Shown: positions 1-64,000 of the stretch, piece by piece
Numbering within the stretch: position 1 is the stretch's first letter
Layout: every line of letters begins with the position of its first letter
Assembly (NCBI RefSeq): GCF_029962835.1
Contig: NC_080590.1
Coordinates: forward strand, 56,728,001-56,792,000
DNA: 64,000 nt
Source of the DNA: Magnolia sinica
Taxonomy: Eukaryota; Streptophyta; Magnoliopsida; Magnoliales; Magnoliaceae
Reading direction: 5' to 3'
Translations under genes and position numbers: made by a program
The notes under the pieces: generated by a model
What the model saw: only the letters and a program-made list of their open reading frames with translations
Told to the model about the DNA's origin: nothing
The model's database searches: none

Positions 1-127
1 GCCAGGCCACCGATATTGATGTCCATAAGAAATGGACAACTTTATCATGGTCATAACAGTGGTTCCCACCTTCTAGGGACTCCCGCTCAATATCTGGATA
101 GCTCCGACATAAATACATAAACAAACT
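1..127 (-). repeat. Partial unit of 155-bp minisatellite
   Basis: One incomplete unit of the minisatellite that is tandem in copy B (25060-25600, about 3.5 units) and copy C (55490-55830, about two units). Shared landmarks are 'gtccataggaaatggac', 'tcatcatggtcataacag' and 'gctccgacgcacatccgga', in slightly mutated form. The minus strand stays open in several frames only because the unit lacks stops; I do not regard it as coding. Confidence 0.75.
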
Positions 128-3100
128 AATTAGGAACTTACAACAATAAAAGGTACCAGGTCTTTGAAAAATAAAGTAAATTAATAGGCCAAATATAACT
201 ACTTTAGTTAGAGTAATTCAGCCTTTAGGGAAGAGAATTCCACAATTTTTACAAGATGGAATTTCTTTCTTTAGAAGATGGTCTATGAGCTATAAGAGAT
301 GTTGAATCTGATAAGGAAGATAATGTAATAATATATATAATTCAATGAAAGATAATAAAAATCAACCTACAAAATTTAGCTTAAAAATTAGATTAAGAAA
401 ATTAAAACAATTAGCACAATCAGATTTTTCTACCCACTCTTCAATAGGAAATGATTTCACTTCTGGGTATGAACAAGTGCATGTGTGTGGGTGGGGTGTG
501 ATTTTTTGTTAAAAAGAAAAAACAATTGAGAAGACATGGTTATGGGAATATGAATATGACATGTGTCAAGTCAGCCTTGTGCCATGAATCACCTCTTTAA
601 TCTGGACTAATATGGGAATATGAACTAATATAGATGGGCAATGACGCTTACTCAAATGATGATGGAAATTGGGTCAGTCCACTAAATGGGCACTAGTGAA
701 CTCCAATTGGCTACAAAAAGGAATTGAGTAGATGACATGGTTATGATCATCTTATCATAGCAATTCTAGAGGAAGCCAATGCAATCAAAAGTGCAGTTTT
801 TACCCACACACCCCCCACACACACACACACACACACATTTTACCTTTCAATACTACCAAAAACTGCACCCCTGAATCGCTCACACACGCTATGCAATCTT
901 CACCAACTCATCCAACTAGTAGGAGACTTAATCCCATTTCATACAAGAAATATGGAATGTCCATTTTCCTAACAATTGTAGGAATATGGTCTGTTCCAAG
1001 CAGTCCTTAAAAAACACATGCAACCAAAATTAGCACACTTGATTGATATCCAGATTGATGTAAATAGATGGAGGAACAACTGTACTAATTTTGTGTGGAT
1101 GAAGGTAAAAAAATGTAAGCTTAATTCAAAACTTCTGTGGCCCTTAATTCAAAACTTAATTCTGAACAGTCCTTAAAAGAAAGAGAAAAAAGAAGAAGAA
1201 GACATCATTGCATATAGAGTACAAAGAAGTAGCATAGAGTACAACAAAACCTAACTTCATTGCATGAACATAAAATACATAGCTGAGTTAATTAATTGAA
1301 CTGGGATCTGAGAATTGAAAGTAATAAAAATCAATGTAATTACTAAAAAAATCCAACTTGTCCTATTTTTAAATTTTTTTTACTGAATTCTATTGAATCT
1401 ACCTAGTAGATTTCCTTGTTGATTTTGATTTTTCAAATATAGGTTAACCACGCCAGTTATAAACTTGACATAAAAAAGCTCTAAGCAATAAGTGAATGAA
1501 ATGGCAGCATTGATGCCAATAAAAAACAAATAGCTGAATGAAATGGTAGCATTGATGTGAGAACAAAGCACATACCTTTTTTCTTGAAGCTCTTGCAATG
1601 GCCTTTTATCCATCTAGCAAGGAAGTTGGAAACCGGCACGACTGATGCAGCAAGTCAAGTCAATGGATGGAACTCCACAAGTATACAACCATGCATGATG
1701 GGGAGCAAAGAGTTACTCTGCAATACTCAGGCATAGTAATGTAGAACACATTCAGAAAACAAGTTTGCGAGCTGATATTTAGTTGTAACGAAAAACTATC
1801 ATTAATTCAAACACTTGGACTACATTTAGATGCACAACCAAATCAAACAACAAACATGCGGCTCTTGATCAGGAGGAGAAAAGCAAACCTTAATGACAAC
1901 TCCTACCAATCATAATGACCAAGCTCCCTAGTTATGACCTAAGTGATGCAGGCCATGGATTCAACTGTCACAAAAACATTGTACATTGTTGAAATATGTG
2001 GCGTTGAACATGGAAACAATATACTGACATACCCTATCATTGCCAAATACAGATATGTCCTGTCTATAATAATATGTCGACTATAAAATAAAATAAAATA
2101 AAATAAAAAAAGATCCATTATACTAAACTTTATTAATGAATACTTCATACAACAATACCTCCTAATGCAGGAATAAGTCCAAAGTGAAGCTCAGTCAAAC
2201 CTAGTTGAGCAATAGAGGTAGAAATGCGTGCATGGCAAACCTGTATGGTAAGAACCATCACCTCATACAAAGACATCTCAATCATCAACATCATCATCAT
2301 TAAGCCTTATCCCAACTAATTGGGGTCGGCTACATTAATCCTTTTCCGCCATTCCATTCTAGCAACGACCATTTCATATATAAACCATACAATAAATACA
2401 TGTGAAAAGGAAAAAAAAAAAAAAAACAAAACACATAACACATTAAAGTGACCATGCCAAATACACATATCCAACATAGTCCCTGTCTAAAGCTCACTTA
2501 CATTTGAAGCTTTTGCCCATTCCATTATGCTTGATTTTGCCTTCTCAAGCACCCTCCAAAATTTGCCCACTTATATTTCTGAAGCAACGACTACCTTTCT
2601 CTCCAAAGTAACCACAGACCCACCAATGGAGCCATTCTCCACAAAGCCTTACCTACCTTGCCCAGTAGTTTCACTAGTATTTTTATTTCCCAATTTTCAT
2701 GATATTCTAGTTAGTTATACTTTTCATGGTCTAGTTTTTGAGATTTTAAGCACCACTTTAATTTTATTATTAATAAAACATTTAGCTAAGTTTCAGAAGA
2801 ATTCTATTTCGAATTTAATTTCTTTTAGTTTTGAAAAATAAAGTATCAATAATCTTGCTCTGCCAGAGTATTAAAGTTTCTCTATTTCTAAAAGGCAGAG
2901 AGAGCTTCGTCGAACAGAAGCCCAACAACATGTACCCAATGAAATCACTCGAACCCTTGTTTTTGGATAAAATCCCTTCCGATGTCCTTCATTAAGTCAA
3001 AGTTTTAGCTCCTTCAAGCATATTGCACGGATAAATAAAATTCGTGCATCAGTATACATACAATTGCAAAAATAAAAAATATCCAATCCAGAAGTTGCTC

Positions 3101-3132
3101 TAGTCATGAAGCATAAAAGCTATGGATCTTAC
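128..3132. other. Copy A interior, mostly unassigned
   Basis: AT-rich interior of copy A. A short segment at about 605-720 is homologous to about 57965-58070 in copy C (same 'gatgggcaat', 'cagtccactaaatgggc'), with a possible splice donor GTAAG on the minus strand, so A and C share at least one trapped or ancestral segment. A CA microsatellite lies at about 805-837. A donor-like GTATGT follows 'CAAGAAAAAAG' on the minus strand near 1574. About 2465-2660 has a donor-flanked open stretch on the minus strand that I cannot assign. No intact gene is seen. Confidence 0.5.
2300..2388. repeat. Dispersed plant retroposon tail
   Basis: Contains 'cccaactaattggggtcggc' followed by 'cttttccgccattcc', a phrase I recognise as very widespread in angiosperm genomes, at the tails of non-LTR retroposons. 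A diverged relative ('tagccttgtcccagctattt') lies at about 57017 in copy C. The family is not firmly named (RTE-type LINE tail or SINE). Confidence 0.45.
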
Positions 3133-3261
3133 TTGAAGCAACAAGAAACAAGTTGTCATCGAGCTCGATCTTGGTGGGGAAAACAATGGCAAACCAACGA
3201 GGATAGCGACCATCTTCATCTTTAAGTAGTTTCTTTATATTTGTATGAATAAATTGCAATC
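3133..3261 (-). pseudogene. Trapped host exon, unassigned (copy A)
   Basis: A 129-bp minus-strand segment bordered by a strong acceptor (tttcag at its right edge) and a consensus donor (GTAAG at its left edge), open throughout in one frame. Part of the peptide reads KDEDGRYPRWFAIVFPTKIE. The base composition (codon-like, higher GC) differs from the AT-rich flanks, as expected of a real exon. It looks like a conserved plant protein, but I cannot name the family. It sits in copy A with the same orientation as the UBA exon, so both could be spliced into one transcript from the right end. Exon borders are seen; host origin is inferred. Confidence 0.55.
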
Positions 3262-4601
3262 CTGAAATTTTCAAAGAAGAAGAGCTTATCAAGTTACAAA
3301 GCTTATACACGGTTAAAAAATATAGAGCTATATATCTTTAAAAGGAAAAAAAAAAAAAAAAGATCTACGGTGAACACAAAATACAAACTACAAAATAGAG
3401 CCACATGATCCACTACCATAGCTGCACAAATCAAAGTTACACCACAAAGCCAATACAAGCCAATCAAATAAATACAATATGGCATGTGTAAGATGCTTGG
3501 AGATGAATGGTAAGACAAGTACATATTAGAACCTTGCAATGGTCAATATTTGGATAGTCAAGTTATTTGACAAGTCACATGAATTCTTATCCATCCAATG
3601 TACATAACAAGAAACACAAAGGATGATAAAGGAAAACCAAGAAAGTTAACGAATCAACAAGATCTGAACTACTCCCAAAGGTTCTAATATCATTTCAATA
3701 GCAAAAACTATAAAAGTCCTGTAGTAAACAACCTTAAATATCATACATCATAACCTAAAAGTTCCAACAAAATAATCCTTAATTCAAATAGATCCTCGAC
3801 CATCATTCTCTAAGAATTTTCCAACACAAGGAACCCACTAGCCACTATAAATCAAGGAATAATATAAAACAGGAACTTGCCACATTACAACACTGTTTAA
3901 CAATATAATGACTTTGAAAGTCAAATCAAAAGGGGACTTTTTAATGCAACAATAGTGGCCAAGTAAGACAATTGATCCTACAACTTGGTCCACCAATTTC
4001 CTCATTTTTTTGGACATCACCTAAACTGATTTGTCAAAATGGATAGATTGGGTGGATAAAACACATACATCTGGAACAGTCGAATATATGGGAAACATCA
4101 TGGAATGGAGAAGATTGCGGAGGTAGAGTCTAGCATTTTGTGCTGATTTTGGATATTTTGGTAATGGGAAGTCATTACATGGTGGGGTCGAGTCTATATA
4201 TCACATCATTAGCTGCAAAAAATAAAATAAAATGAAGTGTTGGACCTGTTATGAGCTGATATAATGACCATCACAGCCATTGTACTAGTCAAGCTATCAT
4301 ATATTTGATATATTTAAATTTTTTTTAAAAAAAAACATCACTGTCGTGATGTTCTTTAGGGAAAAAAACAGCCAGCTTTTCAAAACCTTAATAGTGCATA
4401 TGTTCATAGACATCCAGAGAATCATCAAACAAAAACTCATGACGGCAACAATAGTGATTTGGGAAGAAGAAATTGAACTTCTTAGTGAGATACAAACACG
4501 AATTTCATCATCATAGCCTTGTCCGTTCTTATATGGAAGTATCTTTACTATTACAAAATGCAAAGTAGAGATGAAAAGAGAATTCTTATCAATTGCCTCA
4601 C

Positions 4602-4691
4602 CAGAATAATGGAGTGCCTTTGTTGCGCAAGCCATTGGAAATCCCATTGATTCGAGTTCGCCAATCTTACCAACTTCCAAAACAGCCATTT
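4602..4691 (-). pseudogene. Trapped UBA-domain first coding exon (UBX/UBA protein fragment)
   Basis: A 90-bp minus-strand exon after a consensus acceptor (aatttcag), starting two bases later with ATG and ending at a GTGAG donor. The peptide contains ESMGFPMACATKALHYSG, the UBA-domain signature (MGF/Y loop plus the 'ATKAL' helix and 'SG' turn) found near the N terminus of plant UBA/UBX-domain proteins. Such proteins bind ubiquitin and Cdc48. Only about 30 residues are present, roughly the first half of the UBA domain, and the rest of the parent gene is absent. It stops exactly at an exon border, which argues for capture of genomic DNA rather than of a processed mRNA. Domain assignment is confident; the exact parent is not. 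Confidence 0.75.
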
Positions 4692-5596
4692 CTGAAATTA
4701 AAAAGAAGAGATGCCAACGGACTAGAGCTCTATCTCTAATTCATTCAAATTCATAAACTTCAAACAAAGCACTAAGGCTGCATTTGGAGATGTGCAACGA
4801 GGCGGAATCACACCAAGATAACTGACACAAAAATGTTTTAGACAGACATCTTTTCCTTAAGGTGGCTAGAGTTGGACTACCATTATGACTTCTAGACACG
4901 GAGTCAATTAGATACAGTGAGCTTGTAGCAGCATGCATCTACATATTTTTCTTTTTGCTTTTTTCTTTCTTTCTTTTTTTTTGGGGAATTTCTTATACAC
5001 AAATTATATAGAATAACTGAATAAAAGAATACTTATTCCATACACAAACTATGGAATTACTTCTACCCAAATAAGATTTCTCCTGGGCATTTCATCAAAC
5101 ATCTAACAAGCATCATCCAAACAACCAAACTTAATAAGCCCATTTCATCAAATATATAACAAGCATCATGTAATCATACATGCCTTTCTTAAAACAACTT
5201 AATCTAAATCCTTCATTCTTAGTGACACAAACCATACTACATAAGGCCATAAATAAAAATTAATGCCTTCCCAAAAATCAAAGCCAATAGAAAAAAAAAA
5301 CAACATTGGATGTAATAAAAAATCAAAGGAATCGTGGCCTGCAAGATGAATCAACCAGATCTATGAAGACCGTACCTGTACAAATGCCGGCATGAATAAA
5401 AACCTTGAGCATGAAATTTTTTTTGATGAGGCTAGCATTTTAATCCAAAATTAGAATAGATTTCCACTCCATTAACATCGATTTCAAGAATCATGTGATC
5501 AAATCAGAACCCTAACCCTTATCTCAACCCCGTTCGTCAATGCACTCAATGTATTCAACCCCTTGTATGCGGAGATGGGTTACCGAGTTGCTACAA
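4692..5596. other. Copy A interior, unassigned
   Basis: Mostly AT-rich DNA. A minus-strand ATG-led short segment near 5380-5413 ends at a GTACGG donor-like site (peptide MLKVFIHAGICT). It could be the first exon of the transcript that would read through the UBA exon, but it is too short to assign. The open stretch 4741-4938 (minus) resembles no family I know. Confidence 0.3.
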
Positions 5597-5624
5597 TTAA
5601 GCATAGCTAGCAGTCTGATCGAGA

Positions 5625-5670
<46 letters not shown>

Positions 5671-5830
5671 CCTTTTGGGGTTGTGAACTTGTTGTAGCCC
5701 GCGAGAATGGCAGCGAGATTGAGAGAGGGAGAGAGGGAAAGAGAGAGGGTGGGGGAGTGAGAGAGGGAGAGGGCAAGGGCGAGTGAGAGAGGGAGAATGA
5801 GAGGGAGAGTGAAAGCAAGGGCGGGAGTGA
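5597..5830 (-). promoter_or_regulatory. GA-rich block near right end of copy A (putative 5' UTR/promoter)
   Basis: A GA microsatellite (about 5624-5668) and irregular GAGAGGGAG runs extend to about 5815, purine-rich on the plus strand and so CT-rich on the sense (minus) strand. Copies B (33570-33920) and C (63105-63290) have the same kind of block at the same distance from the right terminus. All trapped exons read leftward from it. CT-rich leaders are common in plant 5' UTRs; the promoter role is inferred from position only. Confidence 0.4.
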
Positions 5831-6251
5831 GGGATTTTCAGGGTATTTTACCCAAAAAAGACCCCGTCAATGCTTTTTGCTAGCGCGCCCAATTTGGGCG
5901 TCTTCTCACGGACGGACGCAGACGGTCCGGACAGGGGCTCCATGGGCCTACCATGATGTATTTGGTTAATTCATTCTAATCAATAATTTTAATAAATTAT
6001 TTTAGTTTATGACACCAAATTTCTGGTATATTTAAGGCCCAAGTGGACCACACGATAAGAAGCAACTGTAATTTAATATCCATGTTTCCTACCTTGTGGT
6101 CCACTTGAGCCTTCGAAATAGCTGATTTTTTTTTTTCATCCCCTAACGTAATATTTACAAATTATATAGATGGCTTAGATATAACATATAGTTTTTTTTA
6201 GGCCTCATAAAGCCCCTTACAACACCATTAATTATTAATGGTGTATCACCT

Positions 6252-6351
6252 TTTTAGCTACGGATTAAAACCGTAGCAACTATAGCTAAGGTTTATATCC
6301 GTAGTAAAAAAGTGACGTTGTCTGAATCCTTTGCCCCTTTTTTTGGTAGTG
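6252..6351. repeat. Right terminal/subterminal repeats of CACTA copy A
   Basis: Contains 'agctacggattaaaaccgta' and 'tttatatccgtagt' in inverted arrangement, then 'ttgcccctttttttggtagt' ending in GTG. The same series is at 34309-34407 (B) and, more diverged, 63731-63849 (C). Subterminal arrays of short motifs in both orientations are the transposase-binding region in studied CACTA elements; that role is inferred here. Confidence 0.8.
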
Positions 6352-7757
6352 TTCAAGCAAAGGCTGGAGAGTCGGTTCCATGATGTAGAAGATCTTCAGA
6401 GCAGTTAACAGGAATTTTAGCTTGTCCTGCCACCTAGTGAAATTTGAACCATCTAATCGGTCCAATCGGATCAGATCCTAGTTCATCAATTTGACTGATA
6501 CAACGCTTTCAATGTTCATAAATCACGCTTTAAGATTGTTAGAAAATATTCTGTTGGATACACCAAAAATAAAATAAAATAAAATATGAATTTTGTTTCA
6601 CTAGGATGAATCACGTAAAATGATATGATGTCCTTAAAGTGCAAAGTGCACCAACTAGTGCCACTACAGCTACACTACCCACACCCTCGCCTTCGTCCAC
6701 GCCCGTGCTTGTGCCAGAGCCTGAGTGCATGCGTGCGTGTGTGTGTTCCAGTGTTACGCACTGGAACACGCAACCCAAGCATCTCCATCTCTAAAACATC
6801 TAAGTAAGAATACTACCCACACATCCACATATAAACCCCAAAAAGTTTTCTAACAATTTCGATGTGGGAGTAAAAGCACACATTGCACTTTTTAATTTGA
6901 AATTTTCGAAAACCGTTTTGACGGCAAAATCCCAAAAATTTGAAAATTTGAATATTTTCAAAAAACCACAATTTTTAACACCCATAGCAGCATAATTTAA
7001 AGTGCTCCCAACTCCATTAGGGCATTTAGTCACTATAGTCCATTGATCTAGACTGTTCATTATGCCCAATGTTCATGAGCTACCCTAATCTTAGTCTTTG
7101 CGTAATTCAATCAAACGCTAAACTGATTCCAGTCTTTGCTCAATTCAATTAAAGATAAGGCTACGTGTGTTAGCGAGGCCCGATATTCGGCTGGATAGCA
7201 TTTGCGATTATGATACTGTGGAAATGCCAAAGTCGTACTCAACTCACCTCAAGTTTGATTGAACATGGTGCCCCATTCGATACTAAGACCAAATTCAAAA
7301 ACTTAACCACCCTCTCAACCACCAGTTGTAACAATAGTTTGGCAATTTACAGGAGGGTAGGGGTTAGTCCTTCTGAATGAATTCTTTACCTTGTGTCTTA
7401 ACAACTTCTTCTTTTACCAGTAATTGCAACCTTTGTATTTTTCAATGGAACAAAGATGAACAAATATTCAAACAATAAGAGGCTAGAAACAATGTCAATT
7501 TTATTGATGTATAATGCTCAATACAAACGATAAAGAAATAAATAAACTAGAGAAAAGAAATAGAAATTAGAGATAAATACTTGAATTGCCCGTGTGTACA
7601 GATGATCAAGGTGAATGTTTAACAGGATATAACTAGGGTTTGATCTTCCAAGTAAGGACTCAATTAATTGAGATCTGGCAATTGAAAGTTGTAGAAATTT
7701 ATACTACTCCTAAGTGTACTACAATGATGGCGGTAGACAATAGCGATCTAAGCTATC
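6352..7757. other. Intergenic flank between copy A and the gypsy element
   Basis: No gene recognised. Contains a short GTGC/GTGT-rich stretch near 6700-6750 and AT-rich unique-looking sequence. The CTATC at 7753-7757 is the left target duplication of the gypsy element. The flanks (about 7430-7757 and 13715 onward) should be the two halves of a former contiguous locus. Confidence 0.4.
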
Positions 7758-8482
7758 TAATGTAGAGTAGGTCGCGGACAATTGCATGGCCAAGATGGAT
7801 CAGAAAAGGCCTAGTCGACGATAAAAGTGATTCAAACTATCGGACCTTATATCGGGCACATCTCACAATCCGGAATGAGTTATCGGGCAGAAAAAACATG
7901 ATTTTGGGGTAAAACGATCTACTTTAGCCACCCAACCCTACTATGCCGGGTTCCGCATGCCGAATTTTTGAAATAACCCTTGATTGATGGTCGTTTACCT
8001 ATTTTAATTCCCTTTTTACTATAAATAGTAAGTTTTATTTTAATTATAAATCTTCATCCGTTGGGCTTTAGGAGTTGCACCCAACATGAAAAGAGCTTAA
8101 AATAATTAGGAGAACAACTTGGTGAAGCTAAATAGGACAGTTACTATTTTTGGCCGAAAACCTTGCGCACTAGTAGACATCACAACCGTCTATAAATAGT
8201 TAGTTATTATTTATAGTAAATTGTGAATTCTAAGAGTTTTAGTTGTAGTTTGCTTCTGGTTTCTCCCGTTGCTTGGTATCCCTATTTAAAGGGTTGTGAA
8301 CTCCTTTATTTCATTCACTAATCAATTTCAAATTTTATAGAATTTATTTGCTATTTTGCTCGCTTTCTTTCTCATGGATTTGTGAAGCCTCTGTGAGGAG
8401 TACAGAGAAGTTCCATGGATTTGGAATAGTTATCCTCTTGAGGAAGACGGTGCTCGACCTCATCACGTTCATCCATGTGTTA
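7758..8482 (+). repeat. 5' LTR of Ty3/gypsy fossil
   Basis: About 725 bp, pairing along its length with 13005-13714. The ends are degenerate (TA...TA here, TG...TA in the 3' copy). TATA-like motifs 'actataaatagtaag' and 'ctatttaaaggg' suggest the old promoter. Confidence 0.88.
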
Positions 8483-8500
8483 ATCAGTATCAAAGCGAGG
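8483..8500 (+). other. Primer-binding site (initiator-Met tRNA-like)
   Basis: 'cagtatcaaagcg' directly follows the 5' LTR and matches the plant initiator-Met primer site TGGTATCAGAGC at most positions. Its place right after the LTR edge supports the LTR boundary drawn here. Confidence 0.65.
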
Positions 8501-8764
8501 ATTCCCCTCGGGCCAATGGAAAACAACGAAGGTATGAGCAAAAATCCTGTGGATGGTGAACCAGGGATTTGTGATCTTGCAGAAAGAATGAAAGCTTTCC
8601 ACCGGTAGAGTCAGTTAACCATGCAAGGGCTACATGCAACCCTTTACCATCTTACAAATGCGCTACTTCCGCCCTAAGCCCTAGGCGGTGTTCCACCACC
8701 TATGGTCACTCCACCGTCCATGGTTGCTGTATGACACAACCTTGATTTTTGTAGAGCACTACCA

Positions 8765-9690
8765 GTGGCAAACCATAAGGCTATACTAGATGATTCAAGT
8801 TCTAACGACGAGTACCTTAATGAAGGTTTTGCCCAACGACCAATCCATAGAGGCGATCATCTAGATCGTGTTGAAAGAGACTATCAAGGTAAGGCTGAAC
8901 TTCTTAGTTTTAATAGTTTATTACGCATAGAAGATTTCCTCAATTGGTTAGCTGAAGTAGAGATAATTTTGATTATATGGACGTGCCAGATCATAAAAAG
9001 GGAAAATTGCTAGTGTTTAAATTAAAATCTGGTGATTCTGCATGGTGGGAGCAATTAAAACTCTCACGAGCCCGCCAGAACAAGGTGCCCATCTCATCAT
9101 GGCCACGGATGAGACGTCTTGTTCGATCACGATTTCTCCCCAGTGATTATGAGTAGATATTATTTCAGCAATACTAGAATTGCCGATAAGGAAATTGAAC
9201 CGTCACATATCATACTAAAGAATTTCAGCAGTTGGCAATACGGAACGATCTGTCAGAATCTAAGTCACAGAAGGTTGCATGATTTATAAGAGGGTTATGA
9301 TCTACAATTCAGGATTGAGTTCAGATGCACTCAGTCGGGACCATGGATGAAGTAGTTCGGTTGGCAGGTAGGGCATAAATGTAGCTTGCAAGAGTTTCGA
9401 ATCGGCCTTATCGTTCAACTCCACCCCCTATAATGGGCCCCGCGTAGGATCCAGTGCTGGCACGAGAAAAAGAACCAGTATGAGAAGATCATCAACCTCC
9501 TACAATCGCAAACCATGATACAGGGAGCGGCTCATCTAGGCTTTAACGTATAGCACCCACAATAGCAGGCTCGAGTAGAATTTCAAATCCTTACGTTCGA
9601 CTAAGGTCGAACAATTGTTACCACTGTGGACAACCGAACCACTTATTAAGCACTTGTCCTCAACGTCCCATAGCACACTTGACCATAAAC
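8765..9690 (+). mobile_element. gag remnant with CCHC zinc knuckle (Ty3/gypsy fossil)
   Basis: The gag-like region begins near 8765 (capsid-like stretch around 'RIEDFLNWLAEVE', a retrotransposon-gag feature) and ends with a nucleocapsid zinc knuckle CYHCGQPNHLLSTC near 9619-9660. Gag forms the intracellular particle of LTR retroelements. The region is degenerate and makes no whole protein. Confidence 0.75.
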
Positions 9691-10069
9691 GAAGGGGGCA
9701 CTGAATGTGAGGCCATAAAAGAAGACCCTACCTTTGATGAACATGAACAAGCCACTGAGGAAATAGAAAATGAAGATGAATTTACGGGCGAGGATCGTAG
9801 CGAATCTCTAATTGTGAGGTGATTACTATAGACCCCACGAAAGGAATTACATCCACAACAACATAATATATTTCGTACATAGTGCACTGTTAATAGAAAG
9901 ATCTATGATGTGATCATAGACTGGTAGTAGCGAGAACATCACCTCAAGAGTGATGGTGGACAAGTTGCAGCTACCAACGATAAAACATCCTTCCACTCAA
10001 TTGGTTAGATAAAAAAGGTGGATGAGACCAAAGTAACTAAATAATGCACTATCTCGTTTTCAATTGGTA

Positions 10070-11900
10070 AAAATTATAAGGATCAAATACGTTGTGATAT
10101 GGTTAATATGGAAGCATGCCATATGTTACTCGTTCAACCCTGGCAGTCAGACCATGATGCGACCCATCGAGGATGAGACAATGTCTACATATTCGTCAAT
10201 GATAGTCAAAAAATAATCCTTGCTCCTATGGCACCAGAGAACCTCCCTGAAGCCTTTAAAGTGGAGGGGAGTTCCCTCTTAACCATTCAAGATTTTATGG
10301 AGGAATCCAAAGAAATCGGTAAGGTGTACACCATAGTGGTAAAGGGCGATGAATCACAATCCTCAAACATTCCTTCAAGTTTAAGACTATTACTAAACGA
10401 ATGCAAAGAAGTTTGGCTTGAAGATTTACCTGATGGATTGTCCCGCATGAGGGACATCCAACATCACATAAACCTCATCCCTAGGGCTAGCCTGCCCAAC
10501 CACCCTCATTATCAGATGAGTTTGAAGGAGTATGAGATACTTCAAAGGCAAGTGGAGGAATTCATTCGCAAGGGTCTTTTGAGAGAGCATGAGCCCATAT
10601 GTCGTACCAGCATTATTAACGCTAAAAAAAGATGAAAGCTGGCGCATGTGTATTGATAGCCGGGCAATCAACAAAATTACCATAGAAAATCGGTTCTCAA
10701 TACCACGGTTGGACGACATGCTCAATATGCTAGAAGGGGCCAAGGTGTTCTCTAAACTACACCTAAGGAACGGGTACCATGATTCGTATCCCACCAGTGA
10801 TGAGTGAAAAACGACATTCAAGACCAAGGAAGGGTTGTCTGAGTAGTTGGTCATGCCCTTCAGCCTATCGAACGCACCAAATACTTTTACACATTTGATA
10901 AATCAAGTTTAAAACCGTTCACTGGCCAATTTTTGGCAGTATATTTTGATGACATATTGATATATATCCAGGATAAGACGGATCACAAGAAACATCTCAG
11001 GCAGGTGTTGCATGTCCTACAAATCAATAAGTTGTACCTCAACTTAAAAAAGTATAGTTTTTTAACGGACAACCTATTATTCCTAGCATTTATTATAATG
11101 TCCATGGGCATCCGTGTGAATGATGAAAAGGTGCGAACCATTAGGGAATGTCCGATCCCAACAAACATTCATGAGGTGAGGAGTCTTCACGGGTTGGCGA
11201 CCTTCTATTGTTGATTCGTGTGAAATTTTAGAACAATAGTTATGCTTATTACAGATTGCATGAAGAAAAGACCGTTTCAGTGGACCGATGAAGCTGACAA
11301 GAGCTTTCATAAGATCAAGCATCGTTTGTCCACAAAACTGCTCTTAGGGCTTCCTAATTTTGACAAGTTGTTTGAAGTTGAGTGTGATGCTTCATAAATT
11401 AGAATTGGAGGAGTATTATTATAGGAAGGTAGGCTGGTAGCCTTCTACAACGAGAAGCTCAATGAAGCCCGAAAGAAGTGGTAAACATATGAGTTGAGTT
11501 GTATGCAGTTGTTTAAGTGCTGGGACATTGGCGGCATTATCGGATTCAAAGAGAGTTTGTTCTATACACTAACCATCAAGCATTAAAGTTTATTAATAGT
11601 CAGACTAACGTGAATCATGTGCATGCTAGATGGGTTACATTTTTATAAGAATTCACGTTCATTCTGAAGTACAAGTCAGGGCAGCAGAATAAAGTGGCTA
11701 ATGCACTTAGCCATCATGCATCACTACTTGTTACAATGAGCAACGAGGTGATCAACTTTTACTATCTCAAAGAGATGTATGCCAAGGACGAGGCTTTCAA
11801 AGATTCTTGGGATAAGTGCCAAGAAAGCCACCTCAGTGACCTTCATATATGCAATGGTTTCTTCTTCAAAGGGAATCGATTGTGCATCTCCTAAAGTTCT
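10070..11900 (+). mobile_element. Protease-RT-RNase H remnant (Ty3/gypsy fossil)
   Basis: The protease-RT linker ('ACHMLLVQPWQ' near 10110) is followed by reverse transcriptase blocks: '[12 protein letters not shown]' near 10640, '[20 protein letters not shown]' near 10700, the catalytic box 'YFDDILIY' near 10945, and the thumb and connection. RNase H-like sequence extends to about 11700. Order and motifs are those of Ty3/gypsy pol. The region is broken in many places. Confidence 0.85.
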
Positions 11901-12099
11901 TTGAGAGAGCAGATTATTTAGGAGCTACATGGAGGTGGCCTTGGTGGACACCTTAGGCGAGATAAGAAGTGAGCTCTTATGGAAGAGTGGTATTACTAGC
12001 TGTAATTGGTACATGATGTGGAAAAAGTCATACAATGTTGTCATGTTTGTTAGACCTCTAAGCGGTAATCTTAGAATACGGGCCTCTATACCCCGTTAA

Positions 12100-13004
12100 T
12101 TGTGCATGATGGTCCTTCGAACGATTTATCTATAGACTTTGTACTTGGTCTCCGACGAACACAACTTGGCATAGATTCGATGTTCGTGGTGGTAGATCGT
12201 TTTTCTAAGATGACGCACTTTATCCCATGCAAGAAGACCCTCGATGCAACACACATAACGAATCTATTCTTCAAGGAGGATGTATGACTACATGGGGTCC
12301 CTAAGACCATTACTTCTGATCATGACACAAAGTTCATTAGCCACTTTTGGTGGACTTTATGGACTCAATTCGATACACAACTTTAATTCAGTATCGCCTA
12401 CCACCCATAAACTGATGGGCAGACCGAGGTTGTGAATCACACGTAGGAAACCTCCTTCCCTGTATTTTAGGAGAAAAACTGAAGCAGTGAGATTTGGCCT
12501 TATCTCAAGCAGAGTTTACATTCAATGACATGGTGAACTGCTCGACAGAGAAATCACCGTTCCAGATTCTCTACGGACGAGTGCCTCGCCACACACTTGA
12601 CTTGGTCCCTCTGCCCAAGATCCCAGGCACGAGCATTGTAGTAGAACATATATCAGACATAATCATGGGCATCCATGCAGAAGTGCAAACCAAACTACAT
12701 GCCTTGAACGAGAAGTACAAGGAACGAACGGACAAGTGTCGGCGACAAAAAGTGTTTGAGGTGGCGATCGCGTTGTGGTTCATTTACACAAAGAGAGATT
12801 TCCAACCGGGACGTACAACAAGTTGAAGAATAAGAAGATTGGACCCGTCCCAATCATCTAAAAGATCAATGACAATGTTTATGTTGTTGATCTTACAGAT
12901 GGCATGGTGATCTCACAGACTTTCAACGTCGCGGACTTGACTGAGTATCATGAACCAGAGCAGGACAAGAACTCGAGGATAAGTTCTTTTAAAGTGGAGG
13001 GGAC
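12100..13004 (+). mobile_element. Integrase remnant and polypurine tract (Ty3/gypsy fossil)
   Basis: The integrase core is recognisable ('[17 protein letters not shown]' near 12170; 'FTFNDMVNCSTEKSPFQILY' near 12520), followed by the C-terminal 'NDNVYVVDL' and 'FNVADLTEYHEPE' stretches typical of plant Ty3 elements. The polypurine tract at 12991-13003 abuts the 3' LTR. Broken. Confidence 0.85.
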
Positions 13005-13714
13005 TGATATAGAGCAGGTCACGGACAATTTCATGGCCAAGATGGATCAGAAAAGGCCCGGTCGACGACATAAGTGATCTGGACCGTCAGACCTTAGATG
13101 GGGCATATCTCACAATCCAGAATGAGTTGTCGGGTGTAAAATATATGATTTGGGGGTAGAATGACCTACTTTAGCCACCCAACCCTGCTATGCCAGGTTG
13201 CGCAAGCCACATTTGTGAAATATCCCTAGATCAACAGTCGTTTCCCTATTTTAATTCCATATTTACTATAAATAATAAGTTTTAGTTTGATTATAACTCT
13301 TCATCCATTGGGCTTTAAGAGTTGCACCCAACATGAAAAGAGTTTGGAATAATTAGGAGAACAGCTTAGAGAAGCCAAATAGGACACTTACTATTTTTGG
13401 CCGAAAACCTTGCGCACTAGTAGACATCACGACCATCTATAAATAGTTAGTTATGAATTCTAGGAGTTTTAGTTGTAGTTTGCTTTTGATTTCTCTCCCA
13501 TTGCTTGGTATCCCTATTTAAAGGGTTGTGAACTTGTTTATTTCATTCATTCATCAATTTCAAATTTTATAGAATTTATTTTCTATTTTGCTTGCTTTCT
13601 TTCTCGTGGATTCGAGAAGCCTCTATGAGGAGTACGGAGAAGTTCCGTGGATTCAAAACAGTTATCCTCTTGAGGAAGTCAGTGCTTGACCTCATCACGT
13701 TCATCCCTGTGTTA
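13005..13714 (+). repeat. 3' LTR of Ty3/gypsy fossil
   Basis: About 710 bp, starting TGATATAGAGCAGG immediately after the polypurine tract and ending GTGTTA just before the CTATC duplication. Homologous along its length to 7758-8482. Confidence 0.88.
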
Positions 13715-13719
13715 CTATC

Positions 13720-14779
13720 CTAAACCTCAAAAATTTTATAGCATTGTCGAATAAAAGTAGAAAGAACAAAACTAAGCTAAGATAAAATAAAGATAACATT
13801 TCTCTATGAAGATAGATTGTATTTAGCATGGGATCGGAGCTCTTCATCACGTTCTCCTTTTATAGCTTCTAAAGGTAGAAAAATTCATGTTGGGTTTCCT
13901 TTTCGATATGGGATTATCAACAACTATAACACTCAATTCTTCTTTGATCATTCCTGTCTGGCTAAGAGATTCAGTATATCAGAAATCATTTTTAGATCTC
14001 TTACAAGCATGGCTATGGAGGTCTGTGTATCTTATGAGATTGGACACGTTTGACCCGAATAAAGACCGAATCCATTGGTTCTCATCTGCTATGATATTGA
14101 TCTAATTCCTGAATATTCATAATGTCATGAGGGCACTAAACGTCTTTGGAAAGATCTACCATTTTGGAAGGACTGCGAGATACGACATTACCGAGCATAT
14201 CTAGATTCATGATGAGATCCTTGCATCAATGGGTCTTTTATAAACGTGTTGAATGCATTGCCTTAGTCATGCGCCACATGAATTAAGGCTACGTATCATT
14301 TGTCTCTTTGTCTTTTCTACAAACATGCTACGGTTCTATGCCACTTTACTTTTGCCTGGCGACGTGTCGTTGAAGGATATGGGGTAAATGATATCCTCGG
14401 GCGTGAGTATGATTTTTTCATTATTAGGCATGTGGTGCCGATACGTGGGGGTTTTTTATTGGTCCATGAAGGCATACTAAAAATGGGTGTAAATAATACC
14501 CTTTACATCCCTTTACATCAGAAGATGTGATCAGATGTTTGACGTTTGAAATTCGGTAGTCTCTCTAACGCATGATACATGGTGGTACATGGTTTGCACT
14601 CATATATTGTACGCTTTAATGGCTATATCGAAAAGCACTTGTCATGATTGCCATCCTTTAATCTGAACTTGAAAATCGACGACCATTTCATTTTTAAATG
14701 ATTTCATTTCTGTCCCAAGTATCTTTGCACTTTTTCTGTCATCTTTTATTCCTTTTCTCCTTCTCTACAATTCTGTTTC
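13720..14779. other. Intergenic flank, no gene recognised
   Basis: Right flank of the gypsy fossil. Plus-strand open stretches at 13817-14105 and 14300-14530 have no family I recognise. Confidence 0.35.
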
Positions 14780-15448
14780 ATGGCTTGTTCTTCATCTAAC
14801 AACTTTGAATCTAGATCAGCGGTCATGGAAGTCTCAACTCCTAAAATGCTCGGCCCAATCATCACTCATCTTGGAGACTTTATTTTCCTTGACATTCTCA
14901 TTCCTTACAACTCTCTACTTATTAATGGGCTTATACTTGGCACATCATTCAATCCGGCCATGATTAATGACCTAACCTCTTTTTTTATTTTTTTTCCCTA
15001 TATATACTGAGGGGTGGTTTCTCCTTCAAAGTCCCTATTTAAGATGGTCTCTCTAGCCTCCTTTTGCTTCTAGGAACATGCTTTAGCCTAACCCAACTCT
15101 TGATTGGATCCTTTGGCTAGGTAGGTTTTAGTTAGCAATTTGACCACGTTGGAGAGATGTCGGGATTTTTTACTGCATTCAACTTTCCTATTTTGATTCA
15201 GCCATACATTCTCACTTGTTGGCTATGACCATTTGTTTTTGGAGTCAATCATCCAATACTTTCACTTTCCCTATAGGTTCATAAGTCCCACCAACCTTGA
15301 TGTCTGCGCCATTACTAGCCTCCTAGCCATGGGAGAGTACATCAAACCTACGAGTTCTTGGTCCACCTCTCCCACTAACCAGGGTGACAGTGTTACTTAC
15401 ACCACTTATCTTCATGAAGAGATGGGTCAAGGCCTTATCTCCCACTAG
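14780..15448 (+). pseudogene. Plant-mobile-domain (PMD)-like remnant
   Basis: Degenerate coding-like region. The most telling part, at about 15260-15345, reads ISPTNLDVCAITSLLAMGEY, close to the plant mobile domain (PMD, aminotransferase-like) signature 'GE-TPTL-DV-ALTGLP-MGE'. That domain occurs in host MAIN/MAIL proteins and is spread by plant transposons. The upstream segment beginning at 14780 (MACSSSNNFESRS...) could be its N-terminal part. Whether this is a host-gene copy or a transposon domain cannot be told here. Confidence 0.45.
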
Positions 15449-15479
15449 GAACATTGCACCTTCTTTCTGATGTAGCTAT

Positions 15480-17880
15480 TGTAAGTGCCTTGATTTGTCA
15501 ATAACATATGTTTGCGTGTCTTAAGTCGGTTGAGCCCCACAAGAAGAGGAAGACAACCTAAGACTTGAAGACTTGTAGCATCAAGGCATGAAGACACTGG
15601 TAAATTAAGGTGGCTTTATGAACTTAGCCCTAAACCCCTTTAGTTCCAAAATAACCTACCTTTAGATGAAATAATTCAATAGGAAAACCCTGGTTTTTAT
15701 CATCCCAAGCCTTAGGAATTAATTTAAACAAGTTCATCTAGGCTCATAGAGGTTAGGAGCTTTTGATGATTAGGAATCAAAGAACTCTAATCAAATCGAC
15801 AGTTCCATTGATTTGACCAAAACTGCCCAAAAGTGCCCAACAACCGAAACAATTAAATTTGAGACTTGTTAATTGAATCGACAGTTCCATCGATTTGAGT
15901 TGATTTAATCTACAAACCTGTCGATCGAATTGGCAATGCTATTTATTTGAGTTGATTGAATTGAGAGGGTCGTCGATCGAATCGATGACTAGCCATTATA
16001 GATCAGTTGGAGCAATTTTTTAAATAAATTTGGCATTCAGACCTTTGTAAAATGCATGGATTTTTTTATGGTTTTAGAGCCATTATGTATACAACTCCTA
16101 TTTTCCTCACCTAAGCTATAATACATTTAGTTCATATCATCTTCCTTATGATTTGTCACTCTATATGAGCATTTTGTGCTCTAATTGAAGATGTACATGT
16201 TCTCTTACATTCTCTAGAGGTTAGACACCAATTCTATAGAAAAATTCATTGTTTATCATCCTTTATAATATTCATCTATGTGAATCCCCTCTTGGAATAA
16301 ACTATACCTTAGTTGTAGGAGATTCAACACCTATCCAACTCTCTCATCACCTTGGCATCCTCAATAGGAAGATCCATTGCAGGGTTGTTGATCTCGGACC
16401 TGAAGAAGATCCACTTCAAAGATTATGGGATGTAAAGAGAAGTTAATTCAACATTGAAGAAGCATCTTAAAACTTGTGTTATCAAGGGGCTCATCAAAAC
16501 TTACAAGAGTTTTTGTTTAAAGTCCATTTATTTGAAGTCAAAGTCCTTATGTAGGCCATTGATGGGTGTGTACATGATTTGTTCTTATACAGAACCATTC
16601 AAAAGTTTAAGACCCATACTCGATTAAGTCCTCATGTAGGACACCGACGGGTGTGTACGTGATAAGTCCTTATGTAGGTCACCGATGAGTGTAAATGTAT
16701 AAGTCCTTATGTAGGCCACTGGCAGGTGTGTACGTGGATTAGTACTTATGTAAGACTAATCGAGTAAGACCTTTTATAGGCCACCAATGGGTGTGTATGT
16801 AGGTCCTTGTTTAGGATTGTAAAGGTTAGTGTGAACCTATTAAAAACCATATGAGATGGTGAAATTCAGAAAACTCGAGTTTGAGTTCCTCATCTGGAAA
16901 TGGAGTAGGCAAGTAGCCAAACCACTATATATTTTTATCTTTTTGATTGATGATGTCTTTCTATTTATGCTTATGATTTGATTATTTCATTTTATATGGA
17001 TACATGAATAGATTGTATGATAGGTGTTTATTTGAGTGCACATACTTGATATCGATATCTCACATCATAGACTACTTTACACATATAATTGTATCTTTTA
17101 TAGTGCCAAAGCTCTCAATGCTATATACTATGCGATTTCCCAAGATGAATTTAAAATAATATGTATATGTGAAACAAGTAAACACGGATGTGATATTTTA
17201 GAAACCACCCATGAGGAAACTAGCACAGTTAACAAGTCCAAGCTTTATCTCTTAACCACACAATTTGAGAATATTATAATAGAAGAGCATGAAACTTTTA
17301 AGTATATAAACTTAAGATATTTGTAACTCCATTTAAGGTTTAGGAGAAGGGATCCCGAAGGCCCATATTTGTAGAAAAATTCTTAGGTCTCTACCGGAGA
17401 GATTCACATTTAAAATAACATGGATAGAAGAGTGTAGGAATATAAATTGCATGAAAGTAGAAGAACTCGTATATTCCTTACAAACATTTGAACTAAACTT
17501 TAAGACCATCTGTAAGAAGAAACTCGCTGTCCTAAAGTTTTCACATAAGAGTAAGAAAATAAAATCTAAGGAGAATAGTGATGATGATGATGAAAAATGA
17601 AAAAATGACCTCATTGACTAAAGAATTCATGAGGTTTTTAAAGAAAAATATAGAGAAAAACTGTGACAACTAACAAGTAGTGAAATAAAAAATGGCTACT
17701 TATTGTATTTGTTATAAACTGAGAACATAATACAAAATGAAAAAGAAGGAAAAAAATGAAAATAGTGTGAATGCCATTGATATAAAATTGAAAAGCTGGA
17801 AAAATAAGTGAAAAGGAGATAGGTTCGAAATCAGTAACTTGTGTTGACCTGCACACTTTGAATTAATGGTTATGCTTAAT
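15480..17880 (+). mobile_element. Copia/Sirevirus-like 5' LTR plus gag remnant
   Basis: Begins TGTAAGTGCC at 15480, like the minus-strand Copia LTRs at 48550 and 29645 (TGTAAGTGC). It contains a minisatellite and near 16900 a stretch ('gcaagtagccaaaccactat') resembling the complement of the 'tagtggttcgcctgtgtg' block in those LTRs. Downstream (about 17036-17600, plus strand) a gag-like region of the Copia UBN2 type is visible ('DILETTHEETSTVNKSKL', 'MKVEELVYSLQTFELNF'). No reverse transcriptase or integrase follows. This is a broken, 3'-truncated fossil. Confidence 0.65.
16540..16830 (+). repeat. Minisatellite in Copia LTR, about 45-bp unit
   Basis: Five to six diverged units built around 'aagtccttatgtaggccac' and 'gatgggtgtgtacgtg'. 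Tandem repeats at the end of LTRs are common in Sirevirus-type elements. Confidence 0.75.
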
Positions 17881-18701
17881 ATTATGGAGAAAAGGTTTAC
17901 TTTTATATTTATGAGTGGATGACACTAAGTAGACTAGGAACTTAATGTTTGGATACATTTTATTGATTAATTGATAAGGGAGAACTTAGTTCATTTGTTT
18001 ACTAATGATATTAGGTTCTATATTATCAATCTTTTATTCTTATATTTTTGAATTTTACTCAAATGTTTAGGATTGCACAAAATATTATTTTCTGAGAAAA
18101 GTTTGAAATTTTAAATTTTGGAAGATTAATTTCCGCATGTTTTTCTCAAGACTAGTAAAATGCTAGTTTGGGGGGGTGTTCAATGTGAAATATTATATAT
18201 TTCACCCTTATTATGCATTAGTTTTATTAGCATAAATGCGCTTAATCGATCTAATTACACATGTTTTCATATGTACAGTGATTTGGAGAGCTAAGGTGAA
18301 AATAACAATTAAAGAGAAGATTTAATGCTTAAAAGAATGACCAAGCAAAGATTTGGAGATTTAAAAGTAATGAAAAATTTATATGCCAAAGATCTAAGAA
18401 AACTAAGTGTAAAGGAGAGAGAAAATACAAGCAAAATTACAAGTCTTATAACATAAATAACAAAATATTTGGTCCCACCTAAGGTCATTCGGTTTGATCA
18501 AAAGTGCACAAAACAGTCTAGAAAGAATTGTGATTTTCATAATTAATTCGGCTAGACACTTTGATTCGACTGAAGCTAAGTTTGGTCTTATCGAATAAAG
18601 GTTCAGTGCGACTTAAGGGAGACAGATACTTCATATATATTTTATATGAAATTCTGCTGCAACCAAGAAATAATTTGATGCGACCAAAATTATGTTCAGT
18701 G
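17881..18701 (+). mobile_element. Tat/Athila-like Ty3 3' end: polypurine tract and LTR left half
   Basis: AT-rich non-coding sequence leads to 'gctagtttgggggggtg', a Tat/Athila-style polypurine tract, at about 18161-18177. The LTR starts there at about 18176 (TGTTCAATGTGAAA...). It is cut at 18701 by the insertion of D0 and resumes at 40973. Fossil; the internal coding part is not seen. Confidence 0.5.
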
Positions 18702-20542
18702 TGTGAGACTCGTATCCTAGTCTGTACCGTTCCGTAGACTGCCGCAATCCTCCCGGTCGAATTTCGGTAACCCGCGACCTGTAATCGGCATTTGTGCATG
18801 ACCCTAAGTCGTATCTCATAAATCTAAGTCTGCTCGACCCGAAACTTTTACTAGTGCAACCGCATCATTGTCACGATTTCAACACCGCGTCTTGCGCACC
18901 GTTGCCATACCTAAGCCAGGAGTTGTGGGCCCGTGTTTATTTCGAGGAGAACGCTGCACATTTGTAATCTTAAGAAGAGAATCTCTACAACCCATCAAAT
19001 CAATCAATCAATATACAAGTCAAGTACACATCCATCACTCACCCATCCCTCTCTCAACCAAAGTCAACTCTTAAGTCAAGTACACCCATCACACCCATCC
19101 TCTCTCCTTACATCACTCTCCCTCTCTCTCATTTCTCTGTTCACTCCCAAGCAAAAAAGAGAGCAACCGTCCAAGGTTTTTCAAGGAGAGAAAGAAGCTA
19201 GGTGTGGCCCACTTCCTACCCCTCTAATCTCCCATATCCACCCTTTAATCCTCATCTTCCACCATCAAAGGGAAAGCCTAGGAGCTAAGGAGTCCAAGAA
19301 GCCTAGAAGAAGCGGACGGTGGGTGATTTTTGGATTTCCATCCTTAATCTCTATTTGAGGTCCCACATGTGGTGGGATCCATCTTGTTGTGTGCATGTGC
19401 ATGGAGGAGCTCATAGTGGCGGAGCTCCTCCCATCTTCACCAATCTCTCTCTCTCTCTCTATCTCTCTCTTTCTTTCCCATGTGTTGTGGACCCCACGTG
19501 GTCTGTATTCTATATCCATGCCGGCCACCCGGGTGACTCACCTTGCGAACGTCCAGGCAGTGGCTCACCGTGATGATTTTATCCACGCTACCTGTTCAGC
19601 AGGGCCACCTTGCCTGTCCATTTGGACAGGTCCTGGATGAGAGGAAAATACAAATGCCAGCTTGCATCCAAGCTGGTGGGCCACACGTGTGGTCCCACCT
19701 GATGAAATCCACACCGTCTAGACTTTGGAAGGTGGGCCCCATTGTAGTCAGCAGCTTCAATTGCTGCATTGGTGTCAGTAATTGAGGGTCCCATCATGAG
19801 GTTGTGTTATATCCTAACCGTCCATCCGTTTGGACACATGGGGCCCACCCCACACGTGTGACACGTGTGGGCAGGTGGGACCCCACCTTGATGAATCTGT
19901 TCTAAATCCTCACCATCCGTCCACCATCCAGGGTCTGGACGTTGGACCTTTTTAAAAATATATATATAATATTATATTATATTATATATATATATATACA
20001 TGTATGTATGTGGTGGGCCCATGTGGGACCCACCTGCTGGACAGATTGGCTGGTGTACCTCACACCAGTTATATAGTTGAGGTATTGACGTCAGAAGGTT
20101 TTGTGGATCCCACTTGAATTTGGATACACCTCATGTGATGCATGGGACCCACCGCTGATGTATGGGTCTTATCCACACCGTCCAGATGAGTGGACGATGG
20201 GCCCCACCGTTGATGTGTGTATTTTATGTTCGCGCCATCCATCTGTTGGGCCCTCCTATGATGTATGTGTTACATCCAAACTGTCCATCTAGATGGTGAG
20301 CTCATCTTAAGGCTTGAGACTAAAAATAAGAAAAATCTATTTTTCAAGTGGATCACATTGCCAAAAACAGTGGGGATTGAACATTTACCATTGAAACCCT
20401 TTCGGGGTCACAGAAGTTTTGGACCAATGTGGAATTTGTCTTTTCGCTTAATTCAGGTCCTTGTGACCATATGAACTGATTGGATAGAAATAAACGTGAT
20501 GGTGGGCCCCGACCCAGTGAATTGTTTAATAGCGAGAATCAT
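18702..20542 (-). mobile_element. D-family LTR-like copy D0, left part (inverted)
   Basis: Reverse-complement homologue of 36434-38835. It begins TGTGAGACTCGTATCC (the complement of the family's 3' end; D1 ends with the complement of TGTAAGACCTGTATC) and runs to 20542, where D1 is inserted. Its other half is 38841-40972. Target duplication CAGTG (18697-18701) against CGGTG (40973-40977), one mismatch. The segment includes CpG-rich sequence (18705-18960), CT-rich sequence (19020-19160), many GGGCCCACC-type words and an AT microsatellite near 19957-19995. No coding region. Probably a solo LTR of a Ty3-type element, older than D1. Confidence 0.75.
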
Positions 20543-21621
20543 TGTCATGCCCTAAACTCAGAAACCGTGCTCACAAAATTCCCGATCGCTGAATCCGGTG
20601 CCGACATCCTCCGTAGTACCCCATTCTCAGCTCTCAGCGTACATGCGCCAGATTCCGATCCTGGGATCCTATAAGGAGGATTTTCTAGCATACATTTATC
20701 TCGTAAGAAGCATAACTACAAGTATACCCAAATCACAAGAACAACATCGTCATCACATATACACTAATATAAACTTTGAATACAATGCTGAAAGAGAAAT
20801 ACATATGTCAAAATAAAACCAAAGCTCCAGAAGTCAGCTACATGCTCTAAGCTCCACGCTGCTGTAACCTAACATCACCTGCATGCATCTATCGTGCATA
20901 AGCTTATAGAAAGCTTAAAGGGTAGTGTAAGTGTGTGCACAAGGTAAGTGCCAAGTATTCAATATAATGCCATAATCATACAACATCGAAAATACTAGTA
21001 ATATCATAAATTATACGATATTAAAGTAAGCAGATATACTGACAAGTCCATAATATATCAACTTCATCTGGGATATACAATGAAAAGACATAATAAGCCA
21101 ATGTCATATACTGAGAAATTAATGTAAATTGGCTATGTAATTTGGAAACATAATGAACCAGATATCAGATATCGAGGATGCAATACAATATGCAATTTGG
21201 AAAAACTACGAATACCATCAACCTCATCTAGGTCATATAAATGCAGAAACATAGCAACTCAGAATGTCATATGTTGAGGACGTAATGCAATATGTAATAT
21301 ATGGTACGATTGAAATGACCAAGCTGTAGTATGAATTCGGGATGATAGTACATGGTATCGCAGGCTATGGGGCCTATCACAAAGGACTTCTATCCAAACC
21401 AATTCCATACCTAATTTTAGATAGATAGACTCAATGTGGTAAGCTCCTGATCTCAGGTTAGTCGCGCCCCCCAACCAAAATCCTGGCCATTGCGAAAGTA
21501 CACATAACATTATTTGCGCACCACCAGCCCAAGTGGATAGTGGATGAATAAATGATTATAATACTAAGTATGCAACTCCTGCTCCACAAATCAGTACTGT
21601 ACATCTCTAGGATTATCATCG
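20543..21621 (+). mobile_element. D-family LTR-like copy D1, left part
   Basis: Starts TGTCATGCCCTAAACTC, like D2 at 42631 (TGTCATGCCCCAAACTCG) and the complement of D0's end at 40972. Left target duplication ATCAT at 20538-20542. Interrupted at 21621 by CACTA copy B and resuming at 34408. The whole D1 without copy B is about 5.5 kb. It shares 'cataagcttatagaaagctt' with D0 and D2. It has LTR-style TGT...ACA ends, no internal genes and a 5-bp duplication, so a solo LTR is the simplest reading. Confidence 0.8.
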
Positions 21622-22070
21622 CACTACAAGAAAAATGGGCAAAGGCTACGGCCAAAAACCGTAGGAAAAGCCCTTTTGCTACGGATATGATCCGTAGCAC
21701 ATCCGTCGCTATTGGTGGGGTAGCTAAAGGTCTAGCAATAGACTATATCCATAGCAAAAGATACCAATAGCTACGGATTATATCCGTAGCAATAGATACC
21801 AACATTTACGGATTATATCCGTAGTAATAGATACCGATAGCTACAGATTATATCCATAGCAATAGATACCAATAGCTACGGATAATAGCCGTAGCAATAG
21901 ATACCAATAGCTATCAATGATATCCGTAGCAATAGATACTAATAGCTACGGATTATATCCATAGCAATAGATACCAATAACTGCGGACAATATCAGTAGT
22001 AATAGATACCAATAGCTACGGACTAAAGCTATAGCTATAGCTACGGATTTTATTCGTAGCTATTTGTTAA
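21622..22070. repeat. Left subterminal palindrome array of copy B
   Basis: About nine to ten units of about 37 bp, each holding 'ctacggattatatccgtag' (itself palindromic) and the spacer 'caatagataccaatag'. The same motif family forms the left end of copy C (50214-50690) and all three right ends. Tandem and inverted subterminal motifs are characteristic of CACTA elements. Confidence 0.88.
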
Positions 22071-22373
22071 AAAATTATAATAATACGACCTGTTTCCATT
22101 ACAAGAACCTATTGTGATTGATAACTCATCTAAGCTTAATGTTGATAGAAATAGTACATAAAATGCAATCAGAAAAAAAATGATGCATTTATTATAAATA
22201 GTAATCAAATCATACAATGCATCCTACATTCACATTTCTAAATAAACAATACTTCACTTTGCTTAACCTATCATAAGAATTACAACTAAGGCGTGCCCTC
22301 ATGTGCAAGAAATAAATACACTCCAACACAATAAACACCCTCCATACACATTCAATAATGCTCATGTTTTTAC

Positions 22374-22550
22374 AGAATTTTCTTCCTTCAGATGGTCAAT
22401 TTCAGCAAATGCAGAAGATAGAGCTTCTTCTTCCCTTGAAACTGCATATGTAACTTTTGTGGACTTCGACACAAGATCACTTTCAAGTTCTGAAACCCTT
22501 CCCTTGAGAAAATGAATTTCATCCTCCACTGACTTCTTTAGCTTGTCGGC
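22374..22550 (-). pseudogene. Trapped coiled-coil exon (copy B)
   Basis: A 177-bp minus-strand exon (59 codons) after a good acceptor (tttatgcag) and before a GTAAAA donor. The peptide is strongly coiled-coil, with leucine, charged residues and heptads (for example 'FLKGRVSELESDLVSKS', 'EEEALSSAFAEIDHLKEEN'), as in golgin- or motor-tail-like plant proteins. The parent gene is not identified. It lies between the left palindromes and the telomere-like array, the same place where copy C has its SMC4 scrap. Confidence 0.65.
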
Positions 22551-22737
22551 CTGCATAAAACAGCATTTGTAGACACAATCAAACAAACAAGCGTTTGTAT
22601 ACATCTCAAAAGGAAGAAAGAGAAAAAAAATAACACATATATATGAAGAAATCAAAAATGTACCTACAAATCTTTTAAACTATGGTGAAATCCAACATGA
22701 GTAATGTGTTCATACCTAGGATGGACTTTGAAACTCA

Positions 22738-25040
22738 AAACTTAGGTTTAGGTTAAGGTTATAGGTTTAGGTTTAGGTTTAGGTTTAGGTTTAGGTTTTA
22801 GGTTTAGGTTATAGGTTTAAGTTAGGTTTAGGTTATAGGTTATAGCTTTAGGGAATTAAGAATAGGATAAGGTTTAGGTTTAGGAAATTGGGATCGGGTT
22901 TAGGTTTAGGTTTTGAAGTTTAGGTTTAGGTTTACGTTAGGGAGTTGATATTAGGATTAGGTGTAGGTTTAGGTTTAGGTTAGGGAGTTGAGATTAGGAT
23001 TAGGTGTAGGTTTAGGTTTAGGGATTTGAGAATACATTTAGGGTTTAGGTTTAGGTTTAGGTTTTAGGTTTAAGTTAAGGTTAGGTTATAGGTTATAAGT
23101 TTAGGTTATAGGTTATAGGTTATAGGTTATAGGTTATAGGTTAAGGTTTAGGTTATAGGTTTTAGTTTAGGTTAAGGTTATAGGTTTAGGTTTAGGTTTA
23201 TGTTATAGGTTTAGGTTAAGGTTTAGGTTTAGGTTATAGGTTAAAGCTTTAGGGAATTGAGAATAGGTTAAGGTTTAGGTTTAGGAAATCGCGTTCGGGT
23301 TTGAGATCGGGTTTAGTTTGGGTTTTCAAGTTTTGGTTTAGGTTAAGGAGTTGAAATTAGGATTAGGTGTAGGTTTAGGTTTAAGGATTTGAGAATACAT
23401 TTAGATTTTAGGTTTAGGTTAAGGTTATAGGTTTAGGTTAGGTTTAGGTGTAGATTATAGGTTATAGGTTATAGGTTATAGCTTTAAGGAATTGAGAATA
23501 GGTTAAGGTTTAGGTTTAGGAAATCAGGTTCGGGTTCGGGATCGGGTTTAGGTTTGGGTTTTCAAGTTTAGGTTTAGGTTTAGGTTAGGGAGTTGAGATT
23601 AGGATTAGGTGTAGATGTAGGTTTAGGGATTTGAGAATACATTTAGGTTTTAGGTTTAGGTTTAGGTTTTAGGTTATAGGTTTAGATTTAGATTTTAGGT
23701 TTAGGTTAAGGTTAAGTTATAGGTTATAAGTTTAGGTTATAGGTTATAGGTTATAGGTTAAGGTTTAGGTTATAGGTTTTGGTTTAGGTTAAGGTTATAG
23801 GTTTAGGTTTAGGTTAAGGTTTAGGTTATAGGTTTAGATTAAGGTTTAGGTTTAAGTTATAGGTTAAAACTTTAGGGAATTGAGAATAGGTTAAGGTTTA
23901 GGTTTAGGAAATCGGGTTTGGGTTTGAGATCGGGTTCAATGTGGGTTTTTAAGTTTAGGTTTAGGTTAAGGAGTTGAGATTAGGATTAGGTGTAGGTTTC
24001 AGTTTAAGGATTTGAGAATACATTTAGGTTTTAGGTTTAGGTTAAGGTTATGGGTTTAGGTTAGGTTTAGGTGTAGGTTATAGCTTTAGGGAATTGAGAA
24101 TAGGTTAGGTTTAGGTTATAGGTTTTGGTTTAGGTTTAGGTTTAAGTTATAGGTTATAGGTTATAGGTTAAAGCTTTAGGGAATTGAGAATAGGTTAAGG
24201 TTTAGGTTTAGGAAATGGGGTTTGGGTTTGAGATTGGGTTTAGTTTGGGTTTTCAAGTTTAGGTTTAAGATAAGGAGTTGAGATTAGGATTAGGTGTAAA
24301 TTTTGGTTTAAGGATTTGAGAATACATTTAGGTTTTAGGTTTAGGTTTAGGTTTTAGGTTTAAGTTAAGATTATACGTTTAAGTTAGGTTTAGGTGTAGG
24401 TTATAGGTTATAGGTTATAGCTTTAGGGAATTGAGAATAGGTTAAGGTTTATGTTTAGGAAATCAGGTTCGAGTTCAGGATCGAGTTTAGGTTTGGGTTT
24501 TCAAGTTTAGGTTTAGGTTTAGGTTAGGGAGTTGAGATTAGGATTAGGTGTAGGTTTAGGTTTAGGGATTTGAGAATACATTTAGGTTTTAGGTTTAGGT
24601 TTAGGTTGTAGGTTTAGGTTAAGGTTAGGTTATAGGTTATAAGTTTAGGTTATAGGTTATAGATTATAGGTTAAGGTTTAGGTTATAGGTTTTGGTTTAG
24701 GTTAAGGTTATAGGTTTTGGTTTAGGTTTAGGTTTAGGTTTTAGGTTTAGGTTTAGGTTAGGTTTAGGTTTAGGTTATAGGTTATAGGTTATAGGTTATA
24801 GCTTTAGCGAATTGAGAATAGGTTATAGGTTTAGGAAATTGGGTTCGGGTTCGGGATCGGGTTTAGGATCAGGTTTAGGTTATAGGTTTAGGTTTAGGTT
24901 ATAGGTTATAGGTTTAGGTTACAGGTTTATCTTTAGGTTTAGGTTAGGTTATAGGTTATAGGTTTATAGGTTATAGGTTATAGGTTAAAGTTTAGGTTAT
25001 AGGTAAAGGTTTAGGTTTAGGTTATAGGTTTAGGGTGTGG
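22738..25040 (+). repeat. Telomere-like TTTAGG array of copy B (2.3 kb)
   Basis: Continuous degenerate tandem repeat of GGTTTA, GGTTATA and GGTTTTA words with occasional canonical plant telomere units (TTTAGGG). A higher-order repeat of roughly 0.4-0.5 kb is visible through recurring landmarks: 'gggaattgagaataggttaa', 'aaatcgggttcgggttcggg', 'gggttttcaagtttagg', 'ggagttgagattaggattag' and 'gggatttgagaatacattta'. It lies wholly inside the transposon, so it is not a chromosome end. Confidence 0.92.
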
Positions 25041-25049
25041 TTTAATTTA

Positions 25050-25600
25050 AGGGTGTGGTCCCTGCAAATACAGATATAAACACGGCCTGTCCAAATGGCC
25101 AGCCCCTCCAATGCTGTCCATAGGAAATGGACAACTTCATCATGGTGATACCTTTCAAGGACCCCCGCTCAACATCCGGATAACTTCGACGTACATCCGA
25201 ATCTGCTTTATCAATTTCGATATAATACATAAACACGGGCCTGTCCAAATGGCCAAGCTTGTCCATAGGAAATCGACAGCTTCATCATGGTCATAACAGT
25301 GGTTCCCACCTTCCAGGGACCCCCGCTCAACATCTGGATAGCTCCGACGCACATCCGGATCTGCTTCATCAATTTCAAGATAATATATAAACATGGGCCT
25401 GTCCAAATGGTCAGGCCACCCATATTGTTGTCCATAGGAAATGGACAGCTTCATCATGGTCATAACAGCGGTTCCCACCTTCCAAGGACCCCCACTCAAC
25501 ATCCGGATAGCTCCGACGCACATCCGGATCTACTTCATCAATTTCGAGATAATATATAAACATGGGCCTGTCTAAATGGTCAGGCCACTTCATCAATGAA
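25050..25600 (-). repeat. 155-bp minisatellite of copy B (about 3.5 units)
   Basis: Tandem units with landmarks 'gcctgtccaaatggcc', 'gtccataggaaatggac', 'tcatcatggtcataacag', 'cccccgctcaacatccgga' and 'tccgacgcacatccggat'. It directly follows the telomere-like array, as in copy C. Long minus-strand open stretches here are a by-product of stop-poor units in several frames. Confidence 0.88.
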
Positions 25601-25906
25601 TCATATAGTATGAAGGAAAGAAGACTCACCAATTTAGCTAGCAAGGAGAGAAAGTGTGAGTGTTTGGAATGTCGCCCTTTCTTTGAATAATGGATGCATA
25701 TTCCACAATGCAATATGAGAATGAGTAAGTTTTTTAGTTTCTCTGACAATGCATATGGGCACAGATTTACAAATAAAGATTTTAAAGATTGTAAAAAAAA
25801 GTAAATGATTATATTAACTTCCAAGTATCGATTAAGAAGAAAAATGTAAATGATGATAGGAAAGAAATCTCGATATATTAAATCATTGAAGGACAATGAG
25901 ACATAC

Positions 25907-25956
25907 CAAGACTATGGGTGCCCAGAGAAAGATAACTGCACCAATGTTGTACATAG
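25907..25956 (-). pseudogene. Trapped callose-synthase-like exon (copy B)
   Basis: A 50-bp minus-strand exon with perfect borders (acceptor caatgcag, donor GTATGT). The peptide MYNIGAVIFLWAPIVL resembles the transmembrane stretch 'N-IGVVIALWAPIVLVYFMD' of plant callose synthases (1,3-beta-glucan synthases, GSL/CalS). Those are large plasma-membrane enzymes that make callose from UDP-glucose. Only one short exon is present. The match rests on 16 residues, so another membrane protein is possible. Confidence 0.5.
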
Positions 25957-26127
25957 CTGCATTGACAGAAAAAAAAAATACAAATAGTAAGACTCATGAG
26001 ATGAAATATGTACAAATAGTGACAAGACTAGCTGGTAATGACAGGAGGCTAAGACATCAAATTCTTTATAAAGAACAGGAAAAAATAAAGATAAAATAAA
26101 TTGTTAAAAACCATTTCAATATTGAAC

Positions 26128-26171
26128 CTTGTAGTGACAACATTGATCTGTGGGGTTAAAAATACATCAGC
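26128..26171 (-). pseudogene. Trapped short exon, unassigned (copy B)
   Basis: A 44-bp minus-strand segment after an acceptor (tatatgcag), peptide ADVFLTPQINVVTT, with a weak donor (GTTCAA). Too short to assign. Confidence 0.3.
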
Positions 26172-27425
26172 CTGCATATAAAAATCTCAAGTTAGTTAGG
26201 CCTTTGAGGTCCTCAAATGATAGTAGAAGAAGCCAGAAAACTAGTGAAATTAACCATCAAGCACTTTAAAAATCCCATTTTGACACATGTGAGGCAGTTC
26301 CCCTATTCAATAGTGGAGATTTAAAGGAGCATTTAAAAAAATAAAATTTTGAAAGATTTAAAGGAGATAATTGCAAAATGATCCACAACAATCCAGAACT
26401 AAACATACAGAAGTTTATTGAGGCAACAAGAAATGCATGAAGATGAAGTGAACTGCAGCTTCAGATCTAGAACTCATTGGTTGTCATTTTCAAAGCCACC
26501 CATTTCTTTAGACATTTATTGCCACCTGATAAATGTACCAGCTTGATTCTTGGGGATCAAAGGGGCGTTCATCCATAGGGGCCACCTTATGAATGTCCAG
26601 GGTTGTACATAAATGTGTGTTGGAGACATATCTAACTGATGAGCAATGAACTTCATTTGAAATTTTGTCTAATTGGCTGATTAGATTGTGAGATCTCTAC
26701 ATCAAACGAATACCAAAAGTAGAAAAAAATACAAAGGGCCTATTTGGATGACTCATTGTGGTCCAGGCAAGAAGTTAGAAAACAAAATGATCTGTTATAA
26801 CATAATTCATTATGCTCAGAACAGTAGATCATTGGTTTATAACCTCACAATGTATTTATAGTAGAATTTTCCAGCACACTAGAGATCTCCAAGCTCAATA
26901 TAAGAGTCCTTTGGAGGGGTGAGTATTTGGCTAGTGAGCCTACCAAAGCTCAATTCCATAGCTCACTGGTTAGGATTGAAAATTGGGCATGTACTGGGAC
27001 CCAATTTCTAGACCTACCTCAACTCGGCAAACCCAAACATTTATCCAACAGCGCCTGTTTATCTGGATTGGATAAACATGATTAAGAGTGTTGATAAACA
27101 ATTAAAGATCCCCACCATGGGACAATTGGGTTGGACCAGTTGGGATTGGGATGAGCCTGGCCCAAGTTTCATCCTAATCCATGGGTTGGGCAGAGACCAT
27201 CTATAATTTCATTGATATAATTGAAAATTACATCTAGGGGACCACAAATGAAACTAGGAAAACCTAACAAATTCATACAAAATAGCAAGGAACCATAACA
27301 AAAATCATCCAAGATGAAAGATAGGTGAACCCAGTCTAACAGGAAAATTAAAGATAAAATCAAAAAATTGAATCTTGCTTACTGTTGCAAACATGTTTTG
27401 CCAAACAAATATGGTACTTGTTTAC
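26172..27425. other. Copy B interior, unassigned
   Basis: AT-rich DNA with no recognised exon. Contains fragments of 'cccaatttctagacc'-type dispersed repeats and no coding-like stretch with splice borders that I can support. Confidence 0.3.
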
Positions 27426-27616
27426 CTTTCCGAAATACATGCAAAAGAAAGCATCAAATGACCTTGCTTTTGTTAGATAAATAATGTTGGCTACGAACTC
27501 TGAAGTTGTTGCCATCATATATACTCCAACAGTACGACCATTATCACAGTCATCCCATCGTAAATTGCCAGAAAACCATGACATATCAATTTCATCTGTA
27601 GGCACTTCATCCATAA
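27426..27616 (-). pseudogene. Trapped host exon, unassigned, 191 bp (copy B)
   Basis: A minus-strand segment with acceptor (agctgtag) and donor (GTAAAC), open throughout. The peptide includes EVPTDEIDMSWFSGNLRWDD, then VGVYMMATTSEFVANIIYLT and ends MYFGK. Acidic and aromatic at its N-terminal side, it looks like part of a globular host protein; I do not recognise the family. A solo Copia LTR lies only 64 bases to its right, upstream of it in the sense direction. Confidence 0.5.
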
Positions 27617-27679
27617 CTACAGCTGACAGACAATACTATGATTAGAAGATCATTGGATTGCAGAAATGAGGATCTTATG

Positions 27680-29645
27680 TGAAAAGGCCAAGCTATATGT
27701 CCTAGAGGGGGGGTGAATAGGACAATGCCAAATAAAAACTTATAACAGCGGAATTTAAAAGTAAATGATAGCCAAAGTAAATTACAATGCAGTAAATTAA
27801 AATGACCTCAAAATTCAGATCTTGAGAGGTTGATACAAACGTTGTTCTAAGGACAACCTTACACCAAAAACAAAGTTTATGGTAGGACAACCTTATTTCT
27901 AGAAAGGTCTTTGTATCAAGTCTCAAATCGAAGAGGAATATAAAAAGAAATACAAACTGAAATGAAATAACTTGTAATTAAAAATGTATTGTTCTAGGGA
28001 CAGCCATACACCATAAAAATGGCAGGGCAACCTTGCTGGAACAACTTTCAAAATGAAATTGAAAATCAAGCTTATAAAGGAACAACAGAAAGTAAATTCT
28101 AAGCTATTACAACATTCTCACAAAGCTTGAAATAATTACAACATTCACCACCATACATACATCCCACAAAAATTAATTAAAAGATTAAAAGAATAAATCA
28201 ATCAACCACAACTCAAGGGATTATAGTGGTTCGCCTGTGTGTTCACTAACTGTTATCCAACAGCCACACAAAAAGCTACTCCACTCCTAAAATCCTCACA
28301 CAGGGGATATTAGCGTTCACTAAAGATAGGTTTTCCCAGGTTCACCCAAAACCCTTACAATTGTGTCTTTATATGTGGGCTTACACAATTAAAAAAACCC
28401 CCACTTCTGAGTTTTCCTGGCTTTCCTCAGATAACCAAAATAACAAGATTTTTCTGGCAAATCTTGAAAGAAACCAAAATAATAAGAAAGGAATTTACAA
28501 TATGTAAAATACATGAATATCTTCTTCGTTGTAGCAGCCCGATAGAACTAAATCAAAGTAGATGATTGAATGTCCAAGTTCAATGTCCAGTACTCGATTA
28601 CAATGGTTCTAGTTCTAATAGATTTTAAATTAAACCAAATAGGGCTTGCCTTAATTGATTTTGATTCCAAAGAAAGGGAATAACAATTCCTCTTTTCAAA
28701 TTAGATTGGAATAGTAGAAACAAAATCAATTAAAATAAAGCTAAGGAAAGAAGATATTAAATAAGCACACTTAGCTTGGATGGAGCACAGAATTATCTCT
28801 CAGAAGTTCGACGAAGATTGGCTTGAATACTATAATTAAATCGATGATTTCTTCTGAGATTCGTGCACTATTTATAGGTGAGAAGATCTTGTCTTCGACT
28901 AGTCTAGAGTGCTCTTCGACTAGTCGAAGCTCTAACAGATATTTGAAAAATTCGGCGGGATATGCTCAGACCGTTCTACGACTGGTCGTAGCTCTCCTAC
29001 GACTGGTCGTAGGTTTGCTTCGACTGGTCGTAGGACCTGCAAAGGTTCCCTGGACTTCGAGTCGTAGATTTTACGACTGGTCGAAGATCAGTCGACACTG
29101 TTCCTACGACTGGTCGAACAGATTCCTGAACTAGTCGAAGGCTAACAGATTTTATCCGAAATATGTAACAAACTTACGACTGGTCGAGGATTTTCTTAGA
29201 CTGGTCGAAGCAAGTCTAGGACTAGTCGAAGAAGACCTAAGACTAGTCGAAGAACAGACCAATCACATGTAAAATAACATTCGACTTATGTATCCGAAAT
29301 GACCTACTTCTAAGGTCAACCTATGGTCAAACAAACCTTAATCATGAAGTATGGACATTGAAACAAGAGACCATGAAGAATGAGCCTTGAAGTCTTGATG
29401 TAGATTAAACCTTGAAGTAGCTCAATCTTGAAAGTGACTTGAGTTTCAGCTTGAGTCTTGAGTTCAGCTTGACTTTCAGCTTTTTCAATCAAGATCTTGA
29501 GTCTTGTACTTGAGAGCTTTGCTTGTTTATGCATGTTGATCCTTGAGAGAGCTTCACTTATGCAAGTTATGTATAACAGAGTATAATAGTGATTTTGGCA
29601 CTACAAATTTGACAACACACAGGGATAGAAACTATAGCACTTACA
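27680..29645 (-). mobile_element. Solo Copia (Sirevirus-like) LTR inside copy B
   Basis: A 1966-bp LTR on the minus strand (TGTAAGTGC start at 29645, end at 27680) flanked by identical TTATG duplications (27675-27679 and 29646-29650). Homologous along its length to the LTR at 46706-48550. It contains the 'gtcctagagggggggtgaat' block, the 'tagtggttcgcctgtgtg' block and repeats of CGACTGGTCGTAG. A solo LTR is the usual outcome of recombination between the two LTRs of an element. Confidence 0.9.
28890..29250. repeat. CGACTGGTCG motif cluster within Copia LTR
   Basis: About a dozen spaced copies of 'cgactggtcg' or 'cgactagtcg', often as 'tacgactggtcgtag', which is nearly its own complement. A matching cluster sits at 47840-48190 in the sister LTR. 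Possible regulatory (transcription factor) motif array or simple repeat expansion. Confidence 0.7.
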
Positions 29646-29650
29646 TTATG

Positions 29651-30305
29651 TCAAATGGACTAAATAGAAAGGCTCCAGAGTAAATATAACCACCCTGCCT
29701 GCTTGACAACACTCTCAAGCCTAATTGTGTGTGCCTGCAATATGAATGAAATATACATTCAGACAATGAAAAAGTCCAATCAATGTGAGAGAAGCAGAAT
29801 ACAAACCTGTATAAACATGTATAAATAGGTTGGAAGTGGGGGTAGGAGAGAGTCTGCCATTACGATGCCAACGCATGCATGACATCCACACACATTGAAG
29901 AAAAGGAGAACTAACAAAATGTAGTGCCTGGGAAATATATAAAGTGGAATTTGAAGAGAACACTTACCAGAGGTCAACAATGGCCCCCACATGTAGAATT
30001 CCTTAAAACCTAAATGGTATGCTGTACAAGCTTTAACAAACACTTCAAAAACCAGAACATGACATAACACAACATGCCAAACAGCCAAAGATACCCAACA
30101 CCACACATTCTTCAAAAATCAAAACATGGACATGAACACAAACAAGCCAAAGATGTAAACACACATGCACACAATGATGTATGTGTTATATCCACTGTTA
30201 TCCATCTTACATGATCATTTTATGGAATGAGACAAAACGAGGCAGATCCAAAGAAGAAAAGGATCATATCACAACTAGCAGTAGGGATTGAATGCTAGCA
30301 TATAC
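29651..30305. other. Copy B interior with exon-like scraps
   Basis: The minus strand has an acceptor-flanked open stretch near 29690-29735 and a donor-flanked one near 29966-30000 (peptide EFYMWGPLLTS). Neither could be assigned. Similar AT content to the rest of the element. Confidence 0.3.
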
Positions 30306-30346
30306 CCTGTAGGCAGACAGCCCAATGATCGCAACTGCAGCCCCGG
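30306..30346 (-). pseudogene. Trapped short exon, membrane-segment-like (copy B)
   Basis: A 41-bp minus-strand segment with acceptor (attaaacag) and donor (GTATAT). The peptide GAAVAIIGLSAYR resembles the last transmembrane helix of plastid phosphate or nucleotide-sugar translocators, but it is too short to be sure. Confidence 0.35.
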
Positions 30347-30667
30347 CTGTTTAATGGAACAAAAAACAGTTGGTATTCAATAGTAAAATACCATGTGGTT
30401 CTAAAAGTGTGACTGACATGATGTGATGGGCTAGTGGTAAAACCAACAACACAGAAAGGAACTTGCAATATACTAGACACAACATAATACAATGAAGTTA
30501 ACTCCCATTTGCATATGAAAGACCGCAGTAGATTATAGAAACACAACAGTATAATTTGTTCATATGTATTAAACCAATCTTCACCAGAAATACCATTATC
30601 CCAAGAAGATACATGTGAACCATGTAGCAAAAATTGTAAGCAAAGATTAAAGAAAATAGTTGCTTAC

Positions 30668-30756
30668 TTGTGCTTCAACCCGCAAGTGCCTACATACAGT
30701 TCTCCAATAAAGAGTGACCTCTGCTTCCATTAGCTGAATGCTTGGGACACATTGTC
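30668..30756 (-). pseudogene. Trapped condensin CAP-G-like exon (copy B)
   Basis: An 89-bp minus-strand exon with acceptor (cttgtcag) and donor (GTAAG). In one frame it reads LMEAEVTLYWRTVCRHL followed by RVEAQ at the exon edge. This closely resembles the 'VEAEVALYWKTVCRHLQMEAQ'-type segment I associate with plant condensin complex subunit 3 (CAP-G), a HEAT-repeat protein of mitotic chromosome condensation. Only this single exon is seen. The assignment is from memory of the family. Confidence 0.6.
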
Positions 30757-31260
30757 CTGACAAGGATATTCAACAAACGATTTAAGTAAACAGAATTACA
30801 AAATACTGACATTGAAATGGCATCAATCCATTTTTGATAAACCATGTAAATGGTAGGTCTCAGCTCACAGTATGCATGCAAAATACATCAAGGGGGCTGG
30901 GTCCACCATATCGGATAATATCTAGTATCCAAATGGTGCAAACTGGAGTAAGTCCAATCTACATAGGTATAGAAAGGATGAATAGCAAAGATGTTTTCAA
31001 AAGACTGTAGGAGAACAATTCTAACCCTTCGCACATTTTTCCTAACCACCCAAATGTTTATGTTTTCAGTAAGTGTCCACTAGAATTATAGAATTTTGTT
31101 AATCGACAAGACACTCATCAGACTGTCCCCACTAGGTAAATGCACTGATCTAAAGAAAAAAAAAAGGTTGATCCACTCATCAAGCAGACCGAGGACAACA
31201 TATGTACGTTATTTGCAGACTTTTTCCCTTTTTTCTTTTAACCATCCCTTTTCTCCAATG

Positions 31261-31298
<38 letters not shown>

Positions 31299-32530
31299 TC
31301 TTCCATACACATGAAGCCACCTAATGAATGGACCCACATATTCTTGGGGCAAGATATTCACTTGGTGGACCCACCCATCTAATGAAAAGCTGGGATCTCA
31401 TGCACATGGAATATGTTACCACCTGTGCCTGCATGCGAAGAGGAATGTAGAGAGCCATATACAGGATTAGCAACCTTTGTAGACATGGCTACCAATCTTG
31501 TTTCACTTGGCAAAATCCAACTTGGAATTGGCCAAGAGTAAACTGTAAAAGTCAACTTGGCTGTGATTACTTGGTAAGTGGTACAATGACCAATGAGGAT
31601 ACAACTACCAATGAAAAATGAGTGTGAGGTCTTATGCATGCTTTATACTAAACATAATCTGTAACATCTTCTAGATTGGCTTAATTATGTGATACTTTAA
31701 CTGTATAAACAAAGTAGGAAACTGTGAGACCTACTTATTATAGTGAACTACCCTCATGGTTACATTACTAACTAAAGAACTCAAGCTCTTCTAAAACCAC
31801 ATGGTAACACAAATGTCACTAGTGATTAATTGGGCTTAATTTTTTCAATTAATAGAAATGAAAGAATAAAAAAAAAAAAAAAAAAAAACAAAAAAAAAAC
31901 AAAAAAAACAAAAAAAAACCTCACATTCCTAATCAAAGCAGCCTAAATTACAATTAGAATTCACCTAAATCGGCCTGATCATCTATTTACAATGAGTTGT
32001 TTATGTGAATTATTAGCAGTCATGGATGATAGCTCATTATATTATTAGCAGCCATGGATGATAGCCCATTTCCAATAAAATAAATATGGGCCTTTCATAT
32101 CCATAACCATTATATGGCTAGTCAAGATCTGAAAAAACATGATTTTTTTTTTTTTGTAGTGATTGGCAATGAAGGGTGGGACCAGATCACAGATGGTTTA
32201 GATCAATGATCAGAATATTTATAGTGTGATAAATATGGGTGTTAATTTCACTAACCATTGAATGGGTGGTGAGGATTCTCCAAATAGAATTTTTTATTAG
32301 ATGTGCAATCAAGAATGAAAACTAAATGATGGACAGTCTAGACCAATGATCAGAAGTGTGATCAATATGGGCCATTCATTTCTCTAGCAATTATGGATAA
32401 TACATGCAAATTTTGCACACATGAGCAACATTAAATCCTCCACACCAAGATGATTGCATGATATGCAGTTGACATTGAGAGTTGTAGTTGATTAGGTGAT
32501 GGCATGGGCCTCCAATTTGATATGTTCCTT
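30757..32530. other. Copy B interior, low-complexity rich
   Basis: No recognised exon. Holds an AT microsatellite (31262-31294), an A-rich run (31870-31918), and dispersed-repeat-like text around 32030-32350 ('cagccatggatgatagccc' and variants recur). Confidence 0.4.
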
Positions 32531-32534
32531 AAGG

Positions 32535-32675
32535 CCCTGTTTGGTAGACACCTGAAAACGATCTCTCTTATTTAAGTAGCAATTATGTATTGGAGATCTT
32601 GATCTCGAATACATAACTACTGACAACTAAAATGAGATTAACTCAATTTTAGGCATCTGCCAAACAGGGTTTAGG
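32535..32675. mobile_element. Small MITE (hAT/PIF-like) in copy B
   Basis: About 140 bp bounded by inverted repeats: GGCCCTGTTTGGTAGACACC at the left and the complement of AACCCTGTTTGGCAGATGCC at the right. Short, non-coding and AT-rich inside. The 'CCTGTTTGG' terminus is typical of plant MITEs. The target duplication is unclear. Confidence 0.55.
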
Positions 32676-32894
32676 ACTCTCCAATCTTTTTAGAGAATCA
32701 GAAAGATTGGGTTGTCAGTTCTGGTTGACCAGCATCCACACGGTTTTATTAGGATTGTACTCAAATAATTAACTTTTTTTGGGAAAATATTACTCAGATA
32801 ATCATCTTTAGCTTTCATTTGAGAATCGAAATTAATCAATCTTTATAAAAAGAAAAAAAGTATAGATCAAACAAATCATAAGCAAACAATCCAC

Positions 32895-32896
32895 CA

Positions 32897-32969
<73 letters not shown>

Positions 32970-32970
32970 C
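32895..32970. repeat. AT microsatellite
   Basis: About 70 bases of uninterrupted AT dinucleotide repeat, the longest in the window. Confidence 0.95.
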
Positions 32971-33349
32971 AAACAGACATGAAATCAACCAACCAAAAAA
33001 TAAAAAACAGATCTAGATCTATCATAAGCAGTATCAAATAGATTCAATGGAAAAAAACCACAACCCTAGCACATTGAAATCTTAACCAACAAATACAACA
33101 ACGGACGTATTAAAATCCAATTGGAGGGAATATCTAAAACTGAATGCTGCCTTACCAAAGCTACTCAGACTCTTCACTAGTTTCAATTATTTTCTGTATT
33201 CTGATTTTGTTCATTATCCTCTCATCCCAAATCAACATTGAACATTTCTTCTGAAATTTCACATTAGCATGCTATGAAGGAACACCACCTGGTGGTATGT
33301 TGGGAATCAGTTTTGGAGATGGGAAATAGTCATGCCAAACCGATTGGAT

Positions 33350-33560
33350 GATAAGCTACCATCCAACAAGTTGATATGTTCCCTAATTAGGGATTGATAC
33401 GTTCACTAATTAGGGATTGATATGTTCCCTAATTAGGGATTCAGCATAGTAAATCCCTAATTAGGGTTTCAACATTGTAAATCCCTAATTCAAAATTCAC
33501 CATTGTAAAATCCTAATTAGGGTTTCAACATTGAATATACTCGATCTCAAGAGACATTAA
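33350..33560. repeat. Short tandem 'cctaattaggg' repeats
   Basis: Seven or so copies of 'ccctaattagggat' (an AATTAGGG palindrome-like word) at about 24-40-bp spacing, just inside the GA-rich block. Meaning unknown; lies in the putative promoter side of copy B. Confidence 0.6.
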
Positions 33561-33564
33561 GCGC

Positions 33565-33925
33565 GAGATTGACAAAGAGAGAGAGAGAGACCTAAGAGAG
33601 GGAGATCGAGAGTGATTGTGCCATGTACGGAGGTTGCTTCACCGCTCAATTGAGAGAGAGAGCTCTAGTTCTCCCAAGCAGAACAGAGAGAGAGAGGGCC
33701 GCGATGGATAGCTGCTGGAGTTGCACAGAGAGAGAGAGAGAGTCGCGGTCAATAGTTGCCAGAGTTGCAACAAAAGGTGGAGTTCCACAGAGAGAGAGAG
33801 AGAGAGTTACGGTCGATAGTTATTGGAGTTGCAGCAGAAGGTGGAGCTGCACAGAGAGAGAGAGAGTCGGGGGCAGGTACAAGGAGATAGTCGTTGAGTT
33901 GTAGAGGGAGAGAGAGAGTGTGAAA
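33565..33925 (-). promoter_or_regulatory. GA-rich block near right end of copy B (putative 5' UTR/promoter)
   Basis: Repeated GAGAGAGAGAG runs separated by about 50-60-bp spacers that are themselves similar ('gtcgatagttattggagttg', 'agttgcagcagaaggtggag'), so this is a 60-bp-scale minisatellite with GA cores. The position matches GA blocks of copies A and C. Role inferred. Confidence 0.5.
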
Positions 33926-34308
33926 TACCCTCTTTGGGTGCGACTCTGTTTTGAGCGCGCGCCCAAATTTGGGTCGGACGGACACAGACGGTCCGGACAG
34001 GGGCTCTGTGGATGTGTTTGGTTAATCCATTCCGATAAATAATTTTAATAAATTATTTTAGTTGATGACACCAAATTTCAGATATATTTAAGGACCAAGT
34101 GGACCACACCATAAGAAGCTACTGTAATTTAATATTCATGTTTCCTACCATATGGTCCACTTGAGCCTTCGATCTAGCTGATTTTATTTTTTTCATCCTC
34201 TAATGTAATATTTACAAATATATAGATGTATTAGATATAACATAAAAAAAAAGTTAGGCCTCATGGAGCCCCTTACAACACCATTAATTATTAATGGTGT
34301 ATCCACTT

Positions 34309-34407
34309 TTTAGCTACGGATTAAAACCGTAGCAATCATAGCTAAGGTTTATATCCGTAGTAGAAAACTAACGTGGTCTGTATCCTTTGCCCCTTTTTTT
34401 GGTAGTG
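34309..34407. repeat. Right terminal/subterminal repeats of copy B
   Basis: Near-identical to 6252-6351: 'ctacggattaaaaccgtag', 'ggtttatatccgtagt', 'ttgcccctttttttggtagt'. Ends at GTG 34407, followed by CCG. Confidence 0.88.
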
Positions 34408-37400
34408 CCGGGGTCTAGTACACTCCAAGCTGGGTACCGCCCCACCTGGCTGCGTAGCCCAACGAGTGGGAAAGACCTCACTACCCGCCTACCAGTAGTA
34501 TACCAATGTCTACCCGGCTCGTCGATAGCAGACCCATTTGGGAGCTCGTCAAACTTAGCCTAGCTTACAGCCCCCACACTCGGCCAGATAAGGCCACACC
34601 CCCTCCCAATCGACCACGACATAGTGGGAGAGGTGGCCTACTAGTATTCGGCACTCGGGCGCTTATGTATCCACTCGGTCTAGATGTTGGGGTGTCTCCT
34701 GGCCACGGAGGTTTAGGGACTTTCACCCATGAACATCCAAAGTGCCTAAATGCTCGAACCAAACATTTCCAGTGTCCTATCTAGCCATCCACGACATGTC
34801 TGTGGAGGCTACGGCCTTAATGTCGCTAGGGCGTATAGTAATCACAATACACAATGCAAGATGCATAAGTCATACAATCCAGTCATGCATCAATCCTGCG
34901 CATACCGTGCACTCATGTGGGATAACTCCAACTATCCAGGAGTCCCATAAACCATCTATACTATGACATATGTAATGATTAATCACATCTCACAATAAAC
35001 ATGCAGATGATGTGTATGGGCATGTTTCATGATGTTATGCTATCACATACTCATAATCGGTATCAATAACCGGCATCAACAATCGGCCTTGACAATATGG
35101 ACATTTAACCAACTTTGTCCCAAAGGAATGGCCCACACAGAGCTTAACAGTGGACCCATGACCTCACACAAAGGCTTAATATACAACACCATGGGCCTCA
35201 CTCAAGAGCTTAATACACATCACGATGGGCCTCTCACATGAGCCTAATATATATCACAATGAGCTCCATCGCCTGGCCCTCAAATGCACCACAATGGGCC
35301 TCATCACATAGGCCTCATATACATCACATTGGGCCTTAAACAGGGGTTGAATACACATCACAATGGGCCTCAAATACGGGCCACATATACATCACATTAG
35401 GCCTCAACAATCATCATCAATATTCGACCTCGATAATCAGAATCGACCTCGACAATCGGAATCGAAATTGGCCTTGACAATTGAAATCGAAATCGGTGAG
35501 AATGGGCTTAACAAGGCCTAAGGGAAGGTCACAATGTGGACATCCAACCATCATTGCTCATCAATGTGGACATCCAACCATCATTGCTCATCAATGTGGA
35601 CATTCAACCAACATCGCTCCCAAGCAGTGGCCCGCATAGAGCCAAACATAAAGTGGGTCCATGGCCTCACATAAAGGCCTCATACAATCATAATGGGCCT
35701 TACACATGGGTCTCATATAACACATTGGGCCGCATCACATGGGCCTAATACACATCACATGGGCTGCATTGCATGGTCCGCACCAATGGGCCTCACTACA
35801 AACAGGTGGGCCTTGCTCATGGGCCTCAAATACATAACATGTGGGCCCTACACATGGGTGTCATATGCATTAAATGGGCCACACCTCATGAGCCATAAAT
35901 ACATATCACAATGGGCCTTGCCCATAGGCCACGAACACATCTCAATGGGCCGTATCACGTGGGCCTAAAATACACAATAGATGGCCCTGCACATGACCCT
36001 CAAATAAATATCAATAGGCCCTCATTACATCAAGTGGGTTGCATCTCATGGGCCTAATTACATCATATAGGGTGGGCTACATCAATGGGCCGCACTGATG
36101 GGCCTCATACAGATCAAGTGGGCTACATCAATGGGCTGCACTAATAGGCTTCATACACATCAAGTGGGCCGCATCAATGGGCCGCACTAATGGGCCTCAT
36201 ACACATCAAGTGGGCCACATCATGTGGGCCGCTCTAATAGGCCAACATAAATCAAAAGGGCCCACATCATATGGGCTGCACCAATGGGCCCATATACATC
36301 AAATGGGCCGCAACAATGGGCCTCACCATCTACATCATCCATCTATTTTTAGAAATCATTTTTGGAATTTTATCTAAAAATGAATCATATCAAAAGATCA
36401 TCTGGACCAAACCACAAATAATAATGGAGATAATGATTTTTTGCCGTTTAAAATTTCCAAGGCCTACCATAACGTTTATCTTCCATCTGACTTGCTCATA
36501 AGGTCACAAAGACCTGAATTATGGGGAAAAATAAATTTTACATTGATCCAGAATGTCTGGAATACCAAAAAGGGTTTTAATAGTAGTCGTTCAACCCCCA
36601 CTAATATTTACAGCGTGGTCCATCAGATAGGTAGATCTGCCTCATTTTTCTTGTCTCAAGCCTTAAGATGAGCTCCCGATTGGAGGAACGGTTTGGATGT
36701 AACACATGACCCATGGTCAGGCCGCTGCAGGCCAACCAGTAGATGGACGGCTTGAATTTAAAGCATATACATTAGCAGTGGGCCTCACATAAGATGGACA
36801 GTGTGGATGTAAAACAAATGAGTGGCGTGGATGTGAAACAGGTAGACGACGTGGAATACACCACATAAATCACGTGGGCCCCACGGAACTTGCTGACATC
36901 CGACAGCCAATAGATGAATGGTGTTAATAAAAACACATACCTCACGTGGTTTCCAGGTGTGGGGTCCACGCTCTGCAGCATGGATAAAACACTTACATCA
37001 AGGTGGGTCTCATAGATAGATGGCGTGGATGAAACAGGTGGGACCCATAAAACTTGTTGCCGTCTGTACAGCAGCTAGTGGTGGGGTCCACATAGCTGAA
37101 ACAGGTCCCACGGACTTGTTGACGTCAATAAAGCAGTTATATAGCTATGGTACGTGCAGCTTTGCTGCTATTAAAGAGGGCAGAGGTGGGTCCCATGTAA
37201 GGCCCACCATATCATGTGTATAAATATATATATATATATATATAATATTTATATATATCATCCTCCAGGCCCTGGACGGCCTAGACAGCACATACATCAG
37301 GTGTAGCCCCACACCAGGGGTGGGTCCCACCGTCCTTGGACGGTGGAGACGTCACATGCATCAAGGCGTGGCCCATCTAATGGATGGATGATGTGGATGG

Positions 37401-38835
37401 GTCCCATGGACCCTAATGATGTAAAAAGGCAGCTGCTCAACCGCTGCACATTACAACACAAAGAAGAAACAGAGGTGGGTCCCATGTGATGGGCTACCCC
37501 CCCTCATGTAATATAATATAATATAATATTATATTTCTTTTTTTTACTAGCTAGCACACCCACTGTCAGTTCACACTTCACTGTTAGCCACCTCCACCGT
37601 CAGTCCACTCTCCACTGGATCACGTCCCACTAGACGGACGGTACGAATGCATTCCATCAAGGTGGGTCCCACATTGACGTGGCCCACCTGTTTGGATCAG
37701 TCTGATATTTGTGTTTTCTCATCATCTAGGCCCATTGGATGGCCTGGATAAAACAGATGGACGACATCAATAAAATACATAAATCATGGTGGGCCACACC
37801 ATTTTGGATGAATGAATGGAGTGGATTAGAATAAATACATCAAGGAGGGCCCCACCCACACGTGTGGGGTGGGCCACGTCCTAGATGGGCGGTTGGGATG
37901 ACATATAAAACATCATGGTGTGTCCCATATAGATGGGGTCCACCGGTAGATAGCCTGGATGTAAACATCATGGTGGGCCACACACCTCATCATTATCATT
38001 ACCATACAAAAAGAAAAAGAAAAGAGAGGAAGAAGTGAAAAAGGAGAGATTAGATGGTGATGGAGGGACCCCACCACTATAGGCCCTCCATGATCACAAT
38101 ACTACAAAAAAATGGGTCCCATCATAAGTGAGCCTTGTAATAGAAAATCAACGGTGGATCACCCACCTATCGGCCTCCTTCTTTAGCGTATTGGACTCCT
38201 ATGCTCCTTGCCTTTAATTTTGATGGAGGTTGATGATGAATGAATGGTTGAGATGGGAGATGAGAGGGTGGGAAAGTGGGCCACTCTTGGATTTGGGAGA
38301 GAGAGCTTGGACGTTGGGTGTTGCTTGGGAGTGAAGAGAGGGAATGAGAGAGAGAGGGAAGTGATGGGATGAAAAGAGATGGAGTGATGGGTGATGGGTG
38401 ATGGGTGGAGTGGTGGGGTTGTAAGAAAGGGATGGGTGGAGAGAGAGAGAGTTGACTTTGGGAAAGGGAAAGGGATAGGTTGCTTATACTTGTGGTATGG
38501 TGTGTACTTTACTTATACTTGACATTGATTGATTGATTGATGGCATAGGTTGTAGAGATTCTCTCAAAATTCACAACGCGTGGCGATTTCCTCGAAACGA
38601 ACGCGGGACCACATCTCCTGGCCTAGGTATCGGATCAGTGAGCGAGACACAGCGTTGGAACTGCGGCGACGACACGGTCACTAGGGTACAAGTTTCGGGT
38701 CGAGCCGACTTAGATATACAGGGCTCGGCTTAGGATAGCGTGCAAACGCCGGTTATCGGTCGTGGGTGGCTAGAATTCGACCGGGAGGACTGTAGGAGTA
38801 TACCGAATGGTATGGACTAAGATACAGGTCTTACA
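34408..38835 (+). mobile_element. D-family LTR-like copy D1, right part
   Basis: Continuation of D1 after copy B. It ends 'gatacaggtcttaca' at 38835 and is followed by ATCAT (38836-38840), matching ATCAT at 20538-20542. The left part (34408 to about 36433) is colinear with D2 (43320 onward). It also pairs, inverted, with 38841 to about 40400. The right part (36434-38835) pairs, inverted, with 18702-20542. No coding region. The block 38560-38830 is CpG-rich, unlike the rest. Confidence 0.8.
35090..36330 (+). repeat. GGGCC-phrase tandem array in D1
   Basis: More than thirty loosely spaced units built on 'atgggcctcatatacatcac' and variants ('gtgggccgcatcaatgggcc'), period about 30-45 bp. The same phrase, inverted, fills 38950-39490 in D0, and a sparse form lies at about 44030-44400 in D2. 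Confidence 0.8.
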
Positions 38836-38840
38836 ATCAT

Positions 38841-40972
38841 TATCTCCACTATTATTTATGGAATGGTCCAGATGATCTTTCGATATGATTCATTTTTGGG
38901 AAACATTCTAAAATGATCTCTAAAATAGATGAATGGTGTAGATGGACCGGCTAGGTCAGTGGGCCCATTGGTGCAGCCCATGTGATGCGGCCCACTTGAT
39001 GTATATACGACCTATGTGATGTATTTGTGACCTATTTGGAGAGGCCCAATATGATGTGTTTGCGGCCCATTTGACGAGGCCCGATACAATGTACATTGGC
39101 CCACATGAGTGAGGTCCGATGTAATGTATGAGAGGCCCATGGATGTGGCCCATTGTGATGCATATGTGACCCATGTAATGAGGCCCATTGTTGTGGCCCA
39201 TCTTAATGTATATAAGGCCCAATGTTGCAGCCCATGAGATGCGTCCCACTTGATGTATAAGAGGCCCATTGTTGTGGCCCATTGGGATGTATCAGAGGCC
39301 CTGAGATGTGGCCCATTATGATGTATATGAGGCCCGTATTTGAGGCTCACTGTGATATGTATCAGGCCCATGTGATGCGGCCCATTATGATGTGTATTAA
39401 GCCGATGAGATGCAGCCCATTACGATGTGTAAGGCCCATATAATATGGCCCATTATGTAGTATATTTGGCCCATGTGTGAGGCCATGGGCCCACTATACG
39501 TTTGGCTCTATGTGGGCCATTCTTTAGAAACAATGTTGGTTAAATATCTACATTGATGGGCAATGATCGTTAAATATCCACATTGTGACCTTCTCTTAGG
39601 CCTGTTAGGCCCATCCTCAACCCAAATTACTGGGCCCCATTGATATTGCATGATCCATCTATTCATATTGGGATATCCCAAGATGTTGGGCCCCCATTAG
39701 TTGTTAGTAGGATTATTTCTTTTACCTTGGAGCTCACCTTGTGTATGTATTGAGCCTCATAAGGAAGTCCAGTTTATTGCGTGATAGAGAGGGTAAGGAA
39801 GCCCACTTATTTACTCTGAATCGACTCTGCCCTCGGTGGGGAATATTGTGACGTTCCGTCACTGTTGCACACATGGGCGAGCACACGTGGGTGGACACTG
39901 ATGTGAGCAGGGCCTAAGGGCCTGGGTGAGCTACCAGTGATTGGTAGGCTACTGTGCTGGCAGGCTACTATGCACACAGTGAAGGCAGAACTTTGTCCCA
40001 CATCGAAAGCATCATCTGATGTTGTGGTGGCTATGAGTTGGATTCCTTCCTTAATTGTCGTGACACGTTTTAAATCAGTGAGCTTCGGCAAAGCAATCTA
40101 TATCACGTCTTACCGTAGACGGAAGGATATGCAGTATCAGGTTGGTGTATCCACTATTTAGAGCCTATCTTGATATTTGGACTAGATTCGCCGTCCTTCT
40201 GTGGACCCCATCGTTCGTATGCATGTTGTGAGGGGTGATTGATTAAGGCATATGGGCTGAGATGTTTATGGGACTCCTTGTGAGATGGAGTTACCCCCAC
40301 ATGATCGCACGATACGCGCAGGTTTGATGCATGGCCTATATACGGTTGACGGTATTTGTGGACTCGTCAAGATTTTCATATTGCATTGCATCCTCGGTAT
40401 ATGATATTGGCTTACTATGTCTTCGCATTGTATAACTAATATATATTGCTTCCTCAGTATATGATATTGGCTTATTATGTTTTTGTATCGCATAGCCTGG
40501 ATATAGCTAATGATATTTATGGACTTACCGGCATGTTTCCGCATTGCTTTGATATTACATACTTAGCACTTACATTACGCACACACTTACACCACCCTCT
40601 AAGCTTTCTATAAGCCTATGCACAATTGATGCGTGTAGATGGCGTTAGGTCGCAGTAACGTTGAGCTTGGACATGCAGCGGTCTTCTGGAGCTTTAATTT
40701 TCGATATATGTGTATTTCCCTTTCAGCATTGTATTCAACTGTTTATATTAGTGGATATGTGATAATGATATTGCTTTTGTGATTTGGGTAAACTTGTGGT
40801 TATGCTTCTTACGAGATAAATGTACATGGGAAAATCTTCCTTGTAGGATCCCAGGATCGGAGCCTAGTGTGTGGGCGCTGGGATCCGAGAATGGGGTACT
40901 ACGAAGGCTATCAGTACCAGATTCGATGATCGGGAATTTTGTGAGCCCGGTTTTCGAGTTTGGGGCTTGACA
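38841..40972 (-). mobile_element. D-family LTR-like copy D0, right part (inverted)
   Basis: Reverse-complement homologue of D1's left half. It begins right after the ATCAT duplication with 'tatctccactattatttatg' and ends 'tttggggcttgaca', the complement of the family start TGTCAAGCCCCAAA. Its 3' half lies at 18702-20542. D0 is about 4.0 kb without D1, shorter than D1. The stretch 40560-40972 includes the shared 'aagctttctataagcctatg' block and the family start. No gene. Confidence 0.75.
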
Positions 40973-41860
40973 CGGTGTGACTAAAGGATATCGTTGGCTG
41001 CAACTAAAGCATAATAAAAGTGTGGAAATTAAAGTCGGTTCCAAGTCGGTGTAGATTTTTCCTATTTAAATGGATATTTTAAGACGTTCTAAACATGAAT
41101 TAAGATAGAAGGTGTAGAGCAAGGAGTTATGGAGCCTCTGTGAAGTCCTTCTTATCTAATCCTTCAATTCTAGTTAGTTTTTTATATTTTTTTGCTTGAG
41201 TTTTACTTCAATCATGCATATGGTTGGCTAATCTTTTAGCTAGATCTAAGAGGTGAAGCTTGTAATTCTTCTTAATATTTATTTTACTTTTATTCAAGTT
41301 ATTTGACTTTCGTATTGAACAATTCATTGATTATTTTTTTTGAATGAAGAAGTAATTTTAGTTTACTTTAATTCATTGTCGACTCCGGGCAATTTGGATG
41401 CTTAGGAAGACTATTGATATTCTTTTACATGTTTTACAATTGTTTGTTCTGAAAAATATATTGATCTATGCTTGACTCCGTATATGATAGATGCTTTGAA
41501 TTGCCTGTGATCAATACATTAATGCTTAATGAGGGAACTAATTGAATGAAGTTTAAATCTGTTCTGGAATATATGAATGATGAATTATCTGCTCCATTAC
41601 CATCAAGATAGGATAAGACTTCGATTCTAGTTGTGTGATTTCATTGAATCAAGTAAAATAAAATTAAGGAAGCTATAAGTGGATCCTTGGCACTCTAGTA
41701 TTCTACTCCTGATAGTTTCTTTCACAATTAATCTTTTAAACTAGATTTTAGTGGTTAGTTTAGATTATAGTTTTAATTCTAATGTATTTGTAGAAATCGC
41801 ACAATAGCAAGTCCATGTGGGTACTGCCTTGGACTTACCAAGTTATTACCACGTCATAGC
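40973..41860 (+). mobile_element. Tat/Athila-like LTR, right part
   Basis: Continues the LTR interrupted at 18701: a TATA-like 'cctatttaaatgg', then AT-rich sequence with 'gactccgggcaatttggatg' and, near the end, 'cacaatagcaagtccatgtg' and 'ggacttaccaagttattac', phrases typical of Tat/Athila-class LTR ends. The end near 41860 is approximate. Fossil. Confidence 0.5.
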
Positions 41861-42454
41861 CTTGCACTTGGGGTTATCATAACAACACATCATGGCATAT
41901 GCTGGTGATGGTCGACATTGCTATAGGATAAGCATTTTTGCTAAAGGTGTTGGAGTCATGTGATGAGGGAGTGTTATCATTATTTCAAAACTATAACACA
42001 ACAGGCATTGACGTTGCTTTAATGAGGGAGTGTTGGATGTTACAAACATGCATTCACATATCATGCCATTCATAAGCTTAACAACTAGATAGGAATTTAT
42101 TGTTTTGTTATGCTATCATTACTTATGCTTGATTATGTTGATAACATGTATAACTTAAAAAACAGTACTACTAAGTTAGTTACTCCCACCTAGGACGGTG
42201 TTTTAAAACAACAACTTGACGATATTATTGAAGCAAGTACCACCGAGGTCTAAGATGTGTAGGCTTACATCAACTCGCTTCATCGCTGGTGTTTTTAGGA
42301 CGCTGGGCGAAAACAAAAAACTGTACAGTTTATTCATTTTGGACATGTATATATTAGAGTCTCGAGTTAGGTGGACTCTGTGGTTTGATTTTGTTGAATG
42401 CATATTGTGGCTTATGTAGTCTAAAATTGTGGCTTTACTTCTACAAGCGAAGTT
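41861..42454. other. Unassigned intergenic DNA
   Basis: 'gatgagggagtgttatcatt' and 'atgagggagtgttggatgtt' are related phrases about 60 bases apart. No gene recognised. Confidence 0.3.
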
Positions 42455-42630
42455 TGAAGATATAGCTAATGTCCTAGAGAGGGGTGAATAGGAATTTTCA
42501 AAATTTAACTAAATGATTAACATCTACTTACTTTTAAATACATATGTAAAAGATTACAAGTAAGAAGAAGTACAAAAGCAAAGTCTACTTGGTGAAAACA
42601 TCATTTAGGCATTTTGTCAAACATGTTTGC
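42455..42630 (+). mobile_element. Copia LTR scrap cut by D2
   Basis: 'tagctaatgtcctagagagg' and 'ggtgaatagga' match the edge of the Copia LTRs at 27690 and 46715. The scrap ends abruptly at 42630, where D2 begins. Confidence 0.55.
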
Positions 42631-45600
42631 TGTCATGCCCCAAACTCGAAAATTGGGCACATAAAATTTCCGTTCACCGAATCCAGTGCCAACAGCCTCC
42701 TTAGTACACTATTCTCGGCTCTGGCACCCATACACCAGGTTTTGATCTTAAGATCCTACAAGGAGGATTTTTATAACATAAGTATGTTCATAATCAACAT
42801 AACCAAGATTATGACCCACAAATAATAACCACAGGAACATCATCAAAAAATTCACTAAGAATAAAAACTTTTACAATACAAGGCACACAAGGGAAAGATA
42901 CAATGGCTATAAAACTCTAAAAGAAATCTCCGTGGCATGCTCTTGCTCCTACTTAGCTACTGCCTAGAATCATCTGCACGCATTAATCGTGCATAAGCTT
43001 ATAGAAAGCTTAGAGGGTGGTGTAAGTGTGTACAGGACAAGTGCTAAGTACACAATATCAAAGTATGCAGAATATGCTAGCAAGACCATGAATATCACTA
43101 GCCGTAACAAGGCTCCGCAACACAAGGCAGGAATGCCATCAGCCATACCAAGGCTATGCAATACCAATCATGAATGCTATCAGCCATCCCAAGGCTATGC
43201 GATGCGGGGCCTATATAGCCAAATGCAATATGCAATATGCAATGCAATCATGCCAGTCCTCATATCAATTCCACATATCAGTACAGTTCCTCTTTGGAAA
43301 ATCATTGGAGTCAAATACACTCCACACTGACTGCCGCCTCCCTAGCCGTGCAGCCCAGTGAGTGGAAGAGACCTCACTACCCGCTTGTAGTCTGCCAATA
43401 ACTACTCGGCTCGTCGGTAGTGGACCTATTTGTTGGCTGGTCAAACTTAGCTTAACATATGCCCCCCCACTCAGGCGGGTAAGGCCATACCCCCTTCTAA
43501 TCGACGACGATATAGTGGGAGACATGACTTAATGGTATTCGGCATCGGCGATCATGTTTCCACTCGGTCTAGACGTTGGAGCATTTCCTAGTACCAAAAA
43601 TGTTCTGTGACTTTTACCCAAGGACATCCTACGTGCCCACAGTGCTAGAACTAAGCATTTCTGTTGTCCAAATCTGGCCATCCAAGATGTGCCTGTGGAT
43701 GCTACGGCCCTGATGATGCTAGGGTGAATAAAAATCCGTGCCATGCAAATGCGTGATGCATGAATCATACTAATCAACCATGCATCAGTCCTGCGCATAC
43801 AGCGCGCTCATGTGGGGTAACTCCATCACTCAGGGAGTCTCATAAATAGCCTGCCCAATGGCACATACCATGGTCAATCACTCCTTAACCAAGCATACAT
43901 ATAATGCACATGAAAATGACTAAGTATAACATACGTTGATGTTGTACTCTCCTCTTAACAAGGTCTGGTCTAGGTACTTAGACGATTCTACATGGTATGG
44001 AAGAAACATAACCAATAGTGGAGGTCCAATGATTTGGGGTAGCCCACAAAGTCTAGGTAAGCAATACTATGGGCCCAATAGATGAGAACGGACCTAACAA
44101 AGGGCTTAGAGAGGTTCACAATGTGGACATTTAACCACTATTGTTCGCTAAAAGGCAGCCCAACAAGGAATCTAACTAAAACAAGGCCCATGCCCCGGAT
44201 AAAACTATGAAAAGAAAATGAGCAACAATCCATAACATCTCATACCACATGATGGGCCTCAAGAAATGGCCCAGAGCCTACATACATCAAAGTGGACTCA
44301 ATGGGGCAAACCATGGCCTAAGTATCATGGCCAACGAATACATACATTATGATGGGTCTCATGGGCAGCCCATATGCCCCAAAACATATGGGTAAGATAC
44401 TTTTAACATTCACTTTATGGGCCTTATAGGTCAGCTTAAAAGTTGGTAAATTGGATGAGCCATAAAGATACAATCACATACACAATAGTGGGTTTTCAAC
44501 CGGCCCACAAGGCCTAGCACCATGAATGGGCAACACTTGTGTTGAAAAAGTACTAAGGTTGGACGTCTAGCCCTTCTGGCCTGCCTGGACGTCCAAAAAA
44601 TCTGGACAATAAGGTCTGAATTCAATCAAATGGGTAGTGAATTTAATCAAATGCGTAGTGGGTCGTACAAGACACAAATGAGGACCAAAACCTCAAAAAA
44701 ATACAAGCATGGTGTGTATACATAACACCCTCAATCTGGTGGGCCTCACAACTCCAAAACATACAACTACATGCAGCAATTTCAGGCCCTTGCTGGAAGT
44801 CCAGCCCACCTAACTTCCTGGGCCTACTAGGGTCCAGCAAAATAGATTATCTGGATAAAATAAACACTCCATGGTAGCCCATACATGTTATAATGGGCCC
44901 CACCAGATGGAAGGTGAGATACAACACATAAATAAAAGTGGGCCTACTGCTGGAATGCAAGTCCAGAAGCACCTAACCCAGCTTGGGCGTTCCAAGGGGG
45001 CTTGGACGGCCTGGCAAAATACATACAAGGTGGGCCCCAACTCTGGACGTTCCACCAGGGGTGGGCCACGTCCGGGTTGGCCACATAATGGAGGATGGTG
45101 TGGATAACATACATCATCAAGGTGGGCCTGCAGAGCTAGGGATGACCAGCCCCTGCTGGACGTCAGCCTAGCTAGAACGTCCAGCAGGTGGGCTGCTAGC
45201 TCAGCTTTGGTAGCCCCAAAAATGGGTAGTCCGGATGGTCCACACACACCTGAGGTGGGTCCCAGCAAGGTGGACCACAATGGAGGTGAATTTGGGGTCC
45301 ATAAACACCTGCAATAACAATTACAAATTCTGGATAGCAAGGTGCTGAAAAAGAATGCTGCCTGGAGTGGGCCCAGGGTTGGCTAAATTAGGGAAAAATG
45401 GGCGTATGGCATGCACTCTTAATTGTGCTACAACGTGGAGTCCACATGAGTGGGCCACCACCCCAAAAAATCAGGCTGACATTTATGTTTCCCCTTTAAC
45501 AATGCTGTTAGACGGTCCAGAAATTTGGACCATCCAGCCCACCTTAGGCCCATCCTATGGCATCCACCAAGGGCTGGCTGATGGGAGGTTCAACATACAT

Positions 45601-46705
45601 CAAGGTGGGGTCCACACCTCTAAGAAACACCCCTCACTAGGGAGAAAAAAAAAAGGTTACATGCAAGGCTAAATTCCATACCAAAAATCAGCAATCAACG
45701 ACCCATAAAATAGCCTAGAAATATCTGGACAACAACATATTGCTGGACATATCAGTCCATAACTTACTGGACAAAGGGAAATACCCCAAATAAACTATGA
45801 TGTAGCCTACCTTAGTGGGCCCCACAAACCCCCAGACCAAGACTCCACATCAAATCTCCTTACATGTCACAAATGGACAGTAAGTGGGACACCCAACATC
45901 CAAGAAATGGACAGTAAGGGCATTCCACTTTGCTGGACGGTCTGGACATCCTACGTACACCAGGTGGCCGCACACATTAGGGAAATAATAAGAGAGAAAG
46001 AGAGAGATGATCACGGCCAAAGGAGAAGGGCTTCGCCATTATTGAGTCCTCCATCAATCACAACCACACATCATAATATTTCATCAAGATATCACATAGA
46101 TCTATACATGCATGGCCCTACAAATAAAAAATCTGAGGTGGGGATACCATCCCCACCATGGATCTAAGGTCTAAATGACCCAATCAAACTATGGATCAAG
46201 GAAAATCATCATGATGGGATCCATGGAGAATGGCCCCATCATGGCTCATGCATACACAAGGTGGGCCATTGGCCACACCGACAGGGTTAAGGAGGACCTC
46301 CACCATTGATTGGTGGGTCCTACAAGCTTCCAAGAATGAAATACTAGAATAAATGGAAGAAAAATCAGGAAAACTAGCCTAGGAGCACACCCACCTCTAA
46401 GATCTTCCTTCTTCCTCTAGCCTTAGGTTCTTTAGCTCTAATGGAATTATTTTAATGGATGAGATGGGTTTCAGAGGACTAGACTGAGGGGGATTAAGGG
46501 AAGAAGGGGATGGAAAGTTTGAGAAGGGTGGGACGTCCCAAGTTCTCTTGCAAATGGGAGAGAGAATGAATGAGGGAGAAAGAGAGAGATGGGGAGTTGT
46601 AGCAAAGTAATCATGGGTTTATAAGATACTCATGGGTCTTGGGAAGAAAAGCCATCATGGTACATGGGATAGGGAGAGAAATGATTATTTTTGAGAAGAA
46701 AAATC
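42631..46705 (+). mobile_element. D-family LTR-like copy D2 (5' part)
   Basis: Starts TGTCATGCCCCAAACTCG at 42631 and is colinear with D1: the 'cataagcttatagaaagctt' block at about 42993, a block at 43330-43530 matching 34430-34650, then GGGCC-phrase repeats, GGGCCCACC-rich DNA and a GA-rich 3' part (46460-46620). The CpG-rich 3' end of the family is missing because the Copia element at 46706 is inserted; the rest should lie beyond the window. Open stretches such as 44888-45340 arise from GC-rich repeats and are not regarded as genes. Confidence 0.7.
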
Positions 46706-48550
46706 TGAAATGGCCTAGCTATATGTCTTAAAGGGCGGGGGGGAGGGAGGAGGGGGGGGGGGGGTGAATAGGACGATGCCAAAATAAAATAAATACAGCG
46801 GAATAAAGAAAGATAGATAGCCAAATAAACTAAATCAAATCACAATGCTGAAATAAAAGCAACCTCACTAAACAAGTATTGAGAGGTTGATACGAATTCA
46901 GTTCTAAGGACAGCCTTACACCATAAAAACCAAAGGTTTATGGCAGGACAACCTTATTTCTAGAACATCTTTTGTATCAAAAACTCAAACCGGAGAGGAA
47001 TAAATAAAAAGCAAGGAATTGAAATAAATTGCAGGAATTTAAAACTAAATTATTACAACATTCCCACTGTGCTTGAAATGTAAATTTTACAACATTCACA
47101 TCCACACATACATTCCACAAATCTGAATGAAAAAAGATATAAAACTTAAGTAAGCATTCAAACCATAAGACAAAGAGTTATAGTGGTTCGCCTGTGTGTA
47201 CACCAACTGTTTAACAACAGCCACACAACGCTACTCCACTCCTAATATCCTCACACAGGGGATATCAGCTTCACTATTAAAGATAGGTTTTCCAAGTTCA
47301 CCCAAAACCTTCACAATTGTGTTTTTCTCTGTGGGCTTACACAATTTAAAAAACCCTCTTCTGAGTTTTCCTGGCTCTCCTCAGATAACCAATACAATGA
47401 GATTTTTCTGGCAAATCCCAAAAGAAAAACCAAATGAAAGTAAATTACATAAATGTAAAATACCTGACTTTCTCCTTCGTTGTAGTAGCCCAGAAGAACC
47501 ATGTCGGAGTAGAGATTTGAATGTCAAAGTTCAATGTCCAATACTCTCTTTGTAATGGTTCTCAGTTCTAACAGATTTTAAATTAAACCAATTGGGCATA
47601 GCTCTATTTGATTTTGATTCCAAGAAGATAGAATACAGCAATTCAACTTTTCAAATAAGATTGGAATACATGAACAAAATCAAATAAGGAAAGCTAAAGA
47701 AAGAGAATATTAAATATGCACACTTAGCTTAAAATGGAGCACAGACTTATCTTTTAGAAGGCCGAATTAAATTAGCTTCAATTTCATATTTTATTCTGAG
47801 ATTTGTGCTCTATTGATAGGTGAACGAATCACGTCTTCGATTGGTCTAAAGAACTCTACGACTGGTCGTAGAAGCAACATATATTTAAAAATTCGGGCGC
47901 GATAAGATTTGGCAGTTTCACGACTGGTCGTAGGTCCCCTTCGACTGGTCGTAGGTTTCACACGACTAGTCGAAGCTAGTCAATCTTCAACGCTATACAT
48001 TGAGTCGTAGCTCTACGACAGGTTGAAGAAATAGTCGACACTGTTCATACGACTAGTCGAACAAACCCTAAGACTAGTCAAAGCCAAACAGAAAATATTC
48101 GAATTTTACAACAACCTTACGACTGATCTAGGAAATTCTTAGACAAGTCGAATAGTGCTAGGATTAATCGAACAAAGTCCAGGACTAGTCTTAGAACAGC
48201 CTAAACTCACATATATAAAACATATGAATTATGTATCCAGAATGACCTACTCTGAAGGTCAACCTATGGTTAGTCATACCTTAATAGTGAAGTAAGGACA
48301 TTAAAATTAGAGACAAGTGACCTTTGAAAGTAGCAAGGCTTGAAGTCTTAATGGAGATCAAACTTGAAAGCTTCTTGAGATCTTGAGGTTGAACTTGAAA
48401 ACTTCTTGAGATTCTTGACTTGTGAACAGTGCTTGTTAAACAAAGCTGATCTTGAGTAGAGCATTGTTTTTCACAGATGCAAGCTACATACCAGTGTCTT
48501 TGGCACCACAAATTGGACAACAGAAAGGGCTCTAAACTATAGCACTTACA
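46706..48550 (-). repeat. 3' LTR of Sirevirus-like Copia element
   Basis: 1845 bp, homologous along its length to the solo LTR at 27680-29645, including the G-run block near 46736-46764, the 'tagtggttcgcctgtgtg' block (about 47180), the 'tcctcacacaggggatat' block and a CGACTGGTCG cluster (47840-48190). Confidence 0.88.
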
Positions 48551-49040
48551 ATCTCCCCCTTTGTCAAATTAGTGACAAAACACACTTCCAAGATATGTTA
48601 CATAACACAGAATATCTGATTAAAGAATCATGCACCAGTTGTTATATCATGTACCAGTTGTTATCAACCGGCATACATGATCCTGCAAACCTGTAAATCA
48701 ATATTCAACATAACATATAGTCCACTTCTGCACATACTCCCCCTGAGTAACATATAATGCTACTCCCTCCTCATAACATAATCATTCATTAGACACACAT
48801 CACATCCATATCCATTCTCCCCCTTTTTGTCACAATATGACAAAGGAAGCATAGAACAAATGGCTAAGGAGAAATAAGGAAAGAGATATATGAGTGGAAA
48901 CAAGACATGATATGATTAACTAGCATAAACAGCCCACATAATTCATATACAGAGCTAAGTCAAAAATAGCTACAGTTTCAAAACCAGTTAAGCTAACACA
49001 AAAGTAATAAAGTTATAACAAACCAACTAACTTAAAAGAT

Positions 49041-49706
49041 CTAATCAGAACCAGATGAAGGAGCAGGGATGGAAGGATCAAGTTGATGCATGCCCTTATT
49101 CAAGCGCCTAAGATATTTGTGCATATACTTGAACTGTAAATCATGGGCAACAGACATGTTTTCTATCTTAACGTTCATATTCTCAACTTTATCTTCCAAA
49201 GCACATAGACGTGCATCAAACTCAGAATGCTCATAATCTGGATCATTTCCAAAATCAGATTTAAGTTCTTCAAATATATCATCCATGTTAATATCAGCAG
49301 GAGGATGATCACCAGCTTCTTCCTCATGGTCAGCTTCAACATTGCCACCACCAGCACCTTGACCAGGAAGGAAATCAAGCTTCATCTTATTGATATTAGA
49401 ATTGTTAAATATCAGATGATGGATAGGGGCCTCTCCAACCGGCATATCGACTAATATATGTGTAGCCAACACGGTCATCAAATATCCAAAAAGAATGTCA
49501 CTGGGACCAGGATGGAGTCGAAACTGAATAATAGAGTGACAAATTAAGGATGGTAGACAAACATGAGCACTGCTAGCAACAGCATGAAGAACACAGACTA
49601 TGAAGGAAGTCAATTCAGATTTATTACCCGAACGAGGATACAAGTTAGACACAAAGATTTTGTGAAGAACTCTATATTTGGGTAACAGATATTTTGAAGG
49701 AAGCAC
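49041..49706 (-). CDS. Envelope-like ORF region of Sirevirus-like Copia element (partial)
   Basis: An open stretch of 221 codons between the (off-window) pol region and the 3' LTR, the place where SIRE-type Copia elements carry an extra 'env-like' gene. The N-terminal side has hydrophobic stretches ('FIVCVLHAVASSAHVCLP', 'FGYLMTVLATHILVDMPVG'). The C-terminal half is acidic then predicted coiled coil ('ALEDKVENMNVKIENMSVAH'), as in plant 'putative transposon protein' domains found in such elements. Function in the plant is unknown. Fossil: partial relative to the family gene, with the region upstream interrupted by a later transposon. Confidence 0.55.
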   Translation of the reverse strand: MLPSKYLLPKYRVLHKIFVSNLYPRSGNKSELTSFIVCVLHAVASSAHVCLPSLICHSIIQFRLHPGPSDILFGYLMTVLATHILVDMPVGEAPIHHLIFNNSNINKMKLDFLPGQGAGGGNVEADHEEEAGDHPPADINMDDIFEELKSDFGNDPDYEHSEFDARLCALEDKVENMNVKIENMSVAHDLQFKYMHKYLRRLNKGMHQLDPSIPAPSSGSD

Positions 49707-50213
49707 ATTCCCTTTATGAGTCCATTAAACATCTAAATTGCATAAATCTTTAGTCAGCATATGTTTTTCAGATACAGAGGGTTTTCAGATAAGTTATGGA
49801 TAGGAATGCGCTCATCATTCACAGGAATTTTCATAAGAGCTGAAATCAAATGACAATTAACGTCAAATGGTCATTCTCTAGTGGCTATCTTAAAAGATAA
49901 ATTTTCCAATGAAAAATCACATATGCATGCAAACATGGACTGGGCAATGGACCGGTATGCTGGCCCACCCCAATGTAATAAGTTATCCCAACCTACAGCT
50001 TGGAGCATAGGAAGGATCTCAAATGGAGCAACATGATTAATATCAACAAGATGTTCAACAATAAGATTACGTAATCTAATGTCCCGAACGTAGAATGGAT
50101 CGTCCTCGGGAGCCCGAAGATGACGCTTAGTAATAGGGGCTGATCTAGAGGAAGAAGAAGGACCACTGGATGTTATTTTTTCTACCTCTAGATGTCATTT
50201 ACAAGAAGGATTT
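49707..50213 (-). mobile_element. Internal region of Sirevirus-like element up to CACTA insertion
   Basis: Retroelement internal DNA in the same orientation as the envelope-like region; continues at 63850. TTT at 50211-50213 is the left target duplication of copy C. Confidence 0.6.
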
Positions 50214-50690
50214 CACTACCAAAAAAAGGGGCAAAGGCTACGGATTAAATCCATAGCCATAGACCTATGGCTACGGATTCAGTCCGTAGCTAGTCTGTAA
50301 CACGACCGTCGTCGTAGGTGAAATAACGATAGGTCTGGAACCTATAGCTACGGATTAAATCCGTAGCTATAGGTCAATGGCTACGGATTAAATCCGTAGC
50401 AATTATATCTGTAGCAAAAAACTTAAACAGCTACGGATATTATTTGTAGCTGAAAGTCTGTAGCAATAGGCCAAAATTTAAAAGGCTACACCTGTCTGAT
50501 TATTGGCTACGGATTTAATCCGTAGCTATATGCTAAATAGCTACAGATATAATCCATAACAATTATATCTGTAGCAAAAACTTCAAATAGCTACGGATAT
50601 TATTTGTAGCTGAAAGTCCGTAGCAATATGCCAAAATTAAAAAGGCTACACCTGTCTGACTAGTGGCTACGGTCAATATCCGTAGCTATT
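50214..50690. repeat. Left subterminal palindrome array of copy C
   Basis: A dozen or so copies of 'ctacggattaaatccgtag' and partners ('gctacggatattatttgtag', 'ctgtagcaaaaa'). It includes a duplicated segment of about 165 bp (around 50360-50520 and 50520-50690) differing by few bases. Confidence 0.88.
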
Positions 50691-50696
50691 TTGTAC

Positions 50697-50895
50697 ATTG
50701 AAAAATTAAATCATTTGTTCATTCAATTACCACCTGTTCATTCAATTACCACCTGTACAATCATTCATTCATTCAATTACAATCATTCATTCATTCAATT
50801 ACAATTACAATCCTTCATTCATTCAATTACAATTACAATCCTTCATTCAATTAATTACAATTACAATCAATAACAGTTACAATTACAATAATGCT
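50697..50895. repeat. ATTCAATTAC / CATTCATTC short tandem repeat
   Basis: Units 'cattcattcaattacaat' in tandem, about 12 copies with small changes, between the left palindromes and the SMC4 scrap. Low-complexity expansion. Confidence 0.85.
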
Positions 50896-50908
50896 GAAAA
50901 TACAAATC

Positions 50909-50977
50909 TTTGGCTTCATTAAAGAAATGTGCTCGACTTCACCCTGAAATTTCAACAACTTCGTATATTCCATCATC
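50909..50977 (-). pseudogene. Trapped SMC4 (condensin) scrap, internally deleted (copy C)
   Basis: On the minus strand, after the acceptor ctgtttgtag, the segment reads DDGIYEVVE, and in another frame ends QGEVEHISLMKPK. Both match the N-terminal ATPase-head region of plant SMC4 ('DDGTYEAVEGSDF' and, roughly 50 residues later, 'LQGEVEQISLMKPKAQGP'). SMC4 is a condensin ATPase of chromosome compaction. Here the residues between are missing and the two pieces lie in different frames, so it cannot encode a working head; it is a deleted remnant. Assignment by motif memory; both pieces agree with one gene, which strengthens it. Confidence 0.7.
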
Positions 50978-51140
50978 CTACAAACAGTCATGTCATTCAT
51001 AAATTAGAATGCCCATTGGAGAAAAGAAAGACAGTGAAAGAAGTGCATCATGTATAACAACTTTTTTTTTCTTAATGAATTAAAAAAAAACTCAAAGAGG
51101 ATTTAAATTGACACAAAAGAAATGGTCTCACCATATGATT

Positions 51141-54100
51141 ATAGGTTTAGGTTTTGGTTTAGGTTAAGGTTATAGGTTTAGGTTAAGGTTAGGCTATAGG
51201 TTATAATTAAGTTTAGGTTATAGGTTAAGGTTTAGGTTATAGGTTTTGGTTTAGGTTTAGGTTAAGGTTTAGGTTATAGGTTATAGCTTTTGGGAACTTT
51301 ATTACAGGTTAAGGTTTAGGTTTTGGAAATCGGGTTCGGGTTCGGGATCTGGTTTAGGTTTGGGTTTTCAAGTTTAGGTTTAGGTTAGGGAGTTGAGATT
51401 AGGATTAGGTGTAGGTTTGGGTTTAAGGATTTGAGAATACATTTAGGTTTGAAGTTTAGGTTTAAGTTAAAGGTTTTAGGAAAGGTTATAAGTTTAGGTT
51501 AGGTTTATGTTTAGGTTTAGGTTTAGGTTATGGGTTATAACTTTAGGGAATTGAGAATGGGTTATGGTTTAGGGAAATGTTAGGTTTAGGTAATAGGTTT
51601 TGGGATTTGGGAATAGTTTTAGGTTATAAGTATAGGTTTAGGTTAGGTTATAGGTTAAGGTTTAGGGATTTGAGTTTAGGCTATAGGTTTAGGTTTAGGT
51701 CTAGGTTTAGGTTTAGGGAATTGAGTTTAGGTTATAGGTTTAGGGAAAGATTAGGTTTAGGTAATAGGTTTTGGGATTTGGGAATAGTTTTAGCTTATAA
51801 GTATAGGTTTAGGTTAGGTTATAGGTTAAGGTTTAAGGATTTGAGTTTAGGTTATAGGATTAGGTTTAGGTTTAGGTTTAGGGATTTAAGTTTAGGTTAT
51901 AGGTTTAGGTTTAGGTTTTATATTTAGGTTTAGGTTTATGTTTGGGTTTTGGGATTTGAGAATGGGTTCGGGTTTAGGTTATAGGTTTTGGTTTTGGTTT
52001 AGGTTATAGGTTTTGGGATTTGAGAATGAGTTCGGGTTTAGGTTATAAGTTTTGGTTTTGGTTTAGGTTTAGGTTATAGGTTTTTGGATTTGAGAATGGG
52101 TTATGGTTTAGGTTTAGGAAATCGGGCTCAGGTTCGGGATTGGGTTTAAGTTTGGGTTTTCAAGTTTAGGTTTAGGTTTAGGTTAGAGAGTTGAGATTAG
52201 GATTAGGTGTAGGTTTTGCTTTAGGGAATTGAGTTTAGGTTATAGGTTTAGGGAGAGGTTAGGTTTAGGTAATAGGTTTTGGGATTTGGGAATAGTTTTA
52301 GGTTATAAGTATAGGTTTACGTTAGGTTATAGGTTAAGGTTTAGGGATTTGAGTTTAAATTATAGGATTAGGTTATGGTTTAGGTTTAGGTTATAGGTTT
52401 TGGGATTTGAGAATGGTTTCGGGTTTAGGTTATAGGTTTTGGTTTTGGTTTTAGTTTTGATTATAGGTTTTGGTTTAGGTTATAGGTTTTTGAATTTGAG
52501 AATGGGTTCGAGTTTAGGTTATAGGTTATGGTTTTATTTTAAGTTATAGGTTTTGATTTAGGTTATAGGTTATAGGTTTATGTTAAGGTTTATGTTTAGA
52601 TTAAAGGTTTTGGGATTTGAGAATGAGTTCACGTTTAGGTTATAGGTTTTGGTTTTGGTTTAGGTTATAGGTTTTAGGATTTGAGAATGGGTTCGGGCTT
52701 ATAAGTTTAGGTTTAGGTTATAGGTTTTGGTTTAGGTTATATGTTTAGGTTTAAGCTATAGGTTTTCGTTTTGGTTTAGGTTTAGGTTATAGGTTTTGAT
52801 TTAGGTTATAGGTTATATGTTTTGATTTAGGTTATAGGTTATAGGTTTAGGTTTTAGGTTTTGGTTGTGGTTTTAATTTAGGTTATAGGTTATAGGTTTA
52901 GGTTAAGGTTTTAGGGAAAGGTAATAGGCTTTGATTTAGATTATAGATTATAAGTTTAGGTTTTAGGTTTAGGTTTAGGTTTTGATTTATGCTATAGGTT
53001 ATAGGTTTAGGTTTAGGTTATAAGTTTTGGGATTTGAGAATGGGTTCGGGCTTAGGTTATAGGTTTTGGTTTTGGTTTAGGTTATAGGTTTTGGGATTTG
53101 AGAATGGGTTCGGGTTTAGGTTATAAGTTTTGGTTTTGGTTTAGGTTTAGGTTATATGTTTTTGGATTTGAGGATGGGTTATGGTTTAGGTTTAGGAAAT
53201 CGGGTTCAGGTTCGGGATTGGGTTTAAGTTTGGGTTTTCAAGTTTAGGTTTAGGTTTAGGTTAGGGAGTTGAGATTAGGATTAGGATTAGGTTAGGAATT
53301 GAGTTTAGGTTATAGGTTTAGGGAAAGGTTAGGTTAGGTAATAGGTTTTGGGATTTGGGAATAGTTTTAGGTTATAAGTATAGGTTATGGGTTAAGGTTT
53401 AGGGATTTAAGTTTAGGCTATAGGTTTAGGATTAGGTCTAGGTTTAGGTTTAGGGAATTGAGTTTAGGTTATAGGTTTAGGGAAAGGTTAGGTTTAGGTT
53501 ATAGGTTTTGGGATTTGAGAATAGTTTTAGGTTTGGGTTTTATGTTTAGGTTTAGGTTTAGGTTTGGGTTTTGGGATTTGAGAATGGGTTCGGGTTTAGG
53601 TTATAGGTTTTGGTTTAGGTTATATGTTTAGGTTTATGTTATAGGTTTTGGTTTAGGTTATATGTTTAGGTTTAGGTTATAGGTTTTGGTTTAGGTTATA
53701 GGTTTTGGGATTTGAGAATGGGTTCGGGCTTAGTTTATAGGTTTTGGTTTTAGTTTAGGTAATAGGTTTTGGGATTTGAGAATGGGTTCGGGTTTAGGTT
53801 ATAGGTTTTGCTTATAGGTTAAGGTTTAGGTTTAGGTTATAGGTTTAGGGATTTGAGAACGGGTTCAGGTTTAGGTTATATGTTTTGGTTATAGGTTATA
53901 GGTTTATGTTAAGGTTTAGGTTATAGGTTATAGGTTTAGGTTATAGGTTTTTGGATTTGAGAATGGGTTATGGTTTAGGTTTAGGAAATTGGGTTCAGGT
54001 TCGGGATTGGGTTTAGGTTTAGCTTTTCAAGTTTAGGTTTAGGTTTGGGTTAGGGAGTTGAGATTAGGATTAGGTGTAGATTTAGGTTTAGGGATTTGAG

Positions 54101-55475
54101 TTTAGGTTATAGGTTTAGGGAGAGGTTAGGTTTAGGTAATAGGTTTAAGTTAAGGTTATAAGTTAAGGTTTTAGGTCATGGGTTTTGATTTAGGTTATAG
54201 GTTATAGGTATAAGTTAAGGTTTAGGTTTAGGTTTAGGTTTAGGTTTAGGTTATAAGATATAGGTTTAGGGAATTGAGAATAGGTTAAGGTTTAGGTTTA
54301 GGAAATCGGGTTTGGGTTCGGGATCGGGTTTATGTTTGGGTTTTCAAGTTTAGGTATAAGCTTAGGTTAGGGAGTTAAGATTAGGATTAGGTGTAGGTTT
54401 AAGTTTAGGGATTTGAGAATACATTTAGGTTATAGGTTTAGGTTTAGGTTTTAGGTTTTAGGTTAAGGTTATATGTTTAGGTTAAGGTTTAGGTTTAAGT
54501 TAAGGTTGAGGTTTAGGTTATAGGTTAAGGTTTTAGGTCATGGGTTTTGGTTTAGGTTATAGGTTATAGGTATAAGTTAAGGTTTAGGTTTTGGGATTTG
54601 ATTAAGTTTAGGTTATAAGATATAGGTTTAGGGAATTGAGAATAGGTTAAGGTTTAGGTTTAGGAAATCGGGTTTGGGTTCGGGATCGGGTTTATGTTTG
54701 GGTTTTCAAGTTTAGGTATAGGTTTAGGTTAGGGAGTTAAGATTAGGATTAGGTGTAGGTTTAGGTTTAGGGATTTGAGAATACATTTAGGTTATAGGTT
54801 TAGGTTTAGGTTTTAGGTTTTAGGTTAAGGTTATATGTTTAGGTTGAGGTTTAGGTTTAAGTTAATGTTGAGGTTTAGGTTATAGGTTAAGGTTTTAGGT
54901 CATAGGTTTTGGTTTAGGTTGAGGTTATAGGTATAAGTTAAGGTTTAGGTTTAGGTTATAAGATATAGGTTTAAGGAATTGAGAATAGGTTAAAGTTTAG
55001 GTTTAGGAAATCAGGTTTGGGTTCGGGATCGGGTTTATGTTTGGGTTTTCAAGTTTAGGTATAGGTTTAGGTTAGGGAGTTAAGATTAGGATTAGGTGTA
55101 GGTTTAGGTTTAGGGATTTGAGAATACATTTAGGTTATAGGTTTAGGTTTAGGTTTTAGGTTTTAGGTTAAGGTTATATGTTTAGGTTGAGGTTTAGGTT
55201 CAAGTTAATGTTGAGGTTTAGGTTTAGGTTATAGGTTAAGGTTTTAGGTCATAGGTTTTGGTTTAGGTTAAGGTTATAGGTATAGGTTAAGGTTAAGGTT
55301 TAGGTTTACGTTTAGGTTATAAGATATAGGTTTGGGGAATTGAGAATAGGTTAAGGTTTAGGTTTAGGTTTTGGGTTTAGGTTTAGGTTTTAGGTTTTAA
55401 GTTAAGGTTTAGGTTTAGGTTAAGGTTGAGGTTTAGGTTATAGGTTTTAGGTCATAGGTTTTGGTTTAGGTTAAG
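51141..55475 (+). repeat. Telomere-like TTTAGG array of copy C (4.3 kb)
   Basis: Same degenerate GGTTTA/GGTTATA repeat as in copy B, nearly twice as long. The higher-order structure is clear: near-identical blocks of about 390 bp recur at about 54270, 54640 and 54980, each with 'gaattgagaataggttaa', 'aaatcgggtttgggttcggg', 'gggagttaagattaggatta' and 'gatttgagaatacattta'. Other blocks in 51.9-53.9 kb use 'gggatttgagaatgggttcg' instead, so at least two higher-order families are mixed. Open stretches such as 51577-51927 simply read the repeat (RFRFR, LGLGY) and are not genes. Confidence 0.93.
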
Positions 55476-55489
55476 GGTATGGTCCCTGC

Positions 55490-55830
55490 AAATACAGATA
55501 TAAACACAGCCATCCGACACAAATGCCAAGCCCTTCCAATGTTGTCCATAAAAAATGGACAGCTTCATCATGGTCATAATAGCGGCTCCCTCTTTCTAGG
55601 GAACCCCGCTCTTCCGAATAGCTCCTACGCACATCCGGGTCTGCTCCATTAATTTCGATCAAACACATAAACACGACTTGTCCAAATGGCCAGGCCTCTC
55701 CAATGTTGTCCATAGGAAATGGACATTTCATCATGGTCATAACAGCGGTTCCCACCTTCCAGGGACCCCCGCTCATCCAGATAGCTCCGACGCACATCCG
55801 GGTTTGCTCCATTAATTTCGAGCAAATTTA
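55490..55830 (-). repeat. 155-bp minisatellite of copy C (about two units)
   Basis: Units homologous to those in copy B, again immediately after the telomere-like array, beginning 'ggtccctgcaaatacagata' in both copies. Confidence 0.88.
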
Positions 55831-56237
55831 TATAGCAAATTCGTAACCACTTGGTCTCAAATACTTACTTTATAAAAGAAAATCTCCCATGTTTTCTCAA
55901 ATTTTCCATTTCGATCTTTTTTAGCTCAAATCCATGTCAATGCATGAGAATCATGCATAAACATGGATTATTAAGCAAAATACATGAGGGAAATTACAAC
56001 ATAGATATCATGCACACGATATCACATAATGTATTGTTTAATGAACTACACATGTGCATTCTTGACAAGAGACGTACCAGATGCTTGAATCTGAAATATG
56101 CAGCTCCAACCCTCCCACATGCAACATCTGGTTATCAGTATCAGCTAGGTGTAAGAAGCTAGAAAAACACACGCAGAAGAAATTAGTGAGAAAAACAAAC
56201 ATTGAGAAACATAAAAAGCTAAGAAAGTGGAAGACTT
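55831..56237. other. Copy C interior left of the NSF exons
   Basis: AT-rich. A minus-strand open stretch around 56050-56130 has an acceptor-like 'atatttcag' but is not assigned. Confidence 0.3.
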
Positions 56238-56281
56238 ACTCATTAAACTCGGTAAGATAACATGCAGATCACTTTGATCAC
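56238..56281 (-). pseudogene. Trapped NSF exon 2 of 2 (copy C)
   Basis: Minus strand, acceptor 'ttgttttag', reading GDQSDLHVI then a diverged tail. It continues in phase from the exon at 56386: the split glycine codon G|GT is preserved across the 104-bp intron. NSF has 'GDQSDLHVIIFDEIDAICK' here, leading to the Walker B motif; the Walker B part ('FDEID') is absent. The first nine residues fit the parent exactly. Confidence 0.75.
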
Positions 56282-56385
56282 CTAAAACAAGGAAAGAAAG
56301 GAATACAAATTAGACTATCAAAACAAGCATGTATGGCATAGCCATCACTATAAAACATGACATTTCTCTAAGCAAAGCTGCTCAC

Positions 56386-56460
56386 CGAGAATCCGTTGGT
56401 CATTCTCAGCATCAGCAAACAGGTCCCTTACATTCTTTTCAGTCTCTCCAACATATTTAC
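56386..56460 (-). pseudogene. Trapped NSF exon 1 of 2 (vesicle-fusing ATPase, copy C)
   Basis: Minus-strand exon reading [14 protein letters not shown] then ADAENDQR and ending at a GTGAGC donor. This is the AAA+ D1 region of N-ethylmaleimide-sensitive factor (NSF), the hexameric ATPase that disassembles SNARE complexes after membrane fusion. The parent plant protein reads '[29 protein letters not shown]'. The residues are almost unchanged, so capture is fairly recent or selection held for a time. It is followed by its natural next exon at 56238-56281, showing that an intron was captured with them. The Walker A motif upstream is not present. Confidence 0.88.
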
Positions 56461-56555
56461 TTAGGACTTAAGGCCCATTAAACAAAAGGCTAACGGTTAA
56501 TTGAAAAAGGCCCATAGGATATTTTTCATTTTTAGCTGTCCAAAAATATTCATAC

Positions 56556-56647
56556 CCCTCCGGCGCTGGCAGCCTTTTCTGGAACAATCAGAACTTTAGC
56601 CTTCCTCGGAACATCAATTGCTTGCGGCGTACAGGGCATATTTGAAC
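56556..56647 (-). pseudogene. Trapped NADP-type glutamate dehydrogenase exon (copy C)
   Basis: A 92-bp minus-strand exon, acceptor 'ggtgccag', donor GTATGA. The peptide runs SNMPCTPQAIDV, then KAKVLIVPEKAASAG. This is the cofactor-domain segment of hexameric NADP-type glutamate dehydrogenase ('EG(S/A)NMP-T--A', 'VL-AP-KAANAGGV'), the enzyme interconverting glutamate and 2-oxoglutarate plus ammonium. Plants have one such NADP-type gene besides the NAD-type GDHs; the 'NMPCTPEA' form points to it. A single exon is present, with no catalytic lysine region. Orientation matches the neighbouring NSF and FZR exons. Confidence 0.82.
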
Positions 56648-56734
56648 CTGGCACCCAGACAAGTATGTATTATTGGCAGAAAAGACAACTAAAATGGTAT
56701 TCTAAACCTTGCTTGAAGAGGAAGAAGAACTCAC

Positions 56735-56797
56735 TCTATTATCATTTCCACCAGATGCTAGTTCATGATTATCATAAGACCACTTTAGCCCACATAC
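56735..56797 (-). pseudogene. Trapped FIZZY-RELATED (Cdh1/CCS52-like) exon (copy C)
   Basis: A 63-bp minus-strand exon exactly 21 codons long, acceptor 'cattttag', donor GTGAG. The peptide VCGLKWSYDNHELASGGND matches the WD40 repeat 'EVCGLKWSYD-RELASGGNDN' of plant FIZZY-RELATED/CCS52 (and CDC20-like) activators of the anaphase-promoting complex, which trigger ubiquitination of cyclins. One WD blade only. It lies 87 bases upstream (sense direction) of the GDH exon. Confidence 0.85.
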
Positions 56798-57793
56798 CTA
56801 AAATGAGAAAACCAACCGTCAAAGCCAAGGAACAGTAGAAATACTAGATGAAGCATCAAAAGAAGAACTAATGCTTATCACAGATGATTTCCAATCTATA
56901 AGACAAAACAGTTAGCACATCTAATTTGAAAAGAAACAATTTAAAAGTAAAAGGAAGAAGAGTTTAGCACATCTACTTTAAAAAGGAAAATGTCTAAAGA
57001 TCAATCATCAATTCAACATAGCCTTGTCCCAGCTATTTGGGCTCAATGAATCCTATTTAAACCGGAATTTCATGATAGCTTGGTAAAAGTTCAAAACCTG
57101 GCAGCCCACCTAACATAAACGCTCCTCCCTTACTCGAGCAGGGGAGCGGCTGACGTAATCACAACCAGGTGGTGTTGGAAAGATCAATATGATGATGAGA
57201 ACAAATCACATACAGCTTATCCAACACACAGGTATAGCCCACTTTATGAGTAGACCTGCCTAATTTGTGCCACATGATCTTCGTTGTGGGGGGGCTAATA
57301 TCCTGATCTAACAGCCTACCATTTTATCTATGAATGCTTAGTTTTTGAATCTTCCTTGAAAATGGTAGAACTTACAATCATGGAGGACAAACTGCTACAT
57401 TTCTATCTAACCATGATAAGAAGTTTTTGAGGATAGGCGTGGCTTTGTGGGCCACAGAAGTTTTAGATCAAGCTGATTTTAATGTTTTCCCTCCATCTAG
57501 GTTTATTTGACTTTGTGAATAGGTTGGTGGAAAATAAACAGTCTAATTCGACTGATTTTGAATATAAATAGTCTGAATAATGATTGCTGATTTTGTTCTA
57601 TACATTAGAACCAAAACTCTCTTCCACCACCTTTGGAGTTTCACAATTAAGACATAAGAAATCTATATGAACAAACGATTTCTATATGAACAACTACCCC
57701 TTTTTTCAGAAATGACCTGCTAGTGTAAATTAATAAAACAGGAGTCCAAAAATTCACCCAAACAGGTAGATGTCACTGAAGCATATAGGAAAA
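56798..57793. other. Copy C interior, unassigned
   Basis: AT-rich DNA. Contains a diverged 'tagccttgtcccagctattt' retroposon-tail phrase at about 57017-57060. No supported exon. Confidence 0.3.
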
Positions 57794-57812
57794 CCGAGAG
57801 AGAGAATTTACC

Positions 57813-57894
57813 TGGATGACAACAATGTTATGCCTCTTACTATCAGCTTCTCGACGAGCAACTAATTGGATTGTTAGGATGTGTGTGGTAACCT
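57813..57894 (-). pseudogene. Trapped host exon, unassigned (copy C)
   Basis: An approximately 81-bp minus-strand exon with acceptor 'tttatttgtag' and donor GTAAAT, open in one frame: VTTHILTIQLVARREAD then SKRHNIVVIQ. Clean borders and coding character suggest a real host exon; I cannot name the gene. Confidence 0.5.
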
Positions 57895-58977
57895 ACAAAT
57901 AAATGGTTTTGAACATCAAGAGATTCATGCGTGGTGGAGAGTAAAAAATCAGAAGTAGGCAATAATCGGAATATGAACTAATACAGATGGGCAATAACAC
58001 TTACTCAAATGACAATGGAAATCGTGTCAGTCCACTAAATGGGCGCCAGTGAACTTTCCGCGTTTTGTTGAGTCAAGTTGAGTTTCTTTCAAGTCTTGAC
58101 TAAATTGAATTTTTCCCCCCAAGTTTTGATGGTATATGATCAAGTCGACTTGATTGCGCGAAGTTGAGTTTTCATGTTTAGCCAAGGTTACTACCATTGA
58201 ATGCACCTGAGAGCCCTTACTAGCAATGTCAATAACCAAAATACATCTTATTTATTTATTTTTTGGGGGGATCATCATTTTCCTACTACTTGTATGAGAG
58301 TTTCATTCAAGCAAAAATTCAGAATCTTTCTGCTACTAATATCAGGCTACAATTTTCAGGCATCATTATTTTCCAATTTTGATGCATTTTAATATGTATT
58401 TGTGTAATTGTATAGGGATATTCTAGCACTTGGAAGCATACAAATATACAATAGAAGGCAAAAATCAGCAGCAACTCCCATTGAGAAAATGAATGAGACC
58501 CATTGAATTTTTTTTTTTTTTTTAAAGGTGAATACACACAGTCATAGTCTCTTTCCAACTGCATTTATAACTAGAATTTGGTGAGTCTTCTAATGCAAAA
58601 AACCATTCATTGAGCAGGGGATGACAAAAATAAGGGCAAAAAAAAGTGTCCTACAATCTGATTGTAGCTCAGATTGGGAAAACATGTTTTTAGAGATCCC
58701 TGTGCTAATAGTTTCCTGTCGAACAAGAAAAGACCATCCACAAGAAAATGTATAAATTGAAGAGACGTGTCTTTCATGTACTATCAAATGAAACTAATAT
58801 AAAAAATAAATGAAACTTGCTTGAAGATTTTGAGATAGAAATTACATTTTTTCTGCTGTTGCAAGACAGGTTACATAAGAGTGCTGGCGGAGTGTATTGG
58901 TGCATGTCCCATTAGACAAATGATAGGAAAATATATTTTGGAGCTTTGGGGACCTCAAACTTCCTCAGCTTCCTTAG

Positions 58978-59046
<69 letters not shown>

Positions 59047-60099
59047 AACATTGACTTAATAAAATTGTTCACAAAAAAAAAAAAAAAAAAAAAATAACAA
59101 CTAGATAAATCAAACCATTTTATTTGGAAAGACACACATGATTGAGGTGAATTCAGGTGTCAACTATCAAAGTCTAAGGCAGACGTTAATCTTTCAACGT
59201 AGCTATTCACTAGCTAGTGATATGGATTTTTTTTCCACAATATGCAAACCATTATTCTGTGTGAAGATGCCAAGTTAACATTTATGAATTATTAAGACTT
59301 TGAAGATGCCTATCAAAGAGATGATGAGACCATTGAAAAAGATAATGACAATAACATAAGTTGCATTAGTAATTACTACATCAAAGTTTACTCATACAAC
59401 AAATAGATTTAACAATGCAAGACAAACGGATCAACAAATAGGTTCCACCAATGGACCCCACACGCTGGCCAATTAAGGCCTGTGGCAAAAATCCCATCCA
59501 ATTGGACCATGGGGTCCACAATCCAATCAACAGTCCATCAAATGGCATAATTGCTTGTGGGACAAACAAAGCCAACTGGATGGATGAAACAACAGAGCAA
59601 TTGGACTTAAGGGGCAACAAGTCCAATTAGCTAGGTATTTTTAGAGTTAATACAAATAATATATGCAAAAGTAGGGCTTTTGTACAACCATAGAGCCCTA
59701 AAGAGAGCCATACAGTTGTGGATAAACAGTTTTGAGAGTGTTTGGATCTTTGGATGGGATATTTAATAACATTTTAACTTTACTAATTGATTTGTAGTAG
59801 TTGAGGTATTTTAGGAATGTTTTGTTGAAGGACCAATAGGCTTTTAGCCTTGGCTTTAGTGAATTTTGATTGGGACTTGTGTCATTGGCTATATAACCAA
59901 AATCCAAGTAGTTAGCCTTGTTCTAATGTGTGGGGTTCAAACGTACCTCGTAGGGTGGAAGCTCTCTATGTTGGAATAGTTTGTTGGAATCTATGATAAA
60001 GATTAAAACAGAAATGTATCGAAAGATAATAGTTTGTTCAAATTATTTTAATGTACTGAAAAGGGATGTTGGCATAGTTCACATAATAGAAATACAAAC
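57895..60099. other. Copy C interior with microsatellites
   Basis: About 57965-58070 is shared with copy A (605-720). A GA microsatellite of about 60 bases lies at 58983-59043 and an A-run at 59072-59094. Plus- and minus-strand open stretches have no recognisable family and no paired splice signals. Confidence 0.4.
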
Positions 60100-60247
60100 C
60101 TGTGAAAAAATTCCGTCAACAATCCTGTATGTGAGAGCATGGTTACCATATCTAATAAGATTCTCTTTATCAATCAAGAAATCATGATCCATATCCAGCT
60201 CCCAGAATTTGCAGTATATCGCATAGAAATGTTCATAAGAGAAGTGC
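60100..60247 (-). pseudogene. Trapped PP2A B''-subunit exon (copy C)
   Basis: A 148-bp minus-strand exon, acceptor 'tttttacag', donor GTTTGT. The peptide [18 protein letters not shown] runs on with [12 protein letters not shown] and [18 protein letters not shown]. This is the EF-hand region of plant protein phosphatase 2A regulatory B'' subunits, which read '[30 protein letters not shown](R/K)[17 protein letters not shown]'. B'' subunits bind calcium through such loops (D-D-D-L-D-E pattern seen here) and target PP2A. The match is nearly complete over 49 residues, with few changes, ending at true exon borders. The remaining exons of the parent gene are absent. Confidence 0.9.
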
Positions 60248-60389
60248 CTGTAAAAAAAAAAATTATAAAAAAAAAGAGGGAAAAATAAAACAGGAATTTG
60301 ACAGATGAAGTTAACTCTTTTGCAATGAATCTTACAGCAGGAAGTGTTTCAATGGACAGATGCATTAGGTAGTGTCACCTTTAATCCAT

Positions 60390-60499
60390 AGTGGTTGCAT
60401 TAATATATAAGAATCAATTCTCCTATGCTTAACCACGATAAGAAATCATTCTATAAGAATCAATTCTCCTGTGCTTAACCATGATAAGAAATCATTCCT

Positions 60500-60500
<1 letters not shown>
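60390..60500. repeat. Direct duplication of about 52 bp
   Basis: 'taagaatcaattctcctatg' through 'gataagaaatcatt' occurs twice in tandem with two or three differences, and 'aaccatgataagaaaccaca' recurs at about 60541. Small local duplication inside copy C. Confidence 0.75.
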
Positions 60501-61490
<990 letters not shown>

Positions 61491-61499
61491 TCACTAGCA

Positions 61500-61990
61500 A
61501 GGTTTTCCCCTCTTCTTTTTTTTTTCTTTTTTCTTTTTTTTTTTTTTCTTTTTTTTTGCATCAACTAAGGTGATGCAGCAACCCCTTTTTTTTTTTTTCA
61601 AGAGGGCCATGCCCATAATCTTTGATAAAAGAAACGAAGATGTACATGCTACACTTTCGGGTGGGCTCCACCAAAAACATCGGGCCTCACCTATCATATC
61701 GGAAAATAGAAGACTAGAAAGGGGAATGAAAAAAATCAGAGCATGCCAAGCAGCCACTCAAAATGCAGAAAACTTCAGCTTCTACGCCTCCTTGCCAACC
61801 AATAGCAAGGAGACAATTCCTACTCACCCTCCGCCAGCTACTACCCGTCACCCTGCATTATCCAGATACTCTAAATAAACAAACAAAAAATCTGCAGCCT
61901 AAGTCTCTGCAACAGATAGACTGGATCTGCCCTGCCCTCCCATACAAAGTCTTTGAACATAGCCCAATCTGCTACTGAGAAAATCATTTC
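61500..61990 (-). mobile_element. Possible LINE-type 3' fragment (poly-A tailed, minus strand)
   Basis: Two T-rich tracts (61516-61557 and 61584-61599) at the left edge are an A-rich tail when read on the minus strand. To their right lies about 390 bp that is more GC-rich than its surroundings. A 5'-truncated non-LTR insertion would look like this. No coding motif or clear target duplication was found, so the class is tentative. Plus-strand open stretches over it are not convincing genes. Confidence 0.4.
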
Positions 61991-63104
61991 CTTTGGCGAT
62001 TGCATCTAATGATTGAGCAACAATGCAGACAACTAGCAAAATTTGGAGTATTTTACCATAACTCGCAAAAACATATCATGGTAATTCTTATGCAGACAAC
62101 TAATATAGCTGAAAGACATTGAAAATGCTTCAGATTTAAAGAAACGATTTCCTCACATTTGAAGCACTTGAAGCGAGAAAAAAAAAACATTAAAATTAAC
62201 AACTTGCTTGGGAGCAGGAAATAGCAATACCTGTAATATTACAATGATGACTTCCCAAAGTTTTAGTTATCGTCTATAAGCTTTGTAGTCACATGAGAAC
62301 AAGTTTGACAAAATATAAGATAAACTTAGCTTGAGCTCTTTTTGGAATTGATGTAATTGTGGATACCATCAAACATTATTCATACTACTGACCTCTACCC
62401 TGAAAGAAACAAGTCTAATGAAAGATGGATTCTTCATCATCATCTACATGGGCAGGGGATACAGAGTTGTTGAACCTGAACAGAACATAATAAAGTATAA
62501 ATGAAAATCAGTAAAAGAACAGATGCATGCAATGCCAAGCATCTACACTGTAAGCAACTATGGCACTCCTTATCCAGTAAATAAAATAACAACATGAAAC
62601 ATTCCTTGTTAAGCCATTTCATCAAACAGTTAGCATGCATGAAATATAGGAGGAATTTTTTATTTTTATTTTTTTCCTTACAAGAAGAAAAAGAAAAGGA
62701 AAGAGGAACAATCCACCACAACCAAATCTACCCATACCCTACTCATCTTCGAGCCTGCTGAGATTCAACAGCAAATCACCATCACCACATCTTCATCTAG
62801 CTGCCACAACTCTGCGGCACACAACTGCCGAGCCCATCAAAACCTCTGCTTCCACCCTCTCCATTTGGCATCACCATCACCATCACCACAACTCCACCGG
62901 CTGCCATTACAGATCCATAAAAAACCCATCAAATCCTATAAAATAAAAAAGGAGAAGAAGAAAAAGCATACTGTCTATGTAGGATTAGGGCATCGAACTG
63001 GGTGCTCACTTGGCAACCATCCTCGTTGAAATCCTCATATCTGATCCACTCGTTGAACTCAGAGGGTTAGAGCTACTCACTAATGCTGTTTAGGACATGC
63101 AGAA
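61991..63104. other. Copy C interior near right end, with exon-like scraps
   Basis: A minus-strand segment near 62418-62480, after the acceptor 'gttctgttcag', reads SVSPAHVDDDEESIFH and then a stop. Another near 63000-63050 reads EFNEWIRYEDFNEDG before a GTGAGC donor. Both look like pieces of trapped coding exons, unassigned. 62750-62940 is CAC/CCA-rich. Confidence 0.35.
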
Positions 63105-63300
63105 AAATAGAGAGAGAGAGAGAGGTTGGGAAACAGAGAGGGGAATGGGGCCAAGAGACAGAGATCGAGAGAGGGCGAGGGAAAGGGATAGGCTGAGTGC
63201 GAGAGAGAGAGAGGGTGAGGGAGCGTGGGAGATGGAGAGAGGGCGGGGGAAAGGGAGAGGCTGAGTGCGAGAAAGAGAGAGGGTTTGGGTTTTGGGAGAT
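63105..63300 (-). promoter_or_regulatory. GA-rich block near right end of copy C (putative 5' UTR/promoter)
   Basis: Alternating GAGAGAG and GGGAGAGG runs, the counterpart of the GA blocks in A and B, followed to the right by GC-rich sequence ('gcgcgcacgggacgattagc'). All trapped exons read away from it on the minus strand. Regulatory role inferred from conserved position. Confidence 0.4.
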
Positions 63301-63724
63301 GCCCGCGTGGGATTTCTTTAGGAGAAAGGGCGCGCACGGGACGATTAGCGCGGACGGTTTGGGTTTTGGGGGTGACAGACGGCACCTTCAGTGCTTACTT
63401 TTAGCACTCGTGGGGCCCACCGTAATGTATGTTAGTTATCCACTCCGTCCATTCATTTTAACAGATCATTTTAACAATTGATTCAAAAAAGGATGCATAT
63501 CGAAGCTGTAAACGTACCACATAACATATTAATGATAAATATTTATTTTTAATTATTTCTTATGGTGTGGTCCACTTAGACCTTCAATCTACCTAGTTTT
63601 TAGGCTCATCCACTGAAATTATATATAAGAATTGATGGGTGGCTTAGATAAAACACATACATTCCAACGGGCCTCATGGAGCCCTTTAAGCACCATCTAT
63701 CTCTAATAAGATCATGGTGGGGAT

Positions 63725-63849
63725 GTGGTTTTAGCTACAGATTAAATAGGTTTTAGCTACGGATTAAATCTGTCACATATTAGCTACGGTTTATATCCGT
63801 AGCCAAAAGCTTTCAAAGTCCGTAGCCTTTACTCGATTTTTTGGTAGTG
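63725..63849. repeat. Right terminal/subterminal repeats of copy C
   Basis: 'agctacagattaaatagg', 'agctacggattaaatctgtc', 'tagctacggtttatatccgt', then 'cgattttttggtagtg' at the terminus. More diverged than the A and B right ends. Confidence 0.85.
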
Positions 63850-64000
63850 TTTCAAAAGAAAAGAGAGTCGCAAAAGGTTGAGAAGTGGGTTTTCTCAAAT
63901 AAGATTTTACCCAAGAAAAACCCCAAATCTCAACGAAATTTGAAAATAGATAAATTCAAGAGTCAAATAGAAGAAATCCAGACACAAATCTACAAGAAAA
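63850..64000 (-). mobile_element. Sirevirus-like element resumes after copy C
   Basis: Begins with TTT, the right target duplication of copy C, then 'caaaagaaaagagagtcgca', continuing the retroelement's internal region in the minus orientation beyond the window. Confidence 0.55.

Follow-up and report, generated by a model that had tools for sequence, protein, structure and literature searches.

The 64-kb window (the whole stretch of Magnolia DNA analysed; contig C18, 56728001-56792000) holds two bounded CACTA elements, B (21622-34407) and C (50214-63849), and the right part of a third, A, all with their sense strand on the minus strand and thus read from right to left. B starts with CACTACAAGAAAAATGGGC and finishes with ...TTTTTTTGGTAGTG; C starts with CACTACCAAAAAAAGGGGC and finishes with ...TTTTTTGGTAGTG. 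The terminus of A at 6351 is the same as in B and C, and A is 86% identical to B there (5875-6351 against 33949-34407). C is flanked by a perfect target-site duplication, TTT/TTT, and B by TCG/CCG, with one mismatch. A related repeat reads through the insertion point of B, which indicates that B inserted as one unit. Subterminal motifs are found 11 times in the first 1 kb of B and twice in its last 0.3 kb, and 14 and 4 times in the same parts of C, with none in between in either element. The features of the window are, by position:

1..6351, minus: element A, right part only, the left part lying off-window; right end and minisatellite remnant
3-108: minisatellite remnant of A
4594..4659, minus: weak UBA-like fragment in A; Pfam UBA_7 E 0.011, below the cut-off
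21622..34407, minus: element B, complete CACTA; CACTA ends, target-site duplication, paralogous empty site
21622..22060, plus: left end of B with subterminal GCTACGG...CCGTAGC palindromes; motif counts
22742..25053, plus: telomere-like array of B (TTTAGG/TATAGG/TTAAGG units); sense strand CCTAAA-like
25076..25592, plus: minisatellite of B, directly right of the array
~43210..43390, plus: paralogous repeat, the empty site of B; joined B flanks aligned, one copy of the duplication kept
50214..63849, minus: element C, complete CACTA; CACTA ends, perfect duplication TTT
50214..50690, plus: left end of C with subterminal palindromes; motif counts
51140..55477, plus: telomere-like array of C
55520..55832, plus: minisatellite of C, directly right of the array
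56378..56485, minus: NSF (vesicle-fusing ATPase) exon fragment in C; PDB match E 9e-6, no Pfam match
56556..56647, minus: glutamate dehydrogenase (GDH) exon in C, AG/GT flanks; PF00208 E 2.8e-6, PDB E 8e-4
56694..58318 (element 6481-8105), minus: module in C shared with copy e7; replaces 540 bp kept in e2 and e3
56735..56797, minus: FZR/CDC20 WD40 exon in C, AG/GT flanks; PF24807 E 5e-5, PDB E 0.03
60100..60247, minus: PP2A B'' exon in C, poly-T, AG and GT flanks; PDB E 1.5e-15
60613..60728, minus: BEACH-domain exon fragment in C; PF02138 E 1e-13, PDB E 3e-8

Copies across the genome

The 1.84-Gb genome was searched for the parts of these elements. First-look candidates numbered 1579 for the right end and 2074 for the minisatellite, 40 of each being scored, while the left-end pattern gave 245 exact matches (reversed control, 0) and the array/minisatellite junction 619 exact copies (control, 0). 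We examined ten further copies, e1-e10, which are the best 10 of 39 scored right-end places outside the window and were chosen as the best matches to C's own right end; each left end was selected from 1-3 CACTAC[CA]A matches on the basis of sequence and duplication. Together with B and C they make 12 complete elements and, with A, 13 right ends. All 12 have CACTAC...GTAGTG termini and a 3-bp duplication, which is perfect in nine and has one mismatch in three (8/10 are perfect among the further copies, the others being e4 and e9). GCTACGG/CCGTAGC occurs 4-15 times in the left 1 kb and 1-5 times in the right 0.3 kb of every element and nowhere between. With terminal inverted repeats, 3-bp duplications and subterminal repeats in both orientations, these are elements of the CACTA (En/Spm) superfamily.

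The original prediction of a many-copy CACTA family whose members have their ends in common, contain an internal array and a minisatellite, and differ in the host exons they carry is thus borne out. The genome search for the right end and the minisatellite found the features together beyond the window, with differing cargo: array and minisatellite are carried by nine of the 12 complete elements, including seven of the ten outside the window, and six of the nine carriers form one close subfamily. The architecture, proposed to be fixed, holds for these nine but not for the three elements that have no array. Sizes range from 8.2 to 19.2 kb, in place of the expected figure of about 13 kb. TRF finds GA-rich repeats close to the right end in each of A, B, and C, but a GA-rich block, defined as 100 bases of 88% purine no more than 2 kb from the right end, is present at 3 of the 13.

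It could be argued that the ends belong to unrelated elements and that the arrays and exons are host sequence present beforehand, the opposite case named in the original prediction. All that favors this is that CACTA ends are common in general, and we regard it as barely credible. The empty site contradicts it for B and it is very unlikely for C; the duplications at all 12 complete elements and the finding of the parts in the same order at 9 places, spread over 7 contigs, also count against it. Chance neighborhood of the CACTA ends is ruled out by the empty site of B and the duplications.

Host exons carried by the elements

Comparison with Pfam and the PDB identified fragments of host genes in C, e7, e8, and e9, that is, in non-autonomous elements of the pack type. 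Three of the exons in C have kept AG/GT flanks; the FZR exon is so short that its PF24807 match stays under the cut-off that this family sets for whole proteins. Outside the window, e9 carries ATG8, sucrose synthase, and TPR fragments, e7 a pectinesterase, and e8 a PAZ fragment. No Pfam or PDB match below 1e-3 was obtained for A, B, and e10, and the sense strand of B gave no Pfam match at E<=0.1 and no PDB match. Of the cargo read from the letters alone, PP2A B'', FZR, GDH, and NSF in C were confirmed by database matches but SMC4 was not. CAP-G, callose synthase, and a coiled coil in B found no database support, although by eye the callose-synthase and coiled-coil readings are plausible, and the UBA of A was recovered only as the match below the cut-off.

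In the five elements for which both strands were scanned with Pfam (C, B, e7, e9, e10), nine matches at E<1e-3 lie in the sense orientation and none in antisense. The scans took in A, B, C, and e7 to e10. In B, C, e9, and e10 they ran over the sequence to the right of the array, which leaves ~1 kb on its left, and in A and e8 over the sense strand only; e1, e2, e3, e5, and e6 share most of C's right half. As the PDB comparison was confined to the sense strand, it offers no antisense control for PP2A B'' and NSF. Two weak sense matches, LRR in e9 (0.0014) and RGP in e8 (0.002), were kept out of the counts. One weak antisense match each in B (AI-2E, 0.029) and C (Apis_Csd, 0.019) was taken as chance.

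The module shared by C and e7 has sharp joints with about one shared base, and the same joint is visible from both sides. At these joints there are no further CACTAC ends, and e5 and e6 break at the same positions of C.

The array adjoins the transposase gene

In the nine array carriers, the array starts 862-1289 bp from the left end, always on one strand, and is 2.3-5.8 kb long; it contains higher-order repeats, and the copies differ from each other by many indels. The arrays of B and C are G-rich on the plus strand, with a GC skew of ~+0.9. The boundary between array and minisatellite is alike in 9/9, while the left boundary shows three types of junction, one in C, e1, e2, e3, e5, e6, and e9, another in B, and a third in e10, as would be expected if the transposase side had been deleted more than once.

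In all six CACTA transposase loci examined, an array of the same kind is followed by the acceptor-like TTTCATTGTAG and then by the ATG of the transposase; the two transposase frames scanned with Pfam contain Transposase_21, Transpos_assoc, and DUF4218. Allowing up to one mismatch, the genome contains 269 copies of the transposase start motif (control, 0), and in 38 of 41 exact places compared by eye, an AACCTA unit lies 30-60 bp upstream. A 26-mer of the array is present in 4/6 transposase-side arrays and 9/9 element arrays. Sharing of array 30-mers was higher than in a unit-shuffled control for loci L045, L046, L047, and L049 and lower for L048 and L050; 36-mers are shared only by L046 and L049. 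On contigs C1-C2, 5 of 31 transposase places have an array/minisatellite junction at a distance of up to 10 kb, always on the 5' side, where 0.2 would be expected and none of 20,000 shifts matched this number, though only three of the five neighbors have the predicted orientation.

Among the loci examined, there was no transposase-bearing element with both ends, and on contigs C1-C2 none of the 31 transposase places lies within 25 kb of any of 35 listed left ends. At C4:75007065, a left end in the predicted orientation is separated by 13.1 kb from the transposase start at C4:74993948, this transposase being one of the three of 41 without the AACCTA unit; on contig C9, a B-type left end lies 9.3 kb from a transposase in an orientation that was not predicted. 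By a rough estimate, both pairs are within chance. The coding parts of the six transposases gave no blastn and no tblastx row (E 1e-3) against the 13 elements and the window, so that no remnant ties the transposase loci to the exon carriers; the idea that such a remnant survives in the ten copies or anywhere in the window, including A, B, and C, can accordingly be discarded. Rows obtained in another comparison align array with array.

Origin of the array and known systems

We place A, B, and C in a large CACTA family, as non-autonomous elements of the exon-capturing "pack type". We think it probable that they are derivatives which inherited the array from the transposase region, lost the transposase by deletion, and captured host exons in sense. 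Judged from sequence, the array would most simply be part of the parent transposon and not packaged cargo as first proposed: it lies 5' of the transposase start and is not host telomere sequence. It was probably inherited from the transposase gene region, CCTAAA-like on the sense strand and directly upstream of the ATG, where, with the conserved acceptor-like motif, it probably forms a large intron or leader. In the exon carriers, the deletion that removed the transposase would have had its breakpoints inside the array or next to it, and array, minisatellite, and both ends would have been retained. Host exons, some with splice-site flanks, appear to have been taken in mostly on the 5' side and in the transposase's sense, probably via template switching during gap repair, and copies would swap exon modules. 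The ends would be mobilized in trans by the family's transposase, and transcription may start at the right end and pass through the host exons before reaching the array. Against this derivation stand the results that no transposase-bearing element showed both ends, that only three of the five junction neighbors are oriented as predicted, that the exon carriers show no remnant of the transposase coding parts, that 30-mer sharing is mixed, and that the copies were selected by their likeness to C.

An independent capture of a host interstitial telomere or satellite, which spread because one capture founded the family, would have a parallel in CACTA elements with captured satellite arrays such as Jozin (PMC8978399), and the array unit does resemble a plant telomere. 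The host telomere, however, is TTTAGGG near the ends of contigs C2, C3, C4, and C7 (among 100 of 980 places listed), whereas the arrays are hexamer-based: AGGGTTT occurs once in nine element arrays combined and TAGGGTTT once in fifteen arrays combined. Captured host telomere is thereby rejected as the origin, and the arrays are not interstitial telomeric sequence in the sense of sharing the host's unit. Given also the place of the array in all six transposase loci, we hold independent capture to be unlikely. A role as a DNA-level platform (a two-tetrad G-quadruplex, an R-loop, or a telomere-type Myb site) setting chromatin state or integration is more doubtful still. Telomere-type Myb proteins bind GGTTTAG, which occurs 92-189 times per element array, and strand asymmetry is strong, but TAGGGTTT is absent from 14 of the 15 arrays.

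The array might instead be functionless DNA grown by neutral slippage in a transposon spacer, the strand bias stemming from antisense selection or a small sample. Its variable length, higher-order repeats, and indels fit this, as does its absence from 3 of the 12 ends-matched elements, and we take it as a serious possibility, though one we lean against: the same strand and side and the like minisatellite boundary in 9/9, and the array unit next to 38 of 41 transposase starts compared, are not what it would lead one to expect. Alternatively, the array could be a working part of the transposase gene, a splice-silent intron or leader of several kilobases that closes with the acceptor ahead of the ATG and steers upstream 5' splice sites to the transposase exon, so that the element would tolerate and accumulate sense host exons upstream. 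On its sense strand, AG occurs 3-7 times per kb against 50-54 in the rest of the same elements, and GT 2-5 times against 54-61. The branch-point-like CTRAY, however, reaches 7-13 per kb against 8-9 in letter-shuffled arrays, so that base composition explains these words in all but B, in keeping with neutral slippage. This makes the splice-silent reading less likely, and we give it a small chance; if true, the element would contain an exon trap of its own, and telomere-like DNA would be tied to exon shuffling.

Inheritance from the transposase region, the reading we prefer, carries a warning that telomere-like arrays inside plant chromosomes can derive from transposons instead of chromosome ends or fusions, a point of relevance to the interpretation of interstitial telomere signals. 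The hundreds of copies combine exon capture, a strand bias of the exons, module swapping, and a large array whose sense strand is poor in G, and comparing them makes models of host-exon acquisition by DNA transposons testable.

Exon-capturing CACTAs (Tpn1, Tgm-Express1, Pack-CACTA) and satellite-array CACTAs (Jozin) are known, so the proposed new class is not new as regards exon capture; what was not found in the literature is the array-transposase architecture. A search of titles and abstract starts yielded no telomere-like array described in a CACTA transposase gene, which leaves its absence unproven; two co-mentions proved to be unrelated. Pack-TYPE elements, including Pack-CACTA, are likewise non-autonomous DNA transposons that have their ends in common and enclose host coding DNA, for which capture by fusion of neighboring insertions has been proposed (PMC8903248); the one module swap examined here differs in its sharp internal joints without CACTAC ends. 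Tgm-Express1 of soybean, a 5.7-kb CACTA with fragments of five unrelated host genes, also keeps splice sites, and its fragments are spliced as cassette exons, but it is a single characterized insertion, and the sections of its report used here mention no array or minisatellite (PMC1947982). Jozin of Chenopodium has likewise captured gene fragments, and some of its copies hold a satellite array, the described one measuring 5.5 kb; Jozin differs in having transposase-bearing copies and a 171-bp satellite near the 3' end that is not hexamer-based and, in the parts of the account cited, is not described as 5' of the transposase (PMC8978399). Tpn1 of Ipomoea nil, with 339 non-autonomous and rare transposase-bearing copies, resembles the present family in its superfamily, 3-bp duplications, conserved terminal regions with subterminal repeats, and an internal part replaced by captured host gene segments, some of them transcribed; its tandem repeats, of 122 and 104 bp, lie in the subterminal regions, and the passages cited mention no telomere-like array (PMC5105172). 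The Magnolia elements, in contrast, have a hexamer-based array of several kilobases that is internal and lies next to the transposase start.

Complete elements in the window and their relatives in the genome

Three CACTA elements lie in the window, with the minus strand as sense strand:

1–6351, minus strand: A, right part of an element
21622–34407, minus strand: B, complete element
50214–63849, minus strand: C, complete element

B and C have CACTAC ends and 3-bp target-site duplications (TCG/CCG for B, TTT/TTT for C), and their subterminal GCTACGG/CCGTAGC palindromes are restricted to the element ends. When the flanks of B were joined with one copy of the duplication, a related repeat at about 43210–43390 aligned across the insertion point, showing that B, including its interior and its array of telomere-like hexamers (TTTAGG, TATAGG, and TTAAGG units), is one insertion. 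The ends, the duplications, and this empty site bear out the original prediction of bounded elements with shared ends and palindromes. A, predicted to belong with them, corresponds to the right portion of an element resembling B: it is 86% identical to B over 478 aligned bases and retains a minisatellite remnant at 3–108. The remnant is consistent with an array just off-window.

A search of the genome (1.84 Gb, 127 contigs) with the 99-bp right end of C gave 1579 first-look candidates, 40 of which were scored; we read the best 10 of the 39 other places (e1–e10), a choice that favours C-like copies. A left end, chosen from one to three pattern matches per copy by sequence and duplication, was present in all ten, 8.2–19.2 kb from the right end. 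Among the 12 complete elements, B and C included, the 3-bp duplications are perfect in nine and have one mismatch in three. The array is found in nine (B, C, e1, e2, e3, e5, e6, e9, and e10) and is missing from e4, e7, and e8; where present, it starts 862–1289 bp from the left end, with a constant G-rich strand and an adjoining minisatellite. Since C, e1, e2, e3, e5, and e6 form one close subfamily with right halves 96–97% identical, the nine carriers represent about four lineages. The array directly precedes the minisatellite in all eight minisatellite loci returned by the genome search, B among them. Mismatch-free matches numbered 245 for the left-end pattern, which counts ends rather than elements, and 619 for the array/minisatellite junction, with none for either reversed control. 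The family thus extends well beyond three copies, with ends in 10/10 and the array in 7/10 of those read; the proposed size of about 13 kb and the fixed, array-bearing architecture did not hold up, given the observed range of lengths and the three elements that lack an array.

Other repeats were also observed. Relative to C, e1 (loci L010 and L009) has a 4.2-kb insertion at element positions 8906–13105, and the 9-bp overlap at its joint resembles the 9-bp duplication of an inserted element. A broken LTR retrotransposon occupies 7757–13714; the two members of its repeat pair are 86% identical, and its gag, RT, RNase H, and integrase fragments shift between frames. A repeat of about 1.9 kb with CTACGACTGGTCGTAGG units occurs at 27707–29645, inside B, and at 46758–48550, outside all three elements (74–76% identity), so that part of B's interior belongs to another repeat family. 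TGGGCC-rich minisatellite blocks at 35093–36438 and 38835–39619, in inverted orientation and with related pieces at 18702–21236, are perhaps subterminal parts of another large element.

Host exons and their exchange

On its sense strand, C matches BEACH, glutamate dehydrogenase (GDH), and FZR/CDC20 exons in Pfam, and NSF and PP2A B'' among PDB sequences; the PP2A B'', FZR, GDH, and NSF cargo predicted for C was thereby recovered, with FZR, GDH, and NSF inside 420 bp. FZR, GDH, and PP2A B'' keep flanking acceptor AG and donor GT dinucleotides and were therefore captured as genomic DNA. Cargo differs between elements, as predicted: e9 carries ATG8, sucrose synthase, and TPR, e7 pectinesterase, CDC20 WD40, and BEACH, and e8 a PAZ fragment. 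The UBA domain proposed for A is present as a weak UBA-like sense match only, and no sense match was found in B at E ≤ 0.1 or in e10 at E ≤ 0.05.

At E < 1e-3 there are 12 sense matches (10 in Pfam, two in PDB only), which represent 10 different genes because BEACH and FZR sit in stretches common to C and e7. Where Pfam was compared with both strands (C, B, e7, e9, and e10), nine matches at this threshold, from seven genes, were sense and none antisense. The elements scanned were A, B, C, e7, e8, e9, and e10; the PDB comparison covered the sense strand, as did Pfam for A and e8, and in B, C, e9, and e10 the scanned part was that right of the array.

A 1.6-kb module of C replaces 540 bp of the form seen in e2 and e3 and matches e7, and the transition at either joint is abrupt, with about one base in common. 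Fusion of neighbouring insertions would leave ends inside the element; in this one case, template switching during gap repair fits the joints better. In a genome search with the GDH-NSF/FZR module (40 scored of 53 candidates), GDH-NSF begins at query base 127 in 25 places, and one more spans 127–274; FZR ends at base 127 in three, and the two occur together only in C and e1. The last 48–75 bases of the NSF module are repeated some 20–40 bp away in L043, L044, and nine further module places, a local duplication common to several copies.

The array at the transposase start

Transposase_21 loci numbered 1669 candidates, of which 150 were scored and the best-scoring six read. The array, CCTAAA-like on the sense strand, lies directly upstream of the transposase start in all six, and the conserved sequence that comes after it contains TTTCATTGTAG and ATGGATA; in L048 the transposase start is shifted. 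The two frames scanned contain Transposase_21, Transpos_assoc, and DUF4218. This start motif has 269 genome copies within one mismatch (control 0). By-eye comparison found AACCTA 30–60 bp upstream at 38 of 41 mismatch-free start places (up to C7:24.8 Mb). The combined search for AACCTA and the start motif gave a control of 0, and equal base frequencies would predict about 1%; in its totals of 203 and 81, some places are included repeatedly.

On contigs C1 and C2, an array/minisatellite junction lies within 10 kb of 5 of 31 transposase places, always on the 5' side and in three cases oriented as predicted; 0.2 are expected by chance, and none of 20,000 shifted sets reached five. The two opposite junctions, C1:45444758 and C1:116074110 (9.0 and 4.8 kb 5' of the transposase), are perhaps inverted arrays or nested elements. 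At C2:44443088 and C2:119042668, 3.9–4.1 kb separate the junction from the transposase. Left ends and junctions co-occur within 25 kb in 5 of 35 cases, four oriented as predicted (reached by 9 of 20,000 shifts). One 25-kb candidate, C2:36543812–36569193, has a right end, a junction, and a left end in order. None of the 31 transposase places has a listed left end within 25 kb, and transposase coding parts matched neither the 13 elements nor the window.

One 26-mer is common to four of the six transposase-side arrays and all nine element arrays. Shared 24-mers exceed the unit-shuffled control in all six; shared 30-mers do so in L045, L046, L047, and L049 but are fewer than in the control in L048 and L050, and shared 36-mers occur in L046 and L049 only. 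Host telomeres have the unit TTTAGGG, found near contig ends in the expected orientation (first 100 of 980 places); element arrays are hexamer-based, with AGGGTTT once in nine arrays combined. A short perfect TTTAGGG run at C2:44762364–44762426, deep inside a chromosome-sized contig, is unlike the element arrays.

A possible history and comparison with known elements

The simplest history suggested by these sequences is that the exon carriers would descend from a parent in which the left end was followed by a transposase read leftwards, and then by the array, the minisatellite, and the right end. Repeated deletions, with breakpoints within or close to the array, would have removed the transposase, and host exons would have entered on the sense strand. 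The right boundary of the array is alike in all nine carriers, and the left shows three different junctions. A complete parent, with transposase and both ends, was not seen among the loci read, which is the main gap in this history.

As for a possible function, the sense strand of the array holds 3–7 AG and 2–5 GT per kb, against 50–54 and 54–61 outside the array in the same elements, and this depletion makes an exon-trap model testable. It is no proof of function, since a sense-strand unit without AG and GT yields it automatically, and neutral slippage DNA is a serious rival. Branch-point-like CTRAY words reach 7–13 per kb in arrays versus 3–5 elsewhere in the elements; compared with letter-shuffled arrays (8–9 per kb), there is no excess except in B.

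In the literature searched, we found no hexamer array that is linked to a transposase start and also retained by exon carriers. For CACTA transposase introns, one study reports no TEs and a first intron gained in one clade (PMC4158355). Transposons that have conserved ends and capture exons are already known: Tpn1 of morning glory (PMC5105172), Tgm-Express1 of soybean (PMC1947982), and Pack-TYPE elements (PMC8903248). Jozin CACTA elements contain a satellite array (PMC8978399). The elements described here resemble the first three in capturing exons between conserved ends, and Jozin in having an internal array, although that of Jozin is a satellite.
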